From Luteibacter jiangsuensis (GTDB lineage: Bacteria > Pseudomonadota > Gammaproteobacteria > Xanthomonadales > Rhodanobacteraceae), in NCBI RefSeq assembly GCF_030812295.1, contig NZ_JAUSSK010000004.1, positions 186,001 through 250,000 on the forward strand: a stretch of DNA of 64,000 nt, read 5' to 3'. A program made the position numbers and the translations under genes. Within the stretch, counting starts at the first letter, position 1. The number at the start of each line of letters is the position of its first letter. This document shows positions 1 to 64,000 of this stretch, one piece after another. The notes under the pieces were generated by a model. It had not been told where the DNA came from. It saw only the letters and a list, made by a program, of their open reading frames with translations, and ran no database searches.

Positions 1-855
1 CGGCGGACGATCGCCTACGCTGGGCACCTGGATGGTTTCTTCCGCGTGCGCGAGCTGGGCAAGCGCACAGGCGTACTTGATCTTGATCTCTTCCGCGTGG
101 GCCGTCGGCGTGTGGACACCGTAGGCGATGTCGTTGGTGACCTGGTCGCCACCCACCGGCAACGACTTGGTGTAGCGGATCGCGCCCTGCGTGTAGATGG
201 CGATATCGGTGGTGCCCGCGCCGATGTCGACGAGGCAGACGCCCAGTTCCAGTTCGTCCTCGGTAAGCACCGCCTTGGCGCTGGCGACAGCGGCCGGAAC
301 GAGTTCATCGACGGACAGGCCGCATCGCTGGATGCACTTGGAGATGTTCTGCACCGCGCTCGCCGCGCCGGTCACGAGGTGCACGCTGGCTTCCAGGCGC
401 ACGCCACTCATGCCGACCGGGTGGCGGATACCATCCTGGCCGTCGATGCGATATTCCTGCGATTCCTTGTAGAGGACCTTGCGGTCCGCCGGGATGGCTA
501 CCGCGCTGGCGGCTTCCAGCACCTGCTCGAGATCGGCCGACATCACCTCTCGGTCACGGATGGCCGCGGTGCCGTGCGAGTTGCGTGTTTCCAGGTGGCT
601 ACCCGAGATAGAGGCGTACACCGAGCGGATATCGCAACCCGCCATCAATTCGGCTTCCTCCACGGCGCGCTGGATGGAATGCACGGTGGACTCGATGTCG
701 ACCACCGATCCACGCTTCATGCCGCGCGAGACGTGCGTGCCGATGCCGATCACCTCGATCGGTTCGCCCGGCTCGTACTCGCCCACGATCGCGACCACCT
801 TCGAGGTTCCGATGTCGAGGCCGACGACGAGCTGTTTGTCGTTCTTGTTTCTCAT
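1..855 (-). CDS. ftsA: Cell division protein FtsA (partial, 3' end outside window)
   Basis: Actin-fold ATPase that ties FtsZ to the inner membrane and recruits later divisome proteins. The first 285 codons are visible, read from ATG at 855 towards the window edge; the C-terminal membrane-targeting helix, and presumably ftsZ, lie outside. Residues 13-19 (LDIGTSK) are the phosphate-1 loop and residues about 209-220 (VDIGAGTTDIAI) the phosphate-2 motif of the actin/Hsp70 superfamily. It follows ftsQ by 7 bp, so it is very likely translated from the same dcw transcript. Family assignment is secure; completeness cannot be judged here. Confidence 0.95.
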   Translation of the reverse strand, partial: MRNKNDKQLVVGLDIGTSKVVAIVGEYEPGEPIEVIGIGTHVSRGMKRGSVVDIESTVHSIQRAVEEAELMAGCDIRSVYASISGSHLETRNSHGTAAIRDREVMSADLEQVLEAASAVAIPADRKVLYKESQEYRIDGQDGIRHPVGMSGVRLEASVHLVTGAASAVQNISKCIQRCGLSVDELVPAAVASAKAVLTEDELELGVCLVDIGAGTTDIAIYTQGAIRYTKSLPVGGDQVTNDIAYGVHTPTAHAEEIKIKYACALAQLAHAEETIQVPSVGDRPP

Positions 856-862
856 GGTTAGC

Positions 863-1603
863 TCAGCTTCCGACCTTGGGTGCGGCCGTGGTTTCCGGTT
901 GCGGCCACCGGATGGCGAATCCGTTGGTGTAACGCAGGTCGGCATAGGCGAAACCGCCTTGCCGGCCGGCAACGAGTTGCGGGTAGACATCGAGGAAGCG
1001 CGCGAGGCGGCGGTCGGCTTGCTCGCGATCGCCGATCACGATCTCGGCGCCGCTGTCGGTGGTGACGCTCCAGCTGCCACGTTCGCTCAGGCTGACTCCC
1101 ACGATGGACAGGCCGGTGCGTCCTTCGAAGGACTTGCGCGCCTGCGCATAGAAACTCACCACTTCCGCCAGGCGCGAATCGGGGCCGCGCAAGCGCGGGA
1201 GGTCACCCATCTGGTCGGCACCCGGCGCGTCGAAGACGAGGCCCTGACGACTGATCAGGCGGTCCTCGTTCCAGCGGGCGAATGGCTGGCGCTCGTAGAT
1301 GCGGACCAGCAACGTATCAGGCCAGCGCTTGCGCACCTCCACGGACTCCACCCAGGGCAGCGCGCCGATCGCATGGCGCACGTCCTCGAGGTCCGTGGCG
1401 AAGAATCCCTTGCCCAGTCGCGGCAGCACGGCGCTGCGGATCTGCTCCGCGCTGACGTGCGCGAACTCCGCCTCGACCTTGAGCTGCGTCACCGGCCAAC
1501 GGCCGGCGGCGAACCAACCCTGCATCACGCCGACCACGGGCAACACCACCAGCGTGATGGCGATACCCCAGGCGACGATCCGCGTGGCGGCGGCTCCCTT
1601 CAT
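863..1603 (-). CDS. ftsQ: Cell division protein FtsQ
   Basis: Bitopic inner-membrane protein of the FtsQLB subcomplex that signals septal peptidoglycan synthesis. The product is 246 aa: a short cytoplasmic tail, one membrane segment at about residues 8-27 ([18 protein letters not shown]), then the periplasmic POTRA domain ([16 protein letters not shown]...) and the beta domain. An in-frame upstream start exists at 1651, but the ATG at 1603 is preferred because it overlaps the ddlB stop codon as ATGA, the pattern used throughout this operon. It lies between ddlB and ftsA as in other gammaproteobacteria. Confidence 0.93.
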
Positions 1604-2577
1604 GCCTTCGCGCCCTCCCGTTGCATCGAGGTCTCGAGGATCCGCCAGCACAGGGCGGCATAGTCCAGGCCCGCGGCGGCCGCGGCCTTGGGCACGAGCG
1701 AATGCGAGGTCATGCCCGGCGCGGTATTCACTTCGAGGAGCCAGTTCTTGCCGTGACGGTCGCGCATCACGTCGACGCGCCCCCAGCCCACGCAGTCGAG
1801 CGCGTCGAATGCCTGCAGCGCGAGGGCGCGCATGGCTTCCTCCTCGGCGCCGGACAGACCCGGCACGATGTACTGCGTGTCCTCGGCGATGTACTTGGCG
1901 TTGTAGTCGTAGTACTCGCCCTTGGGCACGATCTTGATCGTCGGCAGCACTTCGCGGCCGAGGATGCCGACGGTGAACTCGCCACCTTCGTTCGCGTCGC
2001 CCTCGATGAGCGTCTCCATCAGCATGTCGCCCGGATACCGGCGCGCCAGTTCAACGGCGGCGTCGAGGCCGGATTCATCGAACACGCGCGTCACACCGAC
2101 GCTGGAACCTTCCCACGCCGGCTTCACGATCAGCGGGAAACCGATCTCGCGTGCGGCGGCGTGCACGTCGGCACCACGCGGCAACGCCTTGAACTTCGGC
2201 GTCGGCAGGCCGAGGGCGATCCACACCTGCTTGGCCCGCACCTTGTCCAGCGACAGCGCCGAGCCCAGCACGCCCGAACCCGTGTAAGGCACCCCGAGCG
2301 ACTGCAGGGCACCCTGCAGCTCCCCGTTCTCGCCCCCGGCACCATGCAGAATGTTGAACACGCGCGCGAAATGGCCCGCGCGTACGGCGTCGAGCAGCGC
2401 GGGAATACCGTCGATCGGATGGGCGTCCACGCCACTGGAACGCAGGGCTTCGAGCACGCCGCGACCGGAGTCGAGCGAAACCTCGCGCTCGGCCGAGTTG
2501 CCGCCCATCACGACGGCGACGCGGCCGAATCCGGCGGCATCGGTGACAGTGCTGGGGAAGCGGGTACTGCTCATCAC
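1600..2577 (-). CDS. ddlB: D-alanine--D-alanine ligase
   Basis: Cytoplasmic ATP-grasp ligase joining two D-alanines for the peptidoglycan stem peptide. 325 aa, normal for the family. The N-terminal [17 protein letters not shown] segment is the Ddl signature, followed by the ATP-grasp core ([19 protein letters not shown] region) and the [10 protein letters not shown] and [12 protein letters not shown] metal/substrate segments. The start is ambiguous: GTG at 2577 overlaps the murC stop (GTGA), while an ATG follows directly at 2574; a GAGGA ribosome site fits either. Placed between murC and ftsQ, the standard dcw position of ddlB. Confidence 0.95.
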
Positions 2578-4013
2578 TTACGAGTCCTCAGGTTGCCGGC
2601 ATTGGCCAGCTCGATGGCCGCCGCGCCGATGTCGCCGGCGCCAAGCAGCATGATCAGATCGCCGTCCCGCACCAGGGCGGGCAGCGTGTCGCGCAGGTCG
2701 CGCGGATGGTCGACCAGCACAGGGTCGGTCTTTCCACGCGCACGGATCGCCCGGGCAAGGGCGCGTCCATCCGCGCCGGGAATGGGAGACTCGCCAGCCG
2801 GGTACACCTCGGTCAGCACGAGCACGTCCACTTCGGCCAGCACCTTGGCGAAATCATCCAGGAGGTCGCGCGTGCGGCTGTAGCGATGCGGCTGGAAGGC
2901 CACCACGAGACGACGATCCGGCCAGCCGCCACGTGCGGCGGCGAACACGGCGGCCAGCTCGCGCGGATGGTGGCCATAGTCGTCCACGAGGAGCGCACTG
3001 CCGGAATCCAGCGCGATCTCGCCACGACGGTGGAAGCGGCGGCCAACGCCTTCGAAACGGGCAAACGCATGCGCGATCGCTTCCGCGTCCACGCCCAGCT
3101 GCCAGCCCACCGCCGCGGCGGCAAGCGCGTTCTGCACGTTGTGCCGGCCCGGCAGGTTCAACGTCACCGGTAGCGTGCCGGCCATGCCGGGCAGGTGCAG
3201 GTCGAAGTGCATCTCGAAGCCCACCTGGCGGACGTTGCTCGCCGTCACGTCCGCACCCGGCTTGTCGATACCGTAGGTGAGCACACGGCGCGAGGTGTCC
3301 TCGGCCAGCTTCGCGGTTTCCTCGTCGTCGATGCACAGCACGGCCATGCCGTAGAACGGCAGGCGGTGGAGGAAATCGCCGAAGGCCTTCTTCACCTGGC
3401 CGAAATCGCCGTTGTAGTTCTCGAGGTGGTCGGCGTCGATGTTGGTCACGACCGCGATCACCGGGGAAAGCATCAGGAACGAGCCGTCGGACTCGTCGGC
3501 CTCGGCCACGAGGTACTGTCCCGTGCCCAGGCGTGCGTTCGCGCCAGCGGCATTGAGCTGCCCGCCGATGACGAAGGTGGGATCGTAATCGGCCTCGGCG
3601 AGCACGCTCGCCACGAGGCTCGTGGTGGTGGTCTTGCCATGCGTGCCGGCGATGGCGATGCCGCGGCGGAAGCGCATCAGTTCGCCGAGCATTTCCGCAC
3701 GGGGCACGACCGGGATGCGCGCGGCCCGGGCGGCGACGAGTTCCGCGTTGTCCTGGCGGATCGCGCTGGAGGTGACGATCACATCGGCGCCGTCCACGTT
3801 CGAGGCTTCGTGGCCGATGTGCACCTCGACGCCCAGCTTGGCAAGACGCTCCGTGGTCGGCGAGTGCGCGCGGTCGGAACCGGACACGCTGTAACCGAGA
3901 TTGCACAGCACCTCGGCGATGCCGCTCATGCCGACGCCGCCCACGCCGATGAAGTGGACACGGCGGAACGAGGTCATGAAATCTTCGTGGGCACGCAAGC
4001 GACTGGGCGTCAT
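2574..4013 (-). CDS. murC: UDP-N-acetylmuramate--L-alanine ligase
   Basis: First amino-acid-adding Mur ligase of cytoplasmic peptidoglycan precursor synthesis. With the start at ATG 4013 the protein is 479 aa, as usual for MurC. The N-terminal Rossmann segment [18 protein letters not shown] and the ATP P-loop [11 protein letters not shown] are clear, followed by the DESDGS and DDYGHHP motifs. An open frame extends upstream to 4340 but runs inside murG; the chosen ATG overlaps the murG stop by 4 bp (ATGA). It is co-translated with murG and ddlB in the dcw operon. Confidence 0.95.
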
Positions 4014-5104
4014 GCGGAAACCTCCATGCAATGACGGGCAATCGTTGCTGCTGCGTCGGGCTTGGCCAGCGTGCGGGACGCATTGGCGGCGGAAAGGATC
4101 TTCTGGCGATCCAGCATCATGTCGAACAGGAGTACGGCGAGCGCCTCGTGGGCGCCGGGCAGGTTCAGCGTGGCGTCGGGCACCAGCCGCGCACCGCCCA
4201 CGTCGACCATGGCTCGCGCATTCGCCGTCTGATGGTCGTCCACGGCATGCGGGAACGGCACCAGCAAGGCTTCGATACCCACGGCGCAGAGTTCGGCCAC
4301 GGTCAGCGCGCCGGCGCGGCAGACCACGATATCGGCCCACTCGTAGGCGCCGGCCATGTCTTCGATGAAGGGCACGATGGTGGCGGCCACGCCAGCCTCG
4401 GTGTACGCGTCGCGCGCTTCGTCGAGGCCACGCTCACCGGTCTGGTGGACCACTTCCGGTTCGGCGTTGTCGAGGCTGGCGTTGCCACGCATGTGCGCGA
4501 GCGCCTTGGGGATCACCAGGTTGAGCGTGCGCGCGCCGAGGCTCCCGCCCAGCACGAGCATCCGCACGCGCCCCGTGCGGCCAGCCATGCGCTCGCTCGG
4601 CGGCGGCAGCGCCGCGATCCGCGCGCGCACCGGATTGCCCACCCACTCGCCGTTCGGCAACACGTTCGGGAAACCCGTGAGGACCTTCCTGGCGAACGAG
4701 GCGAGCTTGCGGTTGGTGAATCCGGCGACGGCGTTCTGTTCGTGCACGACCAGCGGAATCCCCGCGATCCGCGCGGCGACGCCGGCCGGTCCGGCCACAT
4801 ACCCGCCCATCGAGAGGACGCAGCGCGGGCGCAGCTTGCGCAGAAGCTTCAGCGAGGCGAACAACGCACGGGCGAGCATCAGCGGCGCGAGGACACGTGT
4901 CTTCAAGCCCTTGCCACGCAGCCCGCCGACCGCGACGGTATGCAGGTCCAGGCCATGCGCGGGAACCACGCGCGTCTCCATGCCGCCCTCGGCACCGAGC
5001 CAGGCCACCGGAACCCCGAGCGAACGCAATTCGTCGGCGACGGCAAGGCCGGGGAAGATGTGGCCACCGGTACCGCCGGCCATGATCAGCACGGGGGCGT
5101 TCAT
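4010..5104 (-). CDS. murG: UDP-GlcNAc:undecaprenyl-PP-MurNAc-pentapeptide GlcNAc transferase
   Basis: Peripheral membrane GT28 glycosyltransferase that converts lipid I to lipid II. 364 aa from ATG 5104. The N-terminal glycine-rich loop MAGGTGGHIFPGLAVA and the HEQNAVAGFTNR segment are typical of MurG; the C-terminal donor domain contains VLGGSLGARTLN and CRAGALTVAEL. The upstream frame to 5569 is inside ftsW and was not used; the chosen start overlaps the ftsW stop by 4 bp. Neighbours ftsW and murC match the usual order. Confidence 0.96.
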   Translation of the reverse strand: MNAPVLIMAGGTGGHIFPGLAVADELRSLGVPVAWLGAEGGMETRVVPAHGLDLHTVAVGGLRGKGLKTRVLAPLMLARALFASLKLLRKLRPRCVLSMGGYVAGPAGVAARIAGIPLVVHEQNAVAGFTNRKLASFARKVLTGFPNVLPNGEWVGNPVRARIAALPPPSERMAGRTGRVRMLVLGGSLGARTLNLVIPKALAHMRGNASLDNAEPEVVHQTGERGLDEARDAYTEAGVAATIVPFIEDMAGAYEWADIVVCRAGALTVAELCAVGIEALLVPFPHAVDDHQTANARAMVDVGGARLVPDATLNLPGAHEALAVLLFDMMLDRQKILSAANASRTLAKPDAAATIARHCMEVSA

Positions 5105-6324
5105 GCCATGCCTCCTGCCGCCGCGGCGGAATCGGGCACGGCGTTCGCGGGGAGGCGCACTGCTGTCTGGCGCGCGTCTTCGGCGCGGTTGATCTCGAAG
5201 GTGGCGCGCAGCAGCACGCCGACCATCGCGCAGGTCATCAGAACGGACGAGCCGCCCGAACTGATCAGCGGCAAGGTGAGGCCCTTGGTCGGAAGCACGC
5301 CCAGATTCACGCCGATCGACACCATCGCCTGGAAGCCGATCATCAGCGAGATGCCGTAGGCCACGTAGCCGGAGAAGCGATGACCGAGCTCGACGCCCTT
5401 GAGTCCCATGTAGAGACCGCGGCCGACCAGCACGATGTAGAGCAGGATGACCACCATGATCCCGGCCAGGCCAAGTTCCTCCGCCAGCACCGCGAGGATG
5501 AAGTCGGTATGCGCCTCGGGCAGGTAGAACAGCTTCTGCACGCTCGACCCCAGGCCCACGCCCGTCCATTCGCCGCGACCCACGGCGATCAGCGCCTGGG
5601 TCAGCTGGAACCCGTCATTGAACGGGTCTTTCCATGGATCGAGGAAGGACGTGAGGCGCTTGATGCGGTAGTCCTCGGCCGTGGCCGCATAGATCAGGGC
5701 GGGCACCAGCGGCGTGGCGAGCACCAAGAGGTTGCGCATGCGCGCACCGGCCAGCCAGACCATGCCGACGGTGGTGGCCACCACCAGCGCCGCCGAACCA
5801 AAGTCGGGCTGGGCAAGCAGCAACAACACGATGAAACCGGCGACGCCCACCGGCTTCACCACGCCGAACAGTTCGTACTCCACGCCTTCGCGATGGCGCA
5901 CGAGGTAGCTCGACAGATAGGCGACGAGGATCAGCTTCACTGCCTCGACCGGCTGGAAACTGGTGACCAGCAGGTTCACCCAGCGCCGCGCACCGTTGAT
6001 GCGCATGCCGAACACCGGCAGGAACACCATCAGCAGCATGATGATGCCCACCAGCAGGAGCAGGAAGCTGTGCTTCTCCAGCGTCTTCAGTTCCGTACGC
6101 ATCGCCGCCGCGGCGAGGCAGCCGCCGAGGAACAGGAAGACGAGGTGGCGCTTCAGGTAATAGAACGCACCCTGGTGCGAGCCATCGGCCACGGCGATCG
6201 AGCTGGAGGTGACCATCACCACGCCCAGGGCGGCCAAGGCGAGCGCGGCCACGAGCAACGGGAGGTCGAAGCTCCCCCGCGGGCCCTGACGGCGTTTCGC
6301 CTGCTTGTTACCGAAGCCGAACAT
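5101..6324 (-). CDS. ftsW: Septal peptidoglycan glycosyltransferase FtsW (SEDS)
   Basis: SEDS-family polytopic inner-membrane glycan polymerase working with FtsI (PBP3) at the septum. 407 aa with about ten membrane segments; the first is near residues 21-42 (LPLLVAALALAALGVVMVTS). Family segments visible are GMRINGARRWVNL, FQPVEAVKL, AQPDFGSA and the C-terminal GVLPTKGLTLPLISSGGSS. The gene directly follows mraY with 7 bp between them, whereas in most gammaproteobacteria murD sits there; no part of murD remains in the gap. The stop overlaps murG. Confidence 0.96.
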   Translation of the reverse strand: MFGFGNKQAKRRQGPRGSFDLPLLVAALALAALGVVMVTSSSIAVADGSHQGAFYYLKRHLVFLFLGGCLAAAAMRTELKTLEKHSFLLLLVGIIMLLMVFLPVFGMRINGARRWVNLLVTSFQPVEAVKLILVAYLSSYLVRHREGVEYELFGVVKPVGVAGFIVLLLLAQPDFGSAALVVATTVGMVWLAGARMRNLLVLATPLVPALIYAATAEDYRIKRLTSFLDPWKDPFNDGFQLTQALIAVGRGEWTGVGLGSSVQKLFYLPEAHTDFILAVLAEELGLAGIMVVILLYIVLVGRGLYMGLKGVELGHRFSGYVAYGISLMIGFQAMVSIGVNLGVLPTKGLTLPLISSGGSSVLMTCAMVGVLLRATFEINRAEDARQTAVRLPANAVPDSAAAAGGMA

Positions 6325-6331
6325 GCTTTTC

Positions 6332-7414
6332 TCAGCGCACCTTCAAGGTTGCAAGACCGATGAGCACCAGCACCACGCTGATGATCCAGAAACGAACGAT
6401 GACCCGTGGCTCCGGCCAGCCCTTCAGTTCGAAGTGATGGTGGATCGGCGCCATGCGGAAGATGCGCTTGCCACGCAGCTTGAAGCTGCCGACCTGGAGC
6501 ATCACCGAAGCGGTTTCCAGCACGAACACGCCACCCATCACCAGCAGCACGATCTCCTGGCGGACGATGAGCGCGACGCAGCCGAGCGCGGCACCGATCG
6601 CCAGCGCGCCCACATCGCCCATGAATACCTGCGCCGGATACGTGTTGAACCAGAGGAAGCCGAGCCCGGCACCGGCCAGCGCGCTGCAGAAGATCGCCAG
6701 TTCGCCGGCCCCGGGAATCGCCGGAATGCCGAGATACTCGGAAAACAGCTTGTTGCCGGCGAGGTAGGCGAAGATCCCCAGCGCGCCGGACACCAGGACA
6801 CTAGGCATGATCGCCAGGCCGTCCAGTCCATCGGTGAGGTTCACCGCGTTGGAGAAGCCGACGATGATGAAATAGCCGACCACCACGAAGAACACGCCGA
6901 GCGGGATGGCGACCTGCTTGAACAAGGGCACGTAGAGCGCGGTCTCGGCCGGAAGCTGGTGGGTCTGGTAGAGGAATACCGCGGCGCCGAGACCGAACAC
7001 CGACTGCCAGAAATACTTCCAGCGGCTGGCGAGGCCACGGCTGTCCTTGAGCACCAGCTTGCGGTAGTCGTCGTAGAAACCGATCGCACCGAACAACAGG
7101 GTCACCGCCAGCACCACCCACACGTAGCGGTTGCCGAGGTCGGCCCACAGCAGCGTGGCGATGCCGACCGCGAACAGGATGAGCAGGCCACCCATGGTCG
7201 GCGTGCCTGCCTTGGCCAGATGGGTTTGCGGACCGTCGCTGCGCACGACCTGACCCGCCTTCAGCGCGGCGAGCTTGCGGATGAGCGCAGGCCCGAGCAG
7301 CAGCGAGACAGCCAGCGCCGTGAGCGCGGCCATGATCGCGCGGAAGGTGATGTACTGGAACAGATGCAGCGACGTGAAGTGCCGAGCCATCCATTCCGCC
7401 AGTTCAAGCAGCAT
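6332..7414 (-). CDS. mraY: Phospho-N-acetylmuramoyl-pentapeptide-transferase MraY
   Basis: Polytopic inner-membrane enzyme that loads UDP-MurNAc-pentapeptide onto undecaprenyl phosphate to form lipid I. 360 aa, family length, about ten membrane helices. Diagnostic motifs are GTPTMGG, the acidic GFYDDY, the [10 protein letters not shown] segment, [11 protein letters not shown], and the C-terminal [13 protein letters not shown]. The start overlaps the 3' end of murF by 11 bp, indicating translational coupling. The next gene is ftsW rather than murD (see findings). Confidence 0.97.
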
Positions 7415-8768
7415 GGGATGCTCCTTCAGCGTATTTCTTCATTGCCGCCGCGACCCGGTCCATGCCGGAGGAACGCGACCCCTTCACGAGGCAGGTCACC
7501 CCCTCGTGGATCTGCGCGCAGGCGGCCTCGATCAGTGCCTCCTGCGTCGCGAAATGCTGCGCCCCCGGACCGAAGGCCTCTACCGCCGCCACGCTCCTGG
7601 CCCCCGTGGCGAGCAGGCGTTCGATGCCGCGGGCATGCGCGAGTCGACCGACCCCGGCGTGCAGGTTCAACGCATCCGGCCCCAGTTCGGCCATGTCGCC
7701 GAGGATCAGCCAGCGTTCGCCGCGCGCCAGGGCCAGCGTGTCGATCGCCGCGGCCGCCGAACCGGGATTCGCGTTGTAGCTGTCGTCGATCAGGGTCCAG
7801 CCACCGGGCATCGGTTCGAGTTCGAGGCGCCCGGGTACGTGTGGAACCTGCTCCAGGCCTTCCACTATGACGTCCACCGGCACGCCAAGCGCCGTGGCGA
7901 TGGCCGCTGCGGCAAGCGCGTTCGCCACGTTATGGCGACCCGGCAACGGAAGATGCACATCGCCATCGCCATGCGGCGTCGACAGCACGAAGTGCGTGCC
8001 GTCGATGCGCTCTTCGACGATGTCCGCGCCGATGTCCGCGCGGTGGTCCAGCGCATAACGCAGGATGGTGCGCGATCCGGCCAGGTTGGCGAAGAAGCCG
8101 GCGAAGCGCTCGTCGTCCGCATTGACGATGGCGACCCCGTCGGCGGGCAGTGACCGGTATAGCGCGCCCTTGGTTTCGGCGACGCCTTCGATCGTGCCCA
8201 TGCGCTCAAGATGCGCGGGCGCGATGGAATTGACGAGGCCGATATCGGGCCGCGCGATGGCGGCGAGGTAATCGATGTCGCCCGGCTTGCCGGCACCCAT
8301 TTCCAGCACCGCGTAGCGGGTGTCTTCCGGCATCGCCAGCAAGGTCAGCGGCATGCCGATCTCGTTGTTGAAGTTGCCGGCGTTGACATGGGTGCGGCCA
8401 TGGCGCGACAGGATCGACGCGGTGAGCGTCTTCACCGTGGTCTTGCCGTTGGAACCGGTGATGCCGACCACGCGCACGTCGCGCTGCGCGCGTACGGCGC
8501 TGGCCAGGTCGCCCAACGCGGCCTGGGTGTCGTCGACGATCACCTGCGGAATCGGCGCGTCGACCGGACGCGTGACCAGCGCGGCGACGGCACCGCGCTC
8601 CGCCGCCGCGGTGACGAAGTCGTGCCCGTCGACGCGCTCGCCCGGCAAGGCCACGAACAGGTCGCCCGGCCGGAGGGTACGGGTATCGATGGAAAAGCCG
8701 CTGACCTCGGCATCGGCGCCTTGCAGGCGGCCGCGGGTCCAGAGGGCGACGGCGGACAGGCGCATCAT
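7404..8768 (-). CDS. murF: UDP-MurNAc-tripeptide--D-Ala-D-Ala ligase
   Basis: Cytoplasmic Mur ligase adding the D-Ala-D-Ala dipeptide made by Ddl. 454 aa. The P-loop [14 protein letters not shown], the [10 protein letters not shown] segment typical of MurF, LEMGAG, the [11 protein letters not shown] box and the DDSYNANP motif are all present in order. The start (ATGATG at 8768) overlaps the murE stop by 4 bp. It lies between murE and mraY as expected for the dcw operon. Confidence 0.96.
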
Positions 8769-10258
8769 GCGCGGACTCCCTTCTTGCTCGTCTCCATCGC
8801 CTCGCGGGCGACGGCCAGGTCGTCGAAGGGACGCTTGCCCTCCGGACCTTCCTGATAGGTTTCGTGACCCTTGCCGGCGATCAGCACGACGTCGTCGGCC
8901 TTCGCGTCAGCCAGTGCCAGGGCGATGGCCTGTGCGCGGTCGCGCTCGACCATGACCGTGTCGGGATGGACGAAGCCGGCCACGATCTGCGCCACGATGG
9001 CGTGACCGTCCTCGCTGCGCGGATTGTCGTCGGTCACGATCACCACGTCGGCGAGCCGTTCGGCGATGCCCGCCATGATCGGCCGCTTGCCCTGGTCGCG
9101 ATCGCCACCGGCGCCGAACACGCAGATCAGCTTGCCCTTCGTGTGCGAGCGAAGGGCGAGCAGCGCCTGCTTCAACGCGTCGGGCGTATGCGAGTAATCC
9201 ACCACGACCAGCGGCTTGCGGCCGTCGCCGCCGAGGCGGCTCATCCGGCCGTTCACCGGCTGCAGCGCCTCGAGCGCCGCGTGGATGCGGTCGAAGGGCT
9301 CGCCCAGCGCGCCCAGCACGGCGGCGACCGAAAGCAGGTTGGCGACGTTGAAGCGCCCGAGCAACGCGCTGCGCACGGTGCGCATGCCCCACGGGGTATT
9401 GAGGTTGAACGACAGGCCCTTCGCCGAGGTGACGATGATGTCCGCGCGGATCTCGGCGTCCTTTTCCGTGCTGTCACCCGCCATCGAGACCCGCAGCTTG
9501 GCGATGCCTTCGCCAAGGCCCTTGGCCAGTTTCGCGCCGAACGGGTCATCCACGTTGATGACCGCGCTGCGCAGCCCTTCGAAAGCGAACAGCTTGGCCT
9601 TCGCCGCGCCGTACGCTTCCATCGTGCCGTGGTAGTCGAGATGGTCGCGGGTGAGGTTGGTGAACACGGCCACGTCGAAAGCGATGGCGTTCACGCGGCC
9701 CTGCTCCAGTGCGTGCGAGGACACTTCCATCGCGACGTGCGTGGCGCCGGCATCGCGGAACTCGCCGAGAAGCGCCTGCATGCGGATCGCGTCCGGCGTG
9801 GTTCGCTCACCCTCGGCGATCGCGCCGTGCAGGCCCGCGCCCAGTGTACCGATCGTGGCCGGCTTGCGGCCGAGGAATGCCAGCGCCTGTGCGATCAGCT
9901 GGACGGTGGAGGTCTTGCCGTTGGTGCCCGTCACGCCGATGACATCGAGCGCGCGGGACGGATCGCCGTAGTAGCGCGCGGCGATGGGGCCAGCCTTCTC
10001 GCGCAGCTTATCGACGGTAATGACCGGGACACCCGCGTCCGTGGCGTCGAACGGAGGCTCGGCGAGAATCGCCACCGCACCCTGCCCGACCGCCCTGGCT
10101 GCGAACTCGATGCCATGGCCTTTCGTCCCGCGCAACGCGACGAAGGCGTTGCCGCGGACGATCTCGCGGGAATCCAGCGCGAGGCCTGAAACGTCGATGT
10201 CGCCGGCGCTGGAAGCGTCGGCGAAGCCGTCGAGCAAGTCGGTGAGGCGCATGGTCAC
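8765..10258 (-). CDS. murE: UDP-MurNAc-L-Ala-D-Glu--meso-DAP ligase MurE
   Basis: Third amino-acid-adding Mur ligase. 497 aa with P-loop GVTGTNGKTSTVQL, EVSSHALEQGR, TNLTRDHLDYHG and the C-terminal DDNPRSEDG segment; the DNPR motif is the recognised meso-diaminopimelate binding signature, so the organism has DAP-type peptidoglycan (established family knowledge). The GTG at 10258 overlaps the ftsI stop; an ATG two codons further in (10252) is an equally possible start. Part of the tightly overlapping dcw operon. Confidence 0.96.
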   Translation of the reverse strand: MTMRLTDLLDGFADASSAGDIDVSGLALDSREIVRGNAFVALRGTKGHGIEFAARAVGQGAVAILAEPPFDATDAGVPVITVDKLREKAGPIAARYYGDPSRALDVIGVTGTNGKTSTVQLIAQALAFLGRKPATIGTLGAGLHGAIAEGERTTPDAIRMQALLGEFRDAGATHVAMEVSSHALEQGRVNAIAFDVAVFTNLTRDHLDYHGTMEAYGAAKAKLFAFEGLRSAVINVDDPFGAKLAKGLGEGIAKLRVSMAGDSTEKDAEIRADIIVTSAKGLSFNLNTPWGMRTVRSALLGRFNVANLLSVAAVLGALGEPFDRIHAALEALQPVNGRMSRLGGDGRKPLVVVDYSHTPDALKQALLALRSHTKGKLICVFGAGGDRDQGKRPIMAGIAERLADVVIVTDDNPRSEDGHAIVAQIVAGFVHPDTVMVERDRAQAIALALADAKADDVVLIAGKGHETYQEGPEGKRPFDDLAVAREAMETSKKGVRA

Positions 10259-12063
10259 GGCACCACCTCTTCGGCGGCGCTTTCGTCCGCCTGCGGCGGT
10301 TGCGCGTTGGTGGTGCCGATCAGCCCACCCTGGCTCGGGCCGCCCGCGTACCAGCGACCGACGTTGTCCGGCGGGATGTCGAGCAGGCGCACGGCGCCTT
10401 CCATCACCTGGGCAAAGGCCGGACCGGCCACGGAACCACCGTAGTAGTGCCCGCCCTTCGGATCGTTGATGACGACGACGGTCACCAGGCGCGGCGCGCT
10501 CGCCGGGATCATGCCGACGAACAGCGAAATGTAGTTGTTGGCGTAGTAGCCGCCCGCGGAATTCTTGTGCGAGGTGCCGGTCTTGCCCGCGACGCTGTAG
10601 TTGGCGACGGAGGCGAAACCGTAACCGGTGCCGCCCGGTGCCATCACCGTCTCGAGCATGCGCACGAGGTTGTGCGCCACGTCGGGCGTGACGATCTGGT
10701 TCGGCGGGTTGTCCGCGCCCTTGATGAAGCTCGGCGAACGCAGCGCACCGCCATTGGCGATGGCCGCATAGCCCGTGGCCAGTTGCAACGGGGTGACATT
10801 GAGGTTGTAGCCGTAGGCCAGGCGCGACTTCTCGATCGGCTTCCAGGTACGACCCACTGGCAGGTAACCCGCCGCTTCGCCGGGGAAACCGCTGCCGGTG
10901 CTGTTGCCGAGCCCGAATGACTTATAGACGCCGTAGAGGAAATCGGTGTCCAGCGTCATCGCGATCTTGGCCGCGCCGACGTTGGACGACTTCGTGATCA
11001 CGCCCGTGGGCGTCAGCGTGCCCCAGTTGTGCGTGTCGCGCACCGGATGGCCGCCCATCATCCAGGTGCCGGGCGAGGTCTCGATCAGCGGCGCGGTCGG
11101 CGTGTACTTGCCGCTGGTGAGCGCCGCGGCCATGGTGAAGGCCTTCATCGTCGAACCCGGCTCGACCACGTCCGTGACGGCGCGGTTGCGCCGTTCCGAC
11201 GGCGTGCTGCCGCGCACCGCGTTCGGATTGAACGAAGGCAGGTTGGCCATGCCGAGCACTTCGCCCGTGTGCACGTCCATCACGACGATGGAGCCGGACT
11301 CGGCCTTGTTCTTCTCGAGCGCATCTTTCAATGCGCTATAGGCGAGGTACTGGATGCGACGATCGATCGACAAGGTGAGGTCGCGGCCGGGCTGCGGCTC
11401 GCGCACCAGTTCCACGTCCTCGACGACGTGGCCCATGCGGTCGCGGATGACGCGCTTCGCACCCGGTTTTCCGGCCAACCACTCGTCGAACGCCAGTTCC
11501 AGGCCTTCCTGGCCGTGGTCGTCGATGTTGGTGAAGCCGAGGATATGGCTGTTCACCGCGCCCGACGGATAGTAACGGCGGTATTCGCGCTGCGAGGCGA
11601 TGCCCGGGATTTTCAGGTCCACGATCGCCTGCGCATCCTCCGGACGCAGCTGGCGCGCGATGTACATGAACTCCTTGTCCGCCCGCTGCACGATCTTCTG
11701 CTTCAGGTCGTCGGCGTCGACATGCAGCGCCTTGGCCAACTCCGGGATGCGGTCCTCGTTCTCGAGGACTTCCGGCGGATTCGCCCAGATCGAAGCCACG
11801 GGCGTGGATACCGCCAGGGGTTCGCCATTGCGATCGAAGATGGTGCCGCGCGACACCGCGATAGGCATCTCTCGCAGGAATCGGGCATCGCCCTGGTCCT
11901 GGTAGAACTGCTTGCGTACCACCTGCAGGTCGAATGCGCGCACCACCAGGCCCGAGACGGCCACGCAGAGCAGCGCGACGATGACCGTCATTCGCTTGCG
12001 CGGGCTCGGGCCCTGGCCGCGGCGGCGGCTCGGCACGACGGGCCTGCCATAACGGGCCTTCAT
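10255..12063 (-). CDS. ftsI: Septal transpeptidase FtsI (penicillin-binding protein 3)
   Basis: Class B penicillin-binding protein that crosslinks septal peptidoglycan together with FtsW. 602 aa: a basic cytoplasmic tail, one membrane anchor at about residues 24-46, the PBP dimerisation domain, and the transpeptidase domain. All three active-site boxes are intact: S304-x-x-K307 (EPGSTMKAF), S359-S-N361, and K494-T-G (AGKTGTSHK). The start overlaps the ftsL stop by 4 bp. A proline- and glutamine-rich C-terminal tail follows the catalytic domain. Confidence 0.96.
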   Translation of the reverse strand: MKARYGRPVVPSRRRGQGPSPRKRMTVIVALLCVAVSGLVVRAFDLQVVRKQFYQDQGDARFLREMPIAVSRGTIFDRNGEPLAVSTPVASIWANPPEVLENEDRIPELAKALHVDADDLKQKIVQRADKEFMYIARQLRPEDAQAIVDLKIPGIASQREYRRYYPSGAVNSHILGFTNIDDHGQEGLELAFDEWLAGKPGAKRVIRDRMGHVVEDVELVREPQPGRDLTLSIDRRIQYLAYSALKDALEKNKAESGSIVVMDVHTGEVLGMANLPSFNPNAVRGSTPSERRNRAVTDVVEPGSTMKAFTMAAALTSGKYTPTAPLIETSPGTWMMGGHPVRDTHNWGTLTPTGVITKSSNVGAAKIAMTLDTDFLYGVYKSFGLGNSTGSGFPGEAAGYLPVGRTWKPIEKSRLAYGYNLNVTPLQLATGYAAIANGGALRSPSFIKGADNPPNQIVTPDVAHNLVRMLETVMAPGGTGYGFASVANYSVAGKTGTSHKNSAGGYYANNYISLFVGMIPASAPRLVTVVVINDPKGGHYYGGSVAGPAFAQVMEGAVRLLDIPPDNVGRWYAGGPSQGGLIGTTNAQPPQADESAAEEVVP

Positions 12064-12332
12064 CGACGCACCAACTGGATGTCCTGCGGTTTCGGCGTGA
12101 ACATGCCGAGCTTGCCGCGGGCGTCAGCATCGATGCGGCTGGGTTCGGCGTAGGTCGCCTGTTCCAGTTCGAGACGGCCGTATTCGACGCCGAGGTCGTC
12201 CTTCTGGCTTTGCAGCCGCGAGAGCTCGACGAACAGCACGCGGCTCTCATGGCGCGTCCATACCACGCCGATCGCGCTGGCGATGACCGCCAGCAGCAGG
12301 ATCGAGAGGCAGGCGGCGCCGAAGGCCTTCAT
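12060..12332 (-). CDS. ftsL: Cell division protein FtsL
   Basis: Small bitopic divisome protein that forms the FtsQLB complex through a periplasmic coiled coil. 90 aa: a membrane segment at about residues 5-24 ([20 protein letters not shown]), then a heptad-like helix ([20 protein letters not shown]) and a short tail. FtsL sequences are poorly conserved, so the assignment rests on this architecture, the length and the invariant position between rsmH and ftsI; both junctions are 4-bp ATGA overlaps. Confidence 0.92.
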
Positions 12333-13252
12333 GCGAGTTTCTCCGCGATGCGTAGCACGGCGGAGCGCGAACGCGGGTTCGCGGACACTTCGGCGTCCGA
12401 GGGGAAGATGGCCTTGCCGACGGGCTTCAGGCGGGCCGTCTTCGCCGCGACCGGCGGGCCGCGACGGCTGCCCTGCACACGCCCCTCGTGGCCACGGATG
12501 AACTGCTTCACCGTACGGTCTTCCAACGAGTGGAAACTGATAACGGCGAGGCGGCCGCCCACGTTGAGCAGTTCGAGCGCGGCCTCGAGGCCACGCTCGA
12601 CGGATTCGAGTTCGGCGTTCACGCGGATACGCAGCGCCTGGAACGTCCGCGTGGCGGGATTCTTGCCGGGCTCGCGGCGGCCGACGCAGCGCGCGACCAG
12701 TTCGGCAAGTTCACCGGTACGTGTGATGGGGGCGCTGGCACGGCGCTCGACGATCGCCTTGGCGATGCGGCGGCTGAAGCGTTCCTCACCGAAGGTCCAC
12801 AGGACCTGGGCGATCTCGGCCTCGTCGGCGTCGGCGAGAAACTCCGCCGCGCTGACGCCACGCGTGGTGTCCATGCGCATATCCAGCGGTGCGTCGGCCA
12901 TGAAGCTGAAACCGCGGCTGGCGTCGTCGAGTTGCGGCGAAGACACGCCCAGGTCGAGGAGGATGCCGTCGAGACCGCCTTCCAGGGCGGACCAGTCACC
13001 CATCGTGGCGAAGTTGTCGTGGCGCAAGGACACACGAGGATCGGTGGCGAGACCGGCTTCGGCCACGGCGATGGCGGCCGGATCGCGATCCATGAGGAAG
13101 AGCCTGCCGGCGTCGGAGAGACGGGCGAGGATCGCCCGGGCGTGACCGCCGCGGCCGAAAGTCCCGTCCAGATAACGCCCGTTCTCGCGCAAGGCGAGTC
13201 CCTCCAGCACTTCGTCGAGCATCACAGGGATGTGCACATCGCGCCCCGCCAT
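12329..13252 (-). CDS. rsmH: 16S rRNA m4C1402 methyltransferase RsmH (MraW)
   Basis: SAM-dependent methyltransferase that N4-methylates C1402 in the 16S rRNA decoding centre. About 307 aa. Conserved segments are [23 protein letters not shown] (SAM-binding), [27 protein letters not shown] and the C-terminal SFHSLEDR. The start is uncertain: ATG 13252 is given, but GTG at 13258 has a better spaced GGGAG and TTG at 13279 is also in frame. Interestingly RsmI, which modifies the same nucleotide's ribose, is encoded 1.4 kb away. Confidence 0.95.
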
Positions 13253-13303
13253 TGCCACATCCCGCTCCCGTTCCACCAAAAAACCTCGAAAGTTAGTTCG
13301 TCG

Positions 13304-13750
13304 TCACAACCGCAACTCCGCCATGTCGTCGCTGATGTCGTCCTCGCCGATCGTCTGGCGGATCTTCGCGAGGTGGGCTTGTTCGCTCCAAAGCTCGAAC
13401 TTCTTGCCCATGCCGAGCAGCACGGCTTTTTTTTCTATGCCTGCCGCCGACCGTTGACTGGAAGGAAGGAGGATGCGGGCGGCTCCGTCGGGCTCGACGA
13501 TGGCCGCGGCACCCACCAGCTTCATCTGCAACGCCCGGTGGACGGCCTTCACGCTGGGCAGCGCATTGACCTGGTCACGCACCTGCTCCCACTCCGCGTA
13601 CGGAAAGATCCAGAGGCAGCCGGTCTCGAACGGGTTGTAGGTAACGACCAGACGATTCGCGCAGGCGTCGGCCACCAGATCCCGATACGACATCGGAATC
13701 GTCAGACGACCCTTGTCGTCGACCGTGATGGCTGTCTCGCCTTGAAACAT
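13304..13750 (-). CDS. mraZ: Transcriptional regulator MraZ
   Basis: First gene of the dcw cluster and its autorepressor; a ring-forming DNA-binding protein of the AbrB-like fold. 148 aa from ATG 13750 ([19 protein letters not shown]), the usual MraZ length. Both family DxxxR repeats are visible: DDKGRLTIP near residue 11 and DGAARILLP near residue 89. The frame stays open upstream to 13825, but that stretch holds the promoter and operator, so the downstream ATG is chosen. A 51-bp gap separates it from rsmH. Confidence 0.95.
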
Positions 13751-13763
13751 CTTCGTTGGCCGC

Positions 13764-13798
13764 CCCACCAAATCCCACGATTTGACACTGGAGCCCAC
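13764..13798 (-). promoter_or_regulatory. MraZ operator: GTGGG boxes in 10-bp register
   Basis: Read on the minus strand, GTGGG occurs at 13798-13794, 13778-13774 and 13768-13764, with a degenerate copy GTGTC at 13788-13784 filling the missing slot. The boxes are therefore exactly 10 bp apart, one helical turn. Known MraZ proteins bind tandem (G)TGGG boxes separated by five bases, so this is the expected autoregulatory site. It overlaps the -10 element and the probable start of transcription, which fits repression by occlusion. Confidence 0.85.
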
Positions 13799-13825
13799 GA
13801 TAGTCTCGGGTCCTGAGACTGTCAA
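13797..13825 (-). promoter_or_regulatory. Sigma-70 promoter of the dcw operon
   Basis: Minus-strand TTGACA (13825-13820) and TATCGT (13802-13797) are separated by 17 bases, an almost ideal housekeeping promoter. The 17-base spacer (13803-13819) is itself a near-perfect palindrome, GTCTC...GAGAC, with seven of eight pairs matching around a central base. The expected start of transcription is near 13790, inside the MraZ operator. Confidence 0.8.
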
Positions 13826-14186
13826 GGAATTTTTTCTTGTGAATCAAGGAGAAAGCTCACGTTCATGCCAATTTCCAGCCGTTTCTGAGGAAGGGGCGGA
13901 AGGTGGTTGAATCGGTGAGGTTTTTTGTGACAGACCTCGCTGTTCCCGTCGCCGCCAAAGGACGCAAAACCGACCGCGACTGAACTCCACGTTCATCCAC
14001 GATGGCTTCCCAGCGGTGGCTGCCACCGTGGTAGGGCCGCCCTGGTGGTAGCCGACCCTGTCGGCGATGGGTGCTTGCCACAACCTGGCCCGCTGCCGCG
14101 GGATCGCCGACAAGGTCGGCTCCCACCGTTAGTGGCGGCTCCCACAGTTAAACGGGGGTTCCATAAGCCGCGTCTATCCCTGGAAA
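13826..14186. other. Non-coding stretch between dcw promoter and rnpB
   Basis: I find no credible gene here. Antisense frames of 87-89 codons (13844-14126) are partly translations of the REP sequences and have no recognisable motif. The stretch holds an AT-richer segment just upstream of the dcw promoter (13826-13850) and, from 14043, an inverted pair of REP elements. Confidence 0.6.
14043..14126. repeat. Inverted pair of REP-like elements
   Basis: Two copies of an imperfect palindrome GCCGAC-N3-GTCGGC face each other: 14051-14065 (reverse orientation, with flanking GTGGTA before and GAT after) and 14106-14120 (forward, flanked by ATC and TCCCACC). The same unit recurs at 15511, 17848 and 17923. 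Such paired intergenic palindromes are typical REP/BIME elements, mobilised by RAYT transposases in other bacteria; no such gene is in this window. Confidence 0.7.
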
Positions 14187-14222
14187 CACCGCGGCGCCGT
14201 CTGCAAGGACGGCGCCGCGGTG
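14187..14222 (-). terminator. Strong hairpin, probable rnpB terminator
   Basis: A perfect 15-bp stem (CACCGCGGCGCCGTC with its complement) closes a 6-base loop at 14202-14207, just downstream of the 3' end of rnpB. Only three T residues follow the stem on the minus strand, so it is a GC-strong but U-poor terminator; it could alternatively serve as a processing barrier. Confidence 0.6.
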
Positions 14223-14235
14223 CCTGGAAGAAAAA

Positions 14236-14598
<363 letters not shown>

Positions 14599-14639
14599 AT
14601 CTCCAATGATACGGCAGAAGCGGCGCCTCCACGTAGAAT

Positions 14640-14660
14640 GATCCGCCCATCCAGCGGATC
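14640..14660 (+). promoter_or_regulatory. Inverted repeat in the rsmI leader
   Basis: GATCCGC at 14640-14646 and GCGGATC at 14654-14660 form a perfect 7-bp inverted repeat with a 7-base loop, ending five bases before the rsmI ATG. It replaces any recognisable Shine-Dalgarno sequence. In RNA it would hide the initiation region; in DNA it could be an operator. Function unknown. Confidence 0.45.
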
Positions 14661-14665
14661 CCCCG

Positions 14666-15493
14666 ATGTCCCCACCACGCCCCGGCACGCTTCATGTCGT
14701 CGCCACGCCGATCGGCCATCGCGACGACATCGGCGCCCGCGCCATCGAAACGCTGCGCCGGGTGAAGGTCATCGCGGCGGAGGACACGCGGCACACGCGC
14801 CCGTTGCTCCAGCACCTGGGCATCGACACCCCCCTGGTCGCGCTGCATGACCACAACGAGCGCACGGCGGTAGACGGCCTCGTCGAGCGCATGCGCGGCG
14901 GCGACGACATCGCCCTGGTCTCGGATGCGGGCACGCCACTGATCAGCGACCCCGGCTTCCGGTTCGTCCGCGCCGCCCGGGCGGCGGGGCTGAAGGTCAG
15001 TCCGGTTCCGGGGCCGAGCGCGGTCGTCGCGGCGCTTTCCGTCGCAGGACTGCCCAGCGACCGCTTCGTCTTCGAAGGCTTCCTCGCCGCCAAGTCCGGA
15101 GCCCGCCGTGCGCGGCTGAGCGAGTTGGCTGGCGAAACGCGCACCATGATTTTCTACGAATCCTCGCACCGCATCCTCGAATCGCTACAGGACATGCGCG
15201 ACGTCTTCGGCCCCGGTCGCGAGGCGGTCGTCGCGCGCGAACTCACCAAGATGTTCGAAACCGTGCTCGACGGCCCGCTTGCCGACCTGGTCGACCGCGT
15301 GGCCGCCGATCCGAACCAGCAGCGCGGGGAGTTCGTCGTGATGGTTGCCGGCCGTGAAGCCAGTGAGGACGAACGGCTGGCCGAGGGACTTCGCGTATTC
15401 GCGATCCTCAAGGACGAACTGCCGCCTGCGAAGGCGGCGAAACTGGCTGCCGCGATCACCGGCGCCCCGCGCAAGGCGCTTTACGGGGCGTGA
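14666..15493 (+). CDS. rsmI: 16S rRNA 2'-O-ribose C1402 methyltransferase RsmI
   Basis: Tetrapyrrole-methylase-fold enzyme that methylates the ribose of C1402 of 16S rRNA, complementing RsmH. 275 aa. N-terminal LHVVATPIGHRDDI, AAEDTRHTRPLLQHL, LVSDAGTPLISDPGF and the PGPSAVVAALSVAGLP segment are the family signature; FYESSHRI and ARELTKMFE follow. First gene of a rsmI-lpoA-yraN series that matches the yraL-yraM-yraN order of Escherichia coli. No Shine-Dalgarno is visible; a hairpin occupies the leader. Confidence 0.95.
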   Translation: MSPPRPGTLHVVATPIGHRDDIGARAIETLRRVKVIAAEDTRHTRPLLQHLGIDTPLVALHDHNERTAVDGLVERMRGGDDIALVSDAGTPLISDPGFRFVRAARAAGLKVSPVPGPSAVVAALSVAGLPSDRFVFEGFLAAKSGARRARLSELAGETRTMIFYESSHRILESLQDMRDVFGPGREAVVARELTKMFETVLDGPLADLVDRVAADPNQQRGEFVVMVAGREASEDERLAEGLRVFAILKDELPPAKAAKLAAAITGAPRKALYGA

Positions 15494-15507
15494 TCGTCAG
15501 CCGGACC

Positions 15508-15530
15508 ATCGCCGACAGGGTCGGCTTCCA
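15508..15530. repeat. Single REP-like element
   Basis: One forward copy of GCCGAC-N3-GTCGGC at 15511-15525, in the 154-bp gap between rsmI and lpoA, followed by TTCCAGCGG. Same family as the pairs at 14043 and 17845. A -10-like TATGAT at 15589-15594 further downstream may belong to a weak lpoA promoter, though no -35 is convincing. Confidence 0.6.
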
Positions 15531-15647
15531 GCGGCCCGGATCGGCGCAAGCAAGGGCCGGCTCACAGCGGCCTCGCGAAGCGATGGGCTATGATCCGGTC
15601 GTTTCGGCGCCGGAGGGCGTCTTCGTGCAGTCAAGGAATCCGTTGCG

Positions 15648-17447
15648 ATGCGATCGATCCGCGCCACCACCCTCGTCCTCCTGCTTTCCGCCGGCCTCGC
15701 CGGCTGCGTGACCCAGGGCGGGGTCCAGCACGGTGCCGCACCTTCGGGTGAGGCCACCCAGGCGGCGCAGGCGCTCTACATCAAGGGCCAGTTCGACCAG
15801 GCCGCGCAGGCATACCTCGCCCTGGCCGCGCAGGACAGCGACCATCGCGATTACTACAAGCTGCTCGCGGCAGAGTCTTACCGGCAGGAAGGAGCCCTGG
15901 ACCGCGCGGCTCCCATCGTCGCCGACACCCGCCGTTCCCGCCTCGAAGGCGAGGATGCCTTACGCCTCGACGCGTTGCGCGCCGAAGTCGCCCTGAAGAA
16001 CAACGACGCGAAGACCGCGCTCTCCCTCACCGGAAAGCCGTCGTCGCGCGTATCGCCGCAGATCGACCAGCGCCTCGCCGAACTGCGCGCCCGCGCCCAG
16101 GCCGCCGCCGGCGATCCGTGGAGCGCCGCGCAGACCCGGATCGAACTGGACGGCCAGTTGCGCGGCATCGACCGCGAGCAGAACCGCAAGGAAATCCTCG
16201 CCCAGCTCACGGGCCTCGGTGCGCAAGCACTGGCCGAACGCGGTGGCGCCCTTCCGGCGAACGATCCAATGAAACCCTGGGTAACGGAAGCCCAGGCCCA
16301 ACTGGGCAGCGTGAGCCGCTCGCCCGCGGTGCTCGACCAGGCCGTCGGCACGGTCACCGGCGACAAGGGCGTCCGCGAGGGATACAAGGTGCCGACCAAG
16401 GTCGCGCTGCTGCTGCCCCTGTCCGGCCCGCTGGCCGGCGCCGGCGCCGCCATCCGCGACGGGTTCTTCACCAACTACATCGAGGCGGCCCACAACGACG
16501 CGCAGCGCCCGGAAGTGGCCGTCTACGATTCCGGTAACGACGCCCAGCACGCGGTCGCCGCTTACGACAAAGCCGTGGCCGAAGGCGCCCGCTTCATCGT
16601 CGGCCCACTCAACCGCGACGGCGTGTCGGCGATCTTCGCCAAGGGCGCCCTGCCCGCGCCGATGCTCACGTTGAACTACCCCAACGACAACAAGAACCTG
16701 CCGCCCGCGGGCGCCAACGAGTTCGGCTTGCTCCCGGAAACCGAGGGTGCGCAGGTGGCCGACCACATGGCCGACCGGGGCATGCGCACGGCCACGGTGA
16801 TCGTATCCACCGACGATTTCGCCCGCCGTGCGGGCAACGCGTTCAAGGCCGAATGGCAAGCGCGCGGCGGCACGCTGGCCAGCCAGGTCACGCTCGATTC
16901 GGCGAGCATCGACTTCGCCTCGCAACTCTCCGAGCCGGTGGGCCAGGACCCCGCCACCAGCGGCGTCTTCATCAGCATGAAACCGCAGCAGGCACGTCTC
17001 CTGCTGCCCCAGCTGCGTCTGGCGAAGAACACGCTGCCGGTCTTCGCCACGTCGCACGTCTACGCGGGTGGCGACGACGCGACCGCGGACCGCGACCTCG
17101 AAGGCGTGGAATTCTGCGACGCGCCCTGGTTGTTCGACGCGCAGCCGGGCCTGCCGCGTCGCACCGACCTCAACAACGCGCTGCCGGCGACCAAGGGCGT
17201 GACGGCACGGTTGTTCGCCTTCGGCATGGACGCATGGGGCCTGGTGCCCTACATCGACTGGATGCGCGGCCATCCGGGCAGCTACCTGCCCGGCGCGACC
17301 GGCCAGTTGGTCGCGGACGAATTCGGCCGCGTGCGCCGCGTACTCATCTGGGCGCGCTTCGCCGACGGCGTGGCACGCCCCGTCGCGGGTAGCCTCGAAC
17401 TCGAAGCGCCGGCCACGGCTCCCGACGTCGAAAGCGGCGGGGGCTGA
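15648..17447 (+). CDS. lpoA: Outer-membrane lipoprotein LpoA, activator of PBP1A
   Basis: Outer-membrane lipoprotein that reaches through the peptidoglycan to stimulate the bifunctional synthase PBP1A. 599 aa with a lipoprotein signal ending in the lipobox LAGC (acylated Cys20), an N-terminal helical TPR-like region (about 40-230), and a C-terminal periplasmic-binding-protein fold (about 245-580: VALLLPLSGPLAGAGAAIRDGF ... ) of the YraM type. ATG 15648 follows an AAGGA at 15633. It lies between rsmI and yraN as in E. coli; the next genes of that locus (diaA, dolP) are not here. Confidence 0.9.
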   Translation: MRSIRATTLVLLLSAGLAGCVTQGGVQHGAAPSGEATQAAQALYIKGQFDQAAQAYLALAAQDSDHRDYYKLLAAESYRQEGALDRAAPIVADTRRSRLEGEDALRLDALRAEVALKNNDAKTALSLTGKPSSRVSPQIDQRLAELRARAQAAAGDPWSAAQTRIELDGQLRGIDREQNRKEILAQLTGLGAQALAERGGALPANDPMKPWVTEAQAQLGSVSRSPAVLDQAVGTVTGDKGVREGYKVPTKVALLLPLSGPLAGAGAAIRDGFFTNYIEAAHNDAQRPEVAVYDSGNDAQHAVAAYDKAVAEGARFIVGPLNRDGVSAIFAKGALPAPMLTLNYPNDNKNLPPAGANEFGLLPETEGAQVADHMADRGMRTATVIVSTDDFARRAGNAFKAEWQARGGTLASQVTLDSASIDFASQLSEPVGQDPATSGVFISMKPQQARLLLPQLRLAKNTLPVFATSHVYAGGDDATADRDLEGVEFCDAPWLFDAQPGLPRRTDLNNALPATKGVTARLFAFGMDAWGLVPYIDWMRGHPGSYLPGATGQLVADEFGRVRRVLIWARFADGVARPVAGSLELEAPATAPDVESGGG

Positions 17448-17475
17448 TTCCCGCCGGCGCGAACAGGGAGTTCGC

Positions 17476-17844
17476 GTGACGGAAACCAAGAAGACCACCC
17501 CGCGCCGCGCCACCGGCGACCGTTTCGAAGGCGCGGCCCGGTCATTTCTCGAAGAACGAGGATTGCGCCTCGTCCGCGCCAACTTCCTCTGCCGGCATGG
17601 CGAGATCGACCTCGTGATGCGCGACGGTGAAACCGTGGTGTTCGTCGAGGTGCGCTACCGGTGCAATGGTGCCTTCGGTGGCGCACTGGGATCGGTGACG
17701 GCAGCCAAGCGGCGCAAGCTGGTGAGTGCTGCCCACCTGTGGATCGCGTGGCATCCGCGCGACGCGCGCCGTCCTTGCCGGTTCGACGTGTTGGCCTTCG
17801 AGGGCGATCGCATGGAGTGGGTGCGGGGCGCTTTCGATGCGTGA
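17476..17844 (+). CDS. yraN: YraN family protein (UPF0102)
   Basis: Small predicted nuclease-fold protein of unknown role, 122 aa. The conserved core is GDRFEGAARSFLEERGLRLV, then NFLCRHGEIDLVMRDG and VVFVEVRYR; the E-I-D-L-V and E-V-R-Y-R acidic residues resemble the Holliday-junction-resolvase/restriction endonuclease fold (family knowledge). It starts with GTG behind a good AGGGAG ribosome site and directly follows lpoA by 28 bp, so it is probably in the same operon. The stop is immediately followed by a REP pair. Confidence 0.9.
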   Translation: MTETKKTTPRRATGDRFEGAARSFLEERGLRLVRANFLCRHGEIDLVMRDGETVVFVEVRYRCNGAFGGALGSVTAAKRRKLVSAAHLWIAWHPRDARRPCRFDVLAFEGDRMEWVRGAFDA

Positions 17845-17940
17845 ATCGCCGACAGGGTCGGCTCCCACCCGAAGGGGGCGCCGCAGAGGCAACTCCACGG
17901 CTTGGCTCGGAGCCAATGGGGGGCCGACCCTGTCGGCGAT
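17845..17940. repeat. Inverted REP pair between convergent genes
   Basis: Forward GCCGAC-N3-GTCGGC at 17848-17862 and reverse copy at 17923-17937, filling the 105-bp gap between the convergent yraN and HAD genes. The flanking bases (GAATC before, TCCCACC after) match the other copies. Together the two arms could fold into a long hairpin and act as a bidirectional terminator. Confidence 0.7.
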
Positions 17941-17949
17941 AGCGGCCGA

Positions 17950-18624
17950 TCAGGCCGCCGCCAGGAAATCCTCGCGGCGCATCGTCGCCAGCTCCGCCAC
18001 CGTGTCGATCGTGATATCCGGCGGCGTCTCTTCCAGTTCCTTGCCCGCGGCAGCCGCGTAGTGGCCCTGTTTCACGAACACCGTGGTGACCTTGTCGCCA
18101 AGCAGCTTCTTCAACGCCACGAGGATGCGCGGCTTGTCGTCCACCATCACGTAGTGGTCCGCCGGATAACGCCGGCGCATGTCGTCGAGCATGTCTTCCT
18201 TGTGCACGTAGATCAGCACGTCCCCCTGGAACGCATCCCACAGGCCCGCGCGGCGAATTTTTCGCGGCTGGAACACGGTGTCGCCGTCGGACATGATCAC
18301 CGGCCGGCCGATGGTGCGCAGATGCTGGATGGCCTCCGGCACGCCGGGAAAGCGGCGTTCCTCGAAGGGGTAATCGAGCAGGAAGAACGACATGGCCATG
18401 AACTCGGGGCTGCTGGCCTGTCCGCGCAGGCGCTGCAACGCGCCGAGGTAGTCGGCGTAACCGACCTGGCTGCGGATGTCCTTGTCGATGGCTTCGTAGC
18501 GGGCGCGGCCTTCGGCGCCGAAATCGCGCTCCAGCCGGGCGCGGAGGTCCGCACTGAAACGATCGTTGTCGATCAGGGTGTTGTCGACGTCGAACAGGAA
18601 AACGATGGGGTCGTGGGTGGACAC
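17950..18624 (-). CDS. HAD-superfamily hydrolase
   Basis: Predicted cytoplasmic phosphatase of the haloacid dehalogenase superfamily, about 224 aa. Motif I FLFDVDNTLID supplies the nucleophile and acid/base aspartates, motif II is VIMSDG, and motif IV is VMVDDKPRIL. A helical cap domain lies between motifs I and II (about residues 15-100). The substrate cannot be told. The GTG at 18624 is chosen because AAGGA lies six bases upstream and homologs start just before motif I; an ATG at 18672 is also in frame. Convergent with yraN. Confidence 0.8.
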   Translation of the reverse strand: MSTHDPIVFLFDVDNTLIDNDRFSADLRARLERDFGAEGRARYEAIDKDIRSQVGYADYLGALQRLRGQASSPEFMAMSFFLLDYPFEERRFPGVPEAIQHLRTIGRPVIMSDGDTVFQPRKIRRAGLWDAFQGDVLIYVHKEDMLDDMRRRYPADHYVMVDDKPRILVALKKLLGDKVTTVFVKQGHYAAAAGKELEETPPDITIDTVAELATMRREDFLAAA

Positions 18625-18734
18625 GATGGATCCTTGGCGCGGGTACGTGACCGCATATATGGGGTTGGACATTCTGATTCGAAGAGGCGAGCCCTTCTTG
18701 GCACGGCCTGCCTTCGCAGCGCGGGCGCGTCGCG

Positions 18735-21473
18735 CTAGGCGCGCTTGGGCGGAACCAGCGACAGACGCTTGCTGCCCGTGGTCCTCGGCGCCAGCAAGCG
18801 CTCGATCTCGTCCGGCGGCAGCGGACGGGAATACAGGAAACCCTGCCCTTCCTGGCAGCCGGCGCGGAGCAGGAATTCGTGCTGGCCTTCGGTCTCGATG
18901 CCTTCGGCGATCGTGTGCAGATCGAGGCTGCGCGCGATCGCCACCATCGCTTCGGTGATCGCGACGTCGTTCGCGTTCATCGGCAACCCGGTGACAAAGG
19001 AGCGGTCGATCTTGAGGTAGGCCACCGCCGGCAGCTTCAGATAGGCCAGGGACGAGTAGCCGGTGCCGAAATCGTCGATGGCCACGGCGACGCCAAGATT
19101 GTGCAAGGCGAGCATGGCGCGCTCGGTATCCTCACCCAGGCGCAGGATGGCGCTTTCGGTCAGTTCGACGAGCAGGCGCTTCGGCGGGATGCCGATCTCC
19201 TGCAATGCCTGGCAGACGCCTTGCAGGAAATCCGGGTGGCCGAACGAGCCCGCCGATACGTTGACCGCCATGCGCAACGGCGGCAGGCGCGCCTCGTCCC
19301 ACTGCAGCAACTGGCGGCAGGCCGTTTCGAGTACCCACTGGTCGATCTGCCGGATCAGGCCAAGGCTTTCCGCGATCGGGATGAACTCGTCCGGCGCGAC
19401 GTTGCCGCGTTCCGGGTGACGCCAGCGGATCAGGGCCTCGACGGCCACGATGCGCCCGCTCTTCATCTCGATGCTGGGCTGGTAAACGAGATAGAACTCG
19501 TTGCGAATCAGCGCCTGGCGCAGTTCCGAGGCGAGCTTGAGGCGGCGCCGCGCGTCCGCGTGCATCTTCGGCGTATAGAAACGCAGCGCGTTGCGCTCTT
19601 CGGTCTTGGCCACATACATGGCGGCGTCGGCGTTGGCGATCAGGGTGACCGCGTCGTTGCCATCGAGCGGATAACCCGCGATACCGATGCTGGCGCTGAC
19701 ATAGAGTTCGTAGTCGCCCAGGTCGAAGGGACGCGCCAGTGCGGCGAGCATCGTCTCCGCCACCACCAGCGCTTCCTCGCGCGAGCGCAGGTCGGCGAGC
19801 AGTACGGTGAATTCATCGCCACCGATGCGGCCCGCCACGTCGTGTGGCGAGAGCTGGGCGCGGATACGCTCGGCCACGCGCATCAGCAGGGCGTCGCCCG
19901 TGGCGTGGCTGTAGCTGTCGTTCACCACCTTGAAAGCATCGAGATCGACGAACAACACCGCCACCGCGCCGCGCTCGTGCGCGGCACGGGTGATCGCCTC
20001 GGCGCAACGGCGCTCGAATTCCGAGCGGGTGACCAGCCCGGTGAGCGGATCGTGCGTGGCCAGGTGTTGCAGGCGCTGCCGATCGGCCTTGCGCGCGGTG
20101 ATGTCCGACACCACCGCCACGTAGTGCTGCGGGCGCCCGTCGCGGTCCCGGATGGTGCTGATGCTCATCAGTTCCGGATAGGTGCTGCCGTCCGCGCGGC
20201 GGCTTTCCACTTCGCCCACCCAGTTGTCGCCCGCCGCGATGTCATCCCACAACGACTGTGGCAACGGACGGCCATCCGGAAGCGTCCGCGTGATGTCGAA
20301 GCGGGTACGGCGCAGCGCCTGCACCGGAAACCCGGTGAGCTTCGTATGCGCCGCGTTGGCGGTGGTCACCCTGCGGTCGGCGTCCGCGATGATCACGCCT
20401 TCCGCGATGCTGGCCAGCGCCTCGGAAGCGATCTTGCGCTCCTGTTCCATGGCCACGCGGTCCGAAATGTCGCGCACGATGGCCTGCGAGACCTGTCGGG
20501 CACCCCAGACCACGAGGCTGCTCTGCGTCTCCACGGGCCGCAAGCTGCCATCGGGATTGCGCAGGCTGCCCACGCCGGTATGCGGAGAACCGTCCACGAA
20601 CAAGGCGGCAAGCTCCATCCCGCTCAGTTCTTCGCGCGAGCAGCCCAGCCACGACGCGGCGCGGCGGTTGGCGTCGAGGATGCGCCCGGTTTCCTCGTCG
20701 ACCATGAAAATAGCGTCCGCCGCGCTATCGAAGAGGAGGCTGTAACGCTCCTCCGTACCGCGAATCCCAGCCAGGATCCGCCCGGCCATGCGCAACCAAA
20801 GCGACGAGGCCAGTGCCGCGACGCCGAGCACCGTGAAGAAGAGCACACGGCCCAGCCACGACGCACCGTTGGCGATGTACAGGGAGAAGGCCTTGGCTCG
20901 GGGTTCGATGTAATCGTTCAGCTTGGCGATCCGCGACCGCTCCAGGACAATGTCGGATGCCTGCAACGTACCGGCACCGTAGCCCTTCTCGAGGCGGTCG
21001 GCGGTGTCCTCGAGGTCGGCGAGGCTGCCGTCCACGGAGCGCCACTCCGACACAGCCTCACGCACGTAAGGCATGCCGTCGAAATACTGGAAAATAAAGA
21101 CCATTCCGGGGATGGCTTCGGGGATCACCCCGCCCCTGGCGAAGGCGTCGTTGACGTCCGCGTGGGAGAAGTCGCCGCTGGCGATCGCATCGCGCGCCCA
21201 GCGATCGGACATGAGCACGGCGTAATTCCGCCGGAACCCGGCCAGGTCGGCCGGGCGACCATGGGCCGCATAGGCGTCCAGGTCGATGACCGACTGCTTC
21301 TGCGCCTTGGACCAGAGACTCTCGCCGTTGAGGAAACCGGCGAGGGTCACCTGGGTCTGGAGCGCGACCCACGTCAGGGTGAGGATGAGGCCGACGACCG
21401 CCACCAAGGCATAGGCCAGCGGCCTGAGACGCCTGGACAGAAGCTGCTGGTGACTGGCCTCGAGGCGGCGCAT
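18735..21473 (-). CDS. Membrane-bound PAS-GGDEF-EAL cyclic-di-GMP signalling protein
   Basis: Inner-membrane sensor likely acting on cyclic di-GMP. 912 aa: membrane segment at about 17-37, a periplasmic sensor domain, a second membrane segment at about 205-228, two PAS domains (about 235-460), then GGDEF and EAL. The cyclase motif GRIGGDEF is intact, but the inhibitory I-site arginine upstream is replaced (SPHD), so product feedback is probably absent. The EAL domain keeps EALIRWRHP, the DDFGTGYSSL loop and TIAEGIET, as in active phosphodiesterases. Both activities may therefore be functional; the ligand of the periplasmic domain is unknown. Flanked by unrelated single genes. Confidence 0.9.
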   Translation of the reverse strand: MRRLEASHQQLLSRRLRPLAYALVAVVGLILTLTWVALQTQVTLAGFLNGESLWSKAQKQSVIDLDAYAAHGRPADLAGFRRNYAVLMSDRWARDAIASGDFSHADVNDAFARGGVIPEAIPGMVFIFQYFDGMPYVREAVSEWRSVDGSLADLEDTADRLEKGYGAGTLQASDIVLERSRIAKLNDYIEPRAKAFSLYIANGASWLGRVLFFTVLGVAALASSLWLRMAGRILAGIRGTEERYSLLFDSAADAIFMVDEETGRILDANRRAASWLGCSREELSGMELAALFVDGSPHTGVGSLRNPDGSLRPVETQSSLVVWGARQVSQAIVRDISDRVAMEQERKIASEALASIAEGVIIADADRRVTTANAAHTKLTGFPVQALRRTRFDITRTLPDGRPLPQSLWDDIAAGDNWVGEVESRRADGSTYPELMSISTIRDRDGRPQHYVAVVSDITARKADRQRLQHLATHDPLTGLVTRSEFERRCAEAITRAAHERGAVAVLFVDLDAFKVVNDSYSHATGDALLMRVAERIRAQLSPHDVAGRIGGDEFTVLLADLRSREEALVVAETMLAALARPFDLGDYELYVSASIGIAGYPLDGNDAVTLIANADAAMYVAKTEERNALRFYTPKMHADARRRLKLASELRQALIRNEFYLVYQPSIEMKSGRIVAVEALIRWRHPERGNVAPDEFIPIAESLGLIRQIDQWVLETACRQLLQWDEARLPPLRMAVNVSAGSFGHPDFLQGVCQALQEIGIPPKRLLVELTESAILRLGEDTERAMLALHNLGVAVAIDDFGTGYSSLAYLKLPAVAYLKIDRSFVTGLPMNANDVAITEAMVAIARSLDLHTIAEGIETEGQHEFLLRAGCQEGQGFLYSRPLPPDEIERLLAPRTTGSKRLSLVPPKRA

Positions 21474-21533
21474 CGGATCCCCTTGTTCCTCAACCGGACA
21501 TGATAGTGCTCCACATGACGCCCAACTTGCGAG

Positions 21534-22310
21534 TTACGCCGCCGCCTCGTTCCACTTGCGGATCGAGCCGACAGCGTCCAAGCAACGGTCCAGCGTGATG
21601 CTCATGCAGACATAACTACGGCGAACACACTCTCTAATGTGCTCGACCTGGTCCACAGGGGGGTTGCTTCCCAGCAGCGTGCAGACGATTTCCAGCGCCT
21701 CCCACGGATGAGTATCGTCATAGGCGGCGTGAAGCTGAAGCCAGCGAAGCCCGGCTTTACGGCCGGAAATCGGCAAGCTTTCGGCATAAGCCTTGCTTTC
21801 GTAGACGAGCTGCGACCAATCACCGGTCGCCCCCTCGACGGCGTAGTTGGTCGCGGCGATGCCCGCGGCCAGCGAGTCGTTACGGGACACCTCCTCGCAC
21901 CAGTCGGCCAGGGCCTGGGAGCCCTTCGGCGGCTCGGCTCCCAGTACGTCCTCACGCGGCACCCCCGCGCTCTCGGCCCAGTTCAGCCAGTACTCGGCGT
22001 GGTTCTGCTCCACCCGGATGTTGCGGACCAGCCAGCGCCGGGCGAGGTCGTCGCCAGGGCTGCGGCCATAACGGGTCTTCAACAGGCTGTGCGACATGTA
22101 GCCCGGGAAGCGCTCGATCACCGGCCAGACGCCGACCATGAAGTTACGGGTGGTCTGCGGGTCGAGGGTGGCGGCGCACATGGCCGTCCACATCTCATGG
22201 CTGACTATCCCCCGCCGGGCGTCCTCGCAGGACGACACCATGTCCTGTGCCCAGAGCGGATAGCTGGCGATCTCGGTCTGCGAGCCGGTCAGTTCGAAAC
22301 GTGCGTTCAT
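21534..22310 (-). CDS. Heme-oxygenase-like (TenA/PqqC-type) putative metal oxidase
   Basis: 258-aa all-helical protein of the TenA/PqqC/heme-oxygenase-like fold, whose iron-dependent branch (HDO enzymes) oxidises small molecules. Candidate metal ligands are spaced as in that branch: E101 and H104 (RVEQNHAEYW), E159 (NYAVEG), H194 and D198/H201 (LHAAYDDTHPWE). This suggests a diiron oxidase rather than a thiaminase (inference). A GGGAGA ribosome site precedes ATG 22310; two AGATCT palindromes 12 bp apart (22313-22330) lie in the leader. Transcribed alone, divergent from the M13 peptidase gene. Substrate unknown. Confidence 0.7.
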   Translation of the reverse strand: MNARFELTGSQTEIASYPLWAQDMVSSCEDARRGIVSHEMWTAMCAATLDPQTTRNFMVGVWPVIERFPGYMSHSLLKTRYGRSPGDDLARRWLVRNIRVEQNHAEYWLNWAESAGVPREDVLGAEPPKGSQALADWCEEVSRNDSLAAGIAATNYAVEGATGDWSQLVYESKAYAESLPISGRKAGLRWLQLHAAYDDTHPWEALEIVCTLLGSNPPVDQVEHIRECVRRSYVCMSITLDRCLDAVGSIRKWNEAAA

Positions 22311-22534
22311 ATAGATCTCCCTAAAGATCTGCTGCCAATGAAGGTCGGGCGGGCCCGGGCGACCCGCGGCCCGCCCCGATACCGGCCTCGTTGCGAAGCC
22401 GGACGATCATTAGGGCACATCCCCCCGGCTGCTTTGTGGGGGGCTGGAGTTGGCCTTGCGCCTAGTCCATCGGTCATGGACACAAGTGCCACGGCGAGGA
22501 CTATGGTGGGCGCCCCACCAGCAAGGACCCTTCC

Positions 22535-24589
22535 ATGGCCACCATCCACCGGATCCTCGCCGCCTCGATCGCCTGCGGCCTCGCTTCCACCGGCGCGCTC
22601 GCCGCCGGCCAGCCCTCGGGCATCGATCTCAAGGGCATCGACCGCTCGGTGCAGCCCGGCGACGACTTCGACGGATACGCCAATGGCAACTGGAAGAAGA
22701 CCGTGGTCATCCCGGCCGACCGGGCCAGCACCGGCGTTTTCCTGGAGGTGTTCCAGAAGGCCGAGAAGCGCAATGCCGACCTGATCAAGGCCGCCGGCGA
22801 CGGCAAGGCGGCCGCGGGCAGCAACGAGCGTCTCATCGCCGACTACTACAAGGCCTATATGGACGAGGCGGCCATCGAGAAGGCGGGCCTCAAGCCGCTC
22901 GAACCGGCCCTGGCCCGGATCGACGCGATCAAGGACAAGACCGAGCTCTCCGCGGCGCTCGGCGCGCAGCTCCGCGCCGATGTCGATCCGATCAATGCGA
23001 CCAACCTCGACACCGAACACCTGCTAGGCCTGTTCGTCGCCCAGGGCCTCGAAGACCCCTCGAAGAACATGCCTTACCTGTTGCAGGGCGGCCTGGGCAT
23101 GCCCAACCGCGATTACTACCTGAAGAACGACAAGGACATGGTCGAGACGCGCGAGAAATACGCAGCGTACGTCCAGGCCCTGCTCGCCCAGGCGGGCACT
23201 TCCGACGCCGCGGGCAAGGCGAAGGCCATCGTCGGCCTGGAAACGAAGATCGCCCAGGCCCAGCTCTCCATCGTCGAGAGCGAAGACATCCACAAGGCGA
23301 ACAACCCGTGGCCGCGCACGAGCTTCGCGAGCAAGGCGCCCGGCATCGACTGGAACGCATGGTTCAAGGCCGCGGGCCTCGACGACCAGCCCACCTTCAT
23401 CGTCTGGCAACCGGCCACCGTGACGAAGTTCGCCGCCCTGGTCGCAAGCGAGCCACTGGATACATGGAAGGCCTGGTTGCGCTTCCACACCATCAACGAG
23501 AATGCATCGGGACTGCTACCGAAGACCTACGACGACCTCGCCTTCGGTTTCTACGGGAAGACGCTGTCCGGGACGCCGAAGCAGCGCGACCGCTGGAAGC
23601 GCGGCGTCAGCCGCGTGAACACCGACCTCGGCGATGCCGTGGGCCAGATCTACGTGAAGGAGTACTTCCCGGCATCCTCGCGTGCGGAAGTGCAGGACAT
23701 GGTGAAGAACATCCTGAAGGCGTTCGACGCACGCGTCGACACGATCGAGTGGATGTCCGCCGCCACGAAACAGAAGGCCAAGGCCAAGATCGCCACCATC
23801 AAGGTCGGCGTCGGCTATCCCGACACCTGGCGCGACTACGCGAAGCTGGAAGTCCGTCCCGACGACGCGCTCGGCAACCATGCCCGCGCCGAACTCGCCG
23901 AGTACCATCACCAGGTCGCCAAGCTGGGCAAGCCGGTGGACCGCGACGAATGGTGGATGACGCCGCAGACCGTCAACGCTGTGAACCTGCCGCTGCAGAA
24001 CGCGCTGAACTTCCCTGCCGCGATCCTCGAGGCGCCCTTCTTCGATCCGAAGGCCGATGCGGCGTCCAACTACGGGTCCATCGGCGCGGTGATCGGGCAC
24101 GAGATCAGCCACAGCTTCGACAACACCGGTGCGGAGTTCGATGCCCAGGGCCGGCTCGCCAACTGGTGGACCGCCGCCGACGAGAAGCACTTCAAGGAAG
24201 CCGGACAGCGCCTGGTCGAGCAGTTCAACCAGTACGAGCCGCTGCCGGGCCTGCACATCAACGGCCAGCAGACCCTGGGCGAAAACATCGCGGACGTGTC
24301 CGGCCTGGCGATCGCCTACGCCGCGTACAAGGAGAGCCTTGGTGGCAAGCCCGCGCCGGTGATCGACGGCCTGACCGGCGACCAGCGCTTCTTCCTCGCC
24401 TTCGCGCAGTCCTGGCGCACCAAGACCCGCGACGCGGCGTTGCGCCAGCAGGTCATCGGCGACGGCCATGCGCCGGGTGAATTCCGCGCGCAGACGGTGC
24501 GCAACCTCGATCCCTGGTATGACGCCTTCCAGCCGAAGCCCGGCCAGAAGCTCTACCTGGATCCGAAGCAGCGGGTGAGGATCTGGTGA
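22535..24589 (+). CDS. M13 family (neprilysin/PepO-like) zinc metallopeptidase
   Basis: Exported zinc endopeptidase of oligopeptides. 684 aa with a cleavable signal peptide (HRILAASIACGLASTGALAA). The N-terminal DDFDGYANGNWKKT segment is the start of the M13_N domain; the catalytic HExxH is at about residues 522-526 (IGHEISHSFDN) and the third zinc ligand lies in GENIADVSGL near 582. The C-terminal RVRIW ending, close to the CxxW of the family but lacking its cysteine, is also present. An AAGGA ribosome site precedes the ATG. Located in the periplasm; monocistronic, ending 4 bp before the convergent transporter operon. Confidence 0.93.
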   Translation: MATIHRILAASIACGLASTGALAAGQPSGIDLKGIDRSVQPGDDFDGYANGNWKKTVVIPADRASTGVFLEVFQKAEKRNADLIKAAGDGKAAAGSNERLIADYYKAYMDEAAIEKAGLKPLEPALARIDAIKDKTELSAALGAQLRADVDPINATNLDTEHLLGLFVAQGLEDPSKNMPYLLQGGLGMPNRDYYLKNDKDMVETREKYAAYVQALLAQAGTSDAAGKAKAIVGLETKIAQAQLSIVESEDIHKANNPWPRTSFASKAPGIDWNAWFKAAGLDDQPTFIVWQPATVTKFAALVASEPLDTWKAWLRFHTINENASGLLPKTYDDLAFGFYGKTLSGTPKQRDRWKRGVSRVNTDLGDAVGQIYVKEYFPASSRAEVQDMVKNILKAFDARVDTIEWMSAATKQKAKAKIATIKVGVGYPDTWRDYAKLEVRPDDALGNHARAELAEYHHQVAKLGKPVDRDEWWMTPQTVNAVNLPLQNALNFPAAILEAPFFDPKADAASNYGSIGAVIGHEISHSFDNTGAEFDAQGRLANWWTAADEKHFKEAGQRLVEQFNQYEPLPGLHINGQQTLGENIADVSGLAIAYAAYKESLGGKPAPVIDGLTGDQRFFLAFAQSWRTKTRDAALRQQVIGDGHAPGEFRAQTVRNLDPWYDAFQPKPGQKLYLDPKQRVRIW

Positions 24590-24593
24590 CCCA

Positions 24594-25301
24594 TCAGCGG
24601 CGCACCCGGCGCTCCACCGCCGCGAGCGCCGCATCCACCGTCAACGCCAGCACGCCCACCAGCAAGGCCCCCTGCACCACGTAGGCGGGATTGTTGCCAA
24701 CCAGCCCCTCGACGATCGGTGAACCGAGCGTCGTGGCGCCGACCGCGGAACCGATCGTCGCCGTGCCGACACTGACGATGGCCGAAAGACGAATGCCCGC
24801 CATGATCGGTCCCGCCGCCAGCGGCAACTCCACGTCGAGCAGGCGACGCCAGCGGCCGTAGCCCATGCCATCGGCCGCGTGCAATGCCGCCGCCGGAACT
24901 TGGTCCAGGCCCGCCACGGCCTGCCCCAGCACCGGCAATACGCCATACAGCACCAGGGCGAACAGAGTCGGCGCGGCACCGAAGCCGAGCAGCGGTACGG
25001 CGATCGCCAGCACGGCCACCGGCGGGAACGTCTGACCGATCACCGCCACCGCGCGAACCGTCGGCAGCAGCGAGCGGCTGGCCGGGCGCGTGGCGAGGAT
25101 ACCGAGCGACAGGCCGATGGCGACCGCGGCAAGGGTCGCGGCCAGCACGAGCGAGAGGTGGGCGAGGGTCAGCGCGAGGAAGGATGTTCGCGTGTACAGC
25201 GGATGCGGCAGCGACGGCTGCCATGCGTGGAACAGGGGCCCCGCATGCGGCAGCGCCAGCAAGAGCAGGACGAGCACGGCGAAGGTGATGGCCAGCTTCA
25301 T
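24594..25301 (-). CDS. yehW: Osmoprotectant ABC transporter permease, YehW-type
   Basis: Second inner-membrane permease of a betaine/choline-family importer. 235 aa, about six membrane helices; the binding-protein-dependent transport signature lies around GYGRWRRLLDVELPLAAGPIMAGI, and the C-terminal region AYVVQGALLVGVLAL is typical of OpuCB/YehW proteins. It is the last gene of an osmF-yehY-yehX-yehW-ordered set and overlaps the ATPase stop by 4 bp. Substrate (glycine betaine or related) is inferred from family and gene order. Confidence 0.85.
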   Translation of the reverse strand: MKLAITFAVLVLLLLALPHAGPLFHAWQPSLPHPLYTRTSFLALTLAHLSLVLAATLAAVAIGLSLGILATRPASRSLLPTVRAVAVIGQTFPPVAVLAIAVPLLGFGAAPTLFALVLYGVLPVLGQAVAGLDQVPAAALHAADGMGYGRWRRLLDVELPLAAGPIMAGIRLSAIVSVGTATIGSAVGATTLGSPIVEGLVGNNPAYVVQGALLVGVLALTVDAALAAVERRVRR

Positions 25302-26224
25302 GCGCGCGACACGAGATCGGTCAGCAGGATCGCGCCGACATGCTCACCGCCCTCGCGCACGGGCAGGCGGTCGCGACCCTGCGCCAGCATGGCACCCAAT
25401 GCGTCCTGCAACGATGCCGCCGCATCGACCGGCTCGCCCTCCGCTTGTTCACCGCCACGCATGCTGTCGCGCACGGTGCGTACCGCCAGTTCGCGCAAAC
25501 GCGCACGCGTACCGCCGACGAAGTCCCGCACGCGCTCGTCGGCCGGATGGCGAAGGAAAGCAAGCGGCGCGCCGACCTGGATCAGCTTTCCGTCCAGCAT
25601 GAGGCCCACCCGGTCGCCAAGGCCGAAGGCCTCGTCCATGTCATGGGTGACGAACAGGATCGTGGTACCCGTTTCGCGCTGGATCGCCTTGAGGCTGCCC
25701 TGCAAGGACTCACGCGTCAGCGGGTCCAGCGCGCCGAACGGCTCGTCCATCAGCACGATGCGCGGACGCGCGGCAAGTGCACGCGCCACGCCCACGCGCT
25801 GCTGTTGGCCACCCGACAAGGTGTGTGGATAACGATCGGCGATACCCGGCTCGTCCAGCCGGAGCAGTTCGATCAATTCGGCCACCCGCGCACGGATCGC
25901 GTCCCCGGACCAATGCAGGAGACGCGGCACCGTCGCGATGTTCTCGGCCACGGTGCGGTGGGGAAACAGGCCGACCGACTGGATGGCATAACCGATGCCG
26001 CGACGCAGTGTTTCCACATCGCGCGTCGCGACATCCTCGCCATCGACGCGAACCGTACCCGCGTCGACGTGGACCAGCCGATTCACCGTGCGCAACAGCG
26101 TCGACTTGCCCGAGCCAGACGGCCCGACAAGGACGAAGAATTCGCCATCGTCGATGCGCAGGGAGAGATCGTCGATCACCACATGGCCGCCGAAGCGCTT
26201 GCAAACGTGCTCGAACTCGATCAT
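25298..26224 (-). CDS. yehX: Osmoprotectant ABC transporter ATP-binding protein, YehX-type
   Basis: Cytoplasmic ATPase of the betaine-type importer, 308 aa from ATG 26224. Walker A GPSGSGKSTLL, Q-loop, signature LSGGQQQRVGVARAL, Walker B RIVLMDEPFGALDP and the H-loop VTHDMDEAFGLGD are intact. The C-terminal part (about 235-308) has tandem CBS-like repeats (VDAAASLQDALGAML ... VGAILLTDL), which in OpuA/OpuC relatives sense ionic strength. The frame is open upstream to 27220 but inside the permease gene; the selected start overlaps its stop by 4 bp. Confidence 0.9.
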   Translation of the reverse strand: MIEFEHVCKRFGGHVVIDDLSLRIDDGEFFVLVGPSGSGKSTLLRTVNRLVHVDAGTVRVDGEDVATRDVETLRRGIGYAIQSVGLFPHRTVAENIATVPRLLHWSGDAIRARVAELIELLRLDEPGIADRYPHTLSGGQQQRVGVARALAARPRIVLMDEPFGALDPLTRESLQGSLKAIQRETGTTILFVTHDMDEAFGLGDRVGLMLDGKLIQVGAPLAFLRHPADERVRDFVGGTRARLRELAVRTVRDSMRGGEQAEGEPVDAAASLQDALGAMLAQGRDRLPVREGGEHVGAILLTDLVSRA

Positions 26225-27354
26225 GCGTGACGCTCCGTGAGGGCGAGCAGGCCCTGGAAGACGAGATCCACGGCCAGGGCCAGGACGAGGATGGCGAGCG
26301 TACCCAGCAGCACCATGTCGGTGGCCCCCTGCCCTATGCCGAGGAAGACGAAGCGGCCGAGTCCTCCCGCACCGATCAAGGCGGCGACGGCGGCAAGGCC
26401 GATCGTCTGCACGGCGACGACACGCAGGCCGGCGAGCAACACCGGCCAGCCAAGCGGCAGTTGCACGCGAACGAGCAACTGCGCACGGCTCATGCCGAGT
26501 CCACGGGCCGCCTCGCGGGCGTCGGCGGGCACGGCGTCCAGCCCGGCAGCGGTGTAGCGCACCACGGGCAGCAAGGCATACAGCAGCAAGGCGAATACCG
26601 CCGGCGCCGCGCCCGTACCGCCGAAACCCAGCGAACCGAGCGCGGGCCACGCGCGCGCCAGCCATGCGAACGGTCCGATCAACAGCGCGAACAGCGCGAG
26701 CGACGGCACGGTCTGCAGGAAGGAGAGCACGCCGACGAGCACGCCTTCGCTCCGCCGCCTGCGCCAGACCCACCATCCCAACGGCGCACCGGCCAGCAAG
26801 GCCAGTACCAGGGTAATCGCGCTGAGACGCAGGTGACCGGCCAAAGCCTCGGCGAAAGGCGCGCGCTGGGCATGCCATTCGCGCAACAGGGCAAGCCCGT
26901 CGAGCAAGCCGATGACGCCCTGGACCGCGATGAGCGCCAGCGCCGCAAGCCATGCGGCTACCTGCACGCCGACGCGCTGGCCGCGCAGGCGGTCGAGCAG
27001 CAGGAGGGCGGCGGCGAGCCACATGAGCCAGAAGCCGGCACCGAGTTGAACGCGGGTCGACGGGGCGGCATGGACGAGGATCCGCTGCGCGTCGAGTCCG
27101 GCGAGCAACGGCAGGCCCACCACGGCGAGCCAGGCGATGGAGGCCGCGACGAAGCGATGTCGCGGAACCTTGAACACGGCGCAGGCCATCACCGTGGACC
27201 ATGCGCCGATCCACAACCATGGATGCGGGTTGAACGCCTGCCCGGCGAGCAACCGGTTCGGCGCGACATGAAGGAACGCCGCGAACGCCGCCAGAAGACC
27301 GATCGTGGAAAGCACCAGAACCGGCAACGCGGCGAGCGGCTCGGGACGCTTCAT
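26221..27354 (-). CDS. yehY: Osmoprotectant ABC transporter permease, YehY-type
   Basis: First permease of the importer, 377 aa, longer than YehW because of about four extra N-terminal membrane helices (residues 1-165), as in E. coli YehY. The transport-permease core starts near residue 170 (HLRLSAITLVLALLAGAPLGWW) and the EAA-type loop is AREAARGLGMSRAQLLVRVQLPLGWPVLL. Overlaps the binding-protein gene and the ATPase gene by 4 bp on either side, so translation of all four is coupled. Confidence 0.87.
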   Translation of the reverse strand: MKRPEPLAALPVLVLSTIGLLAAFAAFLHVAPNRLLAGQAFNPHPWLWIGAWSTVMACAVFKVPRHRFVAASIAWLAVVGLPLLAGLDAQRILVHAAPSTRVQLGAGFWLMWLAAALLLLDRLRGQRVGVQVAAWLAALALIAVQGVIGLLDGLALLREWHAQRAPFAEALAGHLRLSAITLVLALLAGAPLGWWVWRRRRSEGVLVGVLSFLQTVPSLALFALLIGPFAWLARAWPALGSLGFGGTGAAPAVFALLLYALLPVVRYTAAGLDAVPADAREAARGLGMSRAQLLVRVQLPLGWPVLLAGLRVVAVQTIGLAAVAALIGAGGLGRFVFLGIGQGATDMVLLGTLAILVLALAVDLVFQGLLALTERHA

Positions 27355-28253
27355 TTCAGCAGTCCATGGGAACGCAGGTAATCCGCCGCCACCGTCGCGG
27401 CATCCTCGCCGTCGATCTGCGTGCGCGCATTGAGCTTGCGCAGCACGTCGACGGTCAGTGGCCGGAACGCGGCCTCCAGCGCGGGCCGCATCGCGGGATA
27501 ACGCCTCAGCGCGTCCTCGCGCACGACGGGCGCAGGCTGGTAGACCATTTCCACGTGCTTCGGATCCTCCAGCACCACCAATCCCGTCACCGCGATCGCG
27601 CCGTCGGTGGAATAGACCATGCTCGCGTTCACGTCAGACGTACCTTCCGCCGCGGCCTTGATCGTCGCCGAGGTATCCCCGCCGGCAAGTACCAGCAACT
27701 GGCTGCCACGCAGTTTGAAACCATACGCCGCCTGGAACGCAGGCAGCGCCGCCTCGCTTTCGACGAACTCCGCGGAACCGGCGAGCAGCACGTCGCCGCC
27801 GCCGTTCACCCATCGCGCAAAATCTTCCAGCGTGCGCAGCCGTTCGCGCCCGGCGACATCGCCGCGGACACCGATGGCCCAATGGTTGTCGGCCGGCGCG
27901 GGCGCCAGCCAGACCAGCTTGTTCATGGTGCGGTCGAGCGAAGCGGCCAACGCGTACGCCTTGGCCGCTTCGCGAAAGGCCGGGTCATCCTCGCGGTGGA
28001 AAAAGAACGCGGCATTGCCGGTGTACTCGGGATAGACATCCAGGTCGCCGTTGAGCAAGGCGCGGCGGACGATCGACGTCGGTCCTAGCTGCGTATGGTC
28101 CACCGCGGGGATGCCCTCGTGGCGCAGCACCTGCAACACGATCTGGCCAAGCAGCGCACCTTCGTTGTCGGCCTTGGAGCCGACCCGCAACGGCGCCTGC
28201 GCGTTCGCTGCGCAGGCGAGCAAGGCCAGGAGCACGGCCAGAAGGCGGCGCAA
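27351..28253 (-). CDS. osmF: Glycine-betaine-type substrate-binding protein (OsmF/YehZ)
   Basis: Periplasmic solute-binding protein of the importer. 300 aa with a signal peptide (RRLLAVLLALLACAANA) cleaved before QAPLRVGSK. The OpuAC-type fold is recognised from LRVGSKADNEGALLGQIVLQ, DLDVYPEYTGNAA and SDVNASMVYSTDGAIA. It begins with TTG at 28253, only 3 bp after the stop of the GH31 gene, with no clear ribosome site of its own, so it is probably expressed from the GH31 transcript. Ligand specificity cannot be read from sequence. Confidence 0.87.
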   Translation of the reverse strand: MRRLLAVLLALLACAANAQAPLRVGSKADNEGALLGQIVLQVLRHEGIPAVDHTQLGPTSIVRRALLNGDLDVYPEYTGNAAFFFHREDDPAFREAAKAYALAASLDRTMNKLVWLAPAPADNHWAIGVRGDVAGRERLRTLEDFARWVNGGGDVLLAGSAEFVESEAALPAFQAAYGFKLRGSQLLVLAGGDTSATIKAAAEGTSDVNASMVYSTDGAIAVTGLVVLEDPKHVEMVYQPAPVVREDALRRYPAMRPALEAAFRPLTVDVLRKLNARTQIDGEDAATVAADYLRSHGLLK

Positions 28254-28256
28254 GGG

Positions 28257-30857
28257 TCAGCGTCCCAACCGGTCGGCGAAGGCGCGCTTGAAGGCATCGT
28301 CTATCGGCGTGGCATCGACGCTGGCGGCCAGCCCGGCGTAGCGCTTTTCGAAAGCACGCACGGCCGCCGAGAAGCGCTCCGCCCTGCCCTCGTCATCGCC
28401 TTCGTCCACCGCATAGGCCAACACACGGGCCGCCTGGCCGGCGAGGTCGACATCGTCGGGCAAGGCGGAGATATCGCCCCACACCTGCTTGAGGTACCGC
28501 ACCGCGTCGGCGGCACGGCGCATGCGGTGCAGCAGCCCCTTCGGCGCGGCATGTTCCGGTACGAAGCGAGCCACGACGTCCTGCGCCTCGTCCACGGACA
28601 CGGGGCCCAGGTCGACCCGGATGCACAGCCACGCCGCATCGAACGACCAGGAGCGCGGCTTCGGCTCCGCGCTGTAAGGCAGCGCCTCGCCATTGACCTC
28701 GACACTCTCGGGGATGCCGGCGTCGAGGAACTCGACCACGTAGGCACGTTTCGCCGGACGGCCCTCGTACTGCCCTTCCATGCGATCGATATGCACCCGG
28801 TGCGCACGATCGCCATGCCGGTTGCGCACGCGGGTGCGGGCGAACTCGCCGCGCTGGTAACCCTGGCTCGCGCCATCGTCGTCGTAGAGTTCGGTGGCAC
28901 CCTGGGCACCGGGAAAGACCTGCAGGATCAGCGTATCGGGAACGCTGGCAAGATCGCGCATGCCTTCCGGGTAAAGCGGGATGACGCTGCCCGGACGCAC
29001 GAAGATCGGGATTTCCTCCAGCGTGTACGAGCGTTCCACCATCCCGCCTCCGTCGAAGGCTTCGGCGCCATCGCGGCTATACCACTTGCCCGGCGGGAGC
29101 CAGACGGGGAACGGTGCGGCGGCGGCGGCGCCGCTCGGCGTGGTCACGGGTGCCACGAGGATGTCGTTGCCGAACATGTACTGGGCAGGGTGCGAGTAGG
29201 CTTCGTCGTGCTCCGGCCACGGGTAGTACATGGGCTGGACGATCGACACACCGGTGTCGTAGGCCTGTCGTGCGGCGGCGTAGATATACGGGGCGAGCTG
29301 ATAGCGCAGGCGTATCGCCGCGAAGATCGCATCGCCGTAGGGCGGTCCGAAATGCCAGGGCTCCTTGTGCAGGCTCGCTTCCTTCGCCGAATGCGTGCGC
29401 AGGACGGGGCTGAACACCCCCAATTGCATCCAGCGTGCATAGAGTTCCGGGTCGAGGTGCCGCTCCGGCCGCGGTATGTGCTTGTGGAAAGTGTGCCCAC
29501 CGATATCGTGGCTCCAGTATCCATAGAGCACGTTGGACGCCATCGCCGTGAAATGGGGCTGGTAGGCGAGCGACGTCCAGGAGATGACGCTGTCACCGGA
29601 GAACCCGATCGGGTAACGGTGGTTACCGAGGCCACCCCAGCGATGATAGATAAGACCGCGGCGATCGCCATCGCGCTGCATCTCGGTGAAGAACACATGG
29701 TTGAGCCACCAGGTGTTCGACAAGCCGGGGTGTGCCTTCGATTCGGGCCACTGTTGCCAGTCCAGCCACCAGAAATCCACGCCTTGCGCTTCCAGCGGCT
29801 TCAGGATCGTGTCGAACAAGGCGCGCACGTACCGCGGCGAGGTACCTTCGAACGGAATGGGCGCGTGCGTGGAGGTATCCCACGACAATGCCTTTGCCAT
29901 CGCTTCGTAGTTTTCCTCGTGCGGCATGACGCCCGACGCGGGGTGCAGGTTGAGCGTCACGCGCAGGTTCTGGCCGTGGGCCCAGCGCATGAAGGCCCCG
30001 GGCTCGGGGAACAGGCTGCGGTTGAAGGTGTAGCCCGTCCAGCCCGATGCCTCGCCGAAGATATCTTTCTGCTCGTATCCGGCACGCAGCGAAAGACCGG
30101 GCGTGGTGTGCCAGTCCATGTCCAGCACGAGCACGTCGAGCGGGATGCGTTCCTTCTCGAAACGCGCGCCGAGCGCGCGTAGTTCTTCGTCGGAATAGTT
30201 CCAATAGCGCGACCACCAGTAGCCGAAGACGAAACGCGGCGGGATCGGTTGCGGACCGGCGATCGCCGCGAAATCCGCGAGCGCGGCGCGGTAATCGCGG
30301 CCGTACCCGAAGAAGTACAGGTCCTGGCGATCGCCCGCCGGACGTTCCTCCACCCAGCCGTCGTCGTCGAGGCCGAATCCCTGGGTGTCGTCGACGACAT
30401 GCCAGCCATCGCGTGCGATCAGTCCGTCCTCCAGCGGCAGGGTGCTGCCATCCTGCCAGGTATCGCCGTCGTAGCGGTCGAGCGTGCGGTAGGTTCCACC
30501 GAGGTTGGCCTTCTGGGCATCGCCCGGGTTCCAGGTGACCGGGCCATCCTCGCGACGAACCAGGATCGCGAGGTTGCCGGCGGCGAAGCGGCCGGTTCCC
30601 TTCTCGTAGCGCAGCCGCAACATGCCTGTGTCGATCTCGATGAATCGATCGTCCTCGGCCAGCCCGAACGGCGGCACGTCGAGTGCACGATGCACGACCA
30701 CTTGGGTACGCCCATCGCGAAAGCGCCCCTCGGCGTTCCATTCCAGGCGGACGAGCCGCGGTGTCAGCACCGTGAAGCGGATATCGCCCCGCTCGACGAT
30801 AGCCTCGGGCCGGGCGGCGGCCCCCGCGGAAGGGCGGCTGTCTGTCGTGGCTTCCAT
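28257..30857 (-). CDS. Glycoside hydrolase family 31 protein
   Basis: 866-aa alpha-glycosidase of family GH31. An N-terminal beta-sandwich (about 20-195) precedes the TIM barrel: RFVFGYWWSRYWNY, LDVLVLDMDWH, the nucleophile in DFWWLDWQQW (D366) and the acid/base in GFSGDSVISW (D422), then YGYWSHDIGGH. A DUF5110-like beta domain and a roughly 90-residue helical tail follow. No signal peptide is visible, so it is probably cytoplasmic and acts on imported oligosaccharides. ATG 30857 is chosen since the open frame beyond it has no family sequence. It heads the transporter operon; the exact sugar is unknown. Confidence 0.9.
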   Translation of the reverse strand: MEATTDSRPSAGAAARPEAIVERGDIRFTVLTPRLVRLEWNAEGRFRDGRTQVVVHRALDVPPFGLAEDDRFIEIDTGMLRLRYEKGTGRFAAGNLAILVRREDGPVTWNPGDAQKANLGGTYRTLDRYDGDTWQDGSTLPLEDGLIARDGWHVVDDTQGFGLDDDGWVEERPAGDRQDLYFFGYGRDYRAALADFAAIAGPQPIPPRFVFGYWWSRYWNYSDEELRALGARFEKERIPLDVLVLDMDWHTTPGLSLRAGYEQKDIFGEASGWTGYTFNRSLFPEPGAFMRWAHGQNLRVTLNLHPASGVMPHEENYEAMAKALSWDTSTHAPIPFEGTSPRYVRALFDTILKPLEAQGVDFWWLDWQQWPESKAHPGLSNTWWLNHVFFTEMQRDGDRRGLIYHRWGGLGNHRYPIGFSGDSVISWTSLAYQPHFTAMASNVLYGYWSHDIGGHTFHKHIPRPERHLDPELYARWMQLGVFSPVLRTHSAKEASLHKEPWHFGPPYGDAIFAAIRLRYQLAPYIYAAARQAYDTGVSIVQPMYYPWPEHDEAYSHPAQYMFGNDILVAPVTTPSGAAAAAPFPVWLPPGKWYSRDGAEAFDGGGMVERSYTLEEIPIFVRPGSVIPLYPEGMRDLASVPDTLILQVFPGAQGATELYDDDGASQGYQRGEFARTRVRNRHGDRAHRVHIDRMEGQYEGRPAKRAYVVEFLDAGIPESVEVNGEALPYSAEPKPRSWSFDAAWLCIRVDLGPVSVDEAQDVVARFVPEHAAPKGLLHRMRRAADAVRYLKQVWGDISALPDDVDLAGQAARVLAYAVDEGDDEGRAERFSAAVRAFEKRYAGLAASVDATPIDDAFKRAFADRLGR

Positions 30858-30955
30858 GGGTGGCGTCACCCCTTTGCGAACCGGAGGTGGACCATTATGA
30901 CGCGTTGCCGCATCCCGCCGGTGAACGGATGCGCTTGATGGCCGCTCCCGCGCGA

Positions 30956-32134
30956 CTAGAGCAGGACGCAGCGGTTCCGGCCCGCCCGCTTCGCCGCGTA
31001 CAACGCGCGGTCGGCGCGGTCGAAGGCCACCGCCGAGGTATCGTCGATGCCGAAGCGGGTGATCCCGCCGGACATGGTGACCGTCACCGGCTTGGAACTG
31101 GCGTGGAACGCCAGCTTCTCCACCGTGGCGCATAAAGCGAGCGAGAGTTCCCACGCCTCGTCCGTGCCCATCCCGGCGAAGACCACGACGAACTCCTCGC
31201 CTCCATAGCGGGCGACGAACGCGCGTCCTTCCAGTTCGCGCGCCAGGGTCTGCCCCACGATCCGCAACACCGCATCGCCTGCGCCGTGGCCGTAGGTGTC
31301 GTTGATGCCCTTGAAATGATCGATATCGAAGGCGCCGAGGCAGGCGGCGGCGCCCCGTTCGCGGACCTCGCGCTCCACCTCCGCCATGCGCCGCTCGTAG
31401 GCCAGGCGGTTCGGCAGGCTCGTCAACCCGTCGGTCAGGGCCAGCTCGTGTTCGCGGCGCAGCGAGTCCTGCAGAGAGGTCGCCTGGTTTTCCAACTCCT
31501 CCACCCGGTCGCGCATGCGCTCGGCACGATCGCGATACGCGGCGAGGCGCGCATCCTCACGTTCGCGGTATTCGCGAAAATGGCGGTCGATGAGGGAGAG
31601 ACGCGCGGCGACCTCGGCTTGCAGGCTGCCAAGGTCCGCCGCGGCGAGCGTCGTCTCGCCCAGCGCGCGCATCTCCTCGCGAACGCTGGCGTCGAGCGCG
31701 CGGCCCTCGCGATCGCCGACGCCCGTCCGTTCGAGTTCGACGGCGAGGTAACGGGTCATGTCGCCGAGGCGCAGGCTTACCGCCGCCAGCAACTCCTGCA
31801 GGCGCGCGATGTCGGCACGCAATCCGTCGATGCTGGCCGCGTCCGGGTCCCCGCCTGCCGGCGAGTGGTCGTCCGACGTGGTGATGGCCTTCGCCAAGGC
31901 CTCGAGCAACGGTTCGAGCGCCCCAAGTGAAGGAACGTGACGGAGTTCGGCGGCCAGCCGGTCGAGGAGCCGGTCCAGCTCGGCGTCGCGCCCCCGGGCG
32001 AGCCCGGCGAGGCGCAAGGCCAACCGGCGCAGCCCTTCCCCCAACGCGTGGAACTCGCGCTCGTCACGCTCCATCCGCTCCAGCGCAAGATGGTACTTGC
32101 GCTCCCAGACATCCTGCTCCAAGCAACTACCCAC
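30956..32134 (-). CDS. Soluble diguanylate cyclase (GGEEF)
   Basis: 392-aa cytoplasmic protein that should make cyclic di-GMP. Residues 1-220 are helical and charged, with a likely coiled coil (REYREREDARLAAYRDRAE, then RVEELENQATSLQDSLRRE) leading into the cyclase, an arrangement that usually controls dimerisation. The GGDEF domain runs from LTDGLTSLPNRLAYERR to the end with an intact ARYGGEEF; the I-site RxxD is missing, so product inhibition is unlikely. The start is GTG 32134 by length; no good ribosome site is seen and an internal start is possible. No partner gene is adjacent. Confidence 0.88.
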   Translation of the reverse strand: MGSCLEQDVWERKYHLALERMERDEREFHALGEGLRRLALRLAGLARGRDAELDRLLDRLAAELRHVPSLGALEPLLEALAKAITTSDDHSPAGGDPDAASIDGLRADIARLQELLAAVSLRLGDMTRYLAVELERTGVGDREGRALDASVREEMRALGETTLAAADLGSLQAEVAARLSLIDRHFREYREREDARLAAYRDRAERMRDRVEELENQATSLQDSLRREHELALTDGLTSLPNRLAYERRMAEVEREVRERGAAACLGAFDIDHFKGINDTYGHGAGDAVLRIVGQTLARELEGRAFVARYGGEEFVVVFAGMGTDEAWELSLALCATVEKLAFHASSKPVTVTMSGGITRFGIDDTSAVAFDRADRALYAAKRAGRNRCVLL

Positions 32135-32194
32135 CGATCGTTCGTGGCCCTGCGGGGCATCGTACGCCGAACCGTCGCGGGGAAGCGCGTTCTC

Positions 32195-32395
32195 TTACCC
32201 TCGAACCGGACGCAGCATGCGGCAAAGACCCACGATCGGCCGGTGCAATCCACAGGGATCGGTGTTCCATGGATAGCCGCGGTGCGTGGAAGCCATGTCG
32301 TCGAATGATGGCCGGCCCGGTCCCGCCACGGAACCGCTTGCCAGCGAGACGGCCAGCCCCGCGACAACAGCGATGTATCTGACGGTGGTACGCAT
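32195..32395 (-). CDS. Possible small exported peptide
   Basis: A 66-aa frame in the 356-bp gap before the diguanylate cyclase. It has a plausible signal peptide (RTTVRYIAVVAGLAVSLASG) followed by a short polar tail with two cysteines, and a purine-rich AGGGGGGA lies about seven bases before the ATG. No family is recognised. It could equally be chance; the rest of the gap (32135-32194 and 32396-32490) shows nothing. Confidence 0.35.
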   Translation of the reverse strand: MRTTVRYIAVVAGLAVSLASGSVAGPGRPSFDDMASTHRGYPWNTDPCGLHRPIVGLCRMLRPVRG

Positions 32396-32490
32396 CGGCC
32401 TGTCCCCCCTGTGTCGGCTCCGACGTTATGCCGCGGAACGTGACGGAACAATAGACCGAACGGCAGGGCCTGTCGCGCGGTGGACCCGCG

Positions 32491-34170
32491 TCACGCCCTC
32501 GCCCGGCCCGCGGACCGCACGGGCGAAGCGGCCCTGTCGCGATCGGGGCCGATGACGAGGCACTGCTCGGCCAACGCCGCGACGCCGGCGCGGTGCGAGA
32601 CCACCACCATGACGGTGTGCGGCAGCCGCCGCTTCATCGCCGTCAGCACGGCCATCTCCGATGCCGCGTCCAGCGCGCTGGTCGCCTCGTCGAGCACCGC
32701 CAGGACAGGCTGGCGGAGGATCACCTGGGCGAGCAGGAGGCGTTGCAGTTCACCGCCGGAAAGGCGGCTCGACGCGTCGGCCAACGAAGTGTCCAGGCCG
32801 GTACCGGCGAGGCGGCGCTCGAGGCCCACGTCGACCAGCGCCTCATGCAGTGCGGGTTCGCCGGCCGCCGGTGCCGCCCAGAGCAGGCACTCGCGCACCG
32901 TGCCCTGCCAGGGGCGCACGCTCTGGCTCACGTAAGCGCCCTTCGAGACACGCTGGCGGTACGCCTCGAAGTCGAGGGGCTCGTGTCCCGCCCACGCGAC
33001 GAAGACGTCCGGGCACGCCATCCCCGCCAGCACGTCGACCAGGCAACTCTTGCCGATGCCCGAGTCGCCGGAGACCAGGGTCAGTTCGCCCGGCACGAGT
33101 GCCAGGTCATGCACGTCGAGGCCACCCGCTGGAGGACTCACGCGCAAGCGCTGGATGCGCAGCGTGCAGCCCGCCACCGCCGCGGTCCGGGACGGCGCGG
33201 CCGTCTCCGGCACCGTCGCCAGTTCCATGTAGTGCTGCCAGAGTTCAAGGGCGGGTGCCGCCGAACGCAATTGCTGGAAACTTTGCCGCGTGGCGACGAG
33301 GTAGGGCAACAGGCGTCCGAGCAGCAGGCAGACGGCCATCAACGACGCCCCGTCGATCCCCTGCCAGCGATGCGCCAGCGCGAACACCAGGGCGATTCCC
33401 AGGGCGGCGGCCAGCTCCAGCAGTAGCCGCCCGGAGGCGATCAGCTCCAGTTGCCGTGCATAGCCCCGGTACAGGCGCGAGGCCACGTCGCCATAATTCG
33501 CCCTCTCAGCGGCTTCGCGTCCATAGGACCGGACGTGGCGCAAGCGGCGCGGAAAATCCTCGCTGTGCCGGAACAGCTTCGTCATGTCCGCCACGTAGGC
33601 CCGGCTCACCTCCGACTGTTCGCGGCCAAACCCGCGCGAGCCCAGCACGCCGAGCACCGCCAGCAAGGGCATGGCGAGCACCGGCACCGGCGAGACCCAG
33701 CAGGCGACGACGAGACTCGCCGCGGCGGTCGCGCCCGTGACGAACAACTGCTGCGTCGCGCTCAATCCCTGTACGAGGGCCTCCGTGTTGTAAGTGAGCA
33801 CGTTCGCGATCTCCGCGGACGTCGCATTGGCCAACGCGGGCAATGAGGCATCGACGAGCCGTGCCTGCACCCGGCGACGCAGGACCATCCCATAGTGTCC
33901 CAAGAGATGGGCACCCAGTCGCGACGCACGCCAGCGCAACAGGGCGAAGACCGCCGTCACCAGGGCGAAGGCGCCCGCTGTCGCGTCCGTGCCATCACCA
34001 AGGGCATGCAGCGCCGGCAGTGGCAAGGGGTGCAGCGGTTGTACCAGGGCCACCAGGAGCACCGTCGCAAAGGTGCCGGCGCAGGCGGATGCCAGCGAAA
34101 GCGCCACGTACACACCTGTCGCGAGACGATCGCCACGCGGCAATGAAAGCAGCAACGCGCGCAAGGGCAT
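32491..34170 (-). CDS. ABC-type exporter, half transporter (McjD-like architecture)
   Basis: 559-aa ABC exporter with an N-terminal six-helix membrane domain (about 1-310) fused to an ATPase: Walker A GDSGIGKS (368-375), signature RLSGGELQR (470-), Walker B AVLDEATSALD (491-501), H-loop VSHRAG. Dimers of such proteins export peptides, lipids or glycolipids. It follows the HprK-like kinase by 29 bp in the same direction and is expected to share its ECF-type promoter. Kinase plus such exporter is a pairing known from some lasso-peptide clusters, but no peptide precursor is evident here, so the cargo is open. ATG 34170 starts the membrane domain; the frame extends upstream inside the kinase gene. 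Confidence 0.88.
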   Translation of the reverse strand: MPLRALLLSLPRGDRLATGVYVALSLASACAGTFATVLLVALVQPLHPLPLPALHALGDGTDATAGAFALVTAVFALLRWRASRLGAHLLGHYGMVLRRRVQARLVDASLPALANATSAEIANVLTYNTEALVQGLSATQQLFVTGATAAASLVVACWVSPVPVLAMPLLAVLGVLGSRGFGREQSEVSRAYVADMTKLFRHSEDFPRRLRHVRSYGREAAERANYGDVASRLYRGYARQLELIASGRLLLELAAALGIALVFALAHRWQGIDGASLMAVCLLLGRLLPYLVATRQSFQQLRSAAPALELWQHYMELATVPETAAPSRTAAVAGCTLRIQRLRVSPPAGGLDVHDLALVPGELTLVSGDSGIGKSCLVDVLAGMACPDVFVAWAGHEPLDFEAYRQRVSKGAYVSQSVRPWQGTVRECLLWAAPAAGEPALHEALVDVGLERRLAGTGLDTSLADASSRLSGGELQRLLLAQVILRQPVLAVLDEATSALDAASEMAVLTAMKRRLPHTVMVVVSHRAGVAALAEQCLVIGPDRDRAASPVRSAGRARA

Positions 34171-34199
34171 CGTCCGGCGGCGTGAGGCCCCGCGCACCG

Positions 34200-35243
34200 T
34201 CAGCGCCCTATGACGCCGGCGGCGAGCAAGGCACGCAGCGCGGCGATGGCGTCTTGCGGATGCCTTCCTCGACGAAGCTCGTACACGCCGAGCCCGCCGA
34301 GACGATGGACGAAACGGTCCCAACCTGGCTGTCCCGCCGCGTACGGTTGGTCGACGGCAAGCAACGCGGGCACCTGCTCCCACGGCAGGCGACGCAGCAA
34401 GCGGGACGAATCGGGCGCCGTCTCCGCGCTGACGACGACGGCGCCTGCCAACCGCAACGGCGCCGGTGGCGGACGGCCGGCGCCCTCACGCAAATCCGCC
34501 TCGAACTTCGCCACACCACTGCGCCGGTGGATAACGGGAGATCCCTCGATCCATGCACGTGTGACGTTGTCGTCGAGGAAACGCAGCACATCCTCCTTCA
34601 CGTGCAGGTAGTTCGCCACACCGGTCGCCAACAGGTTGTCCGGCTGCACGAAGACGCCGTCCTCGGCGAGGAAATCCATGCCATCGAGCAACCCATGCAA
34701 GGCAAGCGTGGACTTGCCCGCTCCACTCGCGCCAAGCAGGAGGACACCACGCCCCTCGTGCCCGATGCACGCTCCATGCAAGGGGACCAGGCCAAGGCCG
34801 CGCGCGGCTAGCATGAAGACGGCGAACTCGATCAACTCGTACCGCACGTGGTACGGATGCGCCAGCATGTCCTGCGAGACGACGACGAGGCCGCGGTGAT
34901 GCGCGGGAACCAGCACCACGTAGTTCGCCTCGTCCATCATGCCGCAGAGCAGGCCCGCACCGGCCTGGGTGCGTACGGGGGGCGGCGTGGTGCGAGTGGC
35001 GGCGGCCTCGCGCGGCAGCAGGCGCAATTCGATGCGGAATTCCGGTGCCACCGTCGAGAAGCGATGCTCCGGCAAACCCGCATACGCCGCGTCCACCAGG
35101 TCGAGCAGGTCGGCGCTGTCGCTCTCGAAACGGAAACGCCCGCCGAGTATCTGGCGGCGGACAGAGATAGTGGGGCGTACCCGTTCTCCGAAGGGATCGG
35201 CGGCGGCTTCACCCTGTGCATGGACATCGGTCGAAAACGTCAT
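34200..35243 (-). CDS. HprK-related serine kinase-like protein
   Basis: 347-aa protein related to the catalytic domain of HPr kinase/phosphorylase. Walker A GASGAGKST is at 171-179 after LVPLHGACIGHEGRGVLLL, and FLAEDGVFV supplies the following acidic residues. The first 130 residues are unlike HprK and resemble the HprK-related-kinase-A group (TIGR04352), which normally occurs with a PF14907 nucleotidyltransferase, as here across the divergent promoter. Its target is unknown: it may phosphorylate a small molecule or peptide instead of HPr. Start ATG 35243; an ECF-type promoter lies 38 bp upstream. Confidence 0.8.
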   Translation of the reverse strand: MTFSTDVHAQGEAAADPFGERVRPTISVRRQILGGRFRFESDSADLLDLVDAAYAGLPEHRFSTVAPEFRIELRLLPREAAATRTTPPPVRTQAGAGLLCGMMDEANYVVLVPAHHRGLVVVSQDMLAHPYHVRYELIEFAVFMLAARGLGLVPLHGACIGHEGRGVLLLGASGAGKSTLALHGLLDGMDFLAEDGVFVQPDNLLATGVANYLHVKEDVLRFLDDNVTRAWIEGSPVIHRRSGVAKFEADLREGAGRPPPAPLRLAGAVVVSAETAPDSSRLLRRLPWEQVPALLAVDQPYAAGQPGWDRFVHRLGGLGVYELRRGRHPQDAIAALRALLAAGVIGR

Positions 35244-35281
35244 CGCCTGTCGATCTTCCCGGCCTGGAACGGTTGAGGCGG

Positions 35282-35309
35282 TGAGTGCGGCGGCGGCTTG
35301 GGAAGGTTG
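35282..35309 (-). promoter_or_regulatory. ECF-type promoter for the kinase-exporter operon
   Basis: Minus strand: CAACCTT at 35309-35303, 13 bases, then CGCACTCA at 35289-35282. Fourteen of the fifteen defining bases match the copies at 50527, 50544 and 53715. It ends 38 bp before the kinase ATG. Back-to-back with the plus-strand copy at 35334. Confidence 0.75.
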
Positions 35310-35333
35310 TCGACGCACGGCGCGGCATCGACG

Positions 35334-35361
35334 CAACCTCGCCCGCATCGGAGGGCACCTA
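35334..35361 (+). promoter_or_regulatory. ECF-type promoter for the radical SAM-nucleotidyltransferase operon
   Basis: CAACCTC at 35334-35340, 13 bases, then GGCACCTA at 35354-35361; twelve of fifteen positions agree with the consensus. It ends 59 bp before the ATG at 35421 and points away from the kinase promoter, with 24 bases between the two -35 elements. The weakest copy but one; placed where a divergent promoter is required. Confidence 0.6.
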
Positions 35362-35420
35362 CGCCCATCGCAGCGGCGCCGGTGCCGCGCTCCCCTGGTC
35401 CAGTCCGAGGCCCCTCACCG

Positions 35421-36893
35421 ATGTTGAAGATCCAGGTAGGCCATTCCTACTTCCTGCGCTACGACAGCAAGCAATGGGAACGTGGCAAGCCCTATCCCCC
35501 CCTGGCGACGATCCACATCGCCGCGTTGCTGCGCCGGATGCGACACGACGTGACGCTGTTCGACTCGATGCTGGCCGATGGCGTGGAAGACTACGCGGCG
35601 GCGTTCGAACGGGTCCGACCCGACCTGGTGGTCTTCTACGAGGACAATTTCAATTTCCTCACCAAGATGTGCCTGGGCCGCATGCGTGACGCGGCCTGCC
35701 GGATGATCGCCGAAGCGCGCGCGAACGGCGCCCGGGTGATCGTGGCCGGCTCCGATGCCTCCGATCATCCGGAGCCCTTCCTCGACGCCGGCGCGGATGC
35801 CGTGCTGATCGGCGAAGGCATCGGCGCGCTGATGGCCCTGGTCGATCGCCTCGAGCGACAACCCGGCATCGATGGCGCGGCGTGGACGGAAGGCCTTCCC
35901 GGCGTGGCCACGATCGCCGAAGGCACGACGCTGATCACCCGCATCGGCGCCGCGCCCCCCGATCCACGCGTCGCCGGGCAGCCGGCATGGGACCTGCTCG
36001 ACATCGAACGGTACCGTGCCTTCTGGCAAGACCGGCATGGCTATTTCAGTCTCAACATGGCGGCGTCACGAGGCTGTCCGTTCCGCTGCAACTGGTGCGC
36101 GAAACCGATATGGGGCAATCACTACAACCAGCGCCCGGCGGAGGAAGTCGCCGCCGAGATGACCTTCCTGAAGCGGACCTTCGCACCGGACCATGTCTGG
36201 ATGGCCGACGATATCTTCGGTTTCCACGTGGACTGGGTGAGCGAGTTCGCCGCCCACCTCGATGCCAGCGACGGCTCGATCCCGTTCACCATCCAGACGC
36301 GCGCCGACCTCGCCAGTGAACGCATGTGCGCCGCGTTGGCGAAAGCCGGTTGCGCGGAAGCATGGATAGGTGCCGAGAGCGGCAGCCAGCACGTGCTCGA
36401 CCGCATGACCAAGGGCACCAAGGTGCCCGACCTCGTCGCCTCCCGGCGACGCCTTGGCGCGCACGGCATCCGCGTTGGCTTCTTCATCCAGCTCGGCTAC
36501 CTGGGCGAACAACTCGACGACCTGCTGGCGACGCGCCAACTGGTGGAACTGGCGGCTCCCGACGACATCGGCGTGAGCGTGTCCTACCCGTTGCCTGGCA
36601 CGAAGTTCTTCGAGGAAGTGAAGGCACAACTCGGCGCCAAGACGCACTGGGACGATAGCGCCGACCTGGCGATGATGTTCCGCGGCGCCTACGATTCAGA
36701 CTTCTATCGCCAGTTCCGTAACCTGCTGCACGACCAGGTGACGCTGCAACAGGGCGTGGCGCCCCCGCAGGCCAAGGCATCCTTGCGCACGCGCTGGAAC
36801 GCCCTGGTCGCGAGCGAGCGGGCGCACCGCACGGAAACACCCACGCTTCCTTCCCCCGTGACGTTGCAAGGCGTCGCCCTTCCTCTCGCATGA
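35421..36893 (+). CDS. B12-binding-type radical SAM protein
   Basis: 490-aa class B radical SAM enzyme. Residues about 1-170 form a cobalamin-binding-like Rossmann domain, although the DxHxxG histidine motif is not seen (FDSMLADG stands there). The [4Fe-4S] motif is SRGCPFRCNWC (Cx3Cx2C) near residue 220, followed by the TIM-barrel segments VWMADDIFGF, QTRADL and WIGAESGSQHVLDRM. Such enzymes methylate or rearrange unactivated carbons. ATG 35421 is chosen as the start of the Rossmann domain; the frame is open to 35298 through the promoter. It precedes the nucleotidyltransferase by 7 bp. Substrate unknown. Confidence 0.85.
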   Translation: MLKIQVGHSYFLRYDSKQWERGKPYPPLATIHIAALLRRMRHDVTLFDSMLADGVEDYAAAFERVRPDLVVFYEDNFNFLTKMCLGRMRDAACRMIAEARANGARVIVAGSDASDHPEPFLDAGADAVLIGEGIGALMALVDRLERQPGIDGAAWTEGLPGVATIAEGTTLITRIGAAPPDPRVAGQPAWDLLDIERYRAFWQDRHGYFSLNMAASRGCPFRCNWCAKPIWGNHYNQRPAEEVAAEMTFLKRTFAPDHVWMADDIFGFHVDWVSEFAAHLDASDGSIPFTIQTRADLASERMCAALAKAGCAEAWIGAESGSQHVLDRMTKGTKVPDLVASRRRLGAHGIRVGFFIQLGYLGEQLDDLLATRQLVELAAPDDIGVSVSYPLPGTKFFEEVKAQLGAKTHWDDSADLAMMFRGAYDSDFYRQFRNLLHDQVTLQQGVAPPQAKASLRTRWNALVASERAHRTETPTLPSPVTLQGVALPLA

Positions 36894-36900
36894 GCACGCC

Positions 36901-38112
36901 ATGTTGCCGCCACTGAAGCTCGTCAAGCACGGTCTGCGCCGAACCACGGAGACGTTGGCGGCCGAACTCGCCCTCGCCCAACCCGGCACCGCGATGCCCG
37001 ACTGGACCGACCTCGAATGGCGGCTCGCGTCGGCCGCCGCTGTCGCCCACGGCGTTTCGCCGCTGCTTTGCCGTTTCTCCACCTGGCAACGGCCTTCGTG
37101 GCGGCGCTTCCTCGTCGACCAGCGCCAGCATGTCATCCAGCGCCACGAGCGGATCGCCACCCTGTTGCGCCGTATCGACGCGGAAGCCCGTGACGCCGGC
37201 TTGCCGATGATCGCCCTGAAGGGTGCCGCGTTGCATGCGCTGGGCTTGTACGCCCCAGGCGATCGGCCGATGGCGGACGTGGATCTCCTCGTGGACGAGG
37301 CCGATGCGGACGCTACGGCCGGCATGCTCGTCGCCATCGGTTACGAGGAATCGTTCGCGCAGTGGAAGCACCGCGTGTTCAAGCCGTCGGCGGGCGATGC
37401 GGTCGCGGGGCTTGGCGAGCATCGCGACACGCCGATCAACATCGAACTGCATACGCGCATCCACGAACGGCTGCCGCTCGACACGGTGGACATCACGTCC
37501 AGTGTCCGTCCGCACGATGCTCGTCCCGGCATCCAACCCTATCCGTCACCCGGCGCGTTGATGGGCCATTTGTTGCTGCACGCCGCGGGCAACATGTGTG
37601 GGCGCAGCCTGCGCCTGCTTCACCTCAACGACATCGCGCTGCTCGCCACGCGCATGCGGCCGGACGACTGGGAGGTGCTTTGGTCCGGCGAGCGTCCCTG
37701 GTGGGCACTGCCACCACTCGAACTCGTCGCGCGCTATTACCGCGACGCCGTGCCCAGGACCGTGCTCAAGCGGCTCCGTCGCGATGGCCCGCTCGTGCTG
37801 CGCATGGTTGCGCGCCGGCAGACACTGACCCACGTCTCCTGCTCCAACCTATGGCTGCACGCCCTTCCCGGTGTCGAATGGTCGCGTTCGATAAACGAAG
37901 CGGCCCGGTGCCTGAAGAACCGGCTCCGGCCCACCGAGGAAAGCGTGAAGGAGCGTGCAGACATGATCCGGACCCAGGTCTGGCTCCAGGATCAGAGCTG
38001 GGTGAGCCTCGGCCATCGGCGCCGCCTCCTGGCCTGGCTCACCCGCCCGATACCGCGCATGGACACGATGTACGTGGTGCGCAAGGCGCTGGATGCCGTC
38101 GTGGCGGGTTGA
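36901..38112 (+). CDS. Nucleotidyltransferase family protein (PF14907-like)
   Basis: 403-aa protein of the NTP_transf_5 type. The core LPMIALKGAALHALGLY ... RPMADVDLLVD (about 100-130) carries the DxD metal-binding aspartates of the nucleotidyltransferase fold, and INIELHTRIHERLP supplies the third acidic position. These proteins accompany HprK-related kinases in glycan and lasso-peptide loci, where NMP transfer is suspected but seldom shown. It forms a two-gene operon with the radical SAM gene, and ends facing the glycan operon with a shared hairpin. Confidence 0.8.
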   Translation: MLPPLKLVKHGLRRTTETLAAELALAQPGTAMPDWTDLEWRLASAAAVAHGVSPLLCRFSTWQRPSWRRFLVDQRQHVIQRHERIATLLRRIDAEARDAGLPMIALKGAALHALGLYAPGDRPMADVDLLVDEADADATAGMLVAIGYEESFAQWKHRVFKPSAGDAVAGLGEHRDTPINIELHTRIHERLPLDTVDITSSVRPHDARPGIQPYPSPGALMGHLLLHAAGNMCGRSLRLLHLNDIALLATRMRPDDWEVLWSGERPWWALPPLELVARYYRDAVPRTVLKRLRRDGPLVLRMVARRQTLTHVSCSNLWLHALPGVEWSRSINEAARCLKNRLRPTEESVKERADMIRTQVWLQDQSWVSLGHRRRLLAWLTRPIPRMDTMYVVRKALDAVVAG

Positions 38113-38122
38113 AGCATCGACG

Positions 38123-38156
38123 GGCCGCCGCTTCCGCCTTCATGGAAGCGACGGCC
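38123..38156. terminator. Bidirectional hairpin between convergent operons
   Basis: GGCCGCCGCTTCC (38123-38135) pairs with GGAAGCGACGGCC (38144-38156), 12 of 13 bp matching, around an 8-base loop. It overlaps the last codons of the minus-strand glycosyltransferase and follows the nucleotidyltransferase stop by 11 bp. No U-tract on either side, so termination efficiency is uncertain. Confidence 0.5.
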
Positions 38157-39246
38157 GTGACGTGCGGTACATGTCCTCGAAGATCACCGCCGTGTGGTCG
38201 GCGTCTTCCGCCAGCGCGCGGCGCTGCGCTTCGCCCGCGAGTCGCATGCGCAGGGCATCGTCGTCCAGCACGCGAGCCATCGCGTCGGCAAGCGCGTTCG
38301 CATCGCCCACCGGCACCGCCAATGCCGCTACGTTGGCCCATTCGGCGATGTGGCCCACGGCCGTACCCACCGTCGGCACGCCCGCCACGGCGGCTTCCAG
38401 AAGGACCAAAGGTCCCGCCTCGTGCAACGACGACATCACCAGCAGGTCGGACGAAGCCACCAGCGGCCGCAACTCCGCCTGCGTGCGAAACCCGAGGAAG
38501 GTGACCCGCCGCTCGATGCCCAGGCAACGCGCGAGTTCCTGCATTTCACCGCCGAGCGTATCCACGCCGACGATGCGCATGTCGAAGTCGACGCCCGCGT
38601 TGGCCAGGATCGCCAATGCACGCAGCAAGGTCGCCTGGTCCTTCACGCGGTTGAGGCTGGCTACATGGATCAGTTTCGGCAGCCGATCGCCGCGCGGCCG
38701 TGGCGGGAGCGGCGTCCAAGCGTCCACATCGACACCCAGGGGCACCCGTGTGGCCGGGACGCCCAACGCGTGCAACGCATCGACGATCGGCATGCTCGCG
38801 GCGGTCACCGCCTTCGCCATGCGCAGGGTCACCGCCTCGCGCAGCCGGCCCCGCCACTTTCGCCTTCCGCCGTAGCCGATAGCATGCAGGGCGACCAGCT
38901 CGCCCCCAGCGATATGCACGAAAACGGGAAGCCGCAGCGATGTCGCCGCCACCACGCCGATCAGGCCACAGTGCCCGGAGAAGATCGACTGGACGACGTC
39001 GAAAGGCGCACGCCGATGTTCGGCGCGAATCGCCGCGATGCCACGCCATACGGTGCGGCCTTCGCCTATGTTGTGGATCGTCGCGCCGCGCAATGACCAG
39101 GTTCCGGCTTCCGACTCCTGGTGCAGCACGAACACGTGCACCTGGTGCGCTCTCGCGAGGCGTTCGATCAGGGCGAGGAACACGGGGATCACCCGCTGTT
39201 CGCCTCCCCGGTCCACACCGCCGGGAAGCACCAGTGCGATCTTCAT
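38140..39246 (-). CDS. Glycosyltransferase, GT4-like
   Basis: 368-aa GT-B fold retaining glycosyltransferase. N-terminal IALVLPGGVDRGGEQRVIP, then the donor half with LIHVASLNRVKDQATLLRAL and the E-x7-E motif region SSLHEAGPLVLLEAAVAGVPTV that binds the nucleotide sugar. Cytoplasmic, probably adding a sugar to an undecaprenyl-linked repeat unit. Last gene of the 12-gene operon; its ATG (39246) overlaps the previous stop by 4 bp. The open frame to 39702 lies inside the neighbouring gene. Confidence 0.88.
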   Translation of the reverse strand: MKIALVLPGGVDRGGEQRVIPVFLALIERLARAHQVHVFVLHQESEAGTWSLRGATIHNIGEGRTVWRGIAAIRAEHRRAPFDVVQSIFSGHCGLIGVVAATSLRLPVFVHIAGGELVALHAIGYGGRRKWRGRLREAVTLRMAKAVTAASMPIVDALHALGVPATRVPLGVDVDAWTPLPPRPRGDRLPKLIHVASLNRVKDQATLLRALAILANAGVDFDMRIVGVDTLGGEMQELARCLGIERRVTFLGFRTQAELRPLVASSDLLVMSSLHEAGPLVLLEAAVAGVPTVGTAVGHIAEWANVAALAVPVGDANALADAMARVLDDDALRMRLAGEAQRRALAEDADHTAVIFEDMYRTSRPSLP

Positions 39247-40376
39247 GCGGCCTTCCTTCCGTCCACCAGTTGGCGGTACGCCTCGGCCCACTGACGGCCC
39301 AGCGCGGCGAACGACAAGGACGCGTCGAAATGGTCGCGCACCTCGTCCCGCGCGATGCCCGATGCCGCGACGTCCGATGCCGCCGCGACGAGAGCCCCGG
39401 CCAGCGCCGTCGCGTCGCCACGCGACCACAGCTTGCCGATGCGCCCGGCGCCCGTGATCGCGCGGAACGACGGAATGTCCGTCACCACCGGACGGAGACC
39501 GCAGGCCATCGCCTCCAACAAGGCGTAGCCCGATCCTTCGGCGAGGCTCGCCGAGACGAAGAAGTCGGCCGCGTGCATGAGGCGCTCGATGTCGGCATGA
39601 GGTACGGCTCCCAGCAAGTGGACGCGTCCAGCGAGACGCGCATCGCCATCGATTCTGCGGCGCACACAGGGCAACAACGGCGCCGTGCCATACGCGCACC
39701 ATAGTTGCAGGCCAGGCAACCGCTCGCTGGCCTTGGCGATGCCGTCGAGCATCGTCAACGGATCCTTTCCCGCGGTCAGGTGTCCGACGGAGAGCACGCA
39801 GGGGTCGCCGCGCAAACCGGTGGCCGCACGCGCGGCATCACGATCGCCCGGCATGAAGCGGCTGCTGCTTTCGGGAATCGCGATCAACCGCGTATGCCTG
39901 CCGAACAAACGCCGCCGCGTGAACGGTTCGGCCTGTTCGAGCGCGGTGAAGACGATGCCCGCCGCCGCGCCATACCATCGCCGCCAGGGCATGTGCCGCC
40001 ATCGCGACGGCAGGCCATTCGCGTGATCCTGCAGGACCACCGGCACGCCGGGAAGACATCGCGTCAGCACCGCGGCGTGTCGCGCGAAAGCAAGGCCGTG
40101 CACGTGCACGACATCCGCGCCGGCCTCGCCGGCGAGACGCGCCGCGCATCTGCCCAGGTCGCCGGCGCCGCGCATGTCGCGGCTATCGATGAAGTGGTAG
40201 TCGATGCCGCGACGCACCACGTGCTGGCTGAAACCCGCCATCTGGACCGCGGTCACCCGCGTGCCCCCGCTGGCGATAGCTTCGGAGATATCGGCCAGCG
40301 AAGGCCATAGATCGAAGATCGCGTCGGCGTCGAGTTCCGCGGGCGCGGCGACGAAGTTGATCAATACGGCGCGCAT
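39243..40376 (-). CDS. Glycosyltransferase, GT4-like
   Basis: 377-aa GT-B glycosyltransferase. DVVHVHGLAFARHAAVL and VVLQDHANG mark the acceptor half; CVLSVGHLTAGKDPLTML and SASLAEGSGYALLEAMACGLRPVV the donor-binding half with its glutamates. Sugar and linkage cannot be read. It sits between the second radical SAM gene (13 bp upstream) and the other GT4 (4-bp overlap), all one transcript. Confidence 0.88.
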   Translation of the reverse strand: MRAVLINFVAAPAELDADAIFDLWPSLADISEAIASGGTRVTAVQMAGFSQHVVRRGIDYHFIDSRDMRGAGDLGRCAARLAGEAGADVVHVHGLAFARHAAVLTRCLPGVPVVLQDHANGLPSRWRHMPWRRWYGAAAGIVFTALEQAEPFTRRRLFGRHTRLIAIPESSSRFMPGDRDAARAATGLRGDPCVLSVGHLTAGKDPLTMLDGIAKASERLPGLQLWCAYGTAPLLPCVRRRIDGDARLAGRVHLLGAVPHADIERLMHAADFFVSASLAEGSGYALLEAMACGLRPVVTDIPSFRAITGAGRIGKLWSRGDATALAGALVAAASDVAASGIARDEVRDHFDASLSFAALGRQWAEAYRQLVDGRKAA

Positions 40377-40389
40377 GCGATCCGCCTGC

Positions 40390-41901
40390 TCAGAGGCCGG
40401 ATACCTGCGGCAGGCGCAGCCGCACCAGCCGGTTGGCGAGATTCAGTTCCCACGGCTTGTCGTATTTCCGCCCGCGATAGCGCCATGACGCCATCGCACT
40501 CAGGCCGCGCTTTGCCCAGGGCGGCGAGCGCAGGTCCTGCACCGTGGGGAAGCGGCAGCGCAGCACCGTGACGAAGTCCTGGATATACCGGCGCAGGTCG
40601 TCCGACAGCCACGGCGCGTCCGCGTGGCAGGCATAGTCGACCCACCGCTTCTGCGTCCATTCCTCCGGCGTCGCCGGAAAGATCACCGGCTCGCCATCCA
40701 GGTCGAGCAGGGGCGCGGAAGCGCGCTTGCCACGATCCTTCTCGTGCTTGCTGCCTTCCGGCAGCGGCGTGTAGATGTAGACGATGATTTCCGATTGCGG
40801 ATTGATCTTCTTCAGTTCGCGGATGAACTCGAAGGTGTGCAAGGTCTCTTCCTCGGTGTTCTGCGGCGGGGCGACCATGAACGAGAGTTCGGGAATCACG
40901 CCATGGCGGCGGCACAGTTCCGCAACCTCCAGGGTCTGGTCGGGCCGCGTGCCCTTGCGGATTTCCTTCAGCATCGCGCCACTGGGGGACTCCGCGCCGA
41001 TATAGGCCATGCGCAGCCGGCTCTTGCGCACCAGCTTCCACGAGCTTTCCGAGAGGTTGAGCAAGGCGTCGGAACGCGCGTAGCACCACCAGGGAAGCTC
41101 CAGCTTCGCCATCACTTCCAGCAGCGGCACCATGTCCTCTTCGCGATCGAAGAAGTTGTGGTCGAAGAACTGGATCGAATCGGCGCCGAGCCCGTGCTTG
41201 AGATAGCTCAGGTCGCGCTCCAGGCGGACCGCGGCGGGCAAGGCCGTCGTGCCGCCGAACATCGCGGCCACGCCACAGAACGTGCAGCGGAAACGGCAAC
41301 CGATCGCGGCCTGATGTGCGGCCGTGCGCCGGCCGAGGAAGGTGGGCGCCAGGTAACGGCGCGGATCGCCCAGCTTGCCGTACGGCAACACGATGCCGCT
41401 GTCGCCGAGCGAGAAGCGGCGGCCGGGGTTGTGCACGACATCGCCGTCGTGCTTCCAGGACAGCCCGCCGATGCGCGAAACATCGCGGTCGGGCCGGCCG
41501 AGCGCGGCCATCAGTTCGGGCAGGCTTTCCTCGCCTTGCCCGCGAATGGCGTAATCCACGTAGGGCGCGGAAAGCGCGGTATCGGTGTAAAGGGTGGGGA
41601 AATAGCCGCCCCACACGATGGGCATGTGGGGGAAGCGCTCGCGGATCGCCTTCGACACGGCGATGGACGGTGCCATCTGTGGGCCACCCATGACACTGAT
41701 GCCGACGGCATCGAAGCGTTCTGTTTCGATCGCGCGCAAGGTCGCGCCGACGACGTCGCGGTCGATGTTGCCATCCACGATCCGGCTCGTGCCCGTGCGG
41801 TCCAGTGCCGCGGCCAGGTGAAGCAGTGAGAGAGGAAAACGGGCGCTACCGCGCGAGGTGATCGTCGGGTTGACCAGCAGGGTGTTCGGGGCGTGGGTCA
41901 T
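40390..41901 (-). CDS. B12-binding-type radical SAM protein
   Basis: 503-aa class B radical SAM enzyme, distinct from the one at 35421. An N-terminal Rossmann cobalamin-type domain (VGISVMGGPQMAPSIAVSKA, IVWGGYFPTLY) lacks the DxHxxG histidine. The cluster-binding motif is IGCRFRCTFC near residue 200, then SIQFFDHNFFD, CYARSDALLNL and AYIGAESPSGAML. The C-terminal 130 residues form an extra domain. Probably tailors a lipid, sugar or peptide of this locus (inference). ATG 41901 opens the Rossmann domain; 19 bp after the methyltransferase. Confidence 0.86.
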   Translation of the reverse strand: MTHAPNTLLVNPTITSRGSARFPLSLLHLAAALDRTGTSRIVDGNIDRDVVGATLRAIETERFDAVGISVMGGPQMAPSIAVSKAIRERFPHMPIVWGGYFPTLYTDTALSAPYVDYAIRGQGEESLPELMAALGRPDRDVSRIGGLSWKHDGDVVHNPGRRFSLGDSGIVLPYGKLGDPRRYLAPTFLGRRTAAHQAAIGCRFRCTFCGVAAMFGGTTALPAAVRLERDLSYLKHGLGADSIQFFDHNFFDREEDMVPLLEVMAKLELPWWCYARSDALLNLSESSWKLVRKSRLRMAYIGAESPSGAMLKEIRKGTRPDQTLEVAELCRRHGVIPELSFMVAPPQNTEEETLHTFEFIRELKKINPQSEIIVYIYTPLPEGSKHEKDRGKRASAPLLDLDGEPVIFPATPEEWTQKRWVDYACHADAPWLSDDLRRYIQDFVTVLRCRFPTVQDLRSPPWAKRGLSAMASWRYRGRKYDKPWELNLANRLVRLRLPQVSGL

Positions 41902-41920
41902 GGAGGCGGGTCGCAAGGAT

Positions 41921-42619
41921 TCAGGAGGGGCGGCGCAGCTGGAATACCAGCGCGACGGGCACGTCGAGGGCCACGCGGTCGAAGTGCGCGCCCCCGGGGA
42001 TGTCCGTGGTATCGAGCATGGGCTCGAGCACATGCTCGATGAGCAGGCCGAGGCGCGAGCAGGCCGCGTGCCAATGGCTGTAGAGGTGCGGGGTATGGCG
42101 CGCCGCATAGCGCTGTCCACCGTATTTGAAGTCGCGCAGCCAGCCCAGCGCGTGGCCGGTGGGATGCACGTCGCTGCAGAGGATCAGGCCTCCGGGACGG
42201 GTCACCCGGCGCAGTTCCGCAAGCGCCGGCTCAAGCCGCCGGAGGTGCCCGATCACCAGGCCACATAGCGTGATGTCGGCCTCGCCCGGAGGCAGCGGCA
42301 ACGACTCCAGATCGCCCTGCCCCAGTTCGATACGGGTGCACGTGGCGGTGTCGGCGAGCGCGGCGGCGGCACGCTCCAGCATCTCCGGCGACAGGTCGAT
42401 CCCGCGCACGCGGGCCGCGCCGCGTTCGACCGCATGGCGCACGTAGCGGCCGCTGCCGCAGCCCGCATCGACCACCGATTGGCCGTGCAGGTCGCTTGGC
42501 AACAAGCCAAGCATCGCGCGCTCCTCGGCAAGCATCACCGGATTGTGCGCGTAGGCAGGGTAACTGTCGGCCCAGAGTGCGTACGCGGCGGCGGGTTCGA
42601 GGATGGGAGTGGTTTTCAT
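41921..42619 (-). CDS. Class I SAM-dependent methyltransferase
   Basis: 232-aa Rossmann-fold methyltransferase. SAM-binding motif I is VVDAGCGSGRYVRHA near residue 51, followed by GIDLSPEMLERA, the GDLESLPLPPGEAD acidic loop and LRRVTRPGGLILCSD. The C-terminal part (HTPHLYSHWHAACSRLGL) resembles O-methyltransferases of UbiE/Bud23 type, but the target is unknown. It overlaps the amidohydrolase stop by 4 bp in the glycan operon. Confidence 0.85.
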   Translation of the reverse strand: MKTTPILEPAAAYALWADSYPAYAHNPVMLAEERAMLGLLPSDLHGQSVVDAGCGSGRYVRHAVERGAARVRGIDLSPEMLERAAAALADTATCTRIELGQGDLESLPLPPGEADITLCGLVIGHLRRLEPALAELRRVTRPGGLILCSDVHPTGHALGWLRDFKYGGQRYAARHTPHLYSHWHAACSRLGLLIEHVLEPMLDTTDIPGGAHFDRVALDVPVALVFQLRRPS

Positions 42620-43821
42620 CGGGAGGCCCCTGCCTGCCGCCGCTCGTGCGCCGCCGGTGTCGTCGCTTCCAACCCCGGTTCGAGCGCGAGCACGCAAGCA
42701 TCGGCGAGTTCACGGGCGAGCAACTTCGCCTTCCCATCGAGCGTCACCGCCACGGTCTCGATGCCTGCGGCGGCGAACCAGTCGGCGAAGTCGAGGTCGG
42801 CAAGGCGGGGCAACCCATCGCGTATCACGGCGCGGAGTACGGCGCGGCTTTGGCCGACAAGGCTATTCACCTCGTCACCGCCACGATCCGCGACGATCAC
42901 CACGTCGCCCTTGCATCCGGGTTCGAGTCCGCCGCGACCGGCGAGGCGAAGGACACGCGCGGCATCGATGGTCGCCAACGCGAGTAACGCACGGCTGTCC
43001 AGCTCGCCTCGCCGAACCTCCTCCCGCCATTCCTCGAGCAAGTCGCGCGCGCCGCTGAGGCGCGAGTCGCTACCGATCGCGAGGCGACCCTCCGCGTGCA
43101 ACCGCCGGGGATCGAGGGAACGGCCAAGCAGGCGCCGGTTGCTACCCGGGCACCACACCACGGCCGCGCCCACGGCGATCACCCGGTCGATGTCCCGTTC
43201 TCCCAGGCCCACGCCGTGCACCAGGACACTGTTCGCGGCCAGGCAGCCGAGCCGGTCCAGCCGCGTGAGTTCGGCGGCGGCCACCGCATCGGTGCCCTCG
43301 GCGAGATGGATGATCCACGGGCGGGACGATGGCGTGGCGGCGAAACTCGCCTGCACGGGTGGCCCGTAGGCCGGTCCGTCCAGCGTGTAGCTCCAACCGT
43401 AATCGCGCAGCAGCGCCACGGGAAAATCCGGCGCGTCGAGCGCGGGATGCCACGGATCGTGGTGTGCGACGCAGGTGACACCGGCGAGCAGGTTCTTGAG
43501 CGCGCCATGGCGCAGCCGCCGCGCCTTGGGTATGGCCAGGGCGGCGACCACCGACGGATCGGTGAAATGCTGCTGGAACGCTTCGATCCACGCGTAGCTG
43601 TTCGGGAACGGTGCGCGGGCGGGAAGCGGAGGCACGCCGTTCACCTGCAGATGGTCATGGGCGTTGATCAAGCCGGGAAAGACCAGGTGATCGCGCAGGT
43701 CCACCGGGAACGCGGCCTTGCCGGCACGCGATACGATGCGGCCACCGGCCAGGTGCACGGGCTTGCGCACGGCGCCGGTCGTGGTGACCAGGCTGGCACC
43801 GGAAAGCGTGGCGTCCAACAC
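42616..43821 (-). CDS. Amidohydrolase-superfamily protein
   Basis: 401-aa metal-dependent hydrolase of the chlorohydrolase/deaminase type. The metal ligands are intact: H-x-H in LINAHDHL, H in IIHLAEG, H in VLVHGVG and D in LAIGSDS. Members usually deaminate purine or pyrimidine rings or cleave amide bonds, so its place in a glycan operon is unexpected. The GTG start at 43821 abuts the stop of the upstream methyltransferase directly. Substrate cannot be inferred; a deaminated sugar nucleotide or modified base is conceivable. Confidence 0.82.
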   Translation of the reverse strand: MLDATLSGASLVTTTGAVRKPVHLAGGRIVSRAGKAAFPVDLRDHLVFPGLINAHDHLQVNGVPPLPARAPFPNSYAWIEAFQQHFTDPSVVAALAIPKARRLRHGALKNLLAGVTCVAHHDPWHPALDAPDFPVALLRDYGWSYTLDGPAYGPPVQASFAATPSSRPWIIHLAEGTDAVAAAELTRLDRLGCLAANSVLVHGVGLGERDIDRVIAVGAAVVWCPGSNRRLLGRSLDPRRLHAEGRLAIGSDSRLSGARDLLEEWREEVRRGELDSRALLALATIDAARVLRLAGRGGLEPGCKGDVVIVADRGGDEVNSLVGQSRAVLRAVIRDGLPRLADLDFADWFAAAGIETVAVTLDGKAKLLARELADACVLALEPGLEATTPAAHERRQAGASR

Positions 43822-44670
43822 TCAGCGCCGGTGCATGACGATCAGGAAGTGATCGCCCATGTCGCGCAGCCATCGCAGCCCGCCAAGACGGTCGTCCATG
43901 CGGCCCAGGCGCTCATACCAAGCGGGCCGGCGGCGATAGCGGTCGACCATGTAAGGCGGTGGCAGGAACAGGCTCAAGGCACGATAGCCAGCCAGTTCGA
44001 AGTGTTGCTCGAACGCGGCATAGAACTCGCGCGGCATGTAGTAGTACGTCCAGATGGTGTGCCCGTTCATGCCCACCGACTGCGCTCCACGTGCGAAGCG
44101 TATGCCGGCCCGGCCAAAACGCCGGCGTACGGCGTAGTGGCCCACCTCCCACGGGCAGACACGGCCCATCACGGAAAACACGAGGCTGCCGCCGGGGCGC
44201 ACGAGGCGCGCGCACTCGTTCGCCACCGCACGCAGGTCGGGAGCGCAGTTCAGCGGCCCGAAGTTCGAGTAGACGCCATCGAAGCGGCCACCCAACTGAT
44301 GAAGCTGCTGCACGCCGAGATGCACGGCGCTCACTTTCGATCCCACCGCTTCCTCGGTGGCGCGCATCCGCGTGCGCTCCACCATCGCCGGCGACCAGTC
44401 GCTGGCGACCACCTCGTACCCATGTCGCGCCAGCTCGACGGCGTCCAGGCCGGTGCCGCAACCGAGGTCGAGCAGCCGCGATCCACTCGGCAACACGTCG
44501 CCGATGGTCTTCCACATCGTGCCACGCATGCGCTGGATGAGCTCGTTGTTGCCGCGCGGGCCGTCGTAATCGGCCGCGACGCTGTCGAACGCCTTTTGCG
44601 TGTCCCGCAGTTGCGCCTCGCCGAGGCCTCCCGGGGACGGCAATCGTTCCATCCGTGCGTGGCCAGTCAT
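43822..44670 (-). CDS. Class I SAM-dependent methyltransferase
   Basis: 282-aa Rossmann methyltransferase, longer than the one at 41921 and not closely similar. Motif I is LLDLGCGTGLDAVELA; VVASDWSPAMVE, NFGPLNCAPDL and LVRPGGSLVFSVMG follow. ATG 44670 is preferred because GGAGA lies five bases before it and an ECF-type promoter ends 31 bp upstream; the longer start at 44688 would leave almost no leader. It is the first gene after a 61-bp gap in the otherwise overlapping operon, so it can start a sub-transcript. Confidence 0.84.
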   Translation of the reverse strand: MTGHARMERLPSPGGLGEAQLRDTQKAFDSVAADYDGPRGNNELIQRMRGTMWKTIGDVLPSGSRLLDLGCGTGLDAVELARHGYEVVASDWSPAMVERTRMRATEEAVGSKVSAVHLGVQQLHQLGGRFDGVYSNFGPLNCAPDLRAVANECARLVRPGGSLVFSVMGRVCPWEVGHYAVRRRFGRAGIRFARGAQSVGMNGHTIWTYYYMPREFYAAFEQHFELAGYRALSLFLPPPYMVDRYRRRPAWYERLGRMDDRLGGLRWLRDMGDHFLIVMHRR

Positions 44671-44701
44671 GTCGATCTCCGAACCCATGGTGTGATGTCC
44701 A

Positions 44702-44729
44702 TGTGTGCCGCCTCACGGCACTTTGGTTG
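44702..44729 (-). promoter_or_regulatory. ECF-type promoter inside the glycan operon
   Basis: Minus strand: CAACCAA (44729-44723), 13 bases, GGCACACA (44709-44702). Twelve of fifteen consensus positions match and the gap is again exactly 13. It begins three bases after the wzz stop codon and would boost the distal genes from the methyltransferase to the GT4 genes. Confidence 0.55.
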
Positions 44730-44731
44730 AC

Positions 44732-45574
44732 TCAGGCCGTGCGCGCCGTGGTCGCACCACGTGCATGACGCCGGCGCAAGGCCTGACGCGCCACCGCCGC
44801 CAGCGAGGCGAGGAAGGCCGCCGCCAGCACGCCCATGCCCCAGGTCAGCAGCGCGTTCGGGAAGACCCTGCCTTCGGGGGCATCGATCGGCCAGGGCATC
44901 GACGTGGCGGAGGTGTAGTTACCCGCGAGCCGCGCGACCAGGTCACTGCGCGCCTGTTCGAGCGCGCGAACCTCGTCGTTCGCGCTGGCGAGCAGCACGC
45001 TGGCCAGCCGTGCTTCGTCACCCTTTCCGCTGTTGGCTTCGCGCGACAGCCGCTCCTGGTCCATCCTGGCCTGCTTCAGGTTGCCTTCGACCTCCATAAG
45101 ACGATCGTGCGCCAGTTCCAGGGGCCGCGCGCCGATCCGCTCGTGAATGGCCTGGAGCACCGAAACAGTCGCCGACGCCAGCTGGCTGGCGTCCCGTTCC
45201 GAATAGGCCCGCACGTGGATCTTGATCATGTTCGCGTACGGCAGTGGTTCCAGCTTGAGGCTGCGGCGATAGAGTCTGGCCTCGGGAGCGTCGACGGGAA
45301 CGCCGACGCTCTTGAGCACGTCGTTCTGGAAAGCAACGGTTTCCAGGCGCTCCAGCGTGCGTTGAAACGGTTCGATCTTGGGATCCTGCCCAGCCGGCGC
45401 GAAGCCCATCTGGCCCAGCTGTATCCATGTGGTCGCCTCCCATTGACTGCGCGATGCATGCAGGTAGGCGAAGGTGAGCATGAGTACGATGGCCGCCGTG
45501 CCGGCGAACCAGCGCCATTCGAGGACGACGATGCGCCACATGTCGATCAGGTAGATTTCGTCGGCTCGTTCCAT
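44732..45574 (-). CDS. Wzz-type polysaccharide chain-length regulator
   Basis: 280-aa inner-membrane protein with membrane segments near both ends (about 20-40, WFAGTAAIVLMLTFAYLHAS, and 245-265, ALLTWGMGVLAAAFLASLAA) around a periplasmic helical domain, the Wzz/PCP layout. The first 60 residues (IYLIDMWRIVVLEWRW, TWIQLGQMGFA) match the Wzz domain. There is no tyrosine kinase domain, so it is a PCP-1-like regulator of chain length. ATG 45574 overlaps wzy by 28 bp. Confidence 0.82.
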   Translation of the reverse strand: MERADEIYLIDMWRIVVLEWRWFAGTAAIVLMLTFAYLHASRSQWEATTWIQLGQMGFAPAGQDPKIEPFQRTLERLETVAFQNDVLKSVGVPVDAPEARLYRRSLKLEPLPYANMIKIHVRAYSERDASQLASATVSVLQAIHERIGARPLELAHDRLMEVEGNLKQARMDQERLSREANSGKGDEARLASVLLASANDEVRALEQARSDLVARLAGNYTSATSMPWPIDAPEGRVFPNALLTWGMGVLAAAFLASLAAVARQALRRRHARGATTARTA

Positions 45575-46716
45575 GCGGGGGACTCGGAGGAAGGGTAAGG
45601 GGATGGGCTTCGGTTCGGCAGCAGCGCGGCCAGCAACTGAAGCAGCAGGCAAATACCGAGGAACGCGGCGTTCATCCAGATAAAGATCTGGGGCGCGAAA
45701 GGCGACATGACCGCGACGTATGCGATACGCAGGAACATCAGCAAACCGAAGAGCGGCACGTTCGGGCGCAACCGGCGCACGCACCAGAGCAGGACGCCAT
45801 ACGCCGCCGCGATCGAGAGCAAGGCCCCTGCCGCGCCCCAGGCAAGCAGGAACGGAAGGTATTCGGTGCCCACGTTGATGTTCGCCGCGTCCAGGGGAAT
45901 GTCGGTATCCGCGGTCAGCAAGGGACCGCTGCCCGGCACCAGCTGGTGCACCAGGAAATCCAGGTTCACATAGTGCTTGGCCAGCATCGCGCCGAAGTTG
46001 TAAGGACCCGCGCTGATATAGAGAAGCAGCCACTTGATGCCCTGAGGGGCCGCCTTGTAGAGGTCGCTGAAAGGCAAGGTCACGTTATCCAGCGACCCCG
46101 AGCGAAGGGCGCCCAGCACCGAAAAGACAACGCATCCGAGCAGACCGAGCATGGCGATGGCCTTCCAGGGCAACGGCTTCGTGCCATCGCGGCGAAAGAC
46201 CGTCACGAAAGCGATCGAGAACAAGGCCGCGAAGATGCGGTTGCGATCGATGACGAGGACGGGAAACACCAGTCCCACCGCCACGAGTGCGTAGCGCAAC
46301 CCCGCGTGGCGCGTGCACAACAACCCGATGACGGGCAAGGTCCAGCACATGTCGGAGATATGCCGCAGGTGTTCCCGCCCTGGCTCCATCGTCGCGTACG
46401 AGGACGGATCGTCGATCAACGGTATGGGGAAGAGCGCGAGGTCGAACACGCAGAACAGCACCACCACCGCCGCGAACGCCAGGGCCACGAAGGCCTCACG
46501 GGTACCGGCGTACCGCCGCTCACGAAACTGGGGGGGCGACGGTAGCCGGATGCCCGCGGCGACGTCGAACGCCAGGATGGCCGCCGCCGCGAGCACCAGC
46601 AGAAGGATGCCCTGGCCATAGCCGGCAGGCAGGTCGTACGTCAGCGGGGTGATCCCGCAAGCGAGCAGGAGCGGCAGGCAAAGGTAGGCCGACGGCAGAC
46701 GCAAGAGCCCCTTCAT
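45547..46716 (-). CDS. Wzy-like O-antigen/exopolysaccharide polymerase
   Basis: 389-aa integral membrane protein with about ten helices and a larger periplasmic loop (about 240-290: YVNLDFLVHQLVPGSGPLL). Sequences of this class are too variable for a firm call; the assignment rests on topology, size and its position between a chain-length regulator, a flippase and glycosyltransferases. ATG 46716 overlaps the GT2 stop by 4 bp and begins at the first membrane helix. Would join undecaprenyl-linked repeats in the periplasm. Confidence 0.72.
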   Translation of the reverse strand: MKGLLRLPSAYLCLPLLLACGITPLTYDLPAGYGQGILLLVLAAAAILAFDVAAGIRLPSPPQFRERRYAGTREAFVALAFAAVVVLFCVFDLALFPIPLIDDPSSYATMEPGREHLRHISDMCWTLPVIGLLCTRHAGLRYALVAVGLVFPVLVIDRNRIFAALFSIAFVTVFRRDGTKPLPWKAIAMLGLLGCVVFSVLGALRSGSLDNVTLPFSDLYKAAPQGIKWLLLYISAGPYNFGAMLAKHYVNLDFLVHQLVPGSGPLLTADTDIPLDAANINVGTEYLPFLLAWGAAGALLSIAAAYGVLLWCVRRLRPNVPLFGLLMFLRIAYVAVMSPFAPQIFIWMNAAFLGICLLLQLLAALLPNRSPSPYPSSESPAWNEPTKST

Positions 46717-47654
46717 GTTTCGCCAACCCGACGACGCTGCGGCACGGGACGTATGCGCGACAGCAACAGCAATGACAGATAAGCCATCATCTGTAGCGCG
46801 ACCAGCCACGAGCGCCCCTGCAGGAAGGCGATCTTGGCGCCGATGCGGAACGCCTCGGCGCGAAGCAGGGTGCGGTCGGGCTCGTCGAACATACACAAGC
46901 GGCGCAAGGCCACCTGCCTCGCTTCCGTGAGATTGACGATACGCGTGGCGGTATGGCGAGTCTTGCTGAAGTTCGCGCCATGCAGCCGATAGGCACAGAC
47001 TTTCTCGTCAACGAAGCCGATGGCATCCCTCGCCGCGAGGCGCAGGAACAGGTCCCAATCGTCGATACGCAGACCCTCGGTCCAGCGGGCCACGGTCTCC
47101 AGTGCGCTCTTGCGCAGCATCGTGACCGGGCCGCCGATCGCCCAGTGACTGATCACGGCGCGGCGGATGCCATCATCGGAAAAGTACTGGCGTTTGTTCG
47201 CGTGGTGGAGATCGGACATCCCGCTGTCGAGGATCTTCGCGCCGTGACGGTCCACGACGATGCAGTCTCCGATCGCCGCACCCTTGTGCGGGTGTTCGAT
47301 GAGATAGCGGACCAGGACGTCGGAACCACCGGGCAGCAGGTAATCGTCGCTGGCCCCGATGCGCAGGTACTCGCCGCGCGCGCGAGCCGCCAGTTCGTTC
47401 AACGTGGCCGCGATGCCCTTGTTCTCCCGGCTCACGTATTCCACCGCCATGGCCGCGCCATGGGTCGCCAGCCATGCCTCGATGCGTTCCGCCGTACGGT
47501 CCGTGGATCCATCGTCGATGATGACGATCTCCTTGGCCGGGTAAGGGTCGTCGAGCACGCTGTCCAGGCAACGCTGGACGAAGTCCTCGTGGTTGAACGC
47601 GGGTATGAGCACCGACACGAGCGGCATCGATGCGGGACTCGGTTTGACGGTCAC
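46713..47654 (-). CDS. Glycosyltransferase family 2
   Basis: 313-aa GT-A fold inverting transferase. VSVLIPAFNHEDFVQRCLDS, IVIIDDGSTDRTAERI and the DxD-type metal motif in RIGASDDYLLPGG are typical of GT2; DWDLFLRLA carries the catalytic-base region. A C-terminal hydrophobic helix (ALQMMAYLSLLLLSRI) may anchor it to the membrane. GTG 47654 overlaps the flippase stop by 4 bp. Confidence 0.9.
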   Translation of the reverse strand: MTVKPSPASMPLVSVLIPAFNHEDFVQRCLDSVLDDPYPAKEIVIIDDGSTDRTAERIEAWLATHGAAMAVEYVSRENKGIAATLNELAARARGEYLRIGASDDYLLPGGSDVLVRYLIEHPHKGAAIGDCIVVDRHGAKILDSGMSDLHHANKRQYFSDDGIRRAVISHWAIGGPVTMLRKSALETVARWTEGLRIDDWDLFLRLAARDAIGFVDEKVCAYRLHGANFSKTRHTATRIVNLTEARQVALRRLCMFDEPDRTLLRAEAFRIGAKIAFLQGRSWLVALQMMAYLSLLLLSRIRPVPQRRRVGET

Positions 47655-48910
47655 GGCCGGAGCCCTCCCAGGTAGCGCCGCACCACCACGACGTTGAAGG
47701 CGAGGTAGAGGGCATAGTTGGTGGCGAAGGCGTACATCGCGCCAATCACGCCGAAGGCGGAGGTGAAGGCGCAGACCAGCAGGAAGTACGTCGCGGCGAA
47801 GACGATCTCGGAAACGATGAAAAGTCGGGTCATCGACTTCGCCAGCATCAGGTAGGCGAGGATGAAGGACGCGATCTTGAAGACGTCACCCAGGAGTTGG
47901 GGGGCGTAGAGGTCGTTCGCTCCCGCCGTGAAATCGACGCTGAAAAGCAGGCGCGTGATCGGTTCACGCAAGAGGTAGACCATCGCCGCGATCGCCGCGA
48001 CCGTCGGCAACAAGGTCCGGTAGGCTTGGCGGAACTCCGCGAGCAGCGACGCCTTGTCCTTTGTCGAAGCCAGTTTCGGCAGGTAGTGGATCGTGATCGC
48101 GGTGACCAGGAACAGCAGGTAGGCATCGGATACCCTGCTCACCGCCTGCCAATAGCCCACCTGCTCCCAGCCGAAGCGCTGGGCAAGGTGGTCGCGGACC
48201 GCGATGTTGGCCAGGGGCGGTACCAGTGCCGAGGTCAGCGTCATCGTGGAGAACGTGGCAAGGCGCCCCGTCATCTCCCTGTCGAAACGCATACGCAGCA
48301 TCCCGCGACGGAAGTAAGGACTTCTCCAGCAGGCGGGAAAGGCCACGAGCAGCCACAGGGACTGCCCCAGCACCAGCGCGAGCAAGGCGCCGTAGAGATG
48401 CAGCCAGCGTGACAACCACAGTGCGGCGAGCATCGCCAGGATCGAGCCGGTGACCTGGATGAGCGCGAGCCGCCGCACGTCCATGAACCCGTTGATCACC
48501 GCGAGCATGTAGTTGACGACCGCAATGCCCAGCTGGGCGACGGCGAGCACGCGGACCAGGCTGGCATACCCGGCATCGCCCATGAGCCAGGTCGCGATCT
48601 GCCTGCTGAGCACCAAGGTGCCGGCGCCGATGACGCAGGAAGCGAGCAACGCGTACCAGAGCGCGGCGGCGAGCAGGCGCGAAAGGCGGGCGCTGTCATC
48701 GCGGTACTCGGCGACGTACTTCACCACGCCCGAGCTGATGCCCCCGCCAGCGAACACGGCCAGCACGGACATGAGGCTCATGAACTGGCCGAGCCGGCCG
48801 ACGCCTTCCGGACCGGCGGACGAGGCCACCAGTTTCACCACCACCAGCGCGGCGAGAAGCCGGGCGCCCGTGCCGAGGGCCGCATAGAATCCCGAGCGGA
48901 TGAAGTTCAT
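47651..48910 (-). CDS. Wzx-type lipid-linked oligosaccharide flippase
   Basis: 419-aa MOP-superfamily protein with about twelve membrane helices, similar in segments to the enterobacterial WzxE group ([18 protein letters not shown], and [12 protein letters not shown]). It would turn undecaprenyl-PP-linked repeat units to the periplasmic side for Wzy. ATG 48910 overlaps the aminotransferase stop by 4 bp; longer frames run inside that gene. Confidence 0.88.
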
Positions 48911-50037
48911 GGACCGTCCGCGAACGACATGCATGCCTCGACCACGCACTCGATCTGCTCCTCGCGCAGCGTCGCGGCGATAGGCAGGCTCAACACCTCG
49001 GCGTGGATGCGCTCGGTTAGCGGCAGGCGCCATGCCTGTAGCGAGGCATAGGCCGGTTGCCGGTGCGGCGGGACGGGATAATGCACCTGTGCGTGGATAC
49101 CGTATGCGGCGAGGTGCTCGCGCAGAGCTTGACGGCGCGCGCTGCGCACGACGAACAGGTGCCATACGTGCGCTCCGGGCGCACCGGCCGCGGGAAGATG
49201 GATTTCCGGGTGACGTATCCGGTCGCGGTATGCCTCGGCCACCACGCGACGTCGCGCGTTGTCCGCATCGAGGTGGGACAGCTTCACGCGCAGCATGGCC
49301 GCCTGCATTTCATCCAGACGCGAGTTGGCCCCGAGCCTGTCATGCCGGTACTTCTCCGCCGAGCCGTAGTTGCGCAGGGCGCGGATGTCCGCCGCCAGTT
49401 CGTCGTCGTCCGTGACGACGGCTCCGCCGTCGCCCAGCGCGCCCAGGTTCTTGCCGGGGTAGAAACTGAAAGCGGCCGCGTGGCCTAGCGAGCCGGCCTT
49501 GCGGCCATGCCAGGAGGCGCCATGCGCCTGCGCCGCGTCTTCGATCAGCAGCAATCCACGGCGCCGGGCGATCTCCGCGAGCGCCGTCATGTCGGCGAGG
49601 CGACCGTAAAGATGCACCGCCATGATGGCGCGCGTGCGTGGACCGACGGCCTCCTCGACGCGGGCGGGATCGAGGTTGAACGACGCTTCGTCCGGCTCGA
49701 CGGGGACGGGGATCAACCGGTTCACCGTGACGGCGAGGAAACTGGCGATGAAGGTGTTGGCGGGCACGATGACTTCGTCGCCCTCGACGAGCACCCCACG
49801 GTCCAGGTAGGCGCGCAGGATCAGCGACAGCGCATCGAGGCCGTTGCCGACCCCGATCGTATGCGACACACCGCAATAGCGGGCGAACTCGCACTCGAAG
49901 GCGACCAACTCTTCGCCCAGCACGTACCAGCCCGAGTCGATGACCCGGATGGCCGCCGCCTTGAGTTCGTCGGCGTACGGCGCGTTCACCTCGCCGATAT
50001 CCAGGAAGGGCACGCGCGGCGGAGCGACACTCACCAT
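48907..50037 (-). CDS. Sugar aminotransferase, DegT/DnrJ/EryC1 family (FdtB/QdtB-like)
   Basis: 376-aa PLP-dependent enzyme that aminates keto sugars bound to dTDP. The pocket is clear: [26 protein letters not shown] and the PLP lysine in [16 protein letters not shown]. Position next to a WxcM/FdtA-type ketoisomerase, which shifts the keto group to C3, points to a 3-amino-3,6-dideoxyhexose (Fuc3N or Qui3N). No N-acetyltransferase (FdtC) or rml genes lie nearby, so acetylation and dTDP-keto sugar supply must come from elsewhere. Confidence 0.88.
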
Positions 50038-50459
50038 CCCGCCACCCCTTCCACCCGCTTGCCACCACGGGCCTCGCGCAGGAAATCGTCGTAATCGGTG
50101 ATGTAGTCGTCGGGATCGTAGTGCTGGTCGGCGAGGACCATCAGGACGCAGTCGTCACTGAAATCGTAGAGGTCGCGCCAGACCATCGCGCCCAGCAGGA
50201 GTCCCTTGGTGGGATCGTCGAGCACGACCTCCACCGGGCCGCCACCGTCGTCGAGAAGGAAGGTGACACGGCCCCGCACGGCGATCGCCAGCTGGTTCAG
50301 CCGCCGGTGTGCGTGGCGGCCGCGATGCACGTCCGGCGTGGTGGCGAAAAGGTAGTAAACGCGGCGGATGGGAAAAGGCACGTTCCTCTCCTGCTCCAGC
50401 GCGACGAGCATTCCCCGGCTGTCGCCGTGCGAGGTCAGGGAAATCGGTTGGATGTCCAT
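50031..50459 (-). CDS. dTDP-4-keto-6-deoxyglucose 3,4-ketoisomerase-like protein (FdtA/QdtA, WxcM-like)
   Basis: 142-aa cupin of the WxcM-like/FdtA family. [20 protein letters not shown] opens the fold; the active-site histidines are in [17 protein letters not shown], and [19 protein letters not shown] and [15 protein letters not shown] close it. It isomerises the 4-keto to the 3-keto sugar for the aminotransferase, with which it overlaps by 7 bp. It is the first gene of the 12-gene operon, 41 bp from an ECF-type promoter. FdtA and QdtA cannot be separated by eye. Confidence 0.87.
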
Positions 50460-50499
50460 GCGATGGCCCGGCTGTGGCGGTGGCGGCAAGAGTCGGGAT

Positions 50500-50527
50500 T
50501 GAGTGCCGGTGGCGTCATCGAAGGTTG
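50500..50527 (-). promoter_or_regulatory. ECF-type promoter of the glycan operon
   Basis: Minus strand: CAACCTT (50527-50521), 13 bases, GGCACTCA (50507-50500). All fifteen bases are identical to the plus-strand copy at 50544-50571, which faces the other way; the two -35 elements are 16 bp apart. It ends 41 bp before the fdtA-like ATG and is the only promoter-like sequence for the operon start. Confidence 0.8.
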
Positions 50528-50543
50528 CGTCCCCGCCCCGGTA

Positions 50544-50571
50544 CAACCTTCCTTCGCCTTGTCGGCACTCA
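50544..50571 (+). promoter_or_regulatory. ECF-type promoter of the b561-cytochrome operon
   Basis: CAACCTT (50544-50550), 13 bases, GGCACTCA (50564-50571), ending 28 bp before the cytochrome b561 ATG. Mirror image of the glycan-operon promoter. The same sequence precedes the ECF sigma gene 3.2 kb downstream. Confidence 0.8.
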
Positions 50572-50599
50572 AGCGGAACACGAGGATGGATGGGGCACG

Positions 50600-51151
50600 A
50601 TGGCGGGCAACGACGACGCGGCACCGACGCGACCACGGAAGCTGGTGGCACTGCACTGGCTGACCGTCGTATGCGTGTGCGTGGCAGCGACGCTGATCCT
50701 GCTACGCGACGAGCTCGACGGACGGGCCTTGCGCCAATGGCTGCTCGAAGGACACCGCCACGCCGGCCTGCTGGTCTTGCTGCTCTTCGCCGTGCGCGTG
50801 GCCTTGCGCATCCACTACGGCAAGCTGCCACCCGGCGGCGACCATTCGCGGCTCGTCCGCGTGCTCGCGGGGCTCACGCATGTCGCGCTCTATGCTTTGT
50901 TGCTCGCCCTGCCTCTGCTCGGCTGGGCCATGTCGAGCGCCGCGGGTATGCCCGTCCACTTCTTCGGCCTCACCCTGCCCGCCCTTATCGGTGAAGACGA
51001 GGATCTGGCGGACACGCTGCAGTCGTTGCACGTGGATGCCGCATGGGCCCTGCTCGCGCTGGTCACGCTGCACCTCGCCGCGGCGCTGTGGCACCACTTC
51101 GTGCTGCGCGACCACACCCTCCGAATGATGCTCCCGGGCCGCCGCCGCTGA
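50600..51151 (+). CDS. Cytochrome b561-family diheme membrane protein
   Basis: 183-aa inner-membrane protein with four helices that passes electrons between the quinone pool or periplasm and small donors. The heme-ligand histidines fit the bacterial b561 pattern: VALHWL in helix 1, EGHRHAGLL in helix 2, and TLHLAAALWHH in helix 4, with LTHVALYAL in helix 3. ATG 50600 is chosen; the open frame upstream crosses the promoter. It begins an operon with an outer-membrane cytochrome and a soluble cytochrome c, suggesting it links them to the respiratory chain. Confidence 0.85.
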   Translation: MAGNDDAAPTRPRKLVALHWLTVVCVCVAATLILLRDELDGRALRQWLLEGHRHAGLLVLLLFAVRVALRIHYGKLPPGGDHSRLVRVLAGLTHVALYALLLALPLLGWAMSSAAGMPVHFFGLTLPALIGEDEDLADTLQSLHVDAAWALLALVTLHLAAALWHHFVLRDHTLRMMLPGRRR

Positions 51152-51207
51152 TGGGCGGCGGCCGCTTTACCGTTGCCACCGATCGACAAAGGAAGAAGGA
51201 ACCCGCC

Positions 51208-52530
51208 ATGTTGCCGATATCGCACCGACGACACATCCTCCGCGCCGCGCTCGCCACGCTCCTGCTGCTCCTGGGCAGCACCGCGGCACACGCGATCCCC
51301 GCCTACGCGAGGCAGACGGGTGCGTCCTGCGCGGACTGCCACGCGGGTTCCTACGGTCCCGCGCTCACACCCTACGGCATGCGCTTCAAGCTCAACGGCT
51401 ACACCGATACGGACGGCAAGGGCCACAAGATTCCGCTGTCGATGCAGTTGATCGAAAGCCATTCCGCGCCGGCACGCGGCGACAGCAGCACGCAACTCAG
51501 CGAAGGGGACCTGTACCTGGCGGGACGGCTCACCGACCAGGTCGGCGGCTACGTGAAGATCGAAGCCGACCATACGGGCCACAACACCTACAACCCCCGG
51601 CTCAGCAACGTCGACCTGCGTTTCGTCGCCAAGGACCTGAAGGTCCATGGCAAGGACGCGCTGCTCGGCGTGAGCGTCAACAACAGCCCCGGTTTCAATG
51701 ATCCGATCGGCGCGCTGCCGTCGTTCTCGAACCTGGGGCCCTCCGGCGTCACCGGCACCTTGCTCAATCCTTCCAGTCCCAATTCGCTCGCCAACCGCGT
51801 TATCGGCGCCAGCGTGTACGGCCTCTACGATTCGAACTGGTATGGCGAACTGGGCACCTACCGCGCCTTGCCGACCTCCCAGCAGGACCGCCTCGGCTAC
51901 AACGTGGCCGGCGATCCCGGGCGGCTGAGCGACACGGGCTATTTTCGCCTTGCCTATATGAAGGATATGAAGCGGCAGTTCTTCTCCGCCGGCGTGGTCG
52001 GCCTGACGACGAAACGCCAGTTGCCCCGTTCCGGGCCGAGCGACGACCTCACCGACCTCGGTTACGACCTGACCTACCAGTACCTGGGAAACCGCGAGCA
52101 CATCGTCCAGGTGGCCTACGTGAACATCCTCGAACGGCGCGACTACGGCAGCGCGCCGGTGATCGGCGGCGTGCAGGCGCGCGACCACGGCAACGTGCAC
52201 GACCAGACCGCGAGCGTCACGTACACGTTCAAACAAAGCTACGGTCTATCCGTCAGCCACATGAAGAGCACCGGCTCGAACGACGTGGCGCGCTACGGGC
52301 CCTCGGGCAGTCCCGACACCACCAGCAACGTGCTGACCGTGTTCTGGACCCCCTTTGGCAGGGACGACTCGTATACCTCCATCGCCAACCTGAAACTGGC
52401 CGCCAACTGGTTCCGCTTCACCCGCTTCAATGGCAGGGGCGACGACATCTTCTTCGCCCCGCCGGGAGCCCGTCCGACCAATGCGGGAGACCTGAACGCA
52501 TTCTTCGTGACGGCCAGCCTCGCCTTCTAA
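51208..52530 (+). CDS. Cyc2-like monoheme outer-membrane cytochrome fused to a porin barrel
   Basis: 440-aa exported protein: a signal peptide (ILRAALATLLLLLGSTAAHA), one c-type heme motif CADCH (C41-C44-H45) within PAYARQTGASCADCHAG, then about 380 residues of alternating amphipathic strands ending in ...VTASLAF with a C-terminal phenylalanine, the signal of outer-membrane barrels. A single N-terminal heme plugged into a porin is the layout of Cyc2, the outer-membrane iron oxidase of acidophilic and neutrophilic iron oxidisers. Fe(II) oxidation is not shown; other extracellular donors are possible. A GGAAGAAGGA ribosome site precedes ATG 51208. Confidence 0.75.
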   Translation: MLPISHRRHILRAALATLLLLLGSTAAHAIPAYARQTGASCADCHAGSYGPALTPYGMRFKLNGYTDTDGKGHKIPLSMQLIESHSAPARGDSSTQLSEGDLYLAGRLTDQVGGYVKIEADHTGHNTYNPRLSNVDLRFVAKDLKVHGKDALLGVSVNNSPGFNDPIGALPSFSNLGPSGVTGTLLNPSSPNSLANRVIGASVYGLYDSNWYGELGTYRALPTSQQDRLGYNVAGDPGRLSDTGYFRLAYMKDMKRQFFSAGVVGLTTKRQLPRSGPSDDLTDLGYDLTYQYLGNREHIVQVAYVNILERRDYGSAPVIGGVQARDHGNVHDQTASVTYTFKQSYGLSVSHMKSTGSNDVARYGPSGSPDTTSNVLTVFWTPFGRDDSYTSIANLKLAANWFRFTRFNGRGDDIFFAPPGARPTNAGDLNAFFVTASLAF

Positions 52531-52549
52531 CCCTCTCAGGAGTGACCGC

Positions 52550-52948
52550 GTGTTGAACCCGATCGTGCGACAAACCCTTCGCCTCGCCGCCATGGCCCTG
52601 CTCGCCGGTGGCTGGGCTCTGGCATCGCCCGTCCGCGCCGGCGACGCCAAGGCCGGTGCCGACGTTTTCAAATCCGAATGCGCCGAATGCCATGCGGTGA
52701 AGGAAGGGCGCAACAAGAAAGGACCCAGCCTGTTCGGTATCGTCGGCCGCAAGGCGGGAAGTGTGACCGACTATGAGTATTCCGATGCGTTGAAGCAAAG
52801 CCCGTGGACATGGACGCCCCAACAGTTGCATACGTATCTTTCGCAACCTGCGAAGATCGCCAACCCGGGCACCAAGATGAAATACGACGGCCTCACCGAC
52901 GCCAAGCAACTGGACGACCTCATCTCCTACCTCGACACCCTCCACTGA
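52550..52948 (+). CDS. Soluble class I cytochrome c
   Basis: 132-aa periplasmic cytochrome of the c2/c550 type. A signal peptide (RLAAMALLAGGWALASPVRA) is followed by heme motif CAECH (C44-C47-H48), KKGPSLFGIVGRKAG, and the distal methionine in GTKMKYDGL. GTG start behind AGGAG. It lies 19 bp after the outer-membrane cytochrome and is the natural periplasmic electron carrier between it and an oxidase or the b561 protein. Confidence 0.92.
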   Translation: MLNPIVRQTLRLAAMALLAGGWALASPVRAGDAKAGADVFKSECAECHAVKEGRNKKGPSLFGIVGRKAGSVTDYEYSDALKQSPWTWTPQQLHTYLSQPAKIANPGTKMKYDGLTDAKQLDDLISYLDTLH

Positions 52949-52963
52949 GGCGAAACCCAGCCG

Positions 52964-53701
52964 ATGCTGGAGCACCGTTCCTCGCACGCCCGGTCCCGAT
53001 ATCGCGTCGGGGCGATCTGGATGCTCGTCGCGGCGGGAGCGGTGGCGCCCGTGCAGGCGCAGTCGCAGGCATGGAGCGGCGTGGTGGCGCTCGGCTCGCA
53101 ACTGGTCGATCGCGGCGTGGCCATCACGCCACCCGGTCCCATCCTCCAGGGCGCGGGCACCTGGTCCCTCCCGGATGGCTGGTCCGTCGGCGCTTCGGCG
53201 AGCGCGCAGCTGCGCACGCCCCGACGTATCGTGGAGACCCTCGCCCAGGTGGCGCGTTCGTGGACGCTATCCGGCGACTGGCAGATGCAGTCGAACCTTC
53301 TCTACTACCACTATCCCCGCCACGGCCAGGCGCGCACCTACGGCCGCATGGAACTCGGGGTGGGATGGATCTATCGCGACGTGCTCACGTTCAACGTGTC
53401 GGCGGCGCACATGAACGACTACGGCGGGCAACGCCCCCGCGGCGCGGCCGACCTGGGCCTGCGCTGGCCGCTGGCCCGGCAACTCGCCGTCACGGCCAGC
53501 GCGGGCGTGGCGCAGGAATTGATTCCGCCACGCGGGAGCGACTACGACCGGAGGAACCACTACTACTATGGCCACCTGGGCCTGACCTGGAACGAGGGCC
53601 CATGGCGGGTCGACCTGGCCCACATCATGAGCAACCGCGACAAGCTCGGCTTCCAGCCGGATGTCTCACCCTGGGTTGCGACGGTGTCGTGGGCCTTCTG
53701 A
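52964..53701 (+). CDS. Outer-membrane beta-barrel protein, Gcw_chp/TorF-like
   Basis: 245-aa exported protein with a signal peptide (about 1-32, ending VAPVQAQ) and strand-rich mature part ending TVSWAF, with aromatic C-terminus. The opening VVALGSQLVDRGVAI...LQGAGTWSLPDGWSVG recalls the Gcw_chp putative-porin family (GxxxSQ pattern). Role unknown; it may be an accessory barrel for the cytochromes. Fourteen bp after the cytochrome c gene. Its stop lies just before the sigma-factor promoter. Confidence 0.7.
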   Translation: MLEHRSSHARSRYRVGAIWMLVAAGAVAPVQAQSQAWSGVVALGSQLVDRGVAITPPGPILQGAGTWSLPDGWSVGASASAQLRTPRRIVETLAQVARSWTLSGDWQMQSNLLYYHYPRHGQARTYGRMELGVGWIYRDVLTFNVSAAHMNDYGGQRPRGAADLGLRWPLARQLAVTASAGVAQELIPPRGSDYDRRNHYYYGHLGLTWNEGPWRVDLAHIMSNRDKLGFQPDVSPWVATVSWAF

Positions 53702-53714
53702 AAGGTAGCCGGCG

Positions 53715-53742
53715 CAACCTTTCGGGCCCACCCCGGTACTCA
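53715..53742 (+). promoter_or_regulatory. Autoregulatory ECF-type promoter of the sigma operon
   Basis: CAACCTT (53715-53721), 13 bases, GGTACTCA (53735-53742): one base differs from the copies at 50500-50571. ECF sigma factors commonly transcribe their own operon, so this copy is the strongest argument that the signature belongs to the sigma factor encoded 30 bp downstream. Confidence 0.8.
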
Positions 53743-53771
53743 TGAGTCCCCTCCGAATGCCTCCCGAGCCC

Positions 53772-54356
53772 ATGAGCGAAGCCGAACTCGACGCCGACGC
53801 CACCGACCGCATGCTGCTACAGCGCATGTCGGCCGGCGATCGCGCCGCGCTGGCGGTCATGTACCGCGGATACCACGGGCGGCTCGTCCGCTTCCTTTCA
53901 CGCCTGACCCGGCGCACGGACGTCATCGAGGAAGCGATCAACGACTGCTTCTGGATCGCCTGGCAGAAGGCGGCCACGTTCCAGGGCGATTCCCGCGTAT
54001 CCACCTGGATCATGGGCATCGCCTATCGCTGCGGCCTGAAAGCGCTACGCCAGCACGGTAGCGAGCCCGTGGACGAGGACAGCGTGCCGGAAGACCGCAC
54101 GCCCTCGCACGATCCCGGAGACGACCGCGAAATGCGCGACTGGCTCGGCAAGGGCCTGGATCGTCTCTCGGCGGACCAGCGCGTGGTGATCGAACTGGTC
54201 TACGGCATCGGCCACACGCTCGACGATGTCGCGACGATCATGCAATGCCCGGTGGGCACCGTGAAAGCACGGCTTTTCCATGCGCGGGTGAAACTGCGCA
54301 ACGTGCTCCCGGGGCTTGCCGGCGAGCGAACCATCAACAGGGAGATCGTGCCATGA
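53772..54356 (+). CDS. ECF-family RNA polymerase sigma factor
   Basis: About 194-aa extracytoplasmic-function sigma factor with region 2 (MYRGYHGRLVRFLSRLTRRTD..EEAINDCFWIAWQKAATFQGDSR) and region 4 (LSADQRVVIELVYGIGHTLDDVATIMQCPVGTVKARLFHARVKLRNV with the helix-turn-helix), written here only in part. An ATG at 53742 lies in frame but overlaps the promoter's -10, so the start is taken at 53772 (ATG at 53757 is also possible). It overlaps the anti-sigma gene (ATGA), the classical pairing. Probable targets are the six shared promoter sites. Confidence 0.9.
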   Translation: MSEAELDADATDRMLLQRMSAGDRAALAVMYRGYHGRLVRFLSRLTRRTDVIEEAINDCFWIAWQKAATFQGDSRVSTWIMGIAYRCGLKALRQHGSEPVDEDSVPEDRTPSHDPGDDREMRDWLGKGLDRLSADQRVVIELVYGIGHTLDDVATIMQCPVGTVKARLFHARVKLRNVLPGLAGERTINREIVP

Positions 54357-55006
54357 CTTTCCAGAAGGATATCGGCCGGGATTGCCCGCGCGCCTGGGAA
54401 GCGATGCCCTGGGTGCTCCAGGGTGACGCGTCGCCCGTGCAGGGCGCCTGGCTGAACATGCACCTGGCCGAGTGCCAGGCCTGCCGCGAGGAATTCGCGC
54501 AGCAGGAACGGCTGCGCGCCGCGTTGGCGCTGTCGCCCGAGCTGGATGTCGACGCGGAAGCGGGGCTCGCCCGCCTGCTGGCACGCATCGATGAAGCGGA
54601 CCCGCAGCAGGCCGCCACGTCGCGCCGCACGGCATCGTCCAGCTGGTTGACGCGCGCGCTGGTCGCCGCGGTACTGGTCCAGGCCGTCGGAATCGGCGTG
54701 CTGGGGATCAAGCTCGGCGGCGAAGGCGCCGGCCATGCCGCCGCGCCGGTGTACCGCACGCTGAGCCAGGAATCCGCGCCCGCCGCGCCCGGTTCGCTCC
54801 ATGTGGTACCCGTGGCGACACTGAAAGTGGCCGAATGGAACGCGCTGCTGCGCCAGTACCACTTGCGCGTGGTCGGTGGCCCGAACGACGTGGGTGCGTA
54901 CACGCTGGTGTCCGCTGACGGCAACACGCCGGCGCCGCAGATCCTGCAAGGCCTGCGTGCCGATCCGGGCATCCGTTTCGCGGAACCCGTCACCGATACC
55001 CCATGA
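54353..55006 (+). CDS. Zinc-finger anti-sigma factor, membrane-bound
   Basis: 217-aa inner-membrane regulator. The cytoplasmic domain has the HxxxCxxC zinc motif of ZAS anti-sigma factors (H37, C41, C44; LNMHLAECQACREEF), and a membrane helix lies near residues 99-120 (LTRALVAAVLVQAVGIGVLG). The periplasmic C-terminus (about 125-217) is small and ends with LQGLRADPGIRFAEPV, an inhibitor-propeptide-like beta-alpha unit similar to the domains that precede subtilases. It overlaps both neighbours by 4 bp. Should hold the ECF sigma factor until a periplasmic signal. Confidence 0.87.
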   Translation: MTFQKDIGRDCPRAWEAMPWVLQGDASPVQGAWLNMHLAECQACREEFAQQERLRAALALSPELDVDAEAGLARLLARIDEADPQQAATSRRTASSSWLTRALVAAVLVQAVGIGVLGIKLGGEGAGHAAAPVYRTLSQESAPAAPGSLHVVPVATLKVAEWNALLRQYHLRVVGGPNDVGAYTLVSADGNTPAPQILQGLRADPGIRFAEPVTDTP

Positions 55007-56307
55007 AGCAGGCTTCCCTCGTCCTGGCGACGCTGCTCTCCACCCTCGCCGCCTGCGCACCGGTGCGACCGGACCTGGCGCGGACAAGCGATGCGGGCGC
55101 CGCATCGGCACCGGCCGGCGGCGTCGCCTCGATGGATAGCGAACGCGACATCGTGCTGGTCGTGGCCAATCCGCTGGAACCGGCCTCCACGCATGCCGGT
55201 TCCAACCTGCTTGGCTATGCGCCCTCGGCGAGCTACGGCGCCGGGCAGCGCGCCGTTTCGGTACTGTCCGACATCAAGCGCGCCTACGGCATGCGCGAGG
55301 TCGCCGGCTGGCCGATCAAGGCGCTGGGCGCGTACTGCGTGGTGCTGAAGCCACCACCGGGGGCCAACCGCGATGCCCTGGTCGCACAGCTGGCCAGCGA
55401 CGGCCGCGTGCAGCTGGCGCAGGCGTTACAGGACTATTCCGTCTACTCGGACGCCCCGCCAGACGGGAAGAAATACAACGACCCCTATACCGACCTGCAG
55501 CGCGGCTTCGTGGAAACGCACGCCGCCGTGGCGCATACCACGACGCAGGGCCAGGGCGTGCACGTGGCGATCGTCGACACCGGTGTCGACATGTCGCATC
55601 CCGACCTGCAAGGCCATATCCACGACAGCGGCGACGCCGTCGACAACGACACCTCCGCTTTCAACCACGATCGCCATGGCACCGAGGTGGCGGGCGTGAT
55701 CGCCGCAGTGGGCGACAACCGCCAGGGCATGGTGGGCATCGCGCCGAAGTCGCGACTGAGCATCTACAAGGCCTGCTGGTATCCACCCGGCCAGCACGCC
55801 GCGCGCTGCAACTCGTTCACGCTGGCCAAGGCCCTCGCCGCCGTCAACGATACCGACGCACGCATCGTCAACCTCAGCCTGGGCGGTCCCGCCGATCCAC
55901 TGCTCGGCAAGTTGCTGGCGCAGCTCGTGGGCCAGGGGCGCATCGTGGTCGCGGCGCTGCCACCCGACGGCACCACCGGAGGCTTCCCCGACAACGCGCC
56001 CGGCGTGATCGTGGTGCGATCCAGCGCCACCACGCCCGCGCCACCCGGCATCGTCAGCGCCCCGGGCAACGATATCCTCACCACCCAACCAGGCGGTGGA
56101 TACGACTTCACCTCGGGCTCATCGATGGCCACGGCACACGTCAGCGGGATCGTCGCGCTCCTGCTGTCCCTCGCGCCACGGCTCGACGCACGTACCGCCC
56201 GGGACATCCTCCTGCGCACGAGCACCGTCACCAACGGCATGCTCGAGGTGAACGCCGCCTCGGCGGTCGCCGCGTTGCGAACGAGCGAACCCCCAACCAA
56301 CCACTGA
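55003..56307 (+). CDS. Lipoprotein subtilase (S8 family)
   Basis: 434-aa predicted lipoprotein (lipobox LAAC, Cys18) with an N-terminal pro-like region (about 45-150) and an S8 domain. The triad is present: D192 (AIVDTGVD), H225 (DRHGTEVAG) and S374 (SGSSMATAHVSG). However, where subtilisins carry the oxyanion-hole Asn (AAGN), the sequence is VVAALPPDGTTGG, so activity may be weak or altered. The ATGA overlap with the anti-sigma gene implies a role in sensing or cutting that regulator, or a target of the regulon. Location: periplasmic face of a membrane. Confidence 0.85.
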   Translation: MKQASLVLATLLSTLAACAPVRPDLARTSDAGAASAPAGGVASMDSERDIVLVVANPLEPASTHAGSNLLGYAPSASYGAGQRAVSVLSDIKRAYGMREVAGWPIKALGAYCVVLKPPPGANRDALVAQLASDGRVQLAQALQDYSVYSDAPPDGKKYNDPYTDLQRGFVETHAAVAHTTTQGQGVHVAIVDTGVDMSHPDLQGHIHDSGDAVDNDTSAFNHDRHGTEVAGVIAAVGDNRQGMVGIAPKSRLSIYKACWYPPGQHAARCNSFTLAKALAAVNDTDARIVNLSLGGPADPLLGKLLAQLVGQGRIVVAALPPDGTTGGFPDNAPGVIVVRSSATTPAPPGIVSAPGNDILTTQPGGGYDFTSGSSMATAHVSGIVALLLSLAPRLDARTARDILLRTSTVTNGMLEVNAASAVAALRTSEPPTNH

Positions 56308-56321
56308 TCCGGCAACGCCCC

Positions 56322-57239
56322 ATGAAGATCCTTTCGGACACGACGGGCGCGATGCCCGATGTCGCCACGCAGACCGCTCCGCGTTTCGGCGCCCCGCTCG
56401 AATGGGTGGGCATGGACGGCATCGACGCCCCGATCAGGTTCGATGCCGGTGACGGCGCGCCGCAGGTCGCGGCGGCGAAGATCGGCGCCTTCGTCAACCT
56501 GGCGCGGCCGGACGTGCGCGGCATCCACATGTCGCGGCTCTACCTGATGGTGGACGAGTACCTCGGCTCGCGAACGCTCGACGCGGGAACGCTCGACGCC
56601 ATGCTGCGGGCCTTCCTCGATTCCCATGCCGGGTTGGCGGATCGCGCGCGCGTGGACATCCGCTTCCAGCACCTCGTGCGCCGGCGTGCGTTGCGCAGCG
56701 ACAACAGCGGCTGGCGCGCGTATCCCGTGGCGATCGAGGCCACGCGGGATGCGCGGGGATTCCATCTCGGCCTGACGACGGAAGTGACCTATTCGTCCAC
56801 CTGCCCGGCGTCCGCCGCCCTGGCGCGGCAACTGATCCAGGAGCGGTTCGCCACCGACTTCGCGGCCGATGCGCCGCTGGATCGCGCCGCCGTGCTGGCA
56901 TGGCTGGGCAGCGAGCAGGGCATCGTCGCCACCCCCCATGCGCAGCGCAGCGTGGCACGCCTGCAAGTGCGCTACGCCGCAGGCGCCACGCCGAACCTCA
57001 TCGGCCTGCTCGACGCGGTCGAAGGGGCCCTCGGCACGCCCGCGCAGACCGCGGTCAAGCGCGAGGACGAGCAGGCTTTCGCACTGGCCAACGGCGGCAA
57101 CCTCATGTTCTGCGAGGACGCGGCGCGACGGATACAGCGGGTGCTCGACGGCGACGCGGGCCTGGCCGGCTTCCAGGTCCGGCTGGAACACCAGGAGAGC
57201 CTGCATGCGCATGACGCCGTGGCTTTCACGAGTACCTAA
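56322..57239 (+). CDS. folE2: GTP cyclohydrolase FolE2 (type IB)
   Basis: 305-aa metal-flexible GTP cyclohydrolase that makes dihydroneopterin triphosphate for folate and related pterins, releasing formate. Segments AFVNLARPDVRGIHMSRLY, TYSSTCPASAALARQL (active-site Cys) and NLMFCEDAARRIQ are typical of the COG1469 family. FolE2 often replaces FolE under zinc limitation, but no Zur box is evident. Located 14 bp after the subtilase and probably co-transcribed with the sigma operon, which is unusual. Confidence 0.88.
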   Translation: MKILSDTTGAMPDVATQTAPRFGAPLEWVGMDGIDAPIRFDAGDGAPQVAAAKIGAFVNLARPDVRGIHMSRLYLMVDEYLGSRTLDAGTLDAMLRAFLDSHAGLADRARVDIRFQHLVRRRALRSDNSGWRAYPVAIEATRDARGFHLGLTTEVTYSSTCPASAALARQLIQERFATDFAADAPLDRAAVLAWLGSEQGIVATPHAQRSVARLQVRYAAGATPNLIGLLDAVEGALGTPAQTAVKREDEQAFALANGGNLMFCEDAARRIQRVLDGDAGLAGFQVRLEHQESLHAHDAVAFTST

Positions 57240-57399
57240 CGTGGCGGTGGAAACGTGCAAAAACGTCATCGACCCGAAGGGGAACTTCATGTACCTTCCT
57301 GAATGAGCGGCCGGTCCCGTCATTCCATGACGATCCCAGGGCCGCGTCCCCGCCTGGACAAGGCGGTATGTCTAGCCAAGTTCCTAGGGAGCTCAAGCG

Positions 57400-60300
57400 A
57401 TGGCACTCACCCGCCGCGAGTTCATCAAGTTCACGGGCCTGGGCCTGGCAGCGTCCAGCATGGGCATGCTCGGCTTCGGGGGATCGGGCGTGGCGCAAGC
57501 CGCGGCCGTCCGCCCCTTCAAGCTCACCCATGCGACTGAAACACGCAATACCTGTACGTATTGCTCTGTCGCCTGCGGAATCCTCATCTACAGCATGGGC
57601 GACCGGGCGAAGAACGCCCTGTCGAACATCATCCATATCGAGGGCGATCCGGACCATCCGGTGAACCGCGGCACCCTGTGCCCGAAGGGCTCGGCCCTGC
57701 TCGATATCGTGCATGCGCCCACCCGCCTGAAGACGCCACGCTATCGCGAACCGGGAGGCACCGAGTTCAAGGACGTCTCCTGGGATTTCGCCCTGGATCG
57801 CATTGCCAGGCTGATGAAGGAAGATCGCGACAAGCACTTCATCGCCACGAACGCGGCCGGCACCACGGTCAACCGCTGGACCAGCACCGGCATGCTGGCG
57901 GCCTCGGCCTCGTCCAGCGAGACCGCCTTCCTCACGTGGAAGGTCGCCCGTTCCCTCGGCATGGTGGTGTTCGACAACCAGGCGCGCGTCTGACACGGAC
58001 CGACGGTGGCCAGTCTGGCCCCATCATTCGGTCGCGGTGCGATGACCAACACCTGGCAGGACATCAGGAACGCCAACGTCGTCCTGGTGATGGGCGGCAA
58101 TGCCGCCGAAGCGCACCCCTGCGGGTTCAAGTGGGTGATCGAGGCGAAGATCGAGAACGGCGCCAAGCTCGTCGTGGTCGATCCGCGCTTTACCCGCACG
58201 GCCTCCGTGGCCGATTACTACGCCCCCATCCGGCCGGGCACGGACATCGCGTTCCTGAGTGGCGTGATGCGCTATCTGCTGGAAAAGGACGCCATCCAGC
58301 ACGAGTACGTACGCGCGTACACCAACGCCGGCCTGATCGTGAAGGAAGGCTTCGACTTCCAGGACGGCCTGTTCAGCGGCTACAACAGCGAAACCCATAG
58401 CTACGACAAGTCGAGCTGGGACTACGAACTGGACGAGCAGGGTTTCGCCAAATCGGACGACAGCTGGCAGGACCCGCGCTGCGTGATCAACCTGCTCAAG
58501 CGGCACGTGGCACGCTACACGCCGGAAATGGTCTCGCGCATCACGGGCACGCCGCAGGACAAGTTCCTGCACATCTGCGAGTTGTTCGCGAGCACCGCCG
58601 CACCGGACAAGGCCATGACCAGCCTGTTCGCGCTGGGCTGGACGCAGCACACGGTGGGCGCGCAGAACATCCGCGCGATGGCGATGATCCAGCTGCTGCT
58701 GGGCAACATCGGCGTGGCCGGCGGCGGCATGAACGCGCTGCGCGGGCATTCCAACATCCAGGGACTGACCGACGTCGGCCTGCTGTCCAACCAGATGCCC
58801 GGCTACCTGACCCTGCCCAACGACAAGGAAACCAGCTTCGACGAATACATGTCGACGAAGCTGTTCAAGCCCTTGCGTCCCGGCCAGACCAGCTACTGGC
58901 AGAACTACCGCAAGTTCGTGGTCAGCCTTCAGAAGTCCTTGTATGGCGACGCCGCGACGCAGGAAAACAACTGGGCCTACGACTGGTTGCCCAAGCTCGA
59001 CGTACCCCTGTACGACATCATCAGGGCGTTCGAGATGATGAACGCCGGGCAGATGAACGGCTATATCTGCCAGGGTTTCAATCCGCTGCAGGCCTTCCCC
59101 GACCGCGGCAAGATCCGCCGCGGCCTCAGCAAGCTCAAGTTCCTCGTCACCATGGACCCGCTGGACACGGAGACCTCCCGCTTCTGGCAGGACTTCGGTC
59201 CGCAGAATCCGGCCAAGCCCGCGGAGATCCAGACCGAGGTATTCCAGTTGCCGACCACCTGCTTCGCCGAGGAAAACGGCTCGCTGGTCAATTCGGCGCG
59301 CTGGCTGCAATGGCACTGGAAGGCCGCCGAGGCGCCGGGCGAAGCCATGTCCGACATCTGGATCATGAGCGGCATCTTCCATCGCCTACGCGAGTTGTAT
59401 CGCAAGGAAGGCGGCGCCTTCCCCGATCCGATCCTCAACGTCAGCTGGAAGTACACCGATCCGGTCGCCCCGGACCCGGAGGAACTGGCCAAGGACATGA
59501 ACGGCCGCGCGCTGGTCGACATCACCGACCCGGCCACGGGCGTGACGACCAAGGCAGGCACGTTGCTGGACGCCTTCGCCCAACTGCGCGACGACGGCAC
59601 CACCGCGGCGGGCTGCTGGATCTTCACCGGTTCGTTCACCGAAAAGGGCAACCAGATGGCCCGCCGCGACGCGACCGATCCACGCGAGCAAGGCATCGCT
59701 CCGAACTGGGCGTGGGCGTGGCCGGCCAACCGGCGCATCCTGTACAACCGCGCCAGCGCGAACCTCGAAGGCAAGGCCTGGAACCCGAAGAAGCCGGTGA
59801 TCGAATGGAACGGCACGCGCTGGGTCGGCATCGACGTGCCCGACTACGGCCCGACCGTGAAGCCCTCCGACGGTGTCGGTCCCTTCATCATGAACGCCGA
59901 AGGCATGGGCCGACTGTTCGCCCGCAACCTGATGGCGGAAGGCCCGTTCCCGGAGCACTACGAGCCGATGGAATCGCCCGTGGAGAACGTGCTGCATCCG
60001 AAGGTCAACGCCAACCCAGTGGCCCGAGTCTTCGCCGACGATCGCTCCGCCTTCGGAAACGCCAAGGACTTCCCGTACGTGGCGACCACGTACCGTCTCA
60101 CCGAACATTTCCATTTCTGGACCAAGCACGCGCTGATCAACGCGATCCTCCAGCCGGAGGAATTCGTCGAGATCGGCGAGGTCCTGGCGAAGGAGAAGGG
60201 CATCGAGCAAGGCGGCTGGGTGAAGGTGTCGTCCAAGCGTGGCGAAGTGGTGTGCAAGGCCTATGTGACCAAGCGGATCAAGCCGCTCATCGTGGATGGC

Positions 60301-60474
60301 AAGCCGGCCCACGTGATCGGCGTGCCGCTGCACTGGGGCTTCACCGGCCAGGCCAGGAAGGGCTATGGCGCGAACACGCTGACGCCGTCCGTCGGCGACG
60401 CCAATACGCAGACGCCGGAGTTCAAGGCGTTCCTGGTGAACGTGGAAAAGACCAGCGCACCGGTCGCAGCCTGA
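57400..60474 (+). CDS. fdoG: Formate dehydrogenase alpha subunit, selenocysteine-containing (FdnG/FdoG)
   Basis: Periplasmic catalytic subunit with a molybdopterin cofactor that oxidises formate to CO2. The gene is one reading frame of 1025 codons in which the UGA at 57991-57993 (codon 198) must be read as selenocysteine: the context [21 protein letters not shown] is the active-site loop of FdnG/FdoG. An ordinary annotation would split it into 197-aa and 822-aa pieces. A Tat signal (RREFIKFTG), a [4Fe-4S] motif ([11 protein letters not shown] ... TLCPKGS), and full length (1024 aa versus about 1015 in E. coli) support it. AGGGAG lies before the ATG. Confidence 0.97.
57991..58022 (+). promoter_or_regulatory. 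Bacterial SECIS element behind the selenocysteine UGA
   Basis: After UGA (57991-57993) and 11 bases, a mini-hairpin forms at 58005-58022: GG, a bulged U at 58007, stem GGCC, loop AGUCU (58012-58016), stem GGCC, CC. The 11-base distance, the bulged U and the GU in the apical loop are the features that SelB needs in the E. coli fdhF element, so recoding is strongly supported. The cell must have selA, selB, selC and selD elsewhere. Confidence 0.9.
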
Positions 60475-60484
60475 GGCCAACGAC

Positions 60485-61411
60485 ATGTCAGACCTGCAAT
60501 CCCAAGACTATGTCCGGCGCTCGGCCTCGACGATGACGCCCCCCGTGGCGCGCAGCCACGAGGACCAGGTCGCCAAGCTCATCGACGTCAGCCGCTGCAT
60601 CGGCTGCAAGGCCTGCCAATCGGCCTGCATGGAGTGGAACGACCTGCGTCCGGAGATCGGGCACTTCGAAGGCTCCTACGAGAACCCCATGGACCTGGGG
60701 CCGAGCGTATGGACCCTGATGAAGTTCGCCGAGTACGAGAACGAACAGGGCAACCTCGAATGGCTGATCCGCAAGGATGGCTGCATGCACTGCGAGGACC
60801 CGGGCTGCCTGAAGGCGTGCCCGGCACCCGGCGCGATCGTGCAGTACGCCAACGGCATCGTCGACTTCATCAGCGACAAGTGCATCGGCTGCGGCTACTG
60901 CGTGAAGGGCTGCCCGTTCGACGTTCCCCGGATCAGCAAGAAAGACCACAAGTCGTACAAGTGCACCCTGTGTTCCGACCGCGTATCGGTCGGGCTCGAA
61001 CCTGCCTGCGTCAAGGCCTGCCCCACCGGCGCCATCATGTTCGGTTCCAAGAGCGACATGACCCACTGGGCCGGTGAACGCATCGAGGACCTGAAATCGC
61101 GTGGCTTCGAGAATGCCGGCCTGTACGATCCGAAGGAGGTCGGCGGCACGCACGTGATGTACGTGCTGCACCATGCGGACAAGCCGTCGCTTTATTCCGG
61201 CCTGCCCGACAAGCCGCGCATCAGCCCCGTGGTCGAGGCGTGGAAGGGCATCATCAAGCCGCTGGCCGTGGCGGGCATCGCCTTCGCCGCCATCGCCGGT
61301 TTCTTCCACTGGATCACCGTGGGCCCGAACGAAATCACGGAAGAGGACGAGGAAGAGGCCGCGCGTGCCCTGCGTGGAGAGCGCGAACCGGACCCGGAGG
61401 AGAAGTCATGA
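60485..61411 (+). CDS. fdoH: Formate dehydrogenase iron-sulfur subunit (FdoH/FdnH)
   Basis: 308-aa electron-transfer subunit with four [4Fe-4S] clusters. Cysteine motifs in order: [35 protein letters not shown] and [21 protein letters not shown] single C-terminal membrane helix (about 255-275, [20 protein letters not shown]) anchors it on the periplasmic side next to FdoI. It follows fdoG by 10 bp and overlaps fdoI by 4 bp. Confidence 0.96.
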
Positions 61412-62067
61412 CCCGCCCGAAGTACGCGATCACCCGCTACACCACGGCGAACCGGATCAACCACTGGATCAACGCCGGACTCTTCGTCCTGCTGCTCCTG
61501 TCCGGTTTGTCCATGTTCCATCCGATGCTGTTCTTCCTGTCCGGCCTGTTCGGCGGCGGTCAATGGGCGCGTGCGGCACACCCGTGGTTCGGCGTCTTCT
61601 TCATGCTCAGCTGGATCGGCATGATCATCCAGTTCTGGCGCGTGAACCTTCCGGCACGCGAGGACATCGCCTGGTCGAAGGCGATCGTCCAGGTCGTCAC
61701 CAACGACGACGAACACGTGCCACCCATCGGCCGCAACAATAGCGGCCAGAAGGCCGTGTTCTGGGCGATGACGCTGCTGATCCCGGTGCTGTTCCTCACC
61801 GGACTGCTGATCTGGGAAGTCTATTTCGGCGAAGCCACCTCGATCGGGGTGCAACGCGTGGCCGTGCTCATCCATAGCCTGGCGGCCATCGCGGCCATCC
61901 TCGTCTGGGTGGCCCACGTCTATGCGGCCATCTGGATTCGCAACTCGGTGCGCAGCATGACCCAGGGCTACGTGACCCCGGGTTGGGCCTGGCATCACCA
62001 TCGCAAGTGGTTTTGGGACCTGGCCTCGGGCCAGCGTGACAAGACCACCCCCAGGAAGCATCCGTGA
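61408..62067 (+). CDS. fdoI: Formate dehydrogenase cytochrome b556 subunit (FdoI/FdnI)
   Basis: 219-aa inner-membrane diheme cytochrome with four helices that hands electrons from the iron-sulfur subunit to quinone. Heme ligands expected at [11 protein letters not shown] (helix 1), [10 protein letters not shown] (helix 2) and VLIHSLAAI / VWVAHVYAA (helices 4). ATG 61408 overlaps fdoH; the longer frame upstream is inside fdoH. Together with fdoG and fdoH it forms the respiratory formate dehydrogenase. Confidence 0.94.
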
Positions 62068-63008
62068 AGCAAGCCGAGGCACCACCGAACGCCAAGTGGA
62101 GCGGACCCTCCCACGCCGGCGTGAAGGCTCCCGACCCGATCCTGCTCGCCGATCCATCGCGCCGCTTCGCGGCGACCGCGAAGCGGCTGGACGACCTGGC
62201 GGCCGGCCATCCGATGGAAGCATGGCTGCGTTTCATGGCGGGACTGGCACGCGCGCAGCATGCCGTCGCGACGACGCTCGGCCCCGCAGGCACGCTGGGA
62301 GCCGATGCCGTGGCCCTGGCGACGGAAGCGCGATTGCCGCCATTGGCCGCGGACGGCCATCGGCGTGACGCTTCATGGCGCGATGGGTTGATGCTGCTGC
62401 TCGATCGCATCGACGTCGCAGGTTTACCACCTCCCGCCCTCGACGCCATGGAAGCGTTGCGACGCGGCGACGACGCCACACTGGACCGGCTGGCCGACAA
62501 CTTCCTGCGCGGCCGCGTGACCACCGCCGACGCGGGCGCCGCTGTCTTCGTCGCGGCGGCCTTGCAGGTGTATTTCACCTGTTCCGCCGCGCGCTTGAAC
62601 GTCGACGAACTTCGCCTTCTCGAAGAACGCGGCCTTTGCCCGTGCTGCGGTTCACCGCCGGTGGCTGGCGTGATCACGGCAAGCGGCACCACGCCCGGCA
62701 CGCGCTACCTGTACTGCTCGATGTGCTCCACCGCGTGGAACCATGTGCGCGCCGTATGCATCACCTGCGGCGGCACGCGCCATCTTTCCCTGCAATCCAT
62801 CGAAGGCGACAGCGGCCTGGTCAAGGCGGAGACCTGCGCCGACTGCCACACGTATTCCAAGCTGTTCTTCCAGGTGCACGACATGCAGTCCGACCCGTTC
62901 GCGGACGACCTCGCATCGCTGGGGCTGGACCTGTTGGTCGCCGAGGCCGGCTTCGCGCGGCATGCGCCGAACCCATTGCTGCTGTCCGGCGAGGACGGAG
63001 ATCGATAA
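62064..63008 (+). CDS. fdhE: Formate dehydrogenase accessory protein FdhE
   Basis: 314-aa cytoplasmic protein needed for formate dehydrogenase maturation; binds the Tat-exported catalytic subunit. Rubredoxin-like cysteine pairs are visible: CPCCGS, CSMC, CITCGG and CADCH, as in E. coli FdhE (309 aa). It begins with GTG overlapping the fdoI stop (GTGA). FdhD, the sulfurtransferase, is not in the window. Ends 46 bp before the convergent pair at the right edge, with a 7-bp inverted repeat GCCGGGC/GCCCGGC at 63020-63052 as a possible terminator. Confidence 0.93.
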   Translation: MKQAEAPPNAKWSGPSHAGVKAPDPILLADPSRRFAATAKRLDDLAAGHPMEAWLRFMAGLARAQHAVATTLGPAGTLGADAVALATEARLPPLAADGHRRDASWRDGLMLLLDRIDVAGLPPPALDAMEALRRGDDATLDRLADNFLRGRVTTADAGAAVFVAAALQVYFTCSAARLNVDELRLLEERGLCPCCGSPPVAGVITASGTTPGTRYLYCSMCSTAWNHVRAVCITCGGTRHLSLQSIEGDSGLVKAETCADCHTYSKLFFQVHDMQSDPFADDLASLGLDLLVAEAGFARHAPNPLLLSGEDGDR

Positions 63009-63019
63009 TTCCGACCGAT

Positions 63020-63052
63020 GCCGGGCCGCGCTGGCGATTCGATGCGCCCGGC
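63020..63052. terminator. Possible bidirectional terminator
   Basis: GCCGGGC (63020-63026) and GCCCGGC (63046-63052) form a 7-bp inverted repeat with a 19-base loop between the convergent fdhE and the membrane protein at 63055. No U-tract. Weak support. Confidence 0.3.
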
Positions 63053-63054
63053 GT

Positions 63055-63558
63055 TCATCGTTTTTTACCGGCTGCGCTTCCTCCGTCGACGACGGCGTAT
63101 TCGGCATTTCCGCTCTTCCATATCGGCGTCCGCCGGTCGATGCGAATGCAGGGTCGCCCGCCGCAGGAGACGATATCCACATGGCGAAGCGCTTCCTGCA
63201 CATCAGCGCGAATCTCGGCGGCACCGGCTCGAATCTCGGCGGCTTTCAATCGGGTGTTGGCGCGGTTCAACAGAAGCAGGAAGCCGGTGAAGAGCAGGAT
63301 ACCCAGGCCGGCCAACGCAGCGACCATCTGCCATGCCCGGACGATTCTTGGCCGCAGTGCCGCCTCGATACGCCGTTGCTGCCCTTCGTGCATGGCCAGG
63401 ATGTCTTGCATGAAGCGCGCCTCCTCGCGTTCCCGGGTGGCCCGAATCGCAGCCTGCGTGTCTTCCGATTGCTTGTGCAGCTTGCTGCTCCACTCCTCCA
63501 GGCGACCCGATATCACCAGCATGGCCTTGAGCGCGTCCGTCGTGTGTTCGTAGTTCAA
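63055..63558 (-). CDS. Single-pass membrane protein, candidate T4SS effector partner/immunity protein
   Basis: About 167 aa from a TTG behind GGAGAG, or longer from alternative starts up to 63759, which lie inside the neighbouring gene. A helical coiled-coil-like N-terminus (about 1-65, LEEWSSKLHKQSEDTQAAI and REREEARFMQDILAMHEGQ) is followed by a membrane helix (about 78-100, VAALAGLGILLFTGFLLLL) and a polar tail with two cysteines (SCGGRPC). No family is recognised. It follows the edge gene by 17 bp in the same direction, the typical place of an immunity protein for a toxic effector (inference). Confidence 0.6.
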   Translation of the reverse strand: MNYEHTTDALKAMLVISGRLEEWSSKLHKQSEDTQAAIRATREREEARFMQDILAMHEGQQRRIEAALRPRIVRAWQMVAALAGLGILLFTGFLLLLNRANTRLKAAEIRAGAAEIRADVQEALRHVDIVSCGGRPCIRIDRRTPIWKSGNAEYAVVDGGSAAGKKR

Positions 63559-63575
63559 TGTTTCTCTCCCTGAAA

Positions 63576-64000
63576 TCAGCGTGACATGCCGATGCTTTGT
63601 TGCTGATCGCGTTGCAACGCCTGGATCTGACTCATCTGTTCCTGTCGTTGCGCTTCCTCGGCAAGGCCTTGCAGGCTCTGCTCCAACGGCTGTGCCATCG
63701 CCTGCATCTTGTCCACGATGACGAAGCTGTCGAGGACGGTGTTGCTCGGATGCTTCCATATGGCGGCGAGCCCTTCCCCACCACGGACGGGATACAGTTC
63801 ATCGATGGCGGGCATGCGCCGATGCTGCGCCTCGTAGGAGATGCTGCCTGCCATTTGTTCCATTTCGGTTCGGTTCCAATACCCCGCGTCGTCCGGCCCA
63901 AGCCGTTCCAGATGGTGTAACGCCTGTTCGAACAACGGATTGTCGCGACCTGGAATGCGTTGGAGCATCTCCAACTCCCATTGTTCGGCTTCGTCGACGC
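63576..64000 (-). CDS. C-terminal part of a large protein, possibly an XVIPCD-type T4SS effector
   Basis: Only the C-terminal 140 codons are seen; the frame continues beyond 64000 with no stop, so the real start is outside the window. The segment reads NPLFEQALHHLERLG ... RRMPAIDELYPVRGGEGLAAIW ... QPLEQSLQGLAEEAQRQEQ and ends in a glutamine-rich tail. Xanthomonadales effectors of the X-T4SS end in such a domain (XVIPCD) with a helical start, a RIDHV-like segment and a Q-rich tail. The match is loose, by eye; a phage or other helical protein is the alternative. Confidence 0.5.
   Translation of the reverse strand, partial: VDEAEQWELEMLQRIPGRDNPLFEQALHHLERLGPDDAGYWNRTEMEQMAGSISYEAQHRRMPAIDELYPVRGGEGLAAIWKHPSNTVLDSFVIVDKMQAMAQPLEQSLQGLAEEAQRQEQMSQIQALQRDQQQSIGMSR

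Follow-up and report, generated by a model that had tools for sequence, protein, structure and literature searches.

Which protein reads the two-box signature CAACCTT-N13-GGyACTCA that recurs six times in the window, the 64-kb stretch of Luteibacter jiangsuensis DNA analysed here, and what would that protein switch on? The initial annotation had proposed an autoregulated ECF regulon joining five transcription units, and our analysis supports this proposal, as the sigma gene bears a site of its own in 63 of 67 loci of relatives and the motif tracks the ECF gene. We put the probability that the ECF sigma factor encoded at 53772–54356 uses the motif as its promoter, with a regulon of six sites in the window, at about 0.86. 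The support is comparative: the sites are conserved, keep one spacing and orientation, and are inherited together with the sigma gene.

The six copies lie where the initial annotation had placed them, on the same strands and with exactly 13 bases between the boxes of each (Table 1). All are in gaps and point at a same-strand start codon 13–59 bases downstream, as measured from our own heuristic gene calls and homology. The last copy does precede the ECF sigma gene; the start of this gene is probably 53772, by homology, and not the ATG at 53742 that overlaps the motif. Allowing up to three mismatches, the window holds seven matches, compared with a mean of 1.21 and a maximum of 4 in 100 shuffles, and the seventh (7532–7559, minus strand) falls within a gene. 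The sites at 35334–35361 (plus) and 44702–44729 (minus) have three mismatches each and are insufficient alone, and both are recovered by a matrix trained on 162 distinct sites from relatives that do not belong to the genus Luteibacter. This matrix places the six sites at ranks 1–6 among all window positions, with scores of 28.1 to 17.4 bits and 12.1 bits for the seventh position, and in 20 random Markov windows a single position in all reached the score of the sixth site. The motif can be refined to gCAACCTTt-N11-cgGCACtcA. A sequence model, R1, for which 67 of the 81 picked sites were used, recovers four of the sites in the window (E 0.0009 to 0.03), the two three-mismatch sites not being among them.

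Table 1. Predicted features of the locus, in window coordinates, with the basis of each call
Feature	Coordinates	Strand	Basis
ABC exporter and HprK-related kinase	32491..35243	-	kinase matches under curated cut-offs
ECF-type promoter before the HprK-related kinase/ABC exporter unit	35282..35309	-	1 mismatch; 13/16 relatives at <=2
ECF-type promoter, weak -35, before the radical SAM/nucleotidyltransferase unit	35334..35361	+	3 mismatches; matrix rank 6
B12-binding radical SAM protein and NTP_transf_5 nucleotidyltransferase	35421..38112	+	
Glycan cluster	38140..50459	-	Pfam, NCBIfam
Internal ECF-type promoter, CAACCAAA variant, before methyltransferase in glycan cluster	44702..44729	-	3 mismatches; matrix rank 5
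ECF-type promoter before FdtA and glycan operon	50500..50527	-	exact; 62/65 relatives at <=2
ECF-type promoter before b561/Cyc2-like/cytochrome c operon	50544..50571	+	exact; 33/54 relatives at <=2
Cytochrome b561	50600..51151	+	PF01292 2.4e-26
Cyc2-like fused cytochrome-porin (AIPAYARQT, CADCH, PAL), barrel putative	51208..52530	+	sequence; motif of PMC8406198
Monoheme cytochrome c	52550..52948	+	PF00034 2.5e-10
gcw_chp/TorF-like putative porin	52964..53701	+	TIGR02001 5.3e-10, 39.3 bits vs NCBIfam cut-off 47.15
Autoregulatory ECF-type promoter before sigma gene	53715..53742	+	exact to GGYACTCA form; 63/67 relatives at <=2
ECF sigma factor	53772..54356	+	Pfam Sigma70_r2 and r4; start from homology, ORF opens 53742
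Anti-sigma factor, zinc-binding HX3CX2C, one apparent membrane helix (by eye), prodomain-like periplasmic domain	54353..55006	+	
Subtilase (S8), lipobox-like LAAC, catalytic motifs	55003..56307	+	Pfam Peptidase_S8 1.5e-35

Across the whole genome, the exact pattern CAACCTTN13GGYACTCA occurs four times and its reversed form not at all. At up to two mismatches the count is 11 compared with 12 in the control, so only sites with no or one mismatch stand out, and a loose search for further targets (GCAACC-N16-GYACNNA) gave 8 matches against 6 in the control, no clear excess. The one extra exact copy outside the window (C1:389488–389515) is antisense to an epimerase gene and has no obvious target. 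With 150 of 3120 genome-wide candidates scored, R1 returned five matches at E<=10, which are four window sites and this extra copy; their E values of 0.06 to 2.0 make none of them significant singly.

The same genes in relatives carry the motif in their leaders. The footprint set comprises 67 of 68 loci, L079 (a 33% ECF relative, no motif) being left out; 28 of the 67 are from closely related Xanthomonas and are unweighted. Leaders with incomplete start homology or cut by the end of a locus were skipped, so the totals vary by gene, and for the genes of the upstream half 23 loci were hand-chosen among ECF-bearing genomes (L125–L127 were looked at and are uncounted). In addition to the frequencies in Table 1, the motif precedes b561 in 54/54 loci at up to three mismatches, the radical SAM gene in 14/18 at up to two and 18/18 at up to three, and the methyltransferase gene in 11/18 and 14/18, respectively. 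Leaders of the exporter gene lack it at up to two mismatches in 9 of 13 loci. By comparison, only one of 635 leaders of other genes has a match at this threshold, a control total in which a few GT2, Wzx and hyp389 leaders may be counted twice, some genomes being in both locus sets. That single match is in L030, a locus in which b561 was not detected and the Cyc2-like gene comes after the site. The reversed pattern gave no match in leaders at up to two mismatches. The initial annotation had stated that a motif as common in shuffled or coding sequence as in leaders would tell against its proposal; in relatives the motif instead occupies the leaders of these target genes and hardly ever precedes the other genes tested. 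Furthermore, the spacing is 13 in all 200 sites found at up to two mismatches; three FdtA leaders score at a spacing of 14 instead, and no other spacing within 10–16 was found. Sites in the sigma and FdtA leaders of relatives lie 11–47 bases before the start, and leaders without a divergent partner show no match on the opposite strand (0/67 sigma, 0/18 methyltransferase, 0/13 exporter).

The motif is also inherited together with the sigma gene. The exact motif is present in 37/117 genomes of the family sample (reversed motif, 0/117); 32 of the 37 have the ECF itself and five a 45–49% identical homologue, all at E<=1e-53, an association with a Fisher value of 2.7e-14 without phylogenetic correction. 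The exact motif is missing from all 56 family genomes that lack an ECF homologue at E<=1e-44, and also from 24 of the 61 with such a homologue, including 11 of 43 with a close one. A slightly looser pattern in the order sample is found in 35/250 genomes, 33 of which carry the ECF at E<=1e-40 (Fisher 2.4e-29); the other two, with one motif copy each, are without it, 11 of 44 ECF genomes have no motif, and the reversed pattern occurs in one genome. In the class sample, three of the other 273 genomes contain the motif and two the reversed pattern. In the family sample, the 43/117 genomes that have a glycan marker gene (radical SAM 2, E<=1e-150) are exactly those with the close ECF (E<=1.5e-93). 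Eight ECFs of 43–50% identity were also examined: three carry the motif before their own gene (1, 1 and 2 mismatches), and the other five were chosen because the exact motif was already known there.

These observations bear on three other readings of the motif. It might serve as the operator of some other DNA-binding regulator that happens to be found alongside the ECF gene, and conservation and co-inheritance alone fit promoter and operator equally well. However, the two boxes keep a single fixed spacing, point at the gene at 11–47 bases before the sigma and FdtA starts, and precede the sigma gene itself, even that of the 43–50% homologues from genomes that gave no hit for the glycan marker, which makes this reading improbable. 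Somewhat less probable still is that the motif belongs to a different sigma factor, perhaps another ECF, and that the present ECF recognizes another sequence. Such a reading could draw on the 5 to 35 first-look ECF-like candidates per family genome, among the matches listed, but it has to accommodate the presence of this ECF or a homologue (E<=1e-53) in 37/37 family motif genomes and the absence of the exact motif from every one of the 56 genomes that have no homologue at E<=1e-44; two motif genomes of the order sample do lack this ECF. An artefact of chance or of base composition in GC-rich leaders finds some encouragement in the two three-mismatch sites and in a genome-wide count at up to two mismatches that equals its control. 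It is nevertheless contradicted by relatives, as a matrix from other genera ranks the six sites first, with one position at the sixth-site score in 20 Markov windows, and the reversed pattern is absent from 117 genomes and from the leaders; we regard it as having next to no chance of being correct. An ECF autoregulon is the preferred reading, well supported by comparison, in which the motif would be read by this sigma factor rather than by another protein; autoregulation is a fair inference from the site before the sigma gene in most loci.

The distribution of sites suggests that the regulon may be wider than the six. Twelve distal sites were collected from relatives, seven by the exact pattern (L100, L101, L102, L103, L104, L105, L107) and five by the looser one (L120–L124). 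One small methyltransferase gene follows five of them (L100, L102, L103, L105, L107), a peroxiredoxin-like gene follows two (L104, L120) and an acyltransferase gene one (L123); the site in L101 is antisense. Outside these twelve, the site in L106 is the FdtA site. The putative targets of relatives include redox genes, encoding peroxiredoxin, flavin reductase and cupredoxin. L092 and L094 also have sites on the left side of the exporter.

The units joined in the window include a glycan cluster encoding FdtA, DegT, Wzx, GT2, an unknown protein, a Wzz-like protein, methyltransferases, an amidohydrolase, a radical SAM protein and two GT4 enzymes, and a cytochrome operon that looks like an outer-membrane electron conduit, here of a Cyc2-like type. 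In Cyc2, the motif order is AXPXFAR[QK][TY], then CXXCH, then PXL (PMC8406198). The window protein resembles Cyc2 as characterized there in its single CXXCH, AXPXFAR[QK][TY]-like motif, PXL, apparent signal sequence and length of 440 residues, and differs from it in having Y in place of F and in that its barrel and iron oxidation are putative (PMC8406198). A motif relaxed to [FY] is present in 46/55 orthologues, and the protein has no match at E<=1 among PDB sequences. Some relatives' loci carry a decaheme cytochrome and an MtrB-like porin: the decaheme cytochromes of L033 and L111 have ten CXXCH motifs, the L033 porin matches PF11854 (4.7e-70), and that of L111 was linked by tblastn to the L033 porin only (35% identity). 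The relatives' decaheme cytochrome matches chain A of 6r2q (8.9e-66) and the porin chain B (3.6e-9), an entry that we take to be an Mtr complex, whose chain label reads otherwise. This pairing of a decaheme cytochrome with an MtrB/PioB porin is as in MtrAB, MtoAB and PioAB; unlike those systems, it adjoins the ECF–subtilase operon, and it is absent from the window itself. The Cyc2-like protein is found in 29 of the 43 close-ECF genomes, one of the 29 having it as a 41% match from a different contig. Of 78 loci, 7 showed neither a conduit gene nor a cupredoxin, at least one of these loci being truncated by a contig end. The link between glycan cluster and conduit is not universal.

How would the sigma factor be released? 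In its roughly 200 residues it has just sigma regions 2 and 4 (PF04542, PF08281/PF04545 and PF07638, no other sigma domain being reported), and its relatives in the PDB include sigma-H and sigma-E factors. In the anti-sigma factor, H37, C41 and C44 are invariant in 28/28 aligned homologues, 27 of which match zf-HC2 at a permissive E<=5; the window protein scores 20.8, under the Pfam gathering score of 22.2. A PDB profile search with its zinc domain identified RsiW (E 0.0072), and weak sub-cut-off matches to anti-sigma models include RsrA. The subtilase retains the D, H and S catalytic motifs in 21/21 aligned sequences. PDB profile searches with the anti-sigma periplasmic domain gave no match, and those with the subtilase N-domain returned no meaningful one. 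The two domains align with each other by hhalign at 63% (E 6.9e-5; 0/100 column shuffles score higher), over column ranges picked by eye after the resemblance had been noticed, and clade-by-clade alignments are weaker (1.8–49%), with a register that is not always shared. The Pfam model Fervidolysin_NPro-like matches 3/28 anti-sigma factors (best 0.027) and 2/12 subtilase N-domains (best 0.056), and neither of the window's own two proteins. The resemblance of the periplasmic domain to a subtilase prodomain lends weak support to protease-controlled activation.

We propose that the neighbouring anti-sigma factor would bind the sigma factor and keep it at the inner membrane. Upon inactivation of the anti-sigma factor, the sigma factor would drive three sets of genes: the operon to which it belongs, with the anti-sigma and subtilase genes; the glycan cluster, through several promoters; and the conduit of b561, Cyc2-like cytochrome-porin and cytochrome c, which may carry electrons. 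Tentatively, the subtilase might start this process by cleaving the anti-sigma factor after docking through the prodomain-like domain. RsrA/ChrR-kind ZAS proteins sense redox state through their zinc site, and the anti-sigma factor might do likewise without cleavage, the subtilase being an output of the regulon only. The HX3CX2C motif, the weak matches including RsrA, and the redox proteins among the putative targets (cytochromes here, peroxiredoxin, flavin reductase and cupredoxin in relatives) favor redox sensing, whereas a cytoplasmic switch would need neither the single apparent membrane helix nor the conserved periplasmic domain, and the alignment of that domain with the subtilase N-domain outscores all 100 column shuffles; we hold redox sensing to be a serious possibility, at somewhat under even odds. 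Extending the preferred promoter reading to the whole lineage, one ECF may act as the switch for both extracellular electron transfer and surface glycan, with unrelated Cyc2-like and MtrAB-like conduits and a subtilase that recognizes the anti-sigma factor's copy of its own prodomain, a combination that is rather unlikely to hold in every part.

Beyond the initial annotation, our analysis adds what looks like a Cyc2-like outer-membrane conduit and a likeness of the anti-sigma factor to the subtilase prodomain. A conserved predicted regulon and its promoter sequence are now given for bacteria with Cyc2-like and Mtr-like proteins, together with the prediction that a named switch turns on glycan production at the same time as electron export or uptake, and a concrete proposal for how a subtilase might start anti-sigma proteolysis. 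Animals use a subtilisin-type site-1 protease, to which the subtilase switch, if true, would be a bacterial parallel. AlgU/MucA of Pseudomonas and sigma-E/RseA of E. coli likewise combine an ECF with a single-pass membrane anti-sigma factor and regulated proteolysis, in which DegS/AlgW makes the first cut, and AlgU has a polysaccharide output. The present system differs from both in having a subtilase as the candidate protease in place of DegS/AlgW, in its putative electron conduit and in its promoter. No description of such a regulon was found in the open-access literature, covered through titles and the starts of abstracts, a scope outside which most subscription papers fall. EcfK/PknS of Xanthomonas citri (group ECF43) is an ECF regulator from the same bacterial order, and is kinase-activated and tied to a type VI secretion system, unlike the system here (PMC8999054). 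PSPTO_1043/1042 of P. syringae, of the RpoE-ChrR type of R. sphaeroides, uses the promoter TGATCC-N16-CGTA (PMC5507510). The two systems share an ECF beside an anti-sigma gene, likely autoregulation, a two-box promoter of fixed spacing and oxidative-stress targets (PMC5507510). In the present system the promoter is CAACCTT-N13-GGCACTCA, the anti-sigma factor is apparently bound to the membrane, and there are in addition a subtilase, a glycan cluster and putative outer-membrane conduits.

The six copies of the putative two-box ECF-type promoter CAACCTT-N13-GGYACTCA that the initial annotation had placed in the window are all present as described, and each sits between genes, with 13 to 59 bases to the next start on its strand. 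With up to three mismatches the window holds 7 matches versus 1.21 expected, the seventh lying inside a gene. The exact motif occurs four times in the whole 4.3 Mb genome and the reversed pattern not at all; at ≤2 mismatches there is no genome-wide excess of motif over control (11 versus 12). In a scan of the window with a matrix drawn from non-Luteibacter relatives (162 distinct sites), the six sites occupy ranks 1–6 (28.1, 25.5, 23.7, 23.3, 22.2 and 17.4 bits), the seventh-ranked position scores 12.1 bits, and 20 random windows yielded one position in total at ≥17.4 bits. Since the training sites were chosen by likeness to the motif core 5' of orthologous genes, the matrix owes nothing to the window's own bases but does presuppose the motif. 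R1, a model without hand weighting, recovered 4/6 sites in the window, and its E-values at genome scale were modest (0.06 to 2.0).

Footprints of the promoter were sought in 68 ECF loci from the genome collection (one distant locus left out), as sites with ≤2 mismatches within 300 bases upstream of a gene. Such sites precede the sigma gene in 63/67 leaders, FdtA in 62/65 and b561 in 33/54 (54/54 at ≤3 mismatches). For the upstream half of the region, covered by 23 loci, they precede the kinase in 13/16, the radical SAM gene in 14/18, the methyltransferase in 11/18 and the exporter in 4/13. Genes without an expected promoter gave a site in one of 635 tests, at a locus without b561, and the reversed pattern gave none in the relatives' leaders at ≤2 mismatches. 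The box spacing is 13 bases, except that three FdtA leaders score at 14. Departures from consensus are often kept among relatives, namely the CAACCAAA variant before the methyltransferase and, in radical SAM leaders, CAACC with C or G as its usual next base; from their retention we infer that promoter strengths may be tuned. Elsewhere in relatives' genomes the motif recurs at a small SAM methyltransferase gene (loci L100, L102, L103, L105 and L107); in L107 the genes downstream of it are one resembling flavin reductase, folE2 and one resembling a peroxiredoxin. In the window, folE2 lies directly 3' of the subtilase gene; together with its recurrence by the distal site in L107, this makes it a possible regulon member.

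In co-occurrence tests, which ignore shared ancestry in the family, order and class samples alike, the exact motif was found in 37 of 117 family genomes, 32 with a close ECF (E≤1.5e-93) and five with a 45–49% identical one. It is absent from all 56 family genomes without an ECF homologue at E≤1e-44, and 24 of the 61 with such a homologue lack it. The ECF is present in 33/35 motif genomes of the order sample (250 genomes), and the motif appears, as one copy each, in three of the other 273 genomes of the class sample. The glycan marker gene turned up in 43 of the family genomes, precisely those that carry the close ECF.

The minus-strand cluster encodes FdtA, a DegT aminotransferase, three glycosyltransferases, a Wzz-like protein, a WzxE-like flippase (match below cut-off), methyltransferases, an amidohydrolase and a B12 radical SAM protein, while separate units encode an HprK-related kinase, an ABC exporter, a second radical SAM protein and a nucleotidyltransferase. 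Together they would make a surface glycan or glycolipid. Two possibly interrupted genes among relatives are listed in the table.

The plus-strand operon encodes b561, a 440-residue Cyc2-like protein and a cytochrome c. The 440-residue protein has an apparent signal sequence and carries AIPAYARQT, CADCH and PAL, which resembles the Cyc2 signature of PMC8406198 but has Y replacing F; PMC10654088 reports Cyc2 homologues in Rhodanobacteraceae. The Cyc2-like gene is found in 57/78 loci. Eight others have a decaheme cytochrome and an MtrB-like porin beside the ECF system, three more a decaheme alone, each about 250 bases or less from a locus end, and none of the 78 combines both presumed outer-membrane electron conduits. 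In L033, the decaheme/MtrB-like conduit lies downstream of an ECF-type site of the kind that elsewhere precedes b561. Among distant-ECF loci, a decaheme follows the subtilase in 6/8, and a second site lies 5' of the cupredoxin gene in five of the six carrying one. In L031 the decaheme/MtrB operon is inverted, and the weak motif on the plus strand there has lost its operon.

The anti-sigma protein combines the zinc motif with what appears to be a single membrane helix and with a periplasmic domain. Over ranges picked by eye, this periplasmic domain aligns with the N-domain of the adjoining subtilase across 54 columns (hhalign 63%, E 6.9e-5); none of 100 column shuffles reached the real score, and other subtilase segments gave 1% or less. 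Comparing clades separately gave lower values (1.8 to 49%), and the Pfam matches to prodomain families were marginal. Catalytic motifs are present in 21/21 subtilases and a lipobox-like match in 12/21, including none of the six distant ones. The subtilase might dock on the anti-sigma factor and then cut it, the least certain step, to which we give somewhat less than even odds.

The molybdopterin oxidoreductase beginning beyond folE2, which we take to be formate-dehydrogenase-like, is probably a selenoprotein, judging from its in-frame TGA and the SECIS_3 element.

Coordinates of features in the window, elsewhere in the genome and in relatives
Feature	Location	Strand	Remark
RNase P RNA class A	window 14232-14598	minus	
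folE2	window 56322-57239		
Molybdopterin oxidoreductase start	window 57400-58100		in-frame TGA at codon 198
SECIS_3 element	window 57988-58046		in molybdopterin oxidoreductase region
Orphan exact motif copy	own genome (G000), C1:389488-389515		antisense into epimerase gene; no clear target
Decaheme/MtrB operon	relative's locus L031:3617-9184		inverted versus L033, L039 and L043; no site before conduit
DegT gene	relative's locus L064:1855-2950		matched in three separate pieces; broken gene possible
Radical SAM 2 orthologue	sampled genome G090:C43:168439-169950		one in-frame TAG

The open literature searched yielded no description of this regulon content, of the promoter or of a prodomain-like anti-sigma domain. 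The ECF sigma factor, the ZAS anti-sigma factor and proteolytic activation are themselves of known kinds (PMC8999054).
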